A stretch of 42,162 nt of DNA from Cypionkella sp. GTDB taxonomy: Bacteria > Pseudomonadota > Alphaproteobacteria > Rhodobacterales > Rhodobacteraceae. The translations under genes and the position numbers were made by a program. The notes under the pieces are model-generated. The model made no database searches, had not been told where the DNA came from, and saw only the letters and a program-made list of their open reading frames with translations. This document shows, one piece after another, positions 1 to 42,162 of the stretch (positions are counted from its first letter, which is position 1; each line of letters begins with the position of its first letter). Location: the NCBI RefSeq assembly GCF_030652235.1, contig NZ_JAUSBA010000068.1, forward strand, positions 1 through 42,162, written 5' to 3'.

Positions 1-1
1 T

Positions 2-931
2 GCCGCGGGGGCCGCGGTGACGGTGCGTGCGCCGGTGGGTGGTGACCTGTCGATGATGGGCTTTTCCTTGCGCACCGTCGAGGCCGCCATCACCACGGGC
101 AACGCCCGGATGCTGGGCAGCACCATCACGATTGACGGTGCTATTGGTGGGGCGCTGACCGCGACCGGGGGCGAGATCACACTGAACGCGGCCGTTTCCG
201 GCGATGCGCTGTTGCAGGGCGGCACCATTTCCTTTGGCCCCAAGGCGCGTGTTGCCGGCACGCTGACATACTCCGCCCCGGAACCTGTGACCATCCCGGC
301 GGAGGTAATCCCGGCTGCGCGGGTGGTTTATGACAAGACCCCACCCATGATGGACCGGTTCGAGCATATGCGCGACTGGGGCGACGATTGGGCGGGCCGC
401 GACATGCCAGCGTTGCCCTCCACTCTTGCACTCATATCGACGTTTTTGGTGACACTGGGGTTTCTGGTCTTGCTGGTCGGGGCGCTGCTGGCGCTGGCCC
501 CGGAGCGGTGTGAGGCGTTGCGGCTGGCGGGAACACGGCGCCCTGCGCTGATGGTATTGCTTGGAGTTCTGGGTCTTGCCACCCTGTTGGGGCTGGTCCC
601 TGTCGCGGTGATGACGGTGATCGGCCTGCCCTTCGTGCCGATCGTGCTGCTGGCCATTCTGGTGGTCTGGACGCTTGGCTATGTCTTTGGGGCCTATGTG
701 GTGGCGCTACGCCTGTATCTTGCCTTTGGCAGGCGCGACGATCCGGGGCTGGGGTTGCGGATCGTACTGCTTGGCGGCGCGGTTATGGTGTTTTCCTCGC
801 TGAACTTTGTGCCCGTGCTGGGCTGGATGTTGAACTTTCTTCTGGTGCTGTTTGGCATCGGGGCCCTGTCAACGGGTGTTCTGCGCGCACTTGTCGCGCG
901 CCTGCCGCAAGAGCCTGGTGCCGTGGGGTGA
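2..931 (+). CDS. Beta-helix (bactofilin-like) membrane protein, 5' end outside window
   Basis: The reading frame is open to the left edge, so the true start lies upstream; a GTG at 17 is only an internal codon. The visible N-terminal part (about 110 residues) has short repeated strands rich in G, T, I and A, with G-A/G-G turns. This resembles the right-handed beta-helix of bactofilins and other polymer-forming surface proteins. It is followed by a polar linker containing RFEHMRDWGDDW and then about four hydrophobic segments (roughly residues 137-160, 178-200, 203-238 and 250-290), so the C-terminal half is an integral membrane domain. A role in cell-envelope organisation is plausible but is inference. 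It ends in TGA and has no obvious operon partner in the window. Confidence 0.7.
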   Translation, partial: AAGAAVTVRAPVGGDLSMMGFSLRTVEAAITTGNARMLGSTITIDGAIGGALTATGGEITLNAAVSGDALLQGGTISFGPKARVAGTLTYSAPEPVTIPAEVIPAARVVYDKTPPMMDRFEHMRDWGDDWAGRDMPALPSTLALISTFLVTLGFLVLLVGALLALAPERCEALRLAGTRRPALMVLLGVLGLATLLGLVPVAVMTVIGLPFVPIVLLAILVVWTLGYVFGAYVVALRLYLAFGRRDDPGLGLRIVLLGGAVMVFSSLNFVPVLGWMLNFLLVLFGIGALSTGVLRALVARLPQEPGAVG

Positions 932-1160
932 TGCAAGAGGTCGCGCTTGCGCGCCGCCAGTGGCTCAGGGCCTTGGCATGGGTGCCGCGAAACACGGCAG
1001 GACGGGCCAAGCCAGCCAGAGGCGTTCTGACCGCGTCTTGATAGCGATCAACGCGAGGCCGCCGCGTCTTTGCAAGGGTGCAGGCAACCTGCTTAGCGAG
1101 TCGCCTAGGAACCCCTAGTCATTATGAAAGGGGCGCACTGGCATACCGAAGGAAGTCATC

Positions 1161-1400
1161 ATGAAAAGCCGATGCAAATCCGAACCTTGCCGCGCATCAT
1201 GCTCCACTGAACCTTGTCAGGTTCTGGGCCCGTATCCGGAGACGGCGGTCGCCGCTTTGGCGGATCTTGGCCTGAGCGATCAGGAAATTGCGGGCTATTT
1301 CCGTGTTCAGCCTGATCAAATAACGCGGCTGCGGTTGAAGGATGTGCCAGAACTGCGGCTTGTCTACGGCAGTTTATGCCGCCACGACACTCGATCTTGA
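1161..1400 (+). CDS. Small Cys-rich HTH-like protein
   Basis: This is a 79-residue ORF with a good ribosome binding site (GAAGGAAG, about 8 nt before the ATG). The first 20 residues hold four cysteines (C5, C10, C14, C19), a spacing that could bind a metal. Residues 25-62 (PETAVAALADLGLSDQEIAG and on to ITRLR) look like a short helix-turn-helix: Ala-rich helix, LSDQEIA turn, then a recognition helix ending RLRLKD. I do not recognise a named family. It stands alone, about 230 nt after the membrane-protein gene and convergent with the phosphoribosyltransferase. A small DNA-binding or metal-sensing role is only a suggestion. Confidence 0.55.
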   Translation: MKSRCKSEPCRASCSTEPCQVLGPYPETAVAALADLGLSDQEIAGYFRVQPDQITRLRLKDVPELRLVYGSLCRHDTRS

Positions 1401-1568
1401 TGGCAAGTGACACAGGGCGTCGGATTTGTTGTGGGTGCTGTCCCGCCGGGAAATGCCGATGGGCAGCGCTGGTACGGGTCAAATCGCGGCCCCAAATCAC
1501 TGCAAGGGCGCGGAGCATCACAGAGAGGCAGGGGCGTTGTTCCCGGATCGGATTTTCTGGATGTGCAA

Positions 1569-2228
1569 TCACGCCTGCGATGATGTCGCCTGCGGTCTTT
1601 GCGATGCAAGGATGGCGATCACCTCTGCATCCTCGACTTGTGGAAAATTGCGGTAATGCGCGCCGACGGCGTAGAACATCGTGGGAATGGCAAGGCAGAT
1701 GATCTCATCCGCCAAGGGCTGCAGCGCCGCGACCGCCTGAGTCGACGCCACGGGAACGGCAAGCACGATCCGCTTTGGCGCCGCTCTGCGGATCGCCAGC
1801 AGGGCGGCCTTTGCTGTAGCCCCGGTCGCGATCCCGCCATCGACAAGGATCACAGTTTTGCCCACCAGATCAATCGGCGCGCGGTTTTTCAGCCACAGCG
1901 CGTGACGGCGGCGCAGCTCGGCGCGCTCGGCGTCGGCAAGTTGGTCAATGTCGCGCGCGTCCAGTCCCTCCGTCGCGGCCACGTCGGGGTTTGTCACCAT
2001 CGTCTGGCCATCCGCCCCAGCGATGGCCCCGACGGCCAGTTCGCGATGATCTGGCACGCCGATCTTGCGGACCAGCATCAGGTCAAGCGGGGCATTCAAC
2101 GCCTCGGCGGCCCGTGCGGCGACTGGAAGGCCACCACGCGGCAGGGCCAGAACTACGGGAGCCTGATTCCGCAGCGCAATCAAATGGCGGGCCAGTTCAC
2201 GCCCAGCCTTGTCCCGATTGGCAAACAT
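1569..2228 (-). CDS. Predicted phosphoribosyltransferase (COG1926-like)
   Basis: The 219-residue protein starts MFANRDKAGRELA. This start is chosen over an upstream in-frame ATG because AAGGAG lies just before it. The PRPP-binding loop is clear at about residues 128-140 (VILVDGGIATGATAK), which is the VDDG-ATGAT signature of type I phosphoribosyltransferases, with G in place of the second D. The N-terminal ALPRGGLPVAA and LDLMLVRKIGVPDH motifs are typical of the stand-alone phosphoribosyltransferases that are often found beside stress or Pcm-type genes. The substrate of this group is not known. It is divergent from the broken pcm gene, with about 130 nt between them. Confidence 0.8.
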   Translation of the reverse strand: MFANRDKAGRELARHLIALRNQAPVVLALPRGGLPVAARAAEALNAPLDLMLVRKIGVPDHRELAVGAIAGADGQTMVTNPDVAATEGLDARDIDQLADAERAELRRRHALWLKNRAPIDLVGKTVILVDGGIATGATAKAALLAIRRAAPKRIVLAVPVASTQAVAALQPLADEIICLAIPTMFYAVGAHYRNFPQVEDAEVIAILASQRPQATSSQA

Positions 2229-2360
2229 GCAAGCTCCTTTGCGTTTCAAGAACCCGTGGCGTGCAGATTTCACGCAGCCTAGGAAAAACGCATTGACCGC
2301 CATCACTGCCGACCGCCCAAATCACGGGTAAATTGGCATTTCTGAAATGGGGGGGCGATT

Positions 2361-3183
2361 ATGGAAGACGCGGCAAGATAGCGTTGGGAGATGGTGAGCC
2401 GTCAGATCCTCTCGCGCGGCGTGCAAAGCGACAAGGTTCTGTCCGCGATGCGCCGGGTCCCGCGTCATGAATTCTTGCCAGAACATCTGAGTGCGAGCGC
2501 CTATGAAGACCGGCCGGTTCCCATCGCAGAGGGACTGACGCTCATGCAACCTTATCTCGTGGCTTACATGATCGAGGCGCTGTGCCTGAAGGGCGGCGAA
2601 AAGGTGCTGCAGATCGGGGCGGGCACAGGCTATGTCGCGGCGATTCTGGCGGCGATCGCGGGTCAGGTGTTCATTATCGAACGGGTGGGCCAACATGCCG
2701 AGACAGCCGCCGCCACCCTGATCGACATCGGATGCCGGAATTTCCACCTGCGCCACGACGATGGCACCCAAGGCTGGATCGAAGAGGCGCCGTTGATGCG
2801 ATTCTGGTGTCCGGCGGCGCGCCTTTCGTGCCAGAAGAGCTGAAAAACCAGCTCGCCCCCGGTGGCCGCCTGGTGGTGCCGGTCGGCATTGATCCGCGCG
2901 CGCAGGAGCTAATCCGGGTCACGCGCCATGACAAGGGCTGGTTCGTGCAGGAAGATCTGGCCGACCTGCGCTTTGTGCCGCTGATCGGCAATCAGGGGTG
3001 GGAGGGCGAGCTGCCCGAACCCGACATCGGCTCGGCGCATATCCTGTCCGCCCCGGCAAAGACGCCCGACACCCTGCCGGGCCTGATCGCACGGCATGCC
3101 GAGGTTTTCCAAAGCGTCGACACCGCCGATCTGGCGCCGCTGGTGGACCGCATCGGTGATCGTCGCGTCGTGCTGATCGGCGA
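2361..3183 (+). pseudogene. Broken Pcm-type protein-isoaspartate methyltransferase fused to a lost esterase
   Basis: Similar to protein-L-isoaspartate O-methyltransferase: RRVPRHEFLPEHL, then the SAM motif VLQIGAGTGYVAAILA, and in the next frame ILVSGGAPFVPEELKNQLAP and GGRLVVPVG. Three lesions are visible. First, from the ATG at 2361 there is an in-frame TAG at 2379-2381, where homologs commonly have Gln or Arg (AR-x-RWEMVSRQI); translation could restart at 2391. Second, a one-base loss near 2788-2792 moves the frame before VDAILVSGGAP. Third, the protein continues past the Pcm domain into DRRVVLIGD, the opening of an erythromycin-esterase-like domain (normally RVVLLGEASHGT), and is cut there at about 3183. 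Pcm-esterase fusions are known in this kind of context, so the whole C-terminal esterase appears to be deleted. Confidence 0.75.
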
Positions 3184-4074
3184 CCCATCGTCCTCATCTT
3201 CGGTCTGCTCGGCCATGTCGCTGTAGTTGTATATCAGGCTGTGGATCGTGCGCGCTGACTGCCCCGTTTTCTTCGCGATCACCTTGGCCGCCCGCCCCGT
3301 TGGAGCGGCGAGCGCGAACGTCCGCCCTTAGGTAAGCAAGAACTCGGCCAAGCCGCCGGCAAGAAACGTCTTCCCCGTTCCCGCATATCCCTTAAGCAGG
3401 AACACCCGTTGGGTGTCGTCTGATAGAAAACCATCGAGCGCCGCGATGCAATTCTGTTGGTCAGTCGTGAGCTCCTCCTCGAACATATCCCGCAGCGACA
3501 TCCGTGTCCGCGGCGGCCTGACCTGCGGGCTCGTGCAGGTCACCGTGCCAGTGGCAAGCACTTTGAATCCGGTCTCGCTCGCTCTTACTGGATCTACCTC
3601 GCACGGGGTCTCGCGAGATGACGTAGTCGGAGTTGGCGAGGAAAATTGCCGCGCGTTCCAATCAATATCGGGTCGTATATGGTGACAGAACCAAGCAGTA
3701 AGCGAACGAGCATCATCGACCAGATCGCGGGCTTCATCTGTCAATACTGGGCGTTTGATGTGTGCTGCGATGTTTCCCAGTTTCCGGATAGTGTGAAAAA
3801 GGCCTAGAATCCGCCTGTCCAGCAAATCTTCGTGCAGAAGCAGCTGCAAGCGAACGAAGTGCGTCTCATTGTTGTTCAGTGGCAAGCCATGATGCCGGAA
3901 GAGATGGCAGACCATGGCCTCCGCAAAGTTGCGCAGGCGGATCGTAGAGAAATCAGGGAGCTTGTCGGCATTCTGCTCTGCCTCGTCTGCTAGAGTGTGC
4001 AGGTCTGGCCAGAGAGGCAGCAGGACGCCAAAGCTTTCCGAAGTCAACGCGGCTGGATCGGCCGTCATTCCCAT
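3184..4074 (-). pseudogene. Broken DUF4145/RecD-like helicase
   Basis: The N-terminal part (about residues 20-125: RNFAEAMVCHLFRHHGLPL, RKLGNIAAHIK) resembles the DUF4145 domain. The C-terminal part starts a superfamily I helicase: MFEEELTTDQQNCIAALDGF, then Walker A GYAGTGKTFLAGG. An in-frame TAA (3328-3330) follows AEFLLT, but the same frame carries on with GRTFALAAPTGRAAK, VIAKKTGQSARTIHSLIY and NYSDMAEQTEDEDDG, which are the next conserved helicase motifs. CAA (Gln) changed to TAA is the simplest explanation. The gene is then cut at about 3183, where it meets the truncated pcm gene 3' to 3'. The rest of the helicase is absent from this window. Confidence 0.75.
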
Positions 4075-5105
4075 CTTGCCCCCTTGTACTGGCGCACTGC
4101 ACCTTTTGCCGAAAGAGTTCCCAGGCTTCTGCGCAAGAATACCCTACAATTGCATGCCTTTGAAATCGGGCCAAAATAGGGGGTAAGCAAAACACTTCAC
4201 CAACTTTCAAGACGCTACCCTTGGCCGAGGAGGAGAACAACCTTCGATTGACGCTGATAGGAAATTGACGGCGCGACGGCGGTCGCCATGGATGCGGCTT
4301 GTTTTGGTGAGCACTGGGGCTTGACCCAAGGACGAGGTGCAAACCTATGTTCATGTCTGGCAGCAAGCGATCAGCGGTAGCTTCGCAAAAGCAGCGTGAT
4401 CAGGGCGGTCTCGTCACGAGCGCCGACATTCACAACGATGCAGATGAAGGCCGAAACAGTGTCCAAATCCTGTCCCCGCAACCAAAATATCTAACCTTTC
4501 CAAATGGTTAAAATCCGACAAAAACACTTGTGTATAGATGCGCGCGTTTCACCTCAACGCCACCTCAACGTTTGACGAGTCCACTTAAAAGCGGGGGCTT
4601 TTTGCATTTGGAGTCAGCGAACCGAACGTTGCTCGGCCACTATGGTGGCTTTCTGGCCGAGAAAATCGCTTGGTCAAGAAAAGTTTCTTCGCCAGACGCC
4701 TAGGCCCGTTCGATCATCCAGACTCGAAGGAACCGTCGGCATTGGACGGAGGACTGACAGCGCGCGATCACCAGAAAAAATCTTTGTCCACTATTGCATT
4801 TGAGCGATCTGGAATTGCTTGACCGACTCGACATCAGATACTCAGTTCAAACTGAAAGCGCTCTACCTCATCACCCATAGCGAGCACGTCGCCGCAAGGG
4901 ACACTGACAGCCGAAATTCTGGCCCGTATTGCATTGATGAACAGCCTCTGGACGATCGGAATAGGAGCGATCGTACGAATAGCCCGAGACTGTCGGCAAA
5001 TGGGGTGGCTATGCCTTCGGCTAAAATTACGCAACACCGCCCACTGACATTGAGCTTTGGGTAGTTCTTCATTGGATTGTAAAACTGCGCACTGCGTTGA
5101 TAAAG
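4075..5105. other. About 1 kb with no recognisable gene
   Basis: No ORF here has family motifs, a good ribosome site and plausible composition together. A 9-nt direct repeat (ACCTCAACG twice, near 4551-4570) lies just before a terminator-like hairpin at 4587. A second hairpin with arms CTCGGCCA/TGGCCGAG lies at about 4633-4661. A frame near 4910-5030 reads ILARIALMNSLWTIGIGAIV without a start, which may be a worn gene remnant. The stretch lies between the truncated helicase and the riboflavin genes and probably marks an old junction. Confidence 0.4.
4587..4603 (+). terminator. Rho-independent terminator-like hairpin
   Basis: AAAAGC-GGGG-GCTTTT followed by one more T. The arms are six perfectly paired bases. 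No intact gene precedes it on this strand, so it may belong to a gene that was lost. Confidence 0.45.
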
Positions 5106-6137
5106 CTATCGCTTGCCAAAATTTAAAGGCAGAGAATGCCCGAATTTTCTGGCCTTCGTGTCGAGATAGTGTTCGTTGAACGGGTTGGGTGAAGTGATCA
5201 ACGGTTCGACTTGGGTAACTGTGATCTGATAGCGTTGAAGGCTGGCGGTTTTTTCGGGGTTATTGGTCAAAAGCCGAACCCGGTTGTGGCCCAAGGCACG
5301 CAGGATCTGGGCGGCATGGCCAAAGTCTCGCGCATCTTCAGGAAGGCCTAAGGCGCGGTTGGCGTCCACCGTATCCAGGCCTTTGTCTTGCAGCGCATAG
5401 GCCCGCATCTTGTTGGCCAATCCGATGCCGCGCCCCTCATGTCCCCGCAGATAAACCAAAATTCCACCCGGCGAAGCTGAAAGCCGCCGCATGCTTTCGT
5501 GTAGTTGTGGGCCGCAATCGCAGCGAAGTGATCCAAGCGCGTCGCCGGTCAGACATTCCGAATGTATCCTGACCAATGGGTCGCCGGCGATTTCGCCGGG
5601 GGAAACCAGTGCCAGATGTTCCACCCCGTCAAAGTGGCTTCGAAAAGAAAATGCGCGAAACGGATGGACAGAATGTGCCGTCGGCAGATCAGCCACCGCC
5701 ACAAGGTCAAGTTCGGCCTCGATGGTGCGCCGATACAGGGTCAGGGCCTGTATCGTCACGGCCGGAAGGCTGTAGCGTTCGGCAAAGGCCGGAGTATCCT
5801 GCGGTTGCAAGGCCCGCAGCAAGGCTTGCGGTTGCAGGCCCGACAATCGGGCAAGGTCAACCGCCGCCTCCAACGTGCCCTTATGGTCCAACACTCCACC
5901 TTCGCGAACTGAAATCTCCTGACATATCGGCAGATGGGCATTTCTGACAAGGCGGTCGAGCTGAGACGTCGTCAGGCCCAAGAAAAAGTCGCCGATGCCT
6001 GCACTTTTCATTAATGCTACTTCGGTGACGGCAGCCAACTCTGAGGCCACGATCAAATGACCCTTCCCGACATCGTCGAGCAGCAGAACGATGCCACCGC
6101 GACGAAAATGCTCAAGGGCTAGCGGGACGGTTGGCAT
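5106..6137 (-). CDS. ribA: GTP cyclohydrolase II with degenerate DHBP synthase N-terminus
   Basis: A 343-residue RibBA-like protein. The C-terminal half is an intact GTP cyclohydrolase II, which opens GTP to start riboflavin synthesis. It has the zinc-binding cysteines C195, C206 and C208 in SECLTGDALGSLRCDCG, the GHEGRGIGL loop (232-240), LPEDARDF, and LLTNNPEKTASL. The N-terminal half keeps the DHBP synthase fold outline (FRRGGIVLLLDDVG, ICQEISVREGG) but lacks the acidic RE-x-EGD metal site after DDVG, so it should not make dihydroxybutanone phosphate. GGAG lies 7 nt before the ATG, and the start overlaps the end of ribE by 19 nt, so the two are coupled. It stops with TAG. The arrangement ribH-ribE-ribA places it in a minus-strand riboflavin operon. 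Confidence 0.9.
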   Translation of the reverse strand: MPTVPLALEHFRRGGIVLLLDDVGKGHLIVASELAAVTEVALMKSAGIGDFFLGLTTSQLDRLVRNAHLPICQEISVREGGVLDHKGTLEAAVDLARLSGLQPQALLRALQPQDTPAFAERYSLPAVTIQALTLYRRTIEAELDLVAVADLPTAHSVHPFRAFSFRSHFDGVEHLALVSPGEIAGDPLVRIHSECLTGDALGSLRCDCGPQLHESMRRLSASPGGILVYLRGHEGRGIGLANKMRAYALQDKGLDTVDANRALGLPEDARDFGHAAQILRALGHNRVRLLTNNPEKTASLQRYQITVTQVEPLITSPNPFNEHYLDTKARKFGHSLPLNFGKR

Positions 6138-6724
6138 AGGCGCTCCACGTATTTTGCAGGAACGTCGGCTTCGACATTGACAAGATCACCCACCCGACGC
6201 GTCTGCAGATTGGTATGCGCCCAAGTGTGCGGGATGATCGTCAGGCCAACTCTGCAGTCGCCCGACGGCATGTCCTGCACGCGGTTCAGGGTAAGGCTGA
6301 TGCCGTCAAGCGTGATGGACCCCTTTTCGACGCAGTAGCGGGCGATGCTGTGCGGCAGGGTCAGGTCGATCAGATAGGCCCCGGCCTCGGGCAGGATGGA
6401 CTCAAGCAGTGCAAGGCCATCAACATGGCCCTGCACGATATGGCCTGACAATCGTGTCGCCATCGACACAGCACGTTCCAGATTGACCCTGCTGCCCGCC
6501 TGCAATGCCCCAAGATTGGTGCGCTGCAAGGTTTCCGGGCTTGCAAAGAACTGCGCCCGCCCGGCGGCATCATAGGTCACCACGGTCAGGCAAATGCCGT
6601 TGATGGCCACGCTCTCCCCCAAGGCCAGATCGCTGAAGCCCGTGGCAACATCCAACTTGATGCTGCCGTCCGAAAAATGGGTGGCCTTGATCGTGCCAAG
6701 GGATTCGATGATGCCAGAGAACAT
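6119..6724 (-). CDS. ribE: Riboflavin synthase, alpha subunit
   Basis: The 201-residue protein has the two lumazine-binding repeats of riboflavin synthase: MFSGIIESLGTI at the start, GESVAINGICLTVV in repeat 1, LSGHIVQGHVDG in the middle and GSITLDGISLTLN in repeat 2. It dismutates two molecules of 6,7-dimethyl-8-ribityllumazine into riboflavin and the diamino-uracil. The usual family length is 200-220 residues. AGGAGG lies 7 nt before the ATG. It follows ribH by 101 nt and overlaps ribA, so it is the middle gene of the block. The symbol ribE is used here for riboflavin synthase; some genomes call it ribC. Confidence 0.93.
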   Translation of the reverse strand: MFSGIIESLGTIKATHFSDGSIKLDVATGFSDLALGESVAINGICLTVVTYDAAGRAQFFASPETLQRTNLGALQAGSRVNLERAVSMATRLSGHIVQGHVDGLALLESILPEAGAYLIDLTLPHSIARYCVEKGSITLDGISLTLNRVQDMPSGDCRVGLTIIPHTWAHTNLQTRRVGDLVNVEADVPAKYVERLCQPSR

Positions 6725-6825
6725 GGCAGCCTCCTGTTTGCTCTTGCGGGAATGGTTTGATGCGAGTGCCCAGAGACATAGGGCTTGGGCGCGCGTGTTA
6801 GAGGCGCGAGTTTCAGACCTGCGCC

Positions 6826-7263
6826 TTACAGTATCAGATCCGCCACCATGCGAACGGCGTTCGCCGCTTCGGCTCCCTTCTTCAAGAAGTGGTCATGGTA
6901 AAAGTCGTGGTGGATTGCGGACTCGTGGAAGTGATGCGGTGTCAGGCTGACCGAAAAGGTCGGAACCCCGGTCGCCATCTGAGCATCCATCAGCCCGGCT
7001 ACAACGGCTTGTGCCACAAAATCATGGCGGTAAATCCCGCCATCCACCACCAGAGCGGCGGCCACGACGGCATCGAACTGCCCGGACTCTGCCAGTCTTT
7101 TGGCAAGAAGCGGCATCTCGAAAGCGCCCGGAACGTCATATGTTGAAATTGCAACCTTGCGGCCCGCGGCGGCCATATCGGCCTCGAACCCCTTCAGCGT
7201 CTGATCGACGATGTCGGCGTGCCAGCGGGCCTTGATGAAGGCAATTCTCAGTGGATTGGTCAT
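6826..7263 (-). CDS. ribH: 6,7-dimethyl-8-ribityllumazine synthase, RibH2 type
   Basis: The 145-residue protein belongs to the RibH2 (type II) group known from Brucella and Mesorhizobium. It has FIKARWHADIVDQ at the start, DVPGAFEMPLLAK, VDGGIYRHDFVAQAV, and the marker LTPHHFHESAIHHDFYHDHF near the C-terminus. It condenses the pyrimidine intermediate with dihydroxybutanone phosphate to give lumazine. Type I RibH enzymes have GTPNHF-like motifs instead. A purine-rich site (GGGAGGGAG) precedes the ATG. No FMN riboswitch (RFN element) is visible upstream. Instead a near-match to the TGTC-N8-GACA dyad lies about 100 nt upstream, so this copy may be pathway-controlled, not flavin-controlled. Confidence 0.92.
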   Translation of the reverse strand: MTNPLRIAFIKARWHADIVDQTLKGFEADMAAAGRKVAISTYDVPGAFEMPLLAKRLAESGQFDAVVAAALVVDGGIYRHDFVAQAVVAGLMDAQMATGVPTFSVSLTPHHFHESAIHHDFYHDHFLKKGAEAANAVRMVADLIL

Positions 7264-7361
7264 GGCGCAAATCTCCCTCCCTGTGCGTTTGTGCCAAGGA
7301 GGATCATCACATTCGCCCCCTGTCAGGTGTCAGTTAAGTTCAGCACGCGGCGGCGGTATAC

Positions 7362-7377
7362 TGTCTCTTGTGCAACA
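7362..7377. promoter_or_regulatory. Candidate TGTC-N8-GACA operator (one mismatch), ribH2 promoter region
   Basis: TGTC-TCTTGTGC-AACA, about 99 nt upstream of ribH2. The left arm and first two spacer bases (TGTCTC) match the sites at 28798 and 32475; the right arm has A for G. One-mismatch sites occur by chance, so it is weaker than the exact sites. Confidence 0.4.
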
Positions 7378-7461
7378 GGGGGGGATGGCACAAACTGACG
7401 CCTTGTGGAACAATCAGATAGACCTCTCGTGCTCACGTCGTGCTCACGCTGACGCGGTGGG

Positions 7462-7876
7462 TTAGCCGACTGTCACGCCAAAACAGTCAAACAGGGTTTG
7501 CTCGGTGATAAAGGCCGCCTTGGCATCACAAAAGAAGCTGACGACATTCGCGACAACGGGTTGCATTTGTCGAATTCGCGTAGCCAGTTCCAGCGCCCAG
7601 GTGCGTGCCGTGGATAGCAGCGCCCCCATTGATGCGCTGTAAATGTTTTGCCCACAGTCACGTGGCTAGTAGTCATGATAATGCGCCCGCCGCCAAGTTT
7701 GCGAATGCCCGGCACAAGGGCCTTTGCCACCATCAGGGCGGTGCGGGTGTTCAGGTGCATAACCGCGTCGAAATCGTCCATGTAGATTACGCCAATCCAT
7801 CATCTGCAAGCCGCCGACTGATGCCCTGGCCGATGTTGCAAGCCCAGCCCGTCACTACAGCCCATTGGTCGCGCAT
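7462..7876 (-). pseudogene. Decayed short-chain dehydrogenase
   Basis: Three pieces of one SDR can be read in order on the minus strand. From the ATG at 7876: MRDQWAVVTGWACNIGQGIS and RRLADDGLA, the Rossmann TG-x-G-x-G start, then an in-frame TAA. Next, from about 7781: DDFDAVMHLNTRTALMVAKA then GGGRIIMTTSHVTVG, the central NAD-binding and catalytic-serine region. Finally, in another frame: SMGALLSTARTWALELA then FITEQTLFDCFGVTVG, the usual SDR C-terminus. About 50 residues of the middle and part of the C-terminal half are missing, so there is at least one deletion plus a frameshift. It sits between ribH2 and the acyl-CoA dehydrogenase. Confidence 0.75.
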
Positions 7877-7918
7877 GTCCTGTCCCTTGCGATGGGTCGT
7901 CCCCGGCCCCTGAGCCCG

Positions 7919-9079
7919 TTACTGGCTGGCCGCTTTGATCATTCCGCGTGCAATGACGAGTTGCTGGATTTGCGTAGTGCCTTCGTAGATCCGGAATAGT
8001 CGAACATCGCGGTAAAAACGCTCAACCCCGTAATCGGTAATGTAACCTGCGCCGCCGTGGATCTGCACGGCACGGTCAGCGACACGGCCGACCATTTCAG
8101 AGGCATACATCTTGCAGCACGCCGCTTCTGTCGACACGTTCTGACTGGCATCCTTGCGACGCGCGGTTTCTTCAATCATGCAGCGGGCGGCAAAAGCCTC
8201 GGTGCGGCTGTCGGCCAGCATGGCCTGAATCAACTGCTTTTCGGCGATGGGTTCGCCGAATTGCTTGCGGTCCATCGCATAGCGCAGGCTGTCGCTGATC
8301 AGGCGTTCAGCCGCCCCAGTGCAGACCGCCGAGATGTGCAATCGCCCCCGGTCCAGCACTTTCATCGCGGTCTTGAAGCCCATCCCCAGACGGGCAGGGC
8401 CGCCAATGATGGCATTTTCTGGCACACGGCAGTCTTCAAGGATCACATCGCAGGTGTGCGATCCTTTTTGCCCCATCTTGCGGTCAATCGGGCCCAGCGA
8501 CAGACCCGGTGTATTCGCCTCGACCAGAAATGCTGTGACACCTGCCGAGTTTTTCGACATGGGGTCGGTACGCGCAAAAACAGTGAACAGGCCAGCGCGC
8601 GGCGCATTGGTGATATAGCGTTTGGTGCCATTCAGGATGTAATGATCGCCATCCTTGCGGGCCGAGGTGCGCAAAGACCCAGCGTCAGACCCAGCTTCGG
8701 GTTCGGTCAGCGCGAAGGACGCGATCAACTCTCCGGTTGCCAATAAGGGCAGGTAGGCCGTTTTTTGCTCCGACGTGCCGTCAATGACGATGCCTTGCGA
8801 CCCGATGCCGTTGTTGGTGCCCACCAAAGACCGGAACGCAGGCGAGGTTTGGCCCAGTACGAACGCCGCCTGTACTTCTTCGGCCATGGTCAGGCCAATG
8901 CCGCCAAACTCTTCCGGGATCGATAGGCCAAACAGCCCCATGTCACGGATTTCCTGCACCAAAGCGGGCGGGATCGCATCATCTTCGGCCACACGGTCTT
9001 CGTTTGGGATCAAACGCTCTTTGACAAAGCGGTCAAGCATATCAAGAAACTGCACCAGCGTTTCGGCATCTAGGCTCAT
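7919..9079 (-). CDS. Acyl-CoA dehydrogenase
   Basis: A 386-residue FAD enzyme that introduces the 2,3 double bond in acyl-CoA esters, the first beta-oxidation step. Visible motifs are FGLSIPEEFGG, SFALTEPEAGSDAGSLRT (FAD/acyl-CoA binding), QIHGGAGYITDYGVERFYRD and the C-terminal RIYEGTTQIQQ, whose Glu is in the position of the catalytic base of the short-chain group. The start MSLDAETL is chosen because AAGGATGG lies 5 nt before it and relatives start the same way; in-frame ATGs at 9088 and 9097 are less likely. It is divergent from the alcohol dehydrogenase gene, and a candidate operator lies between them. Its specificity cannot be read; the island context suggests a pathway-specific acyl-CoA. 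Confidence 0.9.
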   Translation of the reverse strand: MSLDAETLVQFLDMLDRFVKERLIPNEDRVAEDDAIPPALVQEIRDMGLFGLSIPEEFGGIGLTMAEEVQAAFVLGQTSPAFRSLVGTNNGIGSQGIVIDGTSEQKTAYLPLLATGELIASFALTEPEAGSDAGSLRTSARKDGDHYILNGTKRYITNAPRAGLFTVFARTDPMSKNSAGVTAFLVEANTPGLSLGPIDRKMGQKGSHTCDVILEDCRVPENAIIGGPARLGMGFKTAMKVLDRGRLHISAVCTGAAERLISDSLRYAMDRKQFGEPIAEKQLIQAMLADSRTEAFAARCMIEETARRKDASQNVSTEAACCKMYASEMVGRVADRAVQIHGGAGYITDYGVERFYRDVRLFRIYEGTTQIQQLVIARGMIKAASQ

Positions 9080-9171
9080 GTGCGCCATCCTTAGCAAATG
9101 TTCCCTTTTGCCTTAACAGGTGCGCAGGCCTGCGGAAATTGAACGAATGCTCCACACCCTGCGCCCACCCC

Positions 9172-9187
9172 CGTCGCAGAAGAGACA
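9172..9187. promoter_or_regulatory. Candidate TGTC-N8-GACA operator (one mismatch), divergent promoter
   Basis: CGTC-GCAGAAGA-GACA, between the acyl-CoA dehydrogenase (minus) and the alcohol dehydrogenase (plus), about 90 nt from each start. The spacer core CAGAAG resembles the exact site at 32475 (TCAGAAGC). Confidence 0.4.
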
Positions 9188-9277
9188 GTTGTTCCGGGTG
9201 GTCGCCATGCCGCTAATTCCCTTAACGCAGCCCGCCACGCGCTGCGCGAAATGAACTCTAGCGAGGAGGGACCCAAA

Positions 9278-10345
9278 ATGAAGGCTTTGCGTTTTCACGC
9301 CGCCAAGGATCTGCGGATCGAGGATATTCCGCGGCCGACTGATCCGGCCAATGATGAAGTCGTGATCAAGAACCGCTTTGCGGGCATCTGCGGCACCGAC
9401 TTGCACGAATACGCATATGGCCCGATTTTCGTGCCGAAAGATGCGGCAACCGGTGCTGCAACTCCGCAAGTTCTGGGCCATGAATACGGTGGCACCGTCA
9501 CCATGGTTGGCAAGAACGTCACCCATGTAAAGGTTGGCGACAGGGTTTCGGTTCAGCCCTTTATCACGCCGCGCGGTGGCGACTATTTCACCGATCTGGG
9601 GCATTTCAACCTGTCGGACAATCTGCAGATCGCGGGTCTAAGCTGGATCGGTGGCGGTATGGCGTCGGAAAGCCTGCTCAAGGGCTTCAACGTCTACAAA
9701 GTGCCCGACAACATGACGGATGAGGACGCAGCATTGGTCGAGCCGACCGCTGTGGCGGTTTATGGCGTCGATCGGGGCGGTGTGAAGGCAGGGGATTCGG
9801 TGCTTGTCACTGGCGCTGGTCCGATTGGCTTGCTGACGCTGTTGGCCGCGCGCGCTGCCGGGGCTGTGCAGTTGTTCGTATCTGACCCCAATGCCACCCG
9901 TCTGCGCATTGCCAAGGACATCATCCCTGACGTCGTTACCATCAACCCGCGTGAGCAGAATGTCGGCGACGTGATCCGCGCTGCGACCGAGGGCAATGTC
10001 GGTTGCGACGTTGCATTGGAATGCGTCGGCAATACGCTGGCACTACAGGCCTGCATCGATGCGGTGCGCAAGCGCGGTACGGTTGTGCAGATCGGTCTGC
10101 ACGCGGGCGAAGCGCCAGTGAACTGGTTCAACGTTGTTTACAAAGACATCGATATCCGCGGGTCCTGGGCCTACACCGCGCAAATGTGGCCACGCGTGAT
10201 GCGGCTTTTGGCATCGGGCCAAATTCCAGCACGCAAGGTTGTGACCAAGACCGTGATGCTGGACACCGTGATCAAGGAAGGCTTTGACGTGCTGCTTGAT
10301 CCCGCTGGTACGCAGCTTAAGATCCTGATCGACCTTGGCGACTGA
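9278..10345 (+). CDS. Zinc-type alcohol dehydrogenase (butanediol/sorbitol dehydrogenase-like)
   Basis: A 355-residue medium-chain dehydrogenase. The catalytic-zinc ligands are present: C38 in GICGTDLHEY, H68-E69 in LGHEYGG, and E155 in LVEPTAVAVYGV. The NAD(P) site VTGAGPIGLLTLLAA is at about 178-192. The lobe that normally carries four structural-zinc cysteines (about residues 93-130: PRGGDYFTDLGHFNLSDN) has no cysteine, so the second zinc is absent. GGAGGG precedes the ATG at 9278, which is chosen over the ATG at 9251. It would oxidise a secondary alcohol or diol, or reduce the ketone. A terminator follows at 10389. Confidence 0.85.
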   Translation: MKALRFHAAKDLRIEDIPRPTDPANDEVVIKNRFAGICGTDLHEYAYGPIFVPKDAATGAATPQVLGHEYGGTVTMVGKNVTHVKVGDRVSVQPFITPRGGDYFTDLGHFNLSDNLQIAGLSWIGGGMASESLLKGFNVYKVPDNMTDEDAALVEPTAVAVYGVDRGGVKAGDSVLVTGAGPIGLLTLLAARAAGAVQLFVSDPNATRLRIAKDIIPDVVTINPREQNVGDVIRAATEGNVGCDVALECVGNTLALQACIDAVRKRGTVVQIGLHAGEAPVNWFNVVYKDIDIRGSWAYTAQMWPRVMRLLASGQIPARKVVTKTVMLDTVIKEGFDVLLDPAGTQLKILIDLGD

Positions 10346-10388
10346 GAGACTGGCCGAAGCTGCCTTAGGCCCTGTTAGCAGTCTGGAA

Positions 10389-10421
10389 AGCCAAGGCATC
10401 CCTGCGGTGTCTTGGCTCTTT
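10389..10421 (+). terminator. Terminator after the alcohol dehydrogenase
   Basis: AGCCAAG (10389-10395) pairs with CTTGGCT (10411-10417) across a 15-nt loop and is followed by CTTT. It is about 45 nt after the stop codon. Confidence 0.55.
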
Positions 10422-10440
10422 CATTTCTGGAGTTTTGCAT

Positions 10441-10472
10441 AAAAAAATACCCGCAGCCGAACCGACTGCGGG
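10441..10472 (-). terminator. Strong terminator after the thiolase
   Basis: Read on the minus strand: CCCGCAG (complement of 10466-10472), a 9-nt loop, CTGCGGG, then TATTTTTTT. It lies about 25 nt after the thiolase stop and is convergent with the terminator at 10389. Confidence 0.8.
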
Positions 10473-10497
10473 CAGGCACAGGCCTGATGGGGAGCCT

Positions 10498-11703
10498 TCA
10501 GGCCCGTTCAAGAAGCAATGCAACACCTTGGCCGACGCCGACGCACATCGACACCACGGCGCGGCGGGCAGTGCCCAAAGACAGCTGTAGCGCCGCACTG
10601 CCGGTGATACGCGCGCCCGACATACCCAACGGATGACCCAGCGCGATGGCCCCGCCATTGGGGTTCACGCGGGGATCATCGGCGGCGATGTTCAGACCCT
10701 GAAGGCACGCAAGAACCTGCGCGGCAAAGGCCTCGTTCAATTCAAAAAGGTCGATGTCCGCGGTGGTAAGCCCTGCCTGCGCCAGCAATTTTTCAACGGC
10801 GGGCACTGGTCCATAGCCCATGATGCGCGGTGCAACCCCCGCCGAGGCACCCCCTACCACCCGCGCAAGCGGGCGCAGACCGTGGCGGGCAACAGCCGCT
10901 TCGGACGCAAGGATCAGCGCGGCAGACCCGTCATTCACACCCGAGGCATTGCCTGCCGTGACAGACCCATCCGCCCGCGCAATGGGGCGGAGCCGGGTCA
11001 GATCGGCCAAGGTGGTTTCTGGGCGCGGGTGTTCGTCTGTAATGATCAGCACCTCTTTGCCTTTACCCGCAGGCACAGACAAGCCCATGATTTCCCGCGC
11101 AAATCGTCCTGAAGCCATGGCGGCCTCGGCCTTGTGCTGCGATCCAAGGGCAAAGATGTCTTGCGTCTCGCGCGTGATATTCATCTCATCCGCTAGGTTC
11201 TGGGCTGTTTCCGGCATCGAATCTGTACCATGCATCGCCTGCATGCGCGGATTGACGAAACGCCAGCCGATGGTGGTATCCTCCATCGCCACAGTGCGCG
11301 CAAAGGCGCTTTCCGATTTCAGTAAGACAAAGGGCGCGCGGCTCATGCTTTCGACGCCGCCTGCGATGGCGAGTTCCATCTCGCCCGACTTGATGGCGCG
11401 CAGGGCGGAAATCACCGCTTCCATCCCCGACGCACAAAGTCGGTTGACCGTAACACCCGGAACGCTGACCGGCAGGCCCGCCAACAGCGCAGCCATTCGC
11501 GCCACGTTGCGGTTATCCTCGCCCGCCTGATTGGCGCAACCCATCCAGACTTCCTCAATGGCCGCAGGGTCCATACTGGAATTGCGCCGTAACAACTCTG
11601 CCAATGGCAGGGCAGCCAGATCGTCGGGGCGCAGTTTTGAAAGACTGCCGCCATGGCGACCGATAGGGGTGCGGATGAAGTCGCAAAGGAAAACGTGGGT
11701 CAT
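10498..11703 (-). CDS. Acetyl-CoA acyltransferase (thiolase, PcaF/PaaJ-like)
   Basis: A 401-residue thiolase that cleaves 3-oxoacyl-CoA into acetyl-CoA and a shortened acyl-CoA. The nucleophile C90 lies in VNRLCASGM, the active-site histidine H357 in ALGHPLGMSGAR, and the second cysteine C387 in SMCVGVGQG. The length and the stretches GCANQAGEDNRNVARMA and MEDTTIGWRFVNP match 3-oxoadipyl-CoA thiolases (PcaF/PaaJ), so a dicarboxylic or ring-derived substrate is possible. It overlaps the upstream FadB-like gene by 4 nt (ATGA), so the two are coupled and probably act on the same intermediate. Confidence 0.9.
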   Translation of the reverse strand: MTHVFLCDFIRTPIGRHGGSLSKLRPDDLAALPLAELLRRNSSMDPAAIEEVWMGCANQAGEDNRNVARMAALLAGLPVSVPGVTVNRLCASGMEAVISALRAIKSGEMELAIAGGVESMSRAPFVLLKSESAFARTVAMEDTTIGWRFVNPRMQAMHGTDSMPETAQNLADEMNITRETQDIFALGSQHKAEAAMASGRFAREIMGLSVPAGKGKEVLIITDEHPRPETTLADLTRLRPIARADGSVTAGNASGVNDGSAALILASEAAVARHGLRPLARVVGGASAGVAPRIMGYGPVPAVEKLLAQAGLTTADIDLFELNEAFAAQVLACLQGLNIAADDPRVNPNGGAIALGHPLGMSGARITGSAALQLSLGTARRAVVSMCVGVGQGVALLLERA

Positions 11704-13775
11704 ACGGGGCCTCCAATATGGTTCAGGCTGTCAAAACTGCGACCATCCAGCACCAACTGGCGCAACAAGGCGGGCACGGACCACGACAAAGGATCAACCT
11801 CAGCCAGGGCGGTTATCTGCGACAGAACGACGGCAGGCGTCAGTTGATCGGCGAAATGCATCAATCCCCCACGCCAACGTGGAAATCCGTAGCCGTGGAT
11901 CATGACCAGATCGATGTCTTGCGGGCGCTCAGCTATGCCTTCCTCAAGGATGCGAATCGCCTCCATGATCATGGCAAGAACGGCGCTTTGGGCGATTTCT
12001 TCGCGTGATTTGACAACCCGCGTGACCTTTGCGGCATCACTGGCGCGCAGAATCGCGTGGGTCACTACGTCGGATTCGACGGGCTTACCCGAGGCGTCAT
12101 AGTCATACCAACCCGCCCCGGTTTTGCGCCCCAGCCGCTTCAGATCTTCGACCAGATGATCGGCAATCGTGACATAGCGGATGTCGGTGCGGTCTTTCAG
12201 GTTCTGTCGTTTGCGGTTGGCATAGGCGATGTCGAGGCCCGACAAATCCTGCGCTTCATATGGCCCCATCGCCATGCCAAAGCCGCGCATGGCGTCGTCA
12301 ATGCCCTTGGGACAAGACCCTTCCAGCATCAGCACATCCACAACCTGCCGGTAGCGCGACAGAATGCGGTTGCCAATGAATCCGTCACAGACGCCCGAAA
12401 TGACAGGCATTTTTCCCAACTGCTTGGCCAGCGCAAAGGCCTGTCCCAAGGTTGTATCCGATGTCTGCGACCCCCGCACGATTTCCAGCAATTTCATCAC
12501 ATGGGCGGGCGCAAAGAAATGCAGGCCAAGGAAGCGGCCCGGCGTGATGATGCCTTCGGCCAGCACATTCACATCAAGATATGAGGTGTTGGTGGCAAGG
12601 ATCGTGCTTTGCGGCAAAGCTGCCTGCAGTGCTGTGAAGATCACCTGCTTGACCTCAAGGCTTTCAAAAGCCGCCTCAATCGCCAGATCGACTCGGGGCA
12701 GATTTTCATAACCTGCGCCAAAGGTCAGACGGGCGCGGAAGGCAGTGACCTCCGAAATGCTACCCCGTTCAACCCCGTGGTTGATCAGTTTGCCAACATT
12801 AGCCTCAGCACGCGCTTGGCCTGCGGCGTCGGTTTCGACCAGATGAACGGATAGTCCAGCTAGAGCGAAGGCATAGGCAATGGCTGCTCCCATGGTGCCA
12901 CCACCGACAACGATCGTGGATTCGATCCTTTTTGCGGGTGCCGGGAACGCTTTGCCCTGCGACTGCGCCGCGCGTTCGGCGAAGAACACATGACGCAGCG
13001 CGCGGGCTTGCGCCGATTGGCGCAGGCCAATAAAGGCCGCGCGTTCACGGACAAGGGCACTATCCAAGGCTTCAGCGGCGCTTGCTGCCACAAGGTCAAT
13101 CGCGATATGCGGGGCGTCCTGACCGGTTGCCCGGCGGTTTGCCAGCGCATGGGCTGCGTCAATCGCGGGTTTGTCCGACGTGGGTGCCGGGCGGTGATCG
13201 GCAGCAATTGCGCGGCGCAAAACATCGGCATCAATGCCAAGCGCGACAGACATCGGATCGTCTGCAAGCGTATCAACAAGGCCCAGCTTTTGTGCCTCTT
13301 TGGCGGTGATCGTGCGCCCTTGGCCGATCATATCGACAGCCTCCGCCACCCCGATAACCCGCGGCAGGCGCTGAGTGCCGCCGGCTCCGGGGACGATGCC
13401 CAGTGTGACTTCGGGCAAACCCAAAGTGGCATCAGGCGACGCAATGCGGATGCGGCAGGCAAGAGCAATTTCCAGCCCGCCCCCCAAGGCAGGCCCCGAG
13501 ATCACAGCGATGGTCGGAAACGGCAGATCAATCAGTTCTGCCAAAACGTCATTCAACTGCGGCGACAGCGGCGGGCCTTCGAATTCCTTCGCGTCAGACC
13601 CCGCAACAAACGCCAGGCCCGCGCCTTTCAGGATCAACCGTTCAGGGCGTTCGGCACGTGCCCGCGTGATGGCCGCCTGCAACCCCGCCCGCATCGCCTG
13701 ACCAAAGATGTTCAGTGGCGGATTGTCAAATGTGATGACGGCAACTTCATTCTGACGTTCGTAAATCACGGGCAT
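11700..13775 (-). CDS. Enoyl-CoA hydratase / 3-hydroxyacyl-CoA dehydrogenase fusion (FadB/FadJ-like)
   Basis: A 691-residue bifunctional beta-oxidation enzyme. The crotonase domain covers about residues 1-190, with the oxyanion stretch LAFVAGSDAKEF, E102 in GGGLEIALACRIR and E122 in LPEVTLGIVPGAGG, the positions of the two catalytic glutamates. The NAD-binding dehydrogenase domain starts at VVGGGTMGAAIA (289-300), and the catalytic histidine lies in FLGLHFFAPAHVMKLLEIV. The C-terminal repeat has GYGFPRWRGGLMHFAD. It converts enoyl-CoA to 3-oxoacyl-CoA, the substrate of the coupled thiolase. An exact TGTC-N8-GACA site lies 113 nt upstream, between it and the divergent flavin reductase. Confidence 0.93.
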   Translation of the reverse strand: MPVIYERQNEVAVITFDNPPLNIFGQAMRAGLQAAITRARAERPERLILKGAGLAFVAGSDAKEFEGPPLSPQLNDVLAELIDLPFPTIAVISGPALGGGLEIALACRIRIASPDATLGLPEVTLGIVPGAGGTQRLPRVIGVAEAVDMIGQGRTITAKEAQKLGLVDTLADDPMSVALGIDADVLRRAIAADHRPAPTSDKPAIDAAHALANRRATGQDAPHIAIDLVAASAAEALDSALVRERAAFIGLRQSAQARALRHVFFAERAAQSQGKAFPAPAKRIESTIVVGGGTMGAAIAYAFALAGLSVHLVETDAAGQARAEANVGKLINHGVERGSISEVTAFRARLTFGAGYENLPRVDLAIEAAFESLEVKQVIFTALQAALPQSTILATNTSYLDVNVLAEGIITPGRFLGLHFFAPAHVMKLLEIVRGSQTSDTTLGQAFALAKQLGKMPVISGVCDGFIGNRILSRYRQVVDVLMLEGSCPKGIDDAMRGFGMAMGPYEAQDLSGLDIAYANRKRQNLKDRTDIRYVTIADHLVEDLKRLGRKTGAGWYDYDASGKPVESDVVTHAILRASDAAKVTRVVKSREEIAQSAVLAMIMEAIRILEEGIAERPQDIDLVMIHGYGFPRWRGGLMHFADQLTPAVVLSQITALAEVDPLSWSVPALLRQLVLDGRSFDSLNHIGGPV

Positions 13776-13887
13776 GTCTGTTCCTCGACGTGACGGGCGA
13801 AAGGCGGCCGCGTGTCATGCAATCGGCCAGCGAGAGGGCAGGTTTCTGCCTGCTTCTCTGTGCGACTGCAGGGGCGTCAATCGCAAC

Positions 13888-13903
13888 TGTCAATTCTGAG
13901 ACA
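13888..13903. promoter_or_regulatory. Candidate operator TGTC-N8-GACA (exact), divergent promoter
   Basis: TGTC-AATTCTGA-GACA, with arms extending to CTGTC/GACAG. It lies in the 255-nt gap between the FadB-like gene (start 13775, minus) and the flavin reductase (start 14031, plus). Confidence 0.6.
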
Positions 13904-14030
13904 GAGAGGTGCGCGCCAACCAACGCATCTTGGTCAGTATCCTTCCTCTAAGTAATTGAAAACTATGGGAGCAGAAGAGCTGCGTCTAGAGCCTTGAATT
14001 TAGAAGATTTGAACGAGGAGGATCGTCCAC

Positions 14031-14546
14031 ATGTCGGCACAAGAATTGGGCCATCGACCAATCGGCGAGGCGTTCCGTGCCAGCATGCGGTTGGTCGCAT
14101 CGTCGGTGTCGTTGGTCACGGCCCGCGATAGCGCGGGTGTCTGGCACGGTATGGCGGTGACAAGTGCAGGGTCATTGTCGATGGACCCGCCGTCGATGAT
14201 GGTCGCTGTCAACCAGACCGCTTCGATTTATCCGGTGATCCTTGAGACGGGGCATTTTACCCTGAACCTGATGGACGAGGCCCATGCGAATTTGCTGGAG
14301 CCGTTCGCGCGCAGTGACATGCGGGACCGGCGCTTTGTCGAGGATGACTGGACCCAAGTTGGGCCGGGTGGCCCGGTGTTGAAGGGCGCTTTGTGCAGCC
14401 ATGTCTGCCGCGTTGCCCAAACCCATGATTTTGGAACTCACACCGTGTTTTTCGGCGCGGTCGATGCGGTGTTCCTGCCCGACGACATCCCGCCTGCGCC
14501 TGCCCCCATTCTTTGGCTGAACGGCAAACGGGGCTCGGTTGCCTGA
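14031..14546 (+). CDS. Flavin reductase (HpaC-like)
   Basis: A 171-residue protein of the flavin reductase-like, FMN-binding split-barrel family. The N-terminal FRASMRLVASSVSLVTARD, then HGMAVTSAGSLSMDPPSMMV (flavin-binding strand), FTLNLMDEAH and the final PILWLNGKRGSV are typical. Such enzymes use NAD(P)H to make free reduced FMN for a two-component monooxygenase. GAGGAGG lies before the ATG. It is 82 nt before the LLM monooxygenase pseudogene. The lost partner suggests it now serves another monooxygenase, perhaps the intact LLM enzyme at 31069. Confidence 0.88.
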   Translation: MSAQELGHRPIGEAFRASMRLVASSVSLVTARDSAGVWHGMAVTSAGSLSMDPPSMMVAVNQTASIYPVILETGHFTLNLMDEAHANLLEPFARSDMRDRRFVEDDWTQVGPGGPVLKGALCSHVCRVAQTHDFGTHTVFFGAVDAVFLPDDIPPAPAPILWLNGKRGSVA

Positions 14547-14628
14547 GCCGTACTATCACTGACTTCGGAACCTTCCAACGCCAGAAATCACCGCTCCGGG
14601 AGGAGCAAATTAAACTGGGAGGACTACA

Positions 14629-15717
14629 ATGGAAATCGGTCTGTTCCATATGCCGCTGCACCCGACACACCGGCCACTGGTCGATGTGCTTGCAGAAAAT
14701 GCCGAAAAGATCATCTACGCCGATCAGTTGGGTTTTTCGGAAACCTGGATCGGTGAGCATTATTCGGCCACGACCGAACCGATAACTGCGCCAATGATGT
14801 TCATGGCGTCCTTGATAAATCAGACCAAGAACATCCGTTTTGGTACGGGAGTGCTTTGCCTGCCAAACCACCACCCGGCACAGATTGCAGGGCAAGCAGC
14901 CTTGTTTGACCACATGTCCGGAGGTCGCTTTAATATGGGGATCGGGCCGGGTGGCCTTGCGTCCGACATGGAACTGTTTGACGTGCTGGATGGCACTGTC
15001 CGCGCCGAGAAATTTGCGGAATAAATCAGCATTATCAAGCAGATCTGGGCGCAGGATCCCCCTTATGACATCAAAGGCAAGCATTGGCACATCAAGCTGA
15101 CGGATAATATCATACCGGAACTTGGCGTCGGTTACATGCAAAAGCCGTTCCAAAAGCCCACTCCGCCGATCTCGCTTTCGTCGATGTCGCCTGATGGCAA
15201 CTCGGTCGCTCATGCGATCAAGATGGGTTGGAAGCCGATCACCGCAAACTTTGCGCCGGAAAGCACTGTCATCAACCACTGGCACAAGTATGTCGAAGGC
15301 TGCGACGCGATGGGGATCAAGCCTACCGGCAAAGAATGGTCGGTTGCCCGTAACATCCTGATCGCTGACAGCGATGCGCAGGCCGAAGATTGGTTGCTGG
15401 ATCCGGCTGGTTCGGATTTCTACTACTTCGACTACCTGTGGAAAGTGCTGAAAGTGGCGAATTATACCGCCGTGGCCAAGCCTGACATCACGATGGCCGA
15501 CGAAGACGTCACCGTCGAGTCGATCGTCAAGGCCTCGGTCATCTATGGCTCGCGCAAGACCGTTATCGACAAGATCATGGCACTGCGCGAGCGTTCGGGC
15601 CCGTGGAATATGCTGCTTTAGACCGCCATGGACGGTTCGGGCAAAAGCCGCGAGCGCGAGCGTCTGACGATGCGCCGTCTGGCCGAAGACGTTCTGCCGG
15701 TCATCAACGCAGGCTGA
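14629..15717 (+). pseudogene. LLM-class flavin-dependent monooxygenase, two in-frame stops
   Basis: A limonene-monooxygenase-like luciferase-family protein of 362 codons, similar along its whole length to the intact copy at 31069. It starts MEIGLFHMPLHPTHRPLVDV with GGGAGG upstream, and has SLINQTKNIRFGTGV, DHMSGGRFNMGIGPGG, DPPYDIKGKHWHIKL and QAEDWLLDP. One frame is kept from start to stop (TGA at 15715) but is broken by TAA at 15022-15024 (after RAEKFAE) and TAG at 15619-15621 (after NMLL, before TAMDGSG). The intact paralog shows these positions are inside the enzyme. No other damage is seen, so inactivation is recent, or the stops are sequence errors. Confidence 0.85.
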
Positions 15718-15721
15718 CACA

Positions 15722-16650
15722 CCTAGGCGCGGGAGGGCAGGTTGATGTCTTTATCGAGAATTTCAAGCTGTCGCCTTGGAAGAAATGGGGGGCCGATGAC
15801 CTTTCCGAACTGACCCGCCGCTTTCCCGCTCTGGTGCATTGCCGGGTGTCCGGCTTTGGGGACACCGGCGTTTATGGCGGGATGCCGGGGTATGATGCTG
15901 CACTTCAGGCCATGTCGGGGCTGAAGGCGGTCAACGGCCCGCCCGATATATACGCAATGCCGAATCGGCATCCCGATCGTGGACACCTGCACGGGCATGG
16001 ATGGCTGTATGGGCATCCTGCTGGCGCTGCTGGAACGCAACCGGTCGGGCAAGGGGCAGCAGGTAGAGGTAACACTACACGACACCGCCATCGCGATGCT
16101 GCATCCGCATGCGTCAAACGTGTTGAACGGTGGCCGTGCGATCCACACTTGCAACGGCCACCCCAACATCGTGCCCTATGATCGTTTCCCCACCGGCACC
16201 GTGCCGCTGTTTCTGGCCGTCGGCAATGACCGCCAGTTCCGCACTCTTTGTACAGAGCTTGGCCTTGCCGATCTGGGAGCCGATGCGCGGTTTCGCAGCA
16301 ATGGCTACCGGGTGGTGAACCGCGAAGCACCGCGTGCAGCGCTGTAGCCGCCCTTGGCTTTGCAGGACGGAATGCAGCTTTTCCAGCGGCTTATGTCGGT
16401 TGGCGTGTCCTGTGCCCCAGTCTTGACGGTGGAAGAGGCGCATGCGCTGGACCATACCACAACCCTCGAGATGGTGGCAGAGTTTGAGGGCTATCGCGGC
16501 CCCGGCATTGCCATCAAACTCGACCGCACGCCGGGTTCGGTGCGTTTGCCCCCGCCCGGCATTGGGGCGCATAGCCGCGAAATTCTGGGGCGCTTTGGCA
16601 TGGATGACCAAAAGATTGAGGCTTTTTTCCAGTCTGCAATCGTCAAATAG
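15722..16650 (+). pseudogene. CaiB/BaiF-type CoA-transferase, truncated and broken
   Basis: Remnant of a class III CoA-transferase. The first about 75 codons are missing; the sequence begins GQVDVFIENFKLSPWKKWG directly after the LLM stop. RVSGFGDTGVYGGMPGYDAA contains the YD of the catalytic aspartate. A frameshift near 15945-15965 moves to the frame RIGIPIVDTCTGMDGCMGIL and RSGKGQQVEVTLHDTAIAML. That frame has a TAG at 16345-16347 and then continues LQDGMQLFQRLMSVGVSCAP, up to the natural TAG at 16648. A relative with an intact gene lies at 28954. The pair LLM plus CoA-transferase is thus present twice in the window, once dead and once alive. Confidence 0.8.
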
Positions 16651-16669
16651 ACAACCAATAGGCGATTGC

Positions 16670-16689
16670 CTCATTTGAGACTAAATGAG
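16670..16689. promoter_or_regulatory. Inverted repeat upstream of the second flavin reductase
   Basis: CTCATTT-GAGACT-AAATGAG, a perfect 7-bp dyad followed by ACAAAA. On the other strand it begins TGTCTCATTT, sharing TGTCTCA with the operators at 28798 and 32475 but lacking the GACA right arm. It could be an operator or a weak hairpin after the pseudogene. Confidence 0.35.
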
Positions 16690-16786
16690 ACAAAACGCGG
16701 TCCAAGATTAAATATAGCCCTCGCATGCATAAATCAATAGGGTCGGTTCTGGTCATGTCTGGCCCAGCTCATCTTGAAAGATGCTT

Positions 16787-17329
16787 ATGCCTTGCCCTTC
16801 GCTTCCTTGCCGAGATGGCGACCCGGAATTTTCCGAAAGCTTGCGCAAGGCATTGCGTGGCACGGCGGTCAATGTCTCGATTCTTACGACGCGTGACAGG
16901 GCAGGCATAAACCATGGCATCGCTGTCACGACTGCTGTGCCGTTTTCGACCTACAGGCCAGCGATGATCGTTGCCGTCAAACATAGCGCATCAGCCTATC
17001 CTGCGATTTGTGAAAGCAACTATTTCTGCCTGAATCAGATCGCCGCAGATGAAATTGATCTGCTAGACAGGTTCAGCCGCAGTGACCTGCGCGCGTCGCG
17101 TTTTACCACGGGTCGCTGGTCCTTAGGCCCGCACGGGTTGCCCTATTTAGACAGTGCGACGACCTGTTTCTTTTGTGATGTCGTCGGCGCCCACGCGCAC
17201 GAAGACCAGACGGTTTTTATCGGTCGGATCGTGGGCGTCAGATTGTCCAATGAGGACGGTGGCGTGCGTGACCCTTTGGTGTGGATAAATGGACGGGCGG
17301 CAACGCTTGCGGGTCGGGAATATGCGTAG
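16787..17329 (+). CDS. Second flavin reductase (HpaC-like)
   Basis: A 180-residue flavin reductase-like protein, clearly a different paralog from the one at 14031. It has FSESLRKALRGTAVNVSILT, HGIAVTTAVPFSTYRPAMIV, YFCLNQIAADEIDLLDRFSR and LVWINGRAATLAGREY. It should supply reduced FMN to a monooxygenase. The start is uncertain: two ATGs lie 6 nt apart (16781 and 16787), and the only purine stretch (GAAAG) sits directly before the first, so the second has the better spacing. It lies 49 nt before the regulator gene and is probably co-transcribed with it. Confidence 0.83.
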   Translation: MPCPSLPCRDGDPEFSESLRKALRGTAVNVSILTTRDRAGINHGIAVTTAVPFSTYRPAMIVAVKHSASAYPAICESNYFCLNQIAADEIDLLDRFSRSDLRASRFTTGRWSLGPHGLPYLDSATTCFFCDVVGAHAHEDQTVFIGRIVGVRLSNEDGGVRDPLVWINGRAATLAGREYA

Positions 17330-17349
17330 GCCTTGCTGCTTATAAGTCC

Positions 17350-17364
17350 GACAAATCAATTGTC
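17350..17364. promoter_or_regulatory. Palindrome before the regulator gene
   Basis: GACAA-ATCAA-TTGTC, a perfect 5-bp dyad 14 nt before the regulator's ATG. It has the half-sites of the TGTC-N8-GACA motif but turned outward, so it could be an autoregulatory site. There is little support beyond symmetry. Confidence 0.3.
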
Positions 17365-17378
17365 TTGGGAGGGACACG

Positions 17379-19238
17379 ATGTGGGAAACAGAGGCGATTG
17401 AGGCGCGCGGGTTTGCGGACCCGCTGTCCAGTGAGATCAAGAATATCCTACGCTCGCGCGGGGCATCCGAGGCGCGCATGCCGGACGTGGTCGAACAGTC
17501 GTGGAAGCGCTGCCTGACAGATTACAATCTGTTGCCAGATTCGGTGCCCCGCGCGGCGGTGATGACCCATTCCGAAGTTCGGATGCTTATGGAACAGCGC
17601 GAAGAATTCATGCGCATCGCGGAGCCTGAAGTTGAGGGGCTTTTCCGGCAATTGGTGGACAGTGAATATCTGGTGTCGCTGGCATCGCCACAGGGCGCGA
17701 TGGTGCTGTTTCGCTGCGACTATCAGTATCTTGGCGACCTTGCAGGGTCTGGGGTGATCCCCGGTTCGATCTGGTCTGAGGATCAGCAAGGCACGAACGG
17801 CGTGGGAACCTGTTTGCGCGTCGGCAAACCTGTGATCATCGCGGGCAGCGAACACTACGGATCGGCGATCCAACGTCTGACCTGTTTGACCGCGCCTGTT
17901 CTTGGCCGCGACGGGGTGATTGAAAGCGTGATCAACGTCACTACCGCCCGTCATGCGGATGCGCGCATGAACAAGATGGTGCAGAACATCGTCGAACGTT
18001 CGGCGCGCCGGATCGAGAACAGCTATTTTGGCCGCATGAACCGCCGCAACCTGATGCTGCGCATCCTTGAAAGCGGCGAAGTCGCTGACATCGCCGCAGA
18101 GGGGCGTTTGTCGCTGGATGAGAACGGTCGGGTGATTGACGGTTCCTCCTTTGCCGCGCGCATTTTGGGACAACAGGTTGGCAGTCTTGCGGGGCAATTG
18201 GCAGAAGACATCTTCGAGATGGACCATTCATTGTCCAATATCCGGCCCGATAGTCCGATCACCCTGAACTATCGCGGGCGCACCTTGCAGGCGGTTCTCA
18301 GCCTGCCGGAAACACGGACGCGCGTTCAAACCAGCCTGATCACGTCGCGCCCCCCAGAACCTGGTTTGCGCTCTGTTGATCTGGCTGAAGAAACTCTGCG
18401 CATCAACCCGATCCTGTCCCAAGCGTTGGACCGGGCGCGGCGGCTTTTGTCGGCGGGCCTGCCCCTTGCCATCACCGGGGAATCTGGGACAGGCAAGACT
18501 GCCTTTGCCAAAACCGTGGCGCGGTGTTGTTTTGGCGAAGACAGCGAGATTGTTTTCATCGACTGCGCATCGCTGCAACATCAGGGCGATCTTGGCACGT
18601 TGTTGCAACGGCGACTTTCGGCGCAGAGTTTGTGCCTGTTGGTGGACCGGATCGACGAAATGGATGCGGTGCGGCAGACCGCCTTGTTGGCATTGCTGGA
18701 AAATGATCGTCAGACCGGGGCCAATGGCATTGGCGTGATCGTGATCTCGACCCATGATCTTGACTATCTGGCGCGCGAAAACCGGATGCGACCGGACCTT
18801 GTGCACCGCTTGAAGGGGGGGGCGATCGGTCTTGCGCCCTTGCGCTGTGTGCCGGATCTTGAAGCCACAATCCTTGATCTTTTCCACATAGAACGCGAAG
18901 CGCTTGGCAAGCCGACGCTAGAGATGGACAGCGATTCGCGGATGGTACTGATGCATTACCACTGGCCCGGCAACCTTCGGGAACTCCGTAACAGTCTGCG
19001 CCACGCGGTTGCCTTGGCCGATGGCAATCAGATTGGACTAGAGCATTTGCCCGACAACATTGTCGAGGAACTGGCCAGCAAAGATTTGACTGCACGCTCG
19101 CAATCCCAAGCGTCCAAGATCGAGGCGGCGTTGCGCTATAACGGTGGCAACGTGTCTTTGACCGCGCGCTATCTGGGGGTTTCGCGGGCCACGCTTTATC
19201 GCAAAATACAAATCCAGAAGGCCCGCGGCGAGGTTTAG
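17379..19238 (+). CDS. AcoR-like regulator: GAF, AAA+ and Fis HTH, lacking GAFTGA
   Basis: A 619-residue protein built like AcoR-type sigma-54 activators. The N-terminal region has VVEQSWKRC (about 37-45), typical of this group. A GAF-like sensor domain (about 75-215) contains DQQGTNGVGT. The AAA+ domain (about 335-560) has Walker A GESGTGKT (367-374), a degenerate Walker B LCLLVDRIDEMD, and WPGNLRELRNSLRHAV. A Fis-type HTH (about 578-612) ends GGNVSLTARYLGVSRATLYRK. The GAFTGA loop that contacts sigma-54 should lie between FIDCASL (393-399) and Walker B, but the segment HQGDLGTLLQRRL has no trace of it. It is therefore unlikely to act through sigma-54. Within the island it is the only regulator, and so the best candidate for the TGTC-N8-GACA sites. 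Confidence 0.9.
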   Translation: MWETEAIEARGFADPLSSEIKNILRSRGASEARMPDVVEQSWKRCLTDYNLLPDSVPRAAVMTHSEVRMLMEQREEFMRIAEPEVEGLFRQLVDSEYLVSLASPQGAMVLFRCDYQYLGDLAGSGVIPGSIWSEDQQGTNGVGTCLRVGKPVIIAGSEHYGSAIQRLTCLTAPVLGRDGVIESVINVTTARHADARMNKMVQNIVERSARRIENSYFGRMNRRNLMLRILESGEVADIAAEGRLSLDENGRVIDGSSFAARILGQQVGSLAGQLAEDIFEMDHSLSNIRPDSPITLNYRGRTLQAVLSLPETRTRVQTSLITSRPPEPGLRSVDLAEETLRINPILSQALDRARRLLSAGLPLAITGESGTGKTAFAKTVARCCFGEDSEIVFIDCASLQHQGDLGTLLQRRLSAQSLCLLVDRIDEMDAVRQTALLALLENDRQTGANGIGVIVISTHDLDYLARENRMRPDLVHRLKGGAIGLAPLRCVPDLEATILDLFHIEREALGKPTLEMDSDSRMVLMHYHWPGNLRELRNSLRHAVALADGNQIGLEHLPDNIVEELASKDLTARSQSQASKIEAALRYNGGNVSLTARYLGVSRATLYRKIQIQKARGEV

Positions 19239-19243
19239 GTGAT

Positions 19244-19273
19244 TGGCCCGGAGCACGCGCTCCGGGCCATTTT
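19244..19273 (+). terminator. Terminator after the regulator gene
   Basis: TGGCCCGGAGC, a 4-nt loop, GCTCCGGGCCA, then TTTT. It is a perfect 11-bp stem 5 nt after the stop codon. It also separates the convergent SDR gene. Confidence 0.85.
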
Positions 19274-19276
19274 GCT

Positions 19277-20065
19277 TCAACCCAGCGAAAATCCGCCATC
19301 CACAGCCAAAGCCTGACCGGTGACATGCGGCGCGCAGGCCAGATAAACCACCATCTGCCCCATGTCCTCGGCGGTCTGTGCCACGCCTTGGGGAAGGAAT
19401 GTTTGCTGATGCCGCGCCCATGATGCCTCTTCGGTTTCGCCGGGCATCGCCCATTTGCCCGAAAGCCCGGTCTCACCGCGCCACATGCCAGTGCCGACAA
19501 TGCCGGGGCAAAGCGCATTCACGGTGATGCCTTCTTGCGCCACTTCCTTTGCAACAGCATTGGTAAAGCCGATGACGCCGAATTTGGTGGCCGAGTAATG
19601 CGACAATGCCGGAAAGCCCACTTTGCCCGCGATGGATGCGGTGTTGATGATACGCCCGTATTTCTGCTTACGCATCACCGCCACTTCGGCCTGGGTGCAC
19701 AGGAACACACCGCGCAGGTTGACGTTGATGCAGTCATCCCACTGTTCAACCGTCAATTCGCCGATGCCGCCAAGGCTGACGATGCCTGCGTTGTTCATCG
19801 CAATATCCAGACGGCCAAACTGCTTGACCGTTGCGTCAACCATCGCCGTAACGCTGTCGGGTTTGCGCACATCGACCAGAATGGCGGCACTTTTGCGGCC
19901 CAGTTTGGCCACCGCATGCGCGCCTTCTTCGGCCAGTTCCTTGGTGTAGTCGGCAATGACAACATCGGCACCGGCGGCTGCAAGGCTGCTGGCAATCCCC
20001 AAGCCAATCCCGCGCCCGCCGCCCGTGACCAAGGCGATCCGGCCCTCTAGTGAAAACAGTGACAT
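19277..20065 (-). CDS. Short-chain dehydrogenase/reductase (FabG-like)
   Basis: A 262-residue classical SDR. It has the cofactor motif LVTGGGRGIGLGIA, DV at the adenine position, NNAGIV, and the catalytic S-Y-K set in INTASIAGKVGFPALSHYSA-TKFG. It ends VTGQALAVDGGFSLG. The start MSLFSLEGR is chosen because GGAGGG lies 6 nt upstream; the longer in-frame extension has no such site. It would oxidise an alcohol or reduce a ketone with NAD(P). It is divergent from the second SDR, sharing a 280-nt control region with an exact TGTC-N8-GACA site. Confidence 0.88.
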   Translation of the reverse strand: MSLFSLEGRIALVTGGGRGIGLGIASSLAAAGADVVIADYTKELAEEGAHAVAKLGRKSAAILVDVRKPDSVTAMVDATVKQFGRLDIAMNNAGIVSLGGIGELTVEQWDDCINVNLRGVFLCTQAEVAVMRKQKYGRIINTASIAGKVGFPALSHYSATKFGVIGFTNAVAKEVAQEGITVNALCPGIVGTGMWRGETGLSGKWAMPGETEEASWARHQQTFLPQGVAQTAEDMGQMVVYLACAPHVTGQALAVDGGFSLG

Positions 20066-20173
20066 TTCATCCCTCCGCTGAAATCTGATTACCCCGAAGG
20101 GATATGCCCCAGCGGACCATTTCATGACGTATCGGACAATTGGCTCAATCGCGGCAGGCCGGGCGGGCCTGAC

Positions 20174-20189
20174 TGTCACACAAAGGACA
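20174..20189. promoter_or_regulatory. Candidate operator TGTC-N8-GACA (exact), divergent SDR promoter
   Basis: TGTC-ACACAAAG-GACA, in the gap between the two divergent SDR genes, 109 nt before the one on the minus strand. A further GGACAATTG lies 36 nt to the left (about 20138) and repeats the right half of this site (GGACAATTG), so two half-site copies are present. Confidence 0.55.
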
Positions 20190-20241
20190 ATTGCGGGGCA
20201 GGGGGTTGGTTTGCAGGATACGCCAAAGTGTGGAGACCAAA

Positions 20242-20346
20242 ATGAAAACCAAAATCAATTCCGAGTCTGAGCTTGGCCTTACCAAAACCAGACATTTGCC
20301 TGCCCTCTCGGGCGGTGCGATGCCTGTTTCTCGGGCGAACCGCTAA
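20242..20346 (+). CDS. Possible 34-residue leader ORF before the second SDR
   Basis: ATG at 20242 with GGAG 7 nt upstream. It reads MKTKINSESELGLTKTRHLP and on to SRANR, then TAA immediately followed by the ATG of the SDR, in the same frame. The SDR start itself has no clear ribosome site, so translation could be coupled through this ORF. It may equally be the 5' part of the SDR gene with a nonsense codon, as seen in several neighbours, or chance. No family is recognised. Confidence 0.35.
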   Translation: MKTKINSESELGLTKTRHLPALSGGAMPVSRANR

Positions 20347-21141
20347 ATGGCTCTCGGCCCTTTTGCTCCAGATTGCCTGAAGGGCAGGTCGGCAATTGTC
20401 ACCGGTGGCGGCAGTGGCATCGGCTTTGCAATTGCCCAAACCCTTTCCGAAGCCGGCGCAAAGGTTGCGCTGGTCAGCCGCAATCTGGACCGCCTGCAAA
20501 GTGCCGCGCAGGTGATACGCTCTGGCGGAGCCGAAGTTCGGACCGTCGCCGCAGATGTGCGTGAACCCGAGGCGGTTCAGGCTGCGGTTCAGGCAACCGT
20601 TGCGGCGTTTGGTGGGCTGGACATCATGATCGCCAACGCGGCGGGCAACTTTGTTGTGCCCTTCGAGGATATGTCCTTCAATGCGTGGCGGACCGTGATC
20701 GACATTGATCTGCACGGCACATTCCACTGTGCCAAAGCCGCATATCCGCATCTGAAAACCTCAGCCCACGGCGGGCGTTTCATCGCAATTTCGACCCTGC
20801 GCGCGCTTGAGGGCTGGCCGGGCTGTGCCAATGCCGCCGCGGCCAAGGCGGGGGTGATGTCACTGATCCGGACTTTGGCGCTTGAATGGGGGCCGGACGG
20901 CATCTTGTGCAACACCATCGCCCCTGGCCCAATCGAAGGCACCGAGGGCGTGAAGCGGCTTTATGACGAAACCGGCCAGACCAAGGCGCAGTCTGCGAGC
21001 GTGCCACTTGGTCGTTTTGGCCGGGCGGAAGATGTGGCGCAGGCGGCACTTTACCTGTGCTCGGATGCGGCAGGATTTGTGACCGGAACTGATCTGGTCG
21101 TCGATGGGGGCCGCCAGCGCGGTCAGAGAGGGAAAGCATGA
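20347..21141 (+). CDS. SDR of the 2,4-dienoyl-CoA reductase (DECR2-like) type
   Basis: A 264-residue SDR with the cofactor motif VTGGGSGIGFAIA and NAAGNFVVPFEDMSFNAWRT. The usual YxxxK is replaced by AxxxK (CANAAAAKAGV), and it has ALEWGPDGI followed by IAPGPIEGTEGVKRL. Those features are those of peroxisomal-type 2,4-dienoyl-CoA reductases, which lack the SDR tyrosine. It would reduce dienoyl-CoA intermediates from unsaturated or ring-derived acyl chains. It overlaps riboflavin kinase by 4 nt (ATGA), so an acyl-CoA step and FMN synthesis are translationally coupled. Confidence 0.82.
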   Translation: MALGPFAPDCLKGRSAIVTGGGSGIGFAIAQTLSEAGAKVALVSRNLDRLQSAAQVIRSGGAEVRTVAADVREPEAVQAAVQATVAAFGGLDIMIANAAGNFVVPFEDMSFNAWRTVIDIDLHGTFHCAKAAYPHLKTSAHGGRFIAISTLRALEGWPGCANAAAAKAGVMSLIRTLALEWGPDGILCNTIAPGPIEGTEGVKRLYDETGQTKAQSASVPLGRFGRAEDVAQAALYLCSDAAGFVTGTDLVVDGGRQRGQRGKA

Positions 21142-21542
21142 GCGAACTGTCAATGAACCTGCGCGGCACAGTAGTGCATGGCGACAAACGGGGCCGGGTG
21201 CTTGGGTTCCCGACCGCAAACATCAACAGTGAAGTCCCGGGGCTTGCCTATGGGGTCTACGCCTCGGAAATCGTCTTTGATGGCGACGACAGGGTTTGGC
21301 CTTCGGTCACATCTTACGGAACTAGGCCCACATTCGCAGGGGCCGATCAAAAGATCGAGACCCATATCCTTGATTTTCAAGGCGACATCTATGGCCGTGA
21401 GGTTGAGGTCCGGCTGTTGGCCTTCATCCGCCCCGAGCTGCGGTTTTCCTCAGTCGAAAATCTGGTTGCCACAATGCAAGACGACGTCAAACAGGTGCGG
21501 GCGCTGTCCCGCGCCGCGCAACAGCGAGGTGATGATAAATGA
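21138..21542 (+). CDS. Stand-alone riboflavin kinase
   Basis: The 134-residue protein corresponds to the C-terminal flavokinase half of RibF alone; the FAD synthetase half is absent. Motifs: LRGTVVHGDKRGRVLGFPTA-NI (ATP/riboflavin loop), GVYASEIVFDG, SYGTRPTFAG, ETHILDFQGDIYGREVEVRL, FIRPELRF. It phosphorylates riboflavin to FMN without going on to FAD, which suits a pathway that consumes FMN. GAGGGA precedes the ATG. It overlaps the SDR before it and the EamA pseudogene after it, so all three were one operon. Confidence 0.85.
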   Translation: MSELSMNLRGTVVHGDKRGRVLGFPTANINSEVPGLAYGVYASEIVFDGDDRVWPSVTSYGTRPTFAGADQKIETHILDFQGDIYGREVEVRLLAFIRPELRFSSVENLVATMQDDVKQVRALSRAAQQRGDDK

Positions 21543-22417
21543 AAATCTAAAAGGCGCGGGCTACATGGTGCTGGCAGGTATCTGCTTTGCGCTGGGCCAA
21601 TGCGGTGACGTGGACAGTGACGTATAAGATGGGGGTCAAGGCACAGTCCGATGCGTTTTGGCAATATGCCATTGCGACGGCGTTTTCGGCACCGTTCATC
21701 TGGCGCTCCGGTCTGGCCTCGATGAAGACCAATCATCCAGTGCTGCATGTGGTGCGGATTTTGCTGTCGGTTCTGGGTATGCAATCCTTTACGCAGGCCT
21801 TTGCCAGTGGCATGGCCCTGTGGCATGTGATCGCACTGGTCATGTCCTCGCCGTTTTTCGTGATGTTCGGTTCTGCGGTCTTGTTGGGTGAAAAGGTAGG
21901 TCTGAACCGCTGGATCGCGGCCATTATCGGCTTTGCCGGAGCGATGATCTTGCTGCGCCCGTGGGAAAGCGGTTTCACCACTGCGGCGCTTCTGCCCATC
22001 GTGGCGGCAATCACCTCGGGCGTTGCGTCGCTGATCACCAAGCGTTTGACGCGGGATGAGGCGTAGACATCCATCACCATGTGGCTTTTGGTTTTGCTGA
22101 CACCGCTCAACTTGCTGTTCTCGCTTCAGGCCGGGTTCGAATGGCCGTCAGGCAATATCTTGTGGTTGCTGATCGTGGCTGGTGCGATCATGTATTTTGC
22201 GCAGCATTTCCTGACACTTGCCTACGCATCGGCCGACGCGGCCTTTGTGCAGCCCATTGACGATTTGAAGCTGTTTTCCAACATCCTGGTGTCGTGGATC
22301 GTGCTGTCCTTTGCGCCTGATCTGACCTGCTGGCCGGGCATTCTGATGGTCTTCGCAGGGTCGATCTAACTGCTGTGGTCGGAAAGATCCAAGACCGTGG
22401 GCGCGGCAATCGCCTGA
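21532..22417 (+). pseudogene. EamA/DMT-family transporter, possibly riboflavin (RibN-like), broken
   Basis: Starts MINENLKGAGYMVLAGICFA, overlapping the kinase gene. One extra G near 21593-21595 shifts the frame; removing it gives FALANAVTWTVTYKMGV. The new frame reads FWQYAIATAFSAPFIWRSGL, LRILLSVLGMQSFTQAF-like helices and GLNRWIAAIIGFAGAMIL, about ten membrane spans in all. It is then broken by TAG at 22064-22066 (after TRDEA) and TAA at 22367-22369 (after FAGSI), each followed by in-frame transporter sequence (TSITMWLLVLLTPLNLLF; LLWSERSKT). EamA proteins include the riboflavin importer RibN, and the neighbouring riboflavin kinase supports that reading, but it is inference. Confidence 0.75.
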
Positions 22418-22435
22418 ACCAAACCCCAGAAGTGC

Positions 22436-22465
22436 AAAGGGCCGCGCAGATTGCGCGGCCCTTTT
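22436..22465. terminator. Bidirectional terminator between convergent genes
   Basis: AAAGGGCCGCGC, a 5-nt loop, GCGCGGCCCTTTT. A 12-bp stem with T-runs on both strands, between the EamA pseudogene (plus) and the aldehyde dehydrogenase (minus). Confidence 0.85.
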
Positions 22466-22481
22466 CTATTCTACAACGCCG

Positions 22482-23936
22482 TTAGACCATGGCAGAGATA
22501 AGCATGGGTGTCGAATAAGCCTCTAGCCCCTCAATCCCGCCTTCCGACCCGAACCCACTGTCAAGAACGCCGCCAAACGGGGTTTCCGGCAGGCCCATCG
22601 AGAAGTGGTTGACGCCAAGCATGCCCGCCTTAACCGCCCGGGAAATCTTGGCAATGGTGTGAGCATTGGAACTAAAGGCATATGCCGCAAGGCCCACTGG
22701 CATGCGATTGGCCTCAGCCAAAGCCTCGTCGATAGACCCAACCCGCGACACAAGCGCCAAGGGGCCAAAGGGTTCATCATTCATCGCCAGCAGATCAGAA
22801 TTTGCCTCGGCCACAACGGTTGGCGCGTGGAAATTGCCCACATTGCCAATCGCATCGCCGCCCGCCACAACGCGCGCACCTTTGGCCCGGGCGTCAGCCA
22901 CCATGCTTGAGATTACATTGCGTTGGTTGCGGGTGCAAAGGGGCCCCATCATCGTGTCGGCATCCATGCCGTTGCCGACTTTGATCTTGCCCGCCGCCTC
23001 GGCAAGGCCATCTACAAAGGCATCATAGACCTGATTCTCGACGAGAAAGCGCGTGGGCGACACGCAAACTTGACCCGCATTGCGGAACTTCCATTGCGCG
23101 GCAAGGGGGATCAGTTTGGCCATATCGGCATCGCGGGCGACAATGACCGGGGCATGACCGCCCAACTCCATCGTCACTTTCTTCAGAGACTCGCCTGCCA
23201 TGGCCGCCACGATGCGACCAACACGTGTGGACCCTGTCAGGCTGACTTTGCGGATTTCAGGCGATTTGATCAAGGCTTCGGAAATCATCGAAGAGCTGCC
23301 CCAGATCACAGAGATCGCGCGGGGCGGCAGACCTGCCTCCAGCAGACACATGGCGATGTGCCAGGTGGTGACGGGTGTCACCTCGGACGGCTTAGCCACA
23401 ACCGAACAGCCCGCAGCCAGCGCAGGCGCGATCTTTTGCATCATGCCCCAGGCCGGGAAGTTCCACGGTGCCAAAGCAGCCACCGGGCCCACCGGTTTGC
23501 GCAAAACTCGAAGTTCAGATTCGGCCAAACGGCCCGGAATGATCCGGCCATAGCTGCGGCGGCCTTCTTCGGCAAACCATTCCAGCAGGTCCGCAGCCCC
23601 CGCCCATTCCAACCGCGCCTGCGCAATCGGCTTGCCTTGTTCAAGCGTCAGGCAATGCGCGGCCACTTCTGTCCGTACGCGCATAAGATCAGCGGCGCGG
23701 CGCAAGATTTTTGACCGCTCATAGGGTGAAACCGCCGACCACTCGGCAAAGCCCTGCAACGAAATTTGCGCCGCCTCGGTGACTTCTGACAAGCCCGCTT
23801 TGGGCAGGGCAGCCAAAACCTCGTCCGTGGCGGGGTTGGTCAGTTCAAGCACCCCCGCACTGCCCACAGCACGGCTGACGCCGCCGATGATCAATCCTGC
23901 AATTGGAAACATGATAGCCTCATTGTTGGGTTTCAT
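22482..23936 (-). CDS. NAD(P)-dependent aldehyde dehydrogenase (succinate-semialdehyde type)
   Basis: A 484-residue aldehyde dehydrogenase. Visible are LAPWNFPAWGMMQKIAPAL (157-175), the coenzyme loop LTGSTRVGR, catalytic E257 in TMELGGHAP and the nucleophile C291 in NAGQVCVSPTRF. The C-terminal MNDEPFGPLALVSR and LPETPFGGVLDSGFGSEGG resemble succinate-semialdehyde dehydrogenases. It oxidises an aldehyde to the acid, which could then go to the CoA-transferase. Its ATG overlaps the permease stop by 4 nt, making it the last gene of the importer operon. This ties transport and oxidation of the same substrate. Confidence 0.9.
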   Translation of the reverse strand: MKPNNEAIMFPIAGLIIGGVSRAVGSAGVLELTNPATDEVLAALPKAGLSEVTEAAQISLQGFAEWSAVSPYERSKILRRAADLMRVRTEVAAHCLTLEQGKPIAQARLEWAGAADLLEWFAEEGRRSYGRIIPGRLAESELRVLRKPVGPVAALAPWNFPAWGMMQKIAPALAAGCSVVAKPSEVTPVTTWHIAMCLLEAGLPPRAISVIWGSSSMISEALIKSPEIRKVSLTGSTRVGRIVAAMAGESLKKVTMELGGHAPVIVARDADMAKLIPLAAQWKFRNAGQVCVSPTRFLVENQVYDAFVDGLAEAAGKIKVGNGMDADTMMGPLCTRNQRNVISSMVADARAKGARVVAGGDAIGNVGNFHAPTVVAEANSDLLAMNDEPFGPLALVSRVGSIDEALAEANRMPVGLAAYAFSSNAHTIAKISRAVKAGMLGVNHFSMGLPETPFGGVLDSGFGSEGGIEGLEAYSTPMLISAMV

Positions 23937-24880
23937 TTGACGAGGCCAATCTTGGCCCGGTCGGTGGTCAAGGCGACGGCGATCAGGATGGTGATTCCGA
24001 AGGCCACGTCTTGGCTTTCAGGTGGCAAGCCGGAAATTGTCACGCCGACACGGATCAGAATGGCGATCAGCCCTCCGATCAGGCTGGAAAGAACCCCACC
24101 AACACCGCCCGAAATCGCCGTGCCACCAACAACCACGCCAACCAAAGCAGGCAAAAGCAGGCTGTTGGCGACGGTGGCGCTGGCAAACATCGTTTGCGAA
24201 ATCATCATAACACCGCCTAATGCGGCACAGCCAGACGATGCGGCAAAGGCAAAGGCACGCACCATATCGCGGCGCACACCCGAGATGTAGACGGCTATCT
24301 CATTGGCACCAAAGGCATAAATATTGCGACCAAGGTTTGAGAGTTTCAGCATCAGCGTGAAAAGCCACGCGACGATCAGCACCAGAATGAAGGCGTTCGA
24401 GATGCCAAAACTCCGGCTGCCCAGCGTTTCATACACGCTGATGCCCGGCGCGATGCCGACCATGTCGGCCGCCGTCAGATACATGCCGATGCCCTTGAAT
24501 ATCCCCAATGCGCCCAAGGAAATGACAAAAGACGGCACCTGCAACCGGCCGATCATCCAGCCTTGCAGCCCACCGATCATCGCGGCACCTGCAACCACCA
24601 CATAGGCGCTGGCCGACCCCAAGGCGGGTGACAGCATCGCCGCCATTACGGCCGCGAGCGACGCCATCGCGGCAATCGACAGGTCAAGACACCCCAAAAG
24701 AATGGGCAGCGTTGCCCCGACAATCATGATCAACAGCGGCGCGTTGTCTTGTAGCAGTGAGTTGATCGCCCGCCAGCGCAGAATGCCCGGTGCTGCGGTT
24801 GAAACGGCGGTCAGAATGATGGCCAACACAACTAACGCCCCATTGCGGCGCAAAAACATTAGAATGGTATCTTTGGTCAT
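23933..24880 (-). CDS. CUT2-type ABC importer permease (RbsC-like) 2, first system
   Basis: A 315-residue membrane protein of the ribose/xylose permease family. It starts at MTKDTILMFLRRNG (a longer ORF start is possible but lacks a ribosome site). It has about eight to ten hydrophobic helices and the family's LLGCLDLSIAAMASLAAVM, VPSFVISLGALGIFKGI and VGVVVGGTAISGGVGGVLSS stretches. It forms the channel with the second permease at 26405. It lies 10 nt after the ATPase gene and overlaps the aldehyde dehydrogenase. Confidence 0.9.
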   Translation of the reverse strand: MTKDTILMFLRRNGALVVLAIILTAVSTAAPGILRWRAINSLLQDNAPLLIMIVGATLPILLGCLDLSIAAMASLAAVMAAMLSPALGSASAYVVVAGAAMIGGLQGWMIGRLQVPSFVISLGALGIFKGIGMYLTAADMVGIAPGISVYETLGSRSFGISNAFILVLIVAWLFTLMLKLSNLGRNIYAFGANEIAVYISGVRRDMVRAFAFAASSGCAALGGVMMISQTMFASATVANSLLLPALVGVVVGGTAISGGVGGVLSSLIGGLIAILIRVGVTISGLPPESQDVAFGITILIAVALTTDRAKIGLVK

Positions 24881-24890
24881 CGCTTTTCCC

Positions 24891-26408
24891 CTATACCATC
24901 GCCTTGACCAGCTCTTCTTCCGAAGGTGGTGTGGCCTGAACCCCTTCGATTCGGGCGCTGACACGCCCGTCCTTCATGACGATAATCGCATCAGACAGCG
25001 TCAAAACCTCGTCCAGCGTGTCGCCCACCAATAGGATCGCCAGCCCCTGATCGGCCAGTTCGCGGATCACGCCAAACAGGTCAGACCGCGCGCCGGGATC
25101 AAGTCCGCGCGTCGGGTGGTCCAGCATCAGGACTTTCAGCGTTTTGCCGAACAGCCATTTCGACAGCACCACTTTTTGCTGATTGCCCCCCGAAAGGGTG
25201 TCGATCCGCTGACCAATGGACGGGGTTTTGATGCCAAGTTTCGTCACCCAGTTGTGGATCAACCCACGCTCGCGCGCCCGCGAAATCAACCCAGCGCCAT
25301 GACCGTGCTGCCAGCCGTAGGTGATCGCTACATTCTCGGACACGGTTGTGTTGCGGATCATGCCTTCAGTCTTACGCTCGGCGGGCAAATAGCCAATGCC
25401 CTTGTCCACGGCTTGCGGCGGACTGTCGACGTTCAGCGGCATGCCGAAATAGTCGATTTCCCCGCTCCATCGGTCCGACAGCCCGAACACGGTGCGCAGA
25501 ATGGTTTCGGCCCCCGAACCCTGCACGCCAATCAGGCCGAGAATTTCTCCAGGGGCAAGCGTCAGGCTGATGCCTTCGATCTCACCCGGCACAGTGACGT
25601 TCTTCAGCGTCAGCGCCGGTTCTGCTCCGATCTGGGCGTTGCGTGGTTTACGGTCTTCGCGGTTCACCCGCTGCTTGCCCACCATCAGCTCATAAAGCTC
25701 ATCGACGTTGACGTTTTCTTTGTCGCGGTCGGCCACATTGCGACCGTCGCTCATCACATAGACGCGGTCGGAAATATCAAGGATTTCGTCCATGCGGTGC
25801 GACACGAACACCACCGAAGACCGATGTTTGATCCGCCGGATCTGGCTGAACAGCGATTGAATTTCGGGCGGGTTCAAAACCGCTGTCGGTTCATCAAACA
25901 GGATGACCAGATGGCCGTGAACCAGTTCTTCCAGTGACAGAACCTTGGCCAGTTCAACCATCTGACGCTGACCAAAGGACAGCTCTGACACCGAGGTAAA
26001 CGGGTCGATGTCCAGTTCGACCTTCTCCAACTGATGTTTGGCGCGGTCGCGCAGTTTGGCCCAGCGGTAGACGCCTAGCCGGGTTGATGTGGCGGGTTTG
26101 TCCAGAAACAGGTTTTCCGCGACGGTCAGCGAGGTGATCAGTGATTGTTCCTGATGCACAAGGCCAATGCCCGCCTGCGCCGCCTCTAGTGGTGATCGCA
26201 GCTGCACGACTTTGCCGCCAACGCGGATGATGCCGGTGTCGGGGCGGTGCAGGCCCGCCATAACCTTCATGATGGTGGATTTGCCCGATCCGTTTTGCCC
26301 GATCAGCCCCAGAACTTCGCCTTCGTTCAGCGTCAGGCTAACATTGTCCAACGCGGTAACTTCGCCAAAGCGCTTGGTGATACCCTCAAGTGAAAATGCA
26401 GTTGTCAT
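24891..26408 (-). CDS. CUT2-type ABC importer ATPase (RbsA/XylG-like), first system
   Basis: A 505-residue double ABC ATPase. The first cassette has Walker A GQNGSGKST, signature LSFGQRQMVELAKVL and Walker B ILFDEPTAVL. The second has a degenerate Walker A (GVQGSGAET, no lysine) with LSGGNQQKVVLSKWL and VLMLDHPTRGLDPG (H in place of the usual catalytic E), as is usual for RbsA-type proteins, where only one site is fully active. The start MTTAFSLEG overlaps the preceding permease stop by 4 nt. It powers uptake through the permeases at 23933 and 26405. Confidence 0.92.
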   Translation of the reverse strand: MTTAFSLEGITKRFGEVTALDNVSLTLNEGEVLGLIGQNGSGKSTIMKVMAGLHRPDTGIIRVGGKVVQLRSPLEAAQAGIGLVHQEQSLITSLTVAENLFLDKPATSTRLGVYRWAKLRDRAKHQLEKVELDIDPFTSVSELSFGQRQMVELAKVLSLEELVHGHLVILFDEPTAVLNPPEIQSLFSQIRRIKHRSSVVFVSHRMDEILDISDRVYVMSDGRNVADRDKENVNVDELYELMVGKQRVNREDRKPRNAQIGAEPALTLKNVTVPGEIEGISLTLAPGEILGLIGVQGSGAETILRTVFGLSDRWSGEIDYFGMPLNVDSPPQAVDKGIGYLPAERKTEGMIRNTTVSENVAITYGWQHGHGAGLISRARERGLIHNWVTKLGIKTPSIGQRIDTLSGGNQQKVVLSKWLFGKTLKVLMLDHPTRGLDPGARSDLFGVIRELADQGLAILLVGDTLDEVLTLSDAIIVMKDGRVSARIEGVQATPPSEEELVKAMV

Positions 26409-27358
26409 TTGATGACCCTGACCTTGCGCCGCAGATGCCATGTCGATCCGGCGACGGCTATGATGATGACAGCGCCTTCCAGCGCACTTTGCAGTAGGGG
26501 ATCAACGCCGATCTGGATCAGCCCGTTACGAAGGCTGACCAAAATCAGCACCCCGATCATGGATTGCCGGATGCCGCCCTGACCGCCGGACAAAAGGGTG
26601 CCACCTAGAACGCAGGCCGCGATTGCAGGGAACAAAAGACCAACGCCCGATTGGGTATTGCCCACACCAATGCGCGCGCCCAAAAGGATACCCGCCAGCG
26701 CATAGCAGCCCCCGGCCAAAGCAAAGGCCGCGATCTTGTGGCGATTGACCTTGATGCCCGACATGATAAGCACCGGTTCATTTTCACCAATCGCGCGGCT
26801 CATCCGGCCAAAGCGGGTGTACTTTTCAACCCAAAGCGCCACCAGGATCAGCGCCAGCGTCAAATAAACGATCCAGCTAAGGCCAAATTGTTTGTCGATC
26901 GCAAGTTGGGTGATCCGGGTTTCCAAGAGTTGCGGCAGACGATCAGGAAACAGCAACGCGGCCATCCCGACAGTGGTCAGCCACATGCCTAGCGTAACGA
27001 TCAACGACGGCATCCTCACATAGATCGACACCGCAGCACTGGTTGCCCCCACCAGAAGGCCCGCGCAAAGCACCAAGGGTATGGCCCAAAGGCCGATGTC
27101 GGTCGTGGTTACCGAATTGGCCACCGTGATAGACAGAATGATGTTGGCCAATGACGCCACCCCTTCAACCGAAAGGTCGATCGAGGCCTGCATCAGCACA
27201 TAGGTCAGCCCGATGGCGACAATGGCGGGAATGGCTGCGGCCTCTAGCACGGCTGCAAAGTTCGCCATTGAGGCGAAGCTTTCGCTAAACACCGAGAATA
27301 TCACCACCAGCCCTGTCAAAGCCAACAACGGGCCTTGGGATTTAATCAAGTTCGACAT
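26405..27358 (-). CDS. CUT2-type ABC importer permease (RbsC-like) 1, first system
   Basis: A 317-residue permease. Stretches typical of the family are IVAIGLTYVLMQASIDLSVE-GVASLANI, MPSLIVTLGMWLTTVGMAAL, and CVLGGTLLSGGQGGIRQSMI-GVLILVSLRNGL. It is distinct from its partner at 23933, so the channel is a heterodimer. It follows the binding-protein gene after a 112-nt gap that holds a hairpin and overlaps the ATPase gene by 4 nt. Confidence 0.9.
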   Translation of the reverse strand: MSNLIKSQGPLLALTGLVVIFSVFSESFASMANFAAVLEAAAIPAIVAIGLTYVLMQASIDLSVEGVASLANIILSITVANSVTTTDIGLWAIPLVLCAGLLVGATSAAVSIYVRMPSLIVTLGMWLTTVGMAALLFPDRLPQLLETRITQLAIDKQFGLSWIVYLTLALILVALWVEKYTRFGRMSRAIGENEPVLIMSGIKVNRHKIAAFALAGGCYALAGILLGARIGVGNTQSGVGLLFPAIAACVLGGTLLSGGQGGIRQSMIGVLILVSLRNGLIQIGVDPLLQSALEGAVIIIAVAGSTWHLRRKVRVIK

Positions 27359-27434
27359 CTGCGACGTCCGCCTTATCGAATGCTGAAAAGGTTAAGAAGA
27401 ATGGCTCTCTCCGATCTGGATAGAGCCGAGGAAA

Positions 27435-27464
27435 CAGGGCGCAGGAGAGCTGAGCTGCGCCCTG
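27435..27464 (-). terminator. Hairpin between binding protein and permease genes
   Basis: CAGGGCGCAG pairs with CTGCGCCCTG across a 10-nt loop; on the minus strand it is followed by TTTCC. Such leaky hairpins after the binding-protein gene are common in importer operons and keep that transcript more abundant. Confidence 0.6.
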
Positions 27465-27470
27465 ACTGCC

Positions 27471-28544
27471 TTAGTTTACGCCAGCCGGGATTTGCCCTGC
27501 GGACTTGGCCCAGATGTCGGCCTTGATGGCTTCGTAGCTGTATTCAGCCGGATCGGGCTTGCGCGCCAGAAACTCGGTCGCGTTAGCCTTGGTGATCAGG
27601 ATCTGCTGCATGAAGAAGTCACGCTGTGCTTCGGTCAGATCGGCCACTTTGATGTCGCCAACACGCACGCCGTAGGCCAAAGCCGCTGCAACAGCGCCCT
27701 GATATTCATTCAAGCCGCTCATGGTCGACAGGATCTCGCCAGACTCGATCTGCTTGACCACGTCACTGGAACCGTCGGTGCCGGTGACAAAGACTTTGCC
27801 TGCAAGGCCAGCTTCACGAAGGGCCGCCAAAGCACCCAAAGCCATGGCATCGTTCTGACCGACTACACCTTTGATCTTGTCGCCGTATTTGGTCAGCCAG
27901 GTGCGCATGATGTCTTGCGCCGGAGCTTGCTGCCAGCTGCCGACTTGCTTGTCCAGGATGGTCATGCCGGGGCATTCAGCGATGGCCTTTTCCAGACCCA
28001 TGGTGCGCTGCTTGGCCGGCGCGTTGTCCAGAACGCCTTGCAGCACCACGATGGCGCCTTCGCCGTTCATGGCTTTGCAAAGTTCCATGCCGTTCTGATA
28101 GCCCGCGTCAACACCGTCGAACGAGATGTTCGCGATCCATGCATCAGGCGCGGTATCCCATGGGTGGATCTCTTCGGCGCGGTTCCACAGCGTGGTGATA
28201 AAGCCGCCAGCGTCACCGATTTTCTCGACGAAAGTCTTGGTGAATGCAGGCGAATCCGGAAACCAGGTGAAGATACAGCCTTCGCAGCCCGGAGCGGTGA
28301 TAGCGCCGATGTTCTGCAGCGACTTCTGAGGGTCAAAATCGTTGCCTATGACTGCGACGGTGCCGCCGACTGATTCCATAACCTGGGTCGCGCCCCAGAT
28401 CATCTGGGTCCAGTAGTCGGCGCTGGTGTTGCCCACTCCAAGGTACAGTTTCTTGGACGTGTCGTCCTGAGCGAATACAACCGTGGACGCCGCAGCGACG
28501 AAAGCCGCCGTCAGACCCAAAGTTGTCAGTTTATTGAAGATCAT
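27471..28544 (-). CDS. Sugar-type ABC importer binding protein, first system
   Basis: A 357-residue periplasmic binding protein (Peripla_BP_4 type). A signal peptide covers the first about 25 residues (MIFNKLTTLGLTAAFVAAAS, cleaved after VVFA). The mature protein has KLYLGVGNTSADYWTQMIWG, GVVGQNDAMALGALAALREA and VFVTGTDGSSDVVKQI, the usual hinge and ligand regions. GGAGG lies 8 nt before the chosen ATG; an upstream in-frame extension lacks a site. This family binds sugars but also polyols, autoinducer-2 and other small molecules, so the ligand is open. It is the first gene of the importer operon. Confidence 0.9.
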   Translation of the reverse strand: MIFNKLTTLGLTAAFVAAASTVVFAQDDTSKKLYLGVGNTSADYWTQMIWGATQVMESVGGTVAVIGNDFDPQKSLQNIGAITAPGCEGCIFTWFPDSPAFTKTFVEKIGDAGGFITTLWNRAEEIHPWDTAPDAWIANISFDGVDAGYQNGMELCKAMNGEGAIVVLQGVLDNAPAKQRTMGLEKAIAECPGMTILDKQVGSWQQAPAQDIMRTWLTKYGDKIKGVVGQNDAMALGALAALREAGLAGKVFVTGTDGSSDVVKQIESGEILSTMSGLNEYQGAVAAALAYGVRVGDIKVADLTEAQRDFFMQQILITKANATEFLARKPDPAEYSYEAIKADIWAKSAGQIPAGVN

Positions 28545-28953
28545 TTCAGTTCCTCCCTGATTGATTGTCATTCCGCCGTGCCTTGCGCCTTGTGATCTGC
28601 AAAACGCATGAGAGTTTGTGTCGCCGAGGCTGTGTATTGGCGGGCTTTGCAGCCCGATTTCTTGGCTAGGTTTAACTGTTGGCTGTTGCGCTTGGCCACT
28701 CCCGCCACCGCAGCTTTCCGGCTCTCCCACGATGATGCTGCGGGATTGGATCATCTTTGCCCACTGGCCCATCAGCGGCGGGGCTGTGGTTTGGCCTTGT
28801 CTCAGACGCGACACTTCTTGATCCTCAATGTGGGGTAAGCCCCTGTAATAAATGAATTTGCACCTGTGAATGCCGCAGGCCCGCGCATGGCAAGCGCGCC
28901 CTCTGCTTATGGGCAGAAAGCGTGTCGGATCGGGTGGGGGTAAATGGTTTTCG
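28545..28953. other. 409-nt control region before the first importer operon
   Basis: It separates the end of the CoA-transferase gene from the binding-protein gene. It holds the exact dyad at 28798 and no convincing ORF. The position fits the promoter of the minus-strand importer operon. No clear -35/-10 pair could be assigned by eye. Confidence 0.5.
28798..28813. promoter_or_regulatory. Candidate operator TGTC-N8-GACA (exact), first importer operon
   Basis: TGTC-TCAGACGC-GACA, 254 nt upstream of the binding-protein start. It is identical to the site at 32475 at 15 of 16 positions, including the spacer, so the two sites are likely to be bound by the same protein. Confidence 0.6.
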
Positions 28954-30153
28954 TCAGTCCAAGACAGCAGCGCCTTGGTTCAAAAGTGCCTGTGCTTCAG
29001 CCTTTGAATAGCCAAGTTCATCCAGAATCTGTCCCGTATCCCAGCCGCGCGGCGCAGACGGGCTGCGGGGCGACAGCGTCTTGCCATCGGCAAGGATTGA
29101 ACTGCGCAAAACGGCAGTCCGGCCTTCGGTCGGGTGATCTTCCTGTGTGATCAGCTTGACGGCCGCCAGATGTGGGTCGCGGCTCAGGCTTTCGATGGAA
29201 TGGATCGGCATGGTGGCAAGATCTGCGGCGCGGAAGATATTCAACCATTCATCGGTTGTCTTGTCCTCTAAAGCGGCGCCGCGAATCTTGAACCATTCGG
29301 CCACGTTGACCGCCCGTGCGGACACGCTGGCAAACCGCGCGTCAGCGGTCAGCGCGGCGCGTTCTGTTGCCACCAGAAACGCCCGAACCTGCGGGTCGGT
29401 GTTGATGGTGATGGCGATATAGCCGTCCTTGGTTTTGATCGGTTGGTTGTGCGGACTGAGCAAACGCTGATCGCCATAGGGGCCAACCGGGGGATCGAAA
29501 CTTTGCGCGGCCAGGTGTTCTTGCAGAACCATCGTCGCCATCGTCTCGAACATCGGCACTTCCAGCGTCACGCCAACGCCTTTGCGGTGCCGGTTCATCA
29601 GAGCGGCCATAATCGCACCAGCCGCAATTTCACCCACCACATGGTCGCAGATCAGCAAGGGTACATAGCGTGGCACCCCGTCGCGCGCCATGCTTAGTCC
29701 CGGCAGGCCGACCGCGCCCTGAACCACGCTGTCATATGTGGGAAAGCCACCGTAAGGACCGTCAGAGCCATAGCCGGTCAACAAACAATAGATCTTTTCC
29801 GGGTGATTGGCGCGCACCGTTTCAGGGTCCAGCCCCAGCCGAGCCAGCGCCTTGGGGCGCATATTGGCCACGATGACATCGGCCCATTCGATCAGTTTTT
29901 GCATCACGTCCGATGCGCCGGGGGCCTTCAGGTTCAGACAGATGTTCCGCTTGCCCCGGTTCAAATGCAGATAGGCCCCCGCCTGTTGCCCCGTTGGCGA
30001 CAGCCCGCCAAGCCCGCGCATCAGGTCGCCCTCGGGGTTTTCGACCTTGATGATTTCAGCGCCATATTGGCCTAGCCGCCACGTCGCCGCAGGGCCGACC
30101 ACTACTGCCGTCAGGTCCAACACGCGAATGCCGGATAGGGGTTCATAGGTCAT
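28954..30153 (-). CDS. CaiB/BaiF-type CoA-transferase (class III)
   Basis: A 399-residue class III CoA-transferase, which moves CoA from a donor such as succinyl-CoA to an acid. MTYEPLSGIRVLDLTAVVVG, GAEIIKVENPEGD, LNRGKRNICLNLK, ADVIVANMRP and FPTYDSVVQGAVGLPGL are all typical. D141 in TYDSVVQ is the position of the aspartate that forms the acyl-enzyme intermediate. It overlaps the dehydratase gene by 11 nt. A broken relative lies at 15722. It would activate the acid made by the monooxygenase and aldehyde dehydrogenase steps. Confidence 0.9.
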   Translation of the reverse strand: MTYEPLSGIRVLDLTAVVVGPAATWRLGQYGAEIIKVENPEGDLMRGLGGLSPTGQQAGAYLHLNRGKRNICLNLKAPGASDVMQKLIEWADVIVANMRPKALARLGLDPETVRANHPEKIYCLLTGYGSDGPYGGFPTYDSVVQGAVGLPGLSMARDGVPRYVPLLICDHVVGEIAAGAIMAALMNRHRKGVGVTLEVPMFETMATMVLQEHLAAQSFDPPVGPYGDQRLLSPHNQPIKTKDGYIAITINTDPQVRAFLVATERAALTADARFASVSARAVNVAEWFKIRGAALEDKTTDEWLNIFRAADLATMPIHSIESLSRDPHLAAVKLITQEDHPTEGRTAVLRSSILADGKTLSPRSPSAPRGWDTGQILDELGYSKAEAQALLNQGAAVLD

Positions 30154-31000
30154 CGAAACTCACCGTCAATTCCGCCGCGATGGTGCCATCGCAGTCGATA
30201 AGGGTTACGCCCGCGTCACGTTCGGTCAGCTCGGGCACGAAAATTGTCATGGGCCGGTTGACGTAGAGCGGTGCAAGATGCCTTGCAGAAAGGCTTTTTA
30301 GCGTTTTGCCCAGATCCGTGCGCAAAAACTCTGTCGCAAGCAGGGTTGCCAGACCGCCGTTGACCACAAGATCAGGGTGACCTTCAACGTTGCGGGCGTA
30401 GTCCCGGTCAAAGTGGATACTGTGGGTGTTGAACCCCAAAGCCGAGTACTGGAACAGCAAAAGATCATCGGGGGTTACGACCTGGGTTATTCCGTACAGC
30501 ACGGCGGGGGTATTCAAAGATTTGGGCGTTGCGTCGCTAACAGCGCCATCTTTTGGCGGCAATCCGGCAAGGAAATAGGTTTGCGTTTCATGTACCGATC
30601 CGCGCGCACCCTCGGCACCATAGTCCGCCGAAAGGTTGTGCGCAACTTTTACAATCGACAGCGGGCCCGCGCGACCAATTTTATCGACAATACTGGCAAT
30701 CGCACTGTGACGCCGGATTTCAGCGCCGACCCACAGATCACCCCTAAACTCGGTATTCCGTTGACCGAGCAGCAGTCTTGGGCGGTCCAGCTGCGGCATT
30801 GCCACGCCGAGGCCGGGGAAACCGTCTGACCGTAGGCTGTGCCTTGGGGTTTCGCCGGCAAGCATGGCGAAGTGCCAGCCGCGCGGAATGGGATCACCAA
30901 GGGCAAACCGAGCCGGGTCTATATCCAGCATAGCGGCAACCCGTCTGGCTTGCGACAGCGTAAAAATATCCACCGCCTCAACGTTTGATGGTTGCGACAT
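30143..31000 (-). CDS. HTD2-like acyl-thioester dehydratase / mesaconyl-CoA hydratase family
   Basis: The 285-residue protein resembles the FAS1-type/HTD2 family of MaoC-like hot-dog hydratases. It has RFALGDPIPRGWHFAMLAGE, FRGDLWVGAEIRRHSAI, and IDKIGRAGPLSIVKVAHNL-like and QYSALGFNTHSIHFDRDYAR stretches. In the last of these, the N-x-H-x-I-H-x-D pattern is the usual active-site motif of the hydratase fold. It would add or remove water at an enoyl-CoA. The start MSQPSNVEA is chosen over an ATG at 31063 that lies in the terminator stem. It is followed by the overlapping CoA-transferase gene and shares the minus-strand order with the LLM enzyme. Confidence 0.78.
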   Translation of the reverse strand: MSQPSNVEAVDIFTLSQARRVAAMLDIDPARFALGDPIPRGWHFAMLAGETPRHSLRSDGFPGLGVAMPQLDRPRLLLGQRNTEFRGDLWVGAEIRRHSAIASIVDKIGRAGPLSIVKVAHNLSADYGAEGARGSVHETQTYFLAGLPPKDGAVSDATPKSLNTPAVLYGITQVVTPDDLLLFQYSALGFNTHSIHFDRDYARNVEGHPDLVVNGGLATLLATEFLRTDLGKTLKSLSARHLAPLYVNRPMTIFVPELTERDAGVTLIDCDGTIAAELTVSFDDL

Positions 31001-31022
31001 GCCCGGCCCTTTCCCGCAATAA

Positions 31023-31060
31023 CAAAAAAAATGCGTCGGCAACCCATGGGCTGCCGACGC
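31023..31060 (-). terminator. Strong terminator after the LLM monooxygenase
   Basis: On the minus strand, a GC-rich stem (complement of GCGTCGGCA and TGCCGACGC, about 31033-31060) is followed by eight T. It lies 9 nt after the LLM stop and would limit transcription into the dehydratase and CoA-transferase genes. Confidence 0.85.
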
Positions 31061-31068
31061 CATAGGGG

Positions 31069-32151
31069 TTACTTGATCATCGGGCGTATTTCGGCCAAGC
31101 GGCGCATCGTAAGTTGCTCGCGCTCATAGTTCGGGCCGCTGCCGTCGGTCATCGCCATCAGCAGGGTGCCGAAGGGGCCGGATTTCTCACGCAGGTCGTG
31201 GATTTTTTCCAGAACGGTCTTCTTCGACCCCCAAATGATCGACGACCGCATAAAGCGCTCGACGCCCCAGTCTTCGTTCGAGATGGTCGGGTCAGGCTTG
31301 CCCACTGTGGTGTAATCGGCGGCAAGAAGCACCTTCCACATGTAGTCATAATAGTAGTGGCTGGAACCCTTGGGATCCATCATCCAATCCTCGGCCTGCG
31401 CATCGCTTTCACCAATCAGGAAGTTACGCGCAACCGACCAATCGTCGCCCGTAGGCTTGCGGCCCACCGACTCGCAGCCCGCGACATACTGTTTCCAGTG
31501 ACCGTAAACGGTCTCATGCGGGCAGAAGTTCGCCGTAATCGGCACCCAGCCTTTGCGGGCGGCAAGCGCCACCGTCGGGCTGTCAGGCGACATGGTTGAG
31601 ATGTGGATCGGCGGATGCGGCAGTTGGAACGGCTTGCTCATCTGGCCGATGCCCAGTTCCGGGTAGATCGAGTTCTCGATCTTCACGTTCCAATACTTGC
31701 CCTTGATGTCGTAGGGCGGGTCCGACTTCCAGATATCCAGAACGATGCGCAGGTGTTCGGCAAGCATCTCGTTGCGCTCGGCGTGATCGTTATGCTCGAA
31801 CACTTCAAGGTCAGATGCCAGACCGCCCGGCCCGATCCCCCAGACAAAGCGACCGCCGGACATGTGATCCAGCTGTGCCACTTCACCGGCCACGATGACC
31901 GGATGGTGTTGCGGCAGACCCATCACGCCTGTGCCGAACTTGATGTTTTTGGTCTGGTTGATCAGACTTGCAAAGAAGATCAGCGGCGAGGCGATTTGCT
32001 CGGTCGTGCAGGAAAAATGCTCGCCCATATAGGCGTACTCAAAGCCAAGTTGGTCGGCCAGAATGATCTTGTCCTGATTCTCTTTCAGGATTTCGCTATA
32101 TGACCGATGCGGCGGGTGCAGCGGCATCGCGAATGTTCCAAGTTTTACCAT
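31069..32151 (-). CDS. LLM-class flavin-dependent monooxygenase (limonene monooxygenase-like)
   Basis: A 360-residue luciferase-family (F420/FMN TIM-barrel) enzyme. It starts MVKLGTFAMPLHPPHRSYSE with GGAGAG 8 nt upstream, and has ADQLGFEYAYMGEHFSCTTE, SLINQTKNIKFGTGVMGLPQ, DHMSGGRFVWGIGPGGLASD and DWSVARNFLIGESDAQAEDW. The family uses reduced FMN and oxygen for epoxidation or Baeyer-Villiger-type insertion. The nearest named enzymes are limonene 1,2-monooxygenase-like, but the name is often used loosely, so the substrate is unknown. It is the working copy of the pseudogene at 14629. The two flavin reductases are its likely FMNH2 source. Confidence 0.88.
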   Translation of the reverse strand: MVKLGTFAMPLHPPHRSYSEILKENQDKIILADQLGFEYAYMGEHFSCTTEQIASPLIFFASLINQTKNIKFGTGVMGLPQHHPVIVAGEVAQLDHMSGGRFVWGIGPGGLASDLEVFEHNDHAERNEMLAEHLRIVLDIWKSDPPYDIKGKYWNVKIENSIYPELGIGQMSKPFQLPHPPIHISTMSPDSPTVALAARKGWVPITANFCPHETVYGHWKQYVAGCESVGRKPTGDDWSVARNFLIGESDAQAEDWMMDPKGSSHYYYDYMWKVLLAADYTTVGKPDPTISNEDWGVERFMRSSIIWGSKKTVLEKIHDLREKSGPFGTLLMAMTDGSGPNYEREQLTMRRLAEIRPMIK

Positions 32152-32834
32152 ATTATTTTCTCTCCATGCTGTTGTCGCCAGAAGATATTACTGACGACCG
32201 GTTATTTCGGACGTTTGGGGCATCGCATTGAATTGAATTGCCAATCAGTTAGGCGAAGGGATGTGTTTTGACCGATTGATGCCGCGTATTTCTTTGCACC
32301 AATCTGGCCAGCAAAATTGGCCTTGACTCCCGCTGAATTCTGGCTAGCGACTTATGTCGCAACATTTGATCCCAAGGATTTGCAACTCCTCCGGTTTGCA
32401 GATCCTGGGCTAGCGTCCGCTAATATCGAGTTCTTGGCTACCGTACCAAGCGGCGCGGCCTGTACCGTGGGTTTTGTCTCAGAAGCGACAGTTTTGGGAT
32501 CCGCGTGGCCGGGGATTAAGATCGTTGCGTCCCGGAATGGCCGCTTTGTCGTCTGGGTGCCCAATTGCCAGAATTTGCCCAAAAACATGTGTCACAGGTA
32601 TGGGAATGATGTGTTGAATTCAGGAAGTGGCGCTGAAAGTTCCCAATTAATATACTGATAAATCAATATTTTACGCGATGTGACACACAGTGCCACACCT
32701 GCCGTCGCACATGCGCCAATTGTCGAGCCGCCCTTGTTCGCCTCATTCTTTGGTCAGGCAGGAGCGCAGATTCCTGCTGAGTAAGGTTCGCGGCGCGACG
32801 ATTTTTGATCCGGCGTCGGAACGGGAGGGAAACT
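32152..32834. other. 683-nt divergent control region
   Basis: It lies between the LLM gene (minus) and the second importer operon (plus). An exact TGTC-N8-GACA dyad sits at its centre (32475). A 113-codon frame from 32317 has no family resemblance, no ribosome site, and contains the dyad, so it is not called. The right part is AT-richer (AATTAATATACTGATAAATC near 32644-32663), which fits a promoter. Confidence 0.5.
32475..32490. promoter_or_regulatory. Candidate operator TGTC-N8-GACA (exact), LLM / second importer
   Basis: TGTC-TCAGAAGC-GACA, 324 nt upstream of the LLM gene and 345 nt upstream of the second importer's ATPase gene. It matches the site at 28798 at 15 of 16 positions. Confidence 0.6.
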
Positions 32835-34325
32835 ATGCTGACTGTCTCGAATGTTTCAAAAAGCTTCCCGGGCGTAAAAGCGCTGTCAGCAGTACAGCTT
32901 GACGTGAAGGCAGGCGAAATTCATGCGCTTGTCGGTGAAAATGGTGCGGGCAAGTCCACTCTGACCCGGATTATAGCGGGCGTGCATCAACCCGATGAGG
33001 GCAACATAGAATTTGATGGCGAGATCGTGCATTGGTCGTCGCCCGCTGCGGCAAAAAACGCGGGCATTCATGTTATTTATCAGGAATTCGTCTTATTTCC
33101 GAATCTAACGGTTGCTGAGAATATTTTTCTGGGTCACGAACGCCGTGGTTTCATGAACGGCATTGACCATAAACAAACCCGGCAAGATGCGAATGATCTG
33201 CTTGACCGCCTTGGTGTTAAAATTAACACCGATGCACTGGTATCAGAGTTGAGCGTTGCCGATCAGCAGATGGTCGAGATCGCCAAGGCGATGGTTCACA
33301 AGGTCAAACTGCTGATCCTGGACGAACCGACTGCAGTGATCGCGGGCCATGAAGTTGAGATGTTGTTCAGCCGCCTGCGCGCGCTGCGTGATGATGGGGT
33401 CGCGATCATCTATATCTCGCACCGTTTGGAAGAAATCTTTGAACTTTGTGACCGGGTGACGGTGTTCAAGGACGGGCAGTTTGTCGTGACCGAACCTGTG
33501 TCAGGCATGACCAATGACCGGCTTGTGGCCCATATGGTTGGCCGCGATATGAGCGAATTGTTCCCGCCAAAGGCGCGGGTTGGTGAAGACCGCGCGGTTG
33601 TGTTGTCGGCGACAGAGGTTTCGGTCAAGGGACGGGTCCACAAGGCTAGCATTGATCTGCGAGCGGGCGAAATCACCGCACTGTCAGGCATGGTTGGGGC
33701 GGGGCGCACCGAACTTGCCTTGGCGCTGTTTGGTGGAATCCCGATGTCGTCGGGTGAGGTCAACATTGGCGGTGAGGTGCTGCGCAAGATGACCCCAGCG
33801 CTGGCGATTGAAAAGGGCATCGGCCTTTTGACCGAAGATCGCAAGGGCCAAGGTTTGGCCATGCACATGGACGTGGCGACCAATATCACAGCCTCTGATC
33901 TGGGTGCAGTCAGTCAATCGGGCTGGGTCGATCAGCGCAAGGAACGCGACATTGCCGCGTCGGAAATCGAGAATTACCGCATTGCTTGCCGGGGTCCGCA
34001 GGGCGCTGTGCTGACCATGTCGGGCGGCAATCAGCAAAAGGTGCTGGTCGCGCGTTGGGCCCGCACGTCGAAGAAAGTCATCATCATGGACGAACCCACG
34101 CGGGGCGTCGATGTGGGGGCCAAGGCGGAAATATACCGAATCATGCGCGGCTTGGCCGACAAGGGTTTGGCGGTGCTGATGATCAGCTCCGAAATGCCCG
34201 AGGTCATTGGTTTGGCCGACTGTGTCTACGTCATGCGCGAAGGCGTGATCACTGGTCGCTTGGGCGCAGGTGAGATCGACGATCAGCGGATCATCCAGCT
34301 TGCCACCCAAAAACGCGCCTCCTGA
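32835..34325 (+). CDS. CUT2-type ABC importer ATPase (RbsA-like), second system
   Basis: A 496-residue double ABC ATPase. The first cassette has GENGAGKST, LSVADQQMVEIAKAM and LLILDEPTAVI. The second has GMVGAGRTE (no lysine), MSGGNQQKVLVARWA and VIIMDEPTRGVDVG. The start MLTVSNVSKSFPG is chosen because GGAGGG lies 7 nt upstream. It leads an operon ATPase-permease-permease-binding protein, a different order from the first importer, so the two systems were not made by simple duplication of the block. Confidence 0.92.
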   Translation: MLTVSNVSKSFPGVKALSAVQLDVKAGEIHALVGENGAGKSTLTRIIAGVHQPDEGNIEFDGEIVHWSSPAAAKNAGIHVIYQEFVLFPNLTVAENIFLGHERRGFMNGIDHKQTRQDANDLLDRLGVKINTDALVSELSVADQQMVEIAKAMVHKVKLLILDEPTAVIAGHEVEMLFSRLRALRDDGVAIIYISHRLEEIFELCDRVTVFKDGQFVVTEPVSGMTNDRLVAHMVGRDMSELFPPKARVGEDRAVVLSATEVSVKGRVHKASIDLRAGEITALSGMVGAGRTELALALFGGIPMSSGEVNIGGEVLRKMTPALAIEKGIGLLTEDRKGQGLAMHMDVATNITASDLGAVSQSGWVDQRKERDIAASEIENYRIACRGPQGAVLTMSGGNQQKVLVARWARTSKKVIIMDEPTRGVDVGAKAEIYRIMRGLADKGLAVLMISSEMPEVIGLADCVYVMREGVITGRLGAGEIDDQRIIQLATQKRAS

Positions 34326-34335
34326 GGGACCGAAC

Positions 34336-35295
34336 ATGAATTCTGTCGCATCTACTTTCACATATCTCACCAAGCGCCGTGGCGGCCTGTTGACCGTCAT
34401 CGGGTTGATTTTTGTCCTGGTCGTCTTTGGCATGATCGTCTCAGACAAGTTCGGAACGGCTTCAAACGCGGTTAACATTCTGGAGCAATCGACGGCACTC
34501 GCACTGGTCAGCCTTGGCCAGACGCTTGTGATTATCACGCGTGGGATTGATCTGTCGGTCGGGTCGATGGTCAGTCTGGCGTCTGTGCTTTTGTCGGGCA
34601 TTACCGATGGTGATCCCACGATGATGTGGGTTGCGTTGATCGCGATCATGGCGGCCGGAGTTCTGGTGGGCCTGATCAATGCGGGGGCCTCGATCTATCT
34701 GGGGGTGCATCCGTTGATCGTGACCTTGGGGACGGGTGCTGTGCTGCAGGGGGTGACTTTGCTTTACACGCAAACTCCGATTGGCAAGATGCCCAAGGGA
34801 TTTGACGAGTTGGCATATGGTCGCATTCTGGGCCTGCCTATTGGGGCCGTTTTCACCATCGCGGCCTTTGTGCTGACCGCGATCTTTCTGCGCAAGGCAC
34901 CGCTGGGCCGCTATATCTATGCCACCGGCGATGACGCCTTGGGCGCGCAGCTGATGGGCCTGCCGCGCAGACGGGTGCTGTTCGTTGCCTATGGCTTTTG
35001 CGGCCTGATGGCTTCGGTTGCAGCAATCTTTCTGGTCGCTCGTTTGGGGGCAGGGCAGCCCTATACCGGGCAAAACTTTACCCTGACTTCGATCACCCCA
35101 GTGGTGGTTGGCGGCACCCTACTGAGTGGAGGCCGGGGCGGAGTGATCGGCACGCTGATGGGCGTATATCTGGTGTCTTTGCTGAATAACCTTCTGAATT
35201 TCATGGATATTTCCAGCCATTACCAACTGATCGTGCAGGGCCTGATCGTGATCATTGCCGTGTCTGTCTATGTCGAAAACAAGAAGAGGGTGTGA
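34336..35295 (+). CDS. CUT2-type ABC importer permease 1, second system
   Basis: A 319-residue permease with GQTLVIITRGIDLSVGSMVS, LGVHPLIVTLGTGAVLQGVT and VVVGGTLLSGGRGGVIGTLM typical of RbsC-like proteins. GAGGGA lies before the ATG, 10 nt after the ATPase stop. Its TGA overlaps the next permease's ATG. Confidence 0.9.
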   Translation: MNSVASTFTYLTKRRGGLLTVIGLIFVLVVFGMIVSDKFGTASNAVNILEQSTALALVSLGQTLVIITRGIDLSVGSMVSLASVLLSGITDGDPTMMWVALIAIMAAGVLVGLINAGASIYLGVHPLIVTLGTGAVLQGVTLLYTQTPIGKMPKGFDELAYGRILGLPIGAVFTIAAFVLTAIFLRKAPLGRYIYATGDDALGAQLMGLPRRRVLFVAYGFCGLMASVAAIFLVARLGAGQPYTGQNFTLTSITPVVVGGTLLSGGRGGVIGTLMGVYLVSLLNNLLNFMDISSHYQLIVQGLIVIIAVSVYVENKKRV

Positions 35296-36260
35296 TGACA
35301 CAATTGGCCCAACCCCCCAAGCAGGCCCCGCAAATCCTTTCGATGCAGGCCGTTCGCAACTATGGAATTCACCTTGTGCTGCTGGCGTTGATCGCGGTCA
35401 CCGGGATCCTTTCCCCGGCCTTTTTGGCGGGAAACAATATCTCAAACATGCTGTTGCAGGCGGCACCTTTGGGGATCGTGGTGATCGGTCAGGTGCTGGT
35501 TATTCTGGTCCGGGGGCTGGATTTGTCGGTGGCCTCGGTGATGGCCACGGCGGCGGTGGTGGCGACAAGCTTTAGCGGCCAAGACAGCGACGCACTTCCG
35601 GTGTTTCTGGTTGCCATGGCGATTGGCGTTCTGACCGGGTTGGTCAATGGCCTGTTGATCACCAAGCGCAGCGTATCGCCATTTCTTGCAACGCTGGCGA
35701 CCATGACGCTGCTGCAAGGCCTACGCTTTGCCTATACCCAAGGTGCGCCATCCGGCAACGTGCCGCCGATCTACCGCGTGCTGGGATCGCAGACGTTTTA
35801 CGGCGTGCCCTACAACCTGATGATCCTGATCGTTCTGGCGGTGGTGTTTTCGGCGCTGCTGCACAAATCGACTTATGGGCGGCGCGTCTACCTTACGGGC
35901 GGCAACCCGGTGATGGCGCGTTTGGTGGGCATCAATGCCGACCGAATCACCATCGCCAGCTATGTCATATCTGGTGGCCTCGCGGCGCTGGCCGGGCTGA
36001 TCTACTCGGGCTTTGTGGGCATCGTCGACAACTGGGTCGGGCGCGGGTTCGAGCTGGATTCCATCGTGGCGGCGGTGATGGGCGGCGTCGCCTTGTCGGG
36101 GGGGCGTGGGTCCATCATTGGAGGCTTGTTGGGCGCGGCCATTCTGGTCGTGGTGTTCAACGCGGTCCTGATGATCGGCATGCCTATCGAGTTTCAGATC
36201 ATCATCAAGGGCGTCGTCATCATCGCCGCTGCAGCCCTTTACGTGCGCAAGGCAGCCTGA
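35295..36260 (+). CDS. CUT2-type ABC importer permease 2, second system
   Basis: A 321-residue permease starting MTQLAQPPKQAPQ, coupled through TGATG to the first permease; a GTG at 35292 is an alternative start. It has IGQVLVILVRGLDLSVASVM, VSPFLATLATMTLLQGLRFA, and MGGVALSGGRGSIIGGLLGA. It ends at the first copy of a 16-nt tandem repeat. Confidence 0.9.
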   Translation: MTQLAQPPKQAPQILSMQAVRNYGIHLVLLALIAVTGILSPAFLAGNNISNMLLQAAPLGIVVIGQVLVILVRGLDLSVASVMATAAVVATSFSGQDSDALPVFLVAMAIGVLTGLVNGLLITKRSVSPFLATLATMTLLQGLRFAYTQGAPSGNVPPIYRVLGSQTFYGVPYNLMILIVLAVVFSALLHKSTYGRRVYLTGGNPVMARLVGINADRITIASYVISGGLAALAGLIYSGFVGIVDNWVGRGFELDSIVAAVMGGVALSGGRGSIIGGLLGAAILVVVFNAVLMIGMPIEFQIIIKGVVIIAAAALYVRKAA

Positions 36261-36355
36261 TGCGAAAGGCGCCTGATGCGAAAGGCGGCGGCCCGCCAGA
36301 AACCTTACGAGAGACGGGGACTCTCGTGACCGACTGAGGCGCCGTAAAGCGCCCC
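36255..36355 (+). repeat. 16-nt tandem repeat and hairpins after the permease stop
   Basis: GCCTGATGCGAAAGGC occurs twice in direct tandem (36255-36270, 36271-36286); the first copy contains the permease stop codon. Then a hairpin ACGAGAG-7 nt-CTCTCGT (36307-36327) and a GGCGC/GCGCC hairpin (about 36337-36353) follow. This is the gap before the binding-protein gene, where mRNA-stabilising structures are common. Confidence 0.6.
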
Positions 36356-36378
36356 AAGAGAGGGAAACCCCACGCGGA

Positions 36379-36394
36379 TATCCGCAAAGCGACA
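36379..36394. promoter_or_regulatory. Candidate TGTC-N8-GACA operator (one mismatch) before second binding protein
   Basis: TATC-CGCAAAGC-GACA, 76 nt upstream of the binding-protein ATG. The right half AAGCGACA matches the exact site at 32475. It overlaps a perfect 12-bp palindrome GCGGATATCCGC (36374-36385). It may allow separate transcription of the binding protein. Confidence 0.35.
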
Positions 36395-36470
36395 GAGACT
36401 TTCATGAAGGTAACAAGCTGCTCGCAAGAGGTTGTTGTGACGGCAAAATCAATCCAAGGGAGGACACTAC

Positions 36471-37610
36471 ATGCTCAAGAATGTTCTAAACTATGCGCTG
36501 GTCGCAGGTCTGGCGGCGGCGTCGGCAACGACCGCCTTCGCGCAAGATGCGGAGAAGACTGGCTACACAGGCGCATCGCGCACCATGTTGTGGGGCACGT
36601 CGCCCACTACGATCATGGACACGACCCAGTACAAGAAAGATGGCCCCTACGTCATCGGTTTCTCGAACGCGTCGATCTCGAACAGCTGGCGCGTCGGCAT
36701 GTTGGCGTCCGTCCAGCAGGCCGCCCATGACAACGCCGACCAGATCAAGCAATTGATCATCACCGATGCCAACGACGACCCGGCCAAGCAGGTTTCTGAC
36801 GTACAAGACCTGATCTCGCGCGGCGTAGATCTGCTGATCGTCTCGGCTGCAACCGCCGAAGCCTTGGACGCGATCGTGAGCCGCGCCTATGAGGCTGGCA
36901 TTCCAGTGGTACTGGTTGACCGCCGCATCACCAGTGAGAACTTCACCACCTTCATCACCGCCTCGGACTTCGTTTATGGTCATATGAGCGCGCAGTGGAT
37001 GGTGGAAAAGCTGGGCGGCAAGGGCAACATCGTCATGCTGCCGGGCATGGCTGGTGTTTCGGTGGCGGTGAACCGCATTGCCTCGGCCAATGAGGTGTTT
37101 GCGAACTATCCAGACATCAAAGTGATTGACATGCAATACACCGACTGGAGCCCGGCCAAAGGCAAGCAGGTGATGGCCGCCCTGATCCAAAAGTACGGCG
37201 ACACCATCGACGGCGTGTGGAATGACCACGGCCTGCAAGGTTCGGGCGCGATTGAAGCTATGGTCGAAGCTGGCTGGACTGATCTGCCGCCGATCACCTG
37301 CGCCGACCTGAACGGCTGCGTCAAACTTGCTGTTCAAAACAATCAGCCCGCTTTCAACTACGACTACCCGCCAGCGATGGGCGGCGTCGCGGTCACCGTT
37401 GGTCTTGATATCCTGCACGGCAAACCAGTGCCGCACCAGTACGAGATGAACGTCGAAGTTGCGATCACCAAAGGCGATGAGACCACCTCGGTCAAAGCCG
37501 ATAAATGGATCGAAGATTACGCCCGCCTGGACAAGCCGAACGACCTGATCCTGTCGACCGGCATCAAGGATTACGACCCCACCACCTTTAAGGTCGATTT
37601 CCCACAGTAA
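36471..37610 (+). CDS. Sugar-type ABC importer binding protein, second system
   Basis: A 379-residue periplasmic binding protein with a signal peptide (MLKNVLNYALVAGLAAASAT, cleavage after TAFA). The mature part has YVIGFSNASISNSWRVGMLA, ANDDPAKQVSDVQDLISRGV, IPVVLVDRRI, VNRIASANEVFANYPDIKVI and DGVWNDHGLQGSGAIEAM, typical of the ribose/ABC Peripla_BP_4 group. GGGAGG lies 8 nt before the ATG. It completes the second importer. The two binding proteins are only distantly alike, so the ligands may differ. Confidence 0.9.
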   Translation: MLKNVLNYALVAGLAAASATTAFAQDAEKTGYTGASRTMLWGTSPTTIMDTTQYKKDGPYVIGFSNASISNSWRVGMLASVQQAAHDNADQIKQLIITDANDDPAKQVSDVQDLISRGVDLLIVSAATAEALDAIVSRAYEAGIPVVLVDRRITSENFTTFITASDFVYGHMSAQWMVEKLGGKGNIVMLPGMAGVSVAVNRIASANEVFANYPDIKVIDMQYTDWSPAKGKQVMAALIQKYGDTIDGVWNDHGLQGSGAIEAMVEAGWTDLPPITCADLNGCVKLAVQNNQPAFNYDYPPAMGGVAVTVGLDILHGKPVPHQYEMNVEVAITKGDETTSVKADKWIEDYARLDKPNDLILSTGIKDYDPTTFKVDFPQ

Positions 37611-37618
37611 AGCCAACA

Positions 37619-37646
37619 GTGCTGCGACCAGAATTGGCCGCAGCAC
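37619..37646 (+). terminator. Stem-loop after the second importer operon
   Basis: GTGCTGCG, 12-nt loop, CGCAGCAC, 8 nt after the binding-protein stop. There is no T-run, so it may stabilise mRNA more than terminate. Confidence 0.4.
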
Positions 37647-37917
37647 GAACTCTCTGCTCGTGATGTGAGGCCAGCAGTTTTGCCGGGGAGAAATGCCGCA
37701 GGTTACGCGCAGGTGGCTTCTGCAAACTGGATTGCCTGGATTCTGCAAAAGAATCCAGCACGCCAAGATCGTGATTCCGCAAGCCTTTGATAACGATTCG
37801 CTTTTTCCCAGATCGCGCGCCAAGTGGCTTCCGCCTGGATTCCCCGGTGAAAGTGCTTGTCGCTAGCGAAATGCCGCGCTGCGCCCCCCCGCATACAAAC
37901 AGAGCCGGGGAGGAACC

Positions 37918-38070
37918 ATGCCAGGGGGGCAGTCTAGCGTGCTGCGCTTCCTTGGCTGCATTGATCAGCTGAGTGGCTTCGGATCAGTCAAATCTACGGC
38001 AGCCACTGGCGATCCTCACAACTTGTCGCCTCTGCTACTGACCTGCCCGCCGGAAGTTCCCTCGGTCTAA
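37918..38070 (+). CDS. Possible 50-residue ORF, unknown
   Basis: It starts MPGGQSSVLRFLGCIDQLSG with a good ribosome site (GGGGAGGAACC) and ends in TAA at 38068. No family recognised. It lies in mobile-element debris, so it may be a remnant or chance. Confidence 0.25.
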   Translation: MPGGQSSVLRFLGCIDQLSGFGSVKSTAATGDPHNLSPLLLTCPPEVPSV

Positions 38071-38103
38071 TGCAGGGTCTGCCCAACCTGAAGGAGCAGA
38101 CGT

Positions 38104-38170
38104 ATTCAAACGAGCCGTTTCACCGAGACGCAGATCATCGGGATGATCAAAGAGCAGGAATCAGATCCCG
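38104..38170 (+). mobile_element. IS3-family OrfA N-terminal fragment
   Basis: The frame reads TSRFTETQIIGMIKEQES, the well-known N-terminus of IS3-family OrfA (HTH protein, normally starting MK-R-RFTE-QII). The ATG is changed to ATT and the match stops after EQES, so only about 20 residues remain. Confidence 0.7.
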
Positions 38171-38394
38171 TGCGCCTTGGCGCAGAAAACCCGTGAGCGG
38201 ATCAGGCGAAAAACCTTCTGGCGCACGAAACGCGACAACCGTATCCTTCGTCATACGGCATATCCTTTTCTCTGCGAGAACTGCGGCGCGTCCACAACGC
38301 CCTGACATGCCACCCAATCCCCCCGTCACCAACATTCAGCGATAGCTCGGCCTTCAGCCGAATCGAGGCATGGTCGAGAAGCGGATGGGAAGGT

Positions 38395-38652
38395 GCAGAT
38401 CCAGACCCTCAATACGCCCTGTCATGGATGACTGCTCCCGAGGTCCTCACGGCCACCGTCCGCGCCCATCGGGGGCATCGAGAATGCCCGACACTGGCAA
38501 CTTGACGTTTCGTTCCGGGAAGATGCCGCCCGCAATCGCAAGGCTAATGGCCCCGTCGACATTGCCATGCCTCACGCCGCTGCACCTTCAATTTTGTCCG
38601 CCACGACACCGCCAAGGGCTCGGTCTAGATCAAACTGAAGCACACCAGGTGA
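38395..38652 (+). mobile_element. ISAs1-like transposase C-terminal fragment
   Basis: Pieces in order in three frames: YALSWMTAPEVLTATVRAHR, then GIENARHWQLDVSFREDAAR-NRKANGP, then RRCTFNFVRHDTAKGSV followed by TAG (38626-38628) and IKLKHTR. These fit the ISAs1 pattern (R-H-W-IEN-HW-LDV-FREDA-R-RK, then a NLLR-D-K-S-K-K-R tail). At least two frameshifts and a stop are present. Confidence 0.6.
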
Positions 38653-38696
38653 AGCGCTGCGCTTATTCTAATTCTTCTCAATTAGTTAGGAAACAC

Positions 38697-41024
38697 TTAG
38701 GCCAAACGCGATTGCCCTGAAGCGGCGAGATAGACGCGAGCCTCATACGATTTTAACGTCATACGCGCCGCGTCGTAGTTGGCGAAACGGTTCACCGCAC
38801 AAAGCTCTGGAAATATAGTGTCCAGTTCTTGCCGCTGGTCCGCATCCATTCCTGAAAGGGTGCGATCGCCGGGCTGAAAACTTTCGCTCCATGCGCCGTC
38901 GGCGTGCACGATCTCGTGTCGGTCGAACATGATATGCACATAGGTCACGGACGCCACTACCACGGCATCAACTCCCGGTAGCGAAGTAAGATGCAGTGCC
39001 CTGACCAAAACCTCGTTTGTGCCAAACAGAAGCCCGGCCCGCGCACCACACAGCAAAATCCGGTGCTGGCGCGATACCATCATGTCGCGATTGGGGCAAT
39101 CGTTGCCAAATGCGTCGCGACGAATTGATATGGGTTGCAGCGCATCATTTTCGGACAATTGCGCGCCAGACAGTTCCTTGGTTCCGATCCAGAGGATTGG
39201 TTTGAAGCCATTGTCGCGCGTCATCACGAGGTCGCCGTTTTTCAGCGTCTCGATCCGTCGCGGGCCCGTTGAGGTGGATATCATTGTTCCAAGTGTAAAA
39301 CATGGCGCAATCGGCGCGCACAGCGCCGGGTCGGGCGTGAGAACAACAACAGTCGGCGGCAGTGGGGCCACATTCACGATATGTTCGATGTTCGTGAAGG
39401 TCAGGGTTCCGGTCGGAGCCCCAAAGCCATCCACAAAGGTGATCACGCCGTTTTCGCCGTTCAGCGGGTCGTAGGCGATAGTGTAGGCGCCGGTTCCGAA
39501 CAGATTGAGCGTGTCGTCGTCAGTCTCGCCTTCGCCGCCGTCAATCACATCGTTGGCATTGCCATAGATATAATCAGACCCACCGCCTGCACTGATATGG
39601 TCAACTCCCGTGCCGGAGTTGACGGTGTCATTGCCGTCACTGGTTGTGATCGAGTCATTGCCGCTGCCAGTGGTAATATCAAAGTTCTCAATGCCCGCGT
39701 AGGAGGCTGCGCCCAAACCGGTTATGGTTCCGGTATATCCTGTGCTTAATGCGCCAGCCGGAACACTGGTAATCACAGCACCTGTCGCTGCGGAATAGTC
39801 GATGACCAGCGTGTCTGTGCCTGCCCCCGCAGCAATCACGTCGGCGCCACCCGTAATCAGGATCTTGTCGTCTCCGCCGCCGGTGGCGATGGTATCGACA
39901 TCGACGCCGGAGACGATCGTATCATTCCCCGCACCGCTGGTAAGGGTGTTGGCACCATCACCACCATCAATGTAGTTGCCGCCATCGCTGACGGTGATGG
40001 TGTCGATGTCGCTGCCGCCAAAAATGATGTTATGACCAGTGCTGGCGGTTATCGTATTGGCCCCATTGCCGGCTTCGATGATGTTATTGCCACTGGTAAC
40101 GGTGATGGTATCGACACCATCACCGGTGCAGATCATGTTGTTTCCCGATGTGGCGACGATCGTGCTGGCTCCATCACCGGTCTGGATGATGTTGTTTCCG
40201 GAAGTGAGCGTGATCGTATCAATGCCAGCGCCGGTGACGATGATCTTGTCGCCAGCCAGACCGGTAATTGTGTTGGCCCCATCCCCGCCGAAGATGCTAT
40301 CGTTGCCAGAGCCGACAAGGATCGTATCAACGCCTGACCCTGTAACAATAAAATTGTTGCCACCGGTGTCAACGATCGTGCTGGCACCTTCCCCCGCAAG
40401 GATTTTATCATTCCCAAAACCAGTATTGATGGTGTCAATACCAGACCCAGTGATGATGATATTGTTGCCTTCACCAGCAACGATCGTATTGGCAACTGTA
40501 TTGCTCGTCGTGATAACGTCGTCGCCAGCCCCTGTGGTAATGGTATTGACCCCCATCCCGGCCTTGATGGTGAAATGTTCAAAACCCGTCCCAATTGTTA
40601 CCGATCCAACACCAGCGCCATCAAAGCCGGTGGTGGAGTCGCCCACCGTTGTTCCGGTCGCGGTGCTGTAATCGACGACCAGCCGGTCGTTCCCCAAGCC
40701 ACCACTTACATCGTCAATGCCGCCACTGACGGTGATCACATTGTCGCCAGCGTTCCCCGCAATTGTGCTGCCGCCGCCGCTACTATCGAGGACATTTATC
40801 GGTGCCGCCCCGGCAATATTCAGACCAGTAACCCCGGCGTCAAGCTGCAGCACAATGCCGGTTGACGTCGCACTGCCCTCAACGGTTATGCCGTTCGCTG
40901 TGACCGTCGCGGTTTCATTGCTGTATCCCGCCTGAAGCAGGATCGTATCGCCGGGGCCAGCGTCTGCAAGCGCTGCAGCGATTGTCGGGTAGGTTGAGGC
41001 TGGTCCGACGGTTAGGATTGACAT
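38697..41024 (-). CDS. Large repeat protein with C-terminal Hint domain
   Basis: A 775-residue protein. The start MSILTVGPASTYPTIAAALA (pectin-lyase-like opening) is chosen because AAGGA lies 6 nt upstream. The open frame extends further only by running through an IS5 remnant. Residues about 90-500 hold RTX-like repeats whose calcium-binding aspartates are largely replaced: units such as GDGVDTITVTSGNNIIEAG and GNGANTITASTGHNIIFGG alternate D-T-I and A-N-T-I forms. A Hint domain starts at CFTLGTMISTSTGPRRIE (about residue 575) and includes SRQHRILLCGARAGLLF and VTYVHIMFDRHEIVHADG. Secreted Hint/RTX proteins of this kind are common in roseobacters; export by type I secretion is likely but no signal peptide is seen. 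Confidence 0.85.
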   Translation of the reverse strand: MSILTVGPASTYPTIAAALADAGPGDTILLQAGYSNETATVTANGITVEGSATSTGIVLQLDAGVTGLNIAGAAPINVLDSSGGGSTIAGNAGDNVITVSGGIDDVSGGLGNDRLVVDYSTATGTTVGDSTTGFDGAGVGSVTIGTGFEHFTIKAGMGVNTITTGAGDDVITTSNTVANTIVAGEGNNIIITGSGIDTINTGFGNDKILAGEGASTIVDTGGNNFIVTGSGVDTILVGSGNDSIFGGDGANTITGLAGDKIIVTGAGIDTITLTSGNNIIQTGDGASTIVATSGNNMICTGDGVDTITVTSGNNIIEAGNGANTITASTGHNIIFGGSDIDTITVSDGGNYIDGGDGANTLTSGAGNDTIVSGVDVDTIATGGGDDKILITGGADVIAAGAGTDTLVIDYSAATGAVITSVPAGALSTGYTGTITGLGAASYAGIENFDITTGSGNDSITTSDGNDTVNSGTGVDHISAGGGSDYIYGNANDVIDGGEGETDDDTLNLFGTGAYTIAYDPLNGENGVITFVDGFGAPTGTLTFTNIEHIVNVAPLPPTVVVLTPDPALCAPIAPCFTLGTMISTSTGPRRIETLKNGDLVMTRDNGFKPILWIGTKELSGAQLSENDALQPISIRRDAFGNDCPNRDMMVSRQHRILLCGARAGLLFGTNEVLVRALHLTSLPGVDAVVVASVTYVHIMFDRHEIVHADGAWSESFQPGDRTLSGMDADQRQELDTIFPELCAVNRFANYDAARMTLKSYEARVYLAASGQSRLA

Positions 41025-41224
41025 GTGCGTCCTTTGGACTGTGACGCCAGTAATTACATAATTGCCTCCCAACAGACTTAACATGGAGCAACTTTCGGAA
41101 CGTCTGATCAACGCTTTGAGCTTCTCCGACATGACCATCTGAACGTTGCGGGGGCACCACTTTCGGGCAAAATTCGCTGATTTCGATGGTTCGGGGTCGT
41201 ATTTGCGGCCTTTCGCCCAATTTG

Positions 41225-41590
41225 GGCTGACTTGTCCCCATGCGATCAGTTTTTGTCGCACCAGAAATAGGTTGCCGGGTGCGAACTGCGTGAACATCTG
41301 GGCACGGCTCTTGGCCAGGTCGCGGTAACGGGTTTTCACATCGCCGAACTGGCGTTTGATGCCGGGGAACTGGAGCTCGACCTTGGCCGGAACCATGGCG
41401 ATGATGTAGTTGATCTGCACGTCTAGGGGATGCAGCGGCCTGCCTTTTGGCACTTTCCGCATGACACCCCAGACCTTGACCGGCTCAGCGAAGGCGACCT
41501 CGCGCGCGGCGCTGACATAGCCCTTGTCGGCCCAGACCGAGATTTCCGCGCCGTGCAGCAGGCCGTCCCAGAAATGCGATTGGGAACCCA
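41225..41590 (-). mobile_element. IS5-family transposase C-terminal fragment
   Basis: Reads FWDGLLHGAEISVWADKGYV, VKVWGVMRKVPKGRPLHPLD, INYIIAMVPAKVELQFPGIK-RQFGDVKTRYRDLAKSRAQM, and APGNLFLVRQKLIAWG, the conserved end of IS5-type transposases (normally RAKVEHPFRVIKRQFGY-K-RYRGLAK). The N-terminal two thirds are missing. The frame continues without a stop into the Hint-protein gene, which is chance. Confidence 0.8.
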
Positions 41591-41595
41591 GCCTA

Positions 41596-42033
41596 TCATT
41601 TCCAAGGCCGGACCTTGGGCATCACCGCCGTCACCTCGACCTCCCTCAACATGCCACCCGCCACGAGCCCATCCCGCACCCAATCCAGCGCCTGCCACCA
41701 ATCCTCGTAGCCGCGCCGAGCGGAGGCGATCTGCTCGGGGTGCGGTCGCCAGGTGACCGGACAGGCGAGAATCTCAATACTGCGCCATTTGCCGCGCGAC
41801 AGCACGCGTTCGGTGCCCACCACGATTGTGGGGGATCGCTCACCGTGCTGGTTGGTTTTGGTCTCAACCGGCACGCATAGCGGGATAACCCCTGGCAGCC
41901 AGTCCGGCGTCATCCCAGCGCGCGCCAGCTCGGCGACGTAGATCGCCATGCGCTTGCCGCCCAAGCTGTCGGGCAGCGCTGCCAGGGTAGCAGCCACGAT
42001 CTCGGCATCATGATGGGTGTAATACCAACGGCC
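41596..42033 (-). pseudogene. 5'-truncated gene of unknown function, possibly phage-derived
   Basis: The frame reads RWYYTHHDAEIVAATLAALP, GGKRMAIYVAELARAGMTPD, ETKTNQHGERSPTIVV, and ARRGYEDWWQALDWVRDGLV, ending RPWK and TGA. It looks like coherent coding sequence, but it starts directly at the IS630 remnant's stop, so its 5' end is lost. No family is recognised with confidence; similarity to prophage proteins of unknown function is only an impression. Confidence 0.4.
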
Positions 42034-42162
42034 CTAGATATTGACCGTTGCCCAGTCTCTGGACATGATCGAGGTTATCGCTGCCGGTTCGTTCGCGAAG
42101 AAGTACCAGGCTGCGGCGCATTGGTCGAGGATTTTATCGTAGCTGTCGAAGACGGTGTTGGC
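42034..42162 (-). mobile_element. IS630-family transposase C-terminal fragment (runs off window)
   Basis: Reads ANTVFDSYDKILDQCAAAWY-FF, then SIMSRDWATVNI and TAG. The NTVFDSYD-I-D-C--AW and S-RDWA patterns are the usual C-terminus of IS630-type DDE transposases. It continues past the right edge. Confidence 0.6.

What the first reader, a model, noticed from the sequence alone, without database searches (positions are those of the whole stretch)
7362..36394. A shared TGTC-N8-GACA dyad marks promoter regions across the whole island
Four exact copies (13888, 20174, 28798, 32475) and three one-mismatch copies (7362, 9172, 36379) all fall in intergenic promoter regions: ribH2, acyl-CoA/alcohol dehydrogenase, FadB/flavin reductase, the divergent SDR pair, the first importer, LLM/second importer, and the second binding protein. 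With equal base use, about 0.6 exact copies are expected in 42 kb. The sites at 28798 and 32475 agree at 15 of 16 bases, spacer included. This predicts one regulon joining FMN synthesis, flavin monooxygenation, beta-oxidation and uptake. The near-matches are weaker, and coding regions were not scanned exhaustively.
Basis: partly seen in the sequence, partly recalled or inferred. Interest (0 to 1): 0.82.

Follow-up and report, generated by a model that had tools for sequence, protein, structure and literature searches.

The report
Shared switch for a flavin-oxygenase island
A repeated 16-letter DNA palindrome sits at fixed distances from most predicted promoters of a plasmid-borne set of breakdown genes, so one unusual regulator probably switches them on together using the cell's ordinary RNA polymerase.

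Summary
The window has five exact TGTC-N8-GACA sites (0.51 expected). Related islands in Stagnihabitans, Paracoccus, Rhizobium/Agrobacterium and Phaeobacter keep dyads in orthologous intergenic regions. A matrix built without the window ranks 32475, 28798, 13888, 9172, 7362, 20174 and a missed site, 16667, as the top seven, all intergenic.

Aligned on the dyad, flanks show sigma70-type promoters at fixed spacings: the -35 starts 1 bp after the dyad (ribH, ADH, FadB, SDR2) or 34 bp after it (flvR1, SDR1, SBP_A, LLM2). In the second class a degenerate dyad lies 33 bp downstream, centre to centre, beside the -35. Column shuffles do not reproduce this (0 of 2000). A profile search of the S. tardus genome found the element on another contig, upstream of ribH.

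Likely regulator: the 619-aa protein at 17379, an enhancer-binding-protein relative lacking GAFTGA and the Walker-B glutamate, hence sigma54-independent. The islands were found through this protein, so its co-occurrence is not independent evidence. No binding experiment exists.

The parts
7362..7377 (-). Operator for ribH-ribE-ribBA (TGTTGCACAAGAGACA on the - strand); -35 7355-7360 (TATACC), 17-bp spacer, -10 7332-7337 (TTAACT)
   Evidence: orthologous site in Rhizobium, and in S. tardus on another contig; no second site at 17 nt
9172..9187 (+). Operator between acyl-CoA dehydrogenase (-) and ADH (+); ADH -35 9189-9194 (TTGTTC), -10 9212-9217 (GCTAAT)
   Evidence: same spacing in five islands
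9139..9154 (-). Degenerate second site, 33 bp centre to centre from 9172, facing acyl-CoA dehydrogenase; its -35 perhaps 9133-9138 (TTTCCG), -10 9110-9115 (TAAGGC)
   Evidence: ACAD promoter offset 33 ranks 2 of 110, best is 99
13888..13903 (+). Operator between FadB-thiolase (-) and flavin reductase 1 (+); FadB -35 13881-13886 (TTGCGA), -10 not resolved
   Evidence: 16 of 16 identical in Rhizobium, both Agrobacterium and both Phaeobacter islands
13921..13936 (+). Degenerate second site facing flavin reductase 1; -35 13938-13943 (TATCCT), -10 13961-13966 (AACTAT)
16667..16682 (+). Operator before flavin reductase 2 and the regulator gene (autoregulation), TGCCTCATTTGAGACT; second site 16699-16714; -35 perhaps 16715-16720 (TAGCCC), -10 16738-16743 (TAGGGT)
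   Evidence: flvR2 group offset 32 ranks 3, best is 4
17361..17376 (+). Exact dyad overlapping the Shine-Dalgarno of the regulator gene; probably not an operator
   Evidence: right half not conserved, no promoter at the expected offsets
17379..19238 (+). Candidate regulator, 619 aa: GAF sensor, AAA+ domain without GAFTGA and with Walker-B D-R, Fis-type HTH_8
20174..20189 (+). Operator between SDR1 (-) and SDR2-riboflavin kinase (+); SDR2 -35 20191-20196 (TTGCGG), -10 20214-20219 (CAGGAT)
20141..20156 (-). Degenerate second site facing SDR1; -35 20134-20139 (TTGTCC), -10 20111-20116 (TCCGCT)
28798..28813 (-). Operator for the first importer operon (binding protein, permease, ATPase, permease, SSADH); second site 28765-28780, -35 28758-28763 (TGGGCA), -10 28735-28740 (CAGCAT)
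32475..32490 (-). Operator for LLM monooxygenase-MaoC-CoA transferase; second site 32442-32457, -35 32435-32440 (TAGCCA), -10 32412-32417 (GACGCT); on the + strand also an untrained R1 profile hit facing importer 2
36379..36394 (+).
   Evidence: not in the top 30

Best explanation
The dyads are operators of one island-wide regulon. The palindrome is about TGTCnCAnnnGnGACA. A dimer or higher oligomer of the regulator encoded at 17379 binds a tandem pair of such sites, one strong and one degenerate, 33 bp apart centre to centre (three helical turns). The site next to each promoter ends 1 bp before the -35 of a sigma70-type promoter, centred at about -44.5; the other lies at about -77.5. In the divergent pairs ACAD/ADH, FadB/flvR1 and SDR1/SDR2 the same two sites serve both promoters back to back. 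The regulator lacks the loop that engages sigma54 and the Walker-B glutamate, so it most likely works as a class-II-type activator that recruits the housekeeping polymerase when its GAF domain binds a pathway compound, and it also controls its own gene. Shown by computation: site conservation, fixed geometry, absence of GAFTGA. Inferred: binding by this protein, activation rather than repression, position relative to the start point, the inducer, ATP not being hydrolysed.
For: Enrichment and intergenic position. Conservation of the dyads in related islands in two orders. A generic sigma70 matrix over 110 offsets picks offset 1 in 5 and offset 34 in 4 of 12 gene groups; 0 of 2000 column shuffles reach 9 (largest 7). 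The 17-bp spacer is best of 13-21 in 7 of 8 groups examined. Of 18 further matrix hits above 10 bits, the two strongest, S. tardus 14185 and Rhizobium 19286, have 1 and 32 as top offset. A second degenerate dyad is best of 100 offsets at 17 nt in 5 of 5 groups of the longer class; at most 3 of 5 agreed in 2000 shuffles. Profile R1 over the own 4.8-Mb genome (150 of 1367 first-look candidates scored): the five best hits all lie in this island, one of them (32475) untrained; the next has E 0.3. In S. tardus 7 of 7 R1 hits lie on the island contig or, untrained (E 0.0027), on another contig upstream of the ribH orthologue. The regulator is the only regulator gene shared by the annotated plasmid islands; 9 of 9 copies lack GAFTGA. 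An LLM relative in a genome without a listed relative of the regulator (G171) has no matrix hit above 7.2 in the 4 kb held.
Against: No binding or expression data. The islands were found by searching with this regulator, so its presence in them is partly circular. I saw the offsets by eye before testing them. The divergent pairs share DNA, so groups are not independent; two groups hold one sequence and ribH two. Misses: ACAD best offset 99 (33 ranks second); flvR2 best 4 (32 ranks third); Phaeobacter riboflavin kinase has no promoter at the expected offsets; the FadB -10 is unresolved; 16 of 18 further matrix hits, 13.1 bits or less, lack offset 1, 32 or 34 as best. By score alone 16667 (12.9) is not beyond chance (0.8 positions of 12 or more expected per shuffled window, largest shuffled score 19.4); it rests on conservation. 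Second sites are weak (mean score negative in 3 of 5 groups), and ribH has none. The matrix held one sequence (Rhizobium 19318) that proved to be the flvR2 second site. P. denitrificans ribH has no dyad upstream; none was found at G273 ribH. TGTC-N8-GACA is also the published CooA consensus. 17361 keeps TGTCTTGGGAGGG in 4 of 5 other copies, more than a Shine-Dalgarno alone needs.
Confidence: 0.75

Rival explanations
1. The dyads are bound by a CRP/FNR-family protein such as a CooA relative encoded elsewhere, and the 17379 protein regulates something else.
For: The CooA consensus is printed as TGTC-N8-GACA (passages of PMC7306483). CRP-family proteins also activate from class II and class I positions (recalled).
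Against: No CRP-family match among the 30 window proteins scanned with Pfam; the rest of the genome was not scanned. The only regulator shared by the annotated plasmid islands is the 17379 family. The conserved interior C6, A7, G11 and the tandem 33-bp arrangement are not part of the CooA consensus as printed.
Confidence: 0.1
2. The regulator binds these dyads as a repressor that blocks promoter access and is released by the inducer.
For: GAFTGA-less relatives such as TyrR can repress (recalled). A site next to the -35 can hinder polymerase.
Against: The called sites end before the -35 and do not cover the -10. Spacing to the -35 is exact at two positions 33 bp apart, as expected for contact rather than blocking. 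The -35 and -10 boxes are poor, as in activated promoters (general knowledge).
Confidence: 0.15
3. Classical sigma54 enhancers: the 17379 protein is an ordinary enhancer-binding protein and the dyads are upstream activating sequences for -24/-12 promoters, as the record annotations suggest.
For: Domain order and HTH_8; database annotation.
Against: No GAFTGA in 9 of 9 copies and Walker-B D-R in place of D-E. No -24/-12 offset is best in more than 2 of 12 groups, and there the mean scores are negative.
Confidence: 0.03
4. Chance or non-regulatory palindromes kept only because the islands are recently related.
For: The bare pattern occurs 60 times in the genome.
Against: Dyads are far better conserved than the flank stretches sampled, and one lies on another contig before the orthologous ribH. 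The three best scores among the 45 outside copies scored have no promoter or second site at the expected offsets, and at least two appear to lie inside genes.
Confidence: 0.02

Closest known systems
Sigma70-acting enhancer-binding-protein relatives: E. coli DhaR and TyrR, R. capsulatus HupR and NtrC, V. cholerae VpsR
   Same: EBP architecture with a damaged or missing GAFTGA loop; reported sigma70-dependent or to act at sigma70 promoters (passages of PMC3162934 and PMC10274813). DhaR is the best NCBIfam match (E 1.8e-43).
   Different: The DhaR score of 148.8 is far below its cut-off of 551, so it is not filed as DhaR. Here the site abuts the -35 with a second site 33 bp away, shared by divergent promoters; R. 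capsulatus NtrC acts from farther upstream (recalled). The Walker-B glutamate is replaced by arginine.
CooA, CRP-family CO sensor
   Same: Core palindrome TGTC-N8-GACA.
   Different: Different protein family; no CooA or CO dehydrogenase gene among the window proteins scanned; extra conserved interior positions.
NtrC-type tandem enhancer sites
   Same: Paired dyads about three helical turns apart (NtrC glnA sites, recalled).
   Different: There the promoter is sigma54 and the sites lie more than 100 bp upstream (recalled); here they touch a sigma70-type promoter.
Type II Baeyer-Villiger (diketocamphane) monooxygenase pathways
   Same: LLM2's best solved relative is 3,6-diketocamphane 1,6-monooxygenase (4uwm, E 3.8e-24); separate flavin reductases.
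   Different: Substrate unknown; the island carries its own FMN synthesis genes and sugar-type importers.

Membership tests
Sigma54-dependent enhancer-binding protein | GAFTGA loop in the AAA+ domain | tested here: not met
   No GAFTGA-like hexamer in 9 of 9 copies; in the alignment to ZraR about 15 residues of that region are missing and the rest does not match
Sigma54-dependent enhancer-binding protein | Walker-B D-E for ATP hydrolysis | tested here: not met
   D423-R424 invariant in the 8 copies aligned
Sigma54-dependent enhancer-binding protein | -24/-12 promoters downstream of the sites | tested here: not met
   No offset best in more than 2 of 12 groups, mean scores there negative
Sigma70-acting GAFTGA-less EBP relative (TyrR/DhaR/HupR kind) | EBP domains with GAFTGA lost | tested here: met
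Sigma70-acting GAFTGA-less EBP relative (TyrR/DhaR/HupR kind) | Sigma70-type promoters near the operator | tested here: met
   9 of 12 groups at offset 1 or 34, 0 of 2000 shuffles reach 9; sequence evidence only
Sigma70-acting GAFTGA-less EBP relative (TyrR/DhaR/HupR kind) | Transcription by the sigma70 holoenzyme shown in vitro | not testable with these tools
   needs experiment
DhaR (NF008485) | Score above the curated cut-off of 551 | tested here: not met
   148.8 bits
CooA/CRP-family regulon | TGTC-N8-GACA core | tested here: met
CooA/CRP-family regulon | CRP-family regulator gene in the island | tested here: not met
   none among the 30 window proteins scanned with Pfam; the rest of the genome was not scanned

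The most novel reading that the evidence does not exclude
A sigma54-type AAA+ activator lineage has lost both the sigma54 loop and the catalytic Walker-B glutamate and become a classical class-II-like sigma70 activator. It acts from a compact back-to-back element (-35, 1 bp, dyad, 17 bp, degenerate dyad, 1 bp, -35) that fires two divergent promoters from one pair of sites, and the whole regulon including cofactor supply travels on plasmids between orders.
Probability: 0.5. Interest if true: 0.75.

Novelty: new variant of a known kind. Interest (0 to 1): 0.62.

Why it matters
How enhancer-binding-protein relatives that lost sigma54 contact drive ordinary promoters is described as unclear for Caulobacter NtrC (passage). 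Here sequence alone gives operator, spacing, promoter and second site at about ten promoters in several genomes, so contact near -44.5 can be tested directly. It also defines the gene set, including FMN supply, of an unassigned flavin-monooxygenase pathway, which helps to find its substrate. Record labels such as 'sigma 54-interacting' on these proteins are probably misleading.

Tried and rejected
Sigma54 -24/-12 promoters: scanned in the window and across groups; offset 17 was best in two groups, with negative scores, and none in more. Rfam at gathering threshold: 0 matches in the window. Site 36379: rejected. Site 17361: probably a Shine-Dalgarno. The three best scores among the 45 of 55 outside exact copies scored: no promoter or second site at the expected offsets. 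Structure prediction: mean pLDDT 53 with four sequences, too poor to use; no fold search made. More islands: regulator searches of 394 family, 385 class and 390 order genomes gave, besides the window, one more copy with E below 1e-120 (G273, 43% identical), so there are few independent relatives. Literature: ten searches were answered; none listed a paper on this regulon, but most subscription papers are not held. DhaR and R. capsulatus NtrC originals are not held and are known here only through citing passages.

Limits: coding/intergenic counts use a curated ORF list for the window and record annotation for Rhizobium and Phaeobacter. Groups used one Rhizobium/Agrobacterium and one Phaeobacter island because the others are near-identical. 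Genome-wide profile searches scored 150 of 1367 to 2335 first-look candidates a genome. In one search the last two query proteins were merged by a naming slip (shown as a 2221-aa SBP_B); positions used are unaffected. The G273 ribH check read the wrong position; one search scored the whole locus, whose best hit was 9.1, and by the locus length only about 180 upstream bases are held (inferred).
Full report
Observation. TGTC-N8-GACA occurs exactly five times in the window (13888, 17361, 20174, 28798, 32475), against 0.51 expected and none of 100 shuffles reaching five. With up to one mismatch there are 26 against 15.5, sd 3.4. On my annotation the five exact copies are intergenic; of 21 one-mismatch copies 7 are intergenic and 14 coding. 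The chosen starts of SDR1 and the first binding protein agree with annotated relatives; longer GTG-started ORFs would run into two of the sites.

Related islands. Around them lie many of the same genes: acyl-CoA dehydrogenase, ADH, thiolase, FadB, flavin reductases, LLM monooxygenases, CoA transferases, SDRs, SSADH, riboflavin kinase, sugar-type importers and, in some, ribH or ribA; the G273 contig is short and shows few. The protein is rare: 9 of 394 family genomes, the window's included, have a relative below E 1e-60, and only the window and G273 are below 1e-120; class and order samples added none.

Conservation. Dyads recur in the orthologous intergenic regions. TGTCAATTCTGAGACA between FadB (SSADH in Phaeobacter) and flavin reductase is identical in the window, Rhizobium, both Agrobacterium and both Phaeobacter islands. 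The 28798 sequence is found letter for letter in S. tardus before the same importer and in P. denitrificans before LLM2. Dyad identity between islands is 0.73-0.94 against 0.22-0.50 at two flank stretches, six groups. A matrix from 25 sites of other islands ranks 32475, 28798, 13888, 9172, 7362, 20174 and 16667 as the top seven window positions; 36379 is not in the top 30. In 40 shuffled windows 0.3 positions of 13 or more and 0.8 of 12 or more are expected, so the seventh (12.9) rests on conservation, not score. With leave-one-island-out matrices, intergenic/coding hits in window, Rhizobium and Phaeobacter are 5/0, 6/0 and 5/0 at 14 bits, 7/0, 6/1 and 6/0 at 12, and 10/3, 9/3 and 7/3 at 10.

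Promoters. Aligning flanks on the dyad showed -35-like blocks at constant distance. I then scored every offset 0-109 with a generic sigma70 matrix and a 17-bp spacer. Best offset is 1 for ribH, ADH, FadB, SDR2 and G273 SSADH, and 34 for flvR1, SDR1, SBP_A and LLM2: 9 of 12 groups, against at most 7 in 2000 column shuffles. ACAD (33, rank 2), flvR2 (32, rank 3) and Phaeobacter ribK (none) are the misses. Of 18 further matrix hits above 10 bits, the two strongest, S. tardus 14185 and Rhizobium 19286, have 1 and 32 as best offsets; the other 16, at most 13.1 bits, do not fit. The -10 score peaks at a 17-bp spacer in 7 of 8 groups; FadB is unresolved. With usual numbering the adjacent dyad is centred near -44.5, the distant one near -77.5 (inference). 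A sigma54 matrix has no best offset common to more than two groups.

Second site. Scanning the dyad matrix over 100 positions downstream of the dyad in the five longer-spaced groups puts the best position at 17 nt, that is 33 bp centre to centre, in 5 of 5; at most 3 of 5 agreed in 2000 shuffles. flvR2 has it at 16, though one flvR2 second site (Rhizobium 19318) was among the 25 matrix sequences. Seen from the other side, ADH, FadB, SDR2 and G273 SSADH have it 17 nt upstream (the same DNA for the divergent pairs). These sites are degenerate, and ribH lacks one. Hence a common element: -35, 1 bp, dyad, 17 bp, dyad, 1 bp, -35 in divergent regions.

Genome-wide tests. Profile R1 (dyad to -10, 17 sequences) over the own genome gives five hits with E up to 0.011, all in this island. 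Four were in the training set; 32475 on the + strand, facing importer 2, was not. The next is at 0.3; 150 of 1367 first-look candidates were scored. In S. tardus, where ribH is not on the island contig, R1 found an untrained site on contig C44 (E 0.0027) about 125 bp upstream of the only ribH match, with offset 1 ranking first; its other six hits are on the island contig. In P. denitrificans and G273 the hits outside the island have E above 0.5. P. denitrificans ribH has no such site. An LLM relative in G171, which has no listed regulator relative, has no hit above 7.2 in 4 kb.

Regulator. Pfam gives GAF, a weak Sigma54_activat match and HTH_8. GAFTGA is missing in 9 of 9 copies, Walker B reads D-R, and Walker A is kept. 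The same loss is reported for TyrR, DhaR and HupR, described as sigma70-dependent (passages of PMC3162934), and for Caulobacter and Rhodobacterales NtrC (passages of PMC10274813). So an activator of the housekeeping polymerase is the best reading. DhaR is the closest named family but the curated cut-off is not met.

What it controls. Seven dyads account for ribH-ribE-ribBA, ACAD, ADH, FadB-thiolase, flvR1 (and the broken LLM1 copy), flvR2-regulator, SDR1, SDR2-ribK, importer 1-SSADH and LLM2-MaoC-CoA transferase, with importer 2 possibly on the 32475 site; operons are inferred from gene order. LLM2's closest solved relative is 3,6-diketocamphane 1,6-monooxygenase, of a type II Baeyer-Villiger enzyme group supplied with FMNH2 by separate reductases (passages of PMC8706424). 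A cyclic ketone opened to a lactone and then beta-oxidised is a plausible pathway (inference).

Limits. Nothing was tested at the bench. The islands were found through the regulator, so its co-occurrence is partly circular. A CRP-family binder is not excluded, since the CooA consensus is the same core (passages of PMC7306483).

Noticed in passing
window 14629-16647: A second LLM monooxygenase gene (with an internal TAA and TAG) and CoA-transferase remnants in two frames; full-length copies are annotated in the Rhizobium and Phaeobacter islands. Described only.
   Followed up: partly
genome G000, 17 of the 45 outside TGTC-N8-GACA copies scored: A separate palindrome, TGTCCACGCGTGGACA and close variants (8 exact among the 45), is scattered through the genome and looks like the site of another regulator.
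   Followed up: no
window 32152-32430, upstream of LLM2: Between promoter and LLM2 start there is a partly conserved leader, with GGAGGA followed by a TGC-containing block in three of four islands aligned; it could hold a small ORF or RNA element. No Rfam match in the window.
   Followed up: no
window 17361-17376: TGTCTTGGGAGGG before the regulator start is kept in 4 of 5 other copies, more than a Shine-Dalgarno alone requires.
   Followed up: partly
window 38697-41462 (-): A 921-aa protein with RTX calcium-binding repeats and a Hint domain lies just outside the island.
   Followed up: no
L046 8490-10346 and L047 6642-8471: S. tardus carries two copies of the regulator, 79% and 72% identical to the window's, each with an upstream dyad.
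   Followed up: partly
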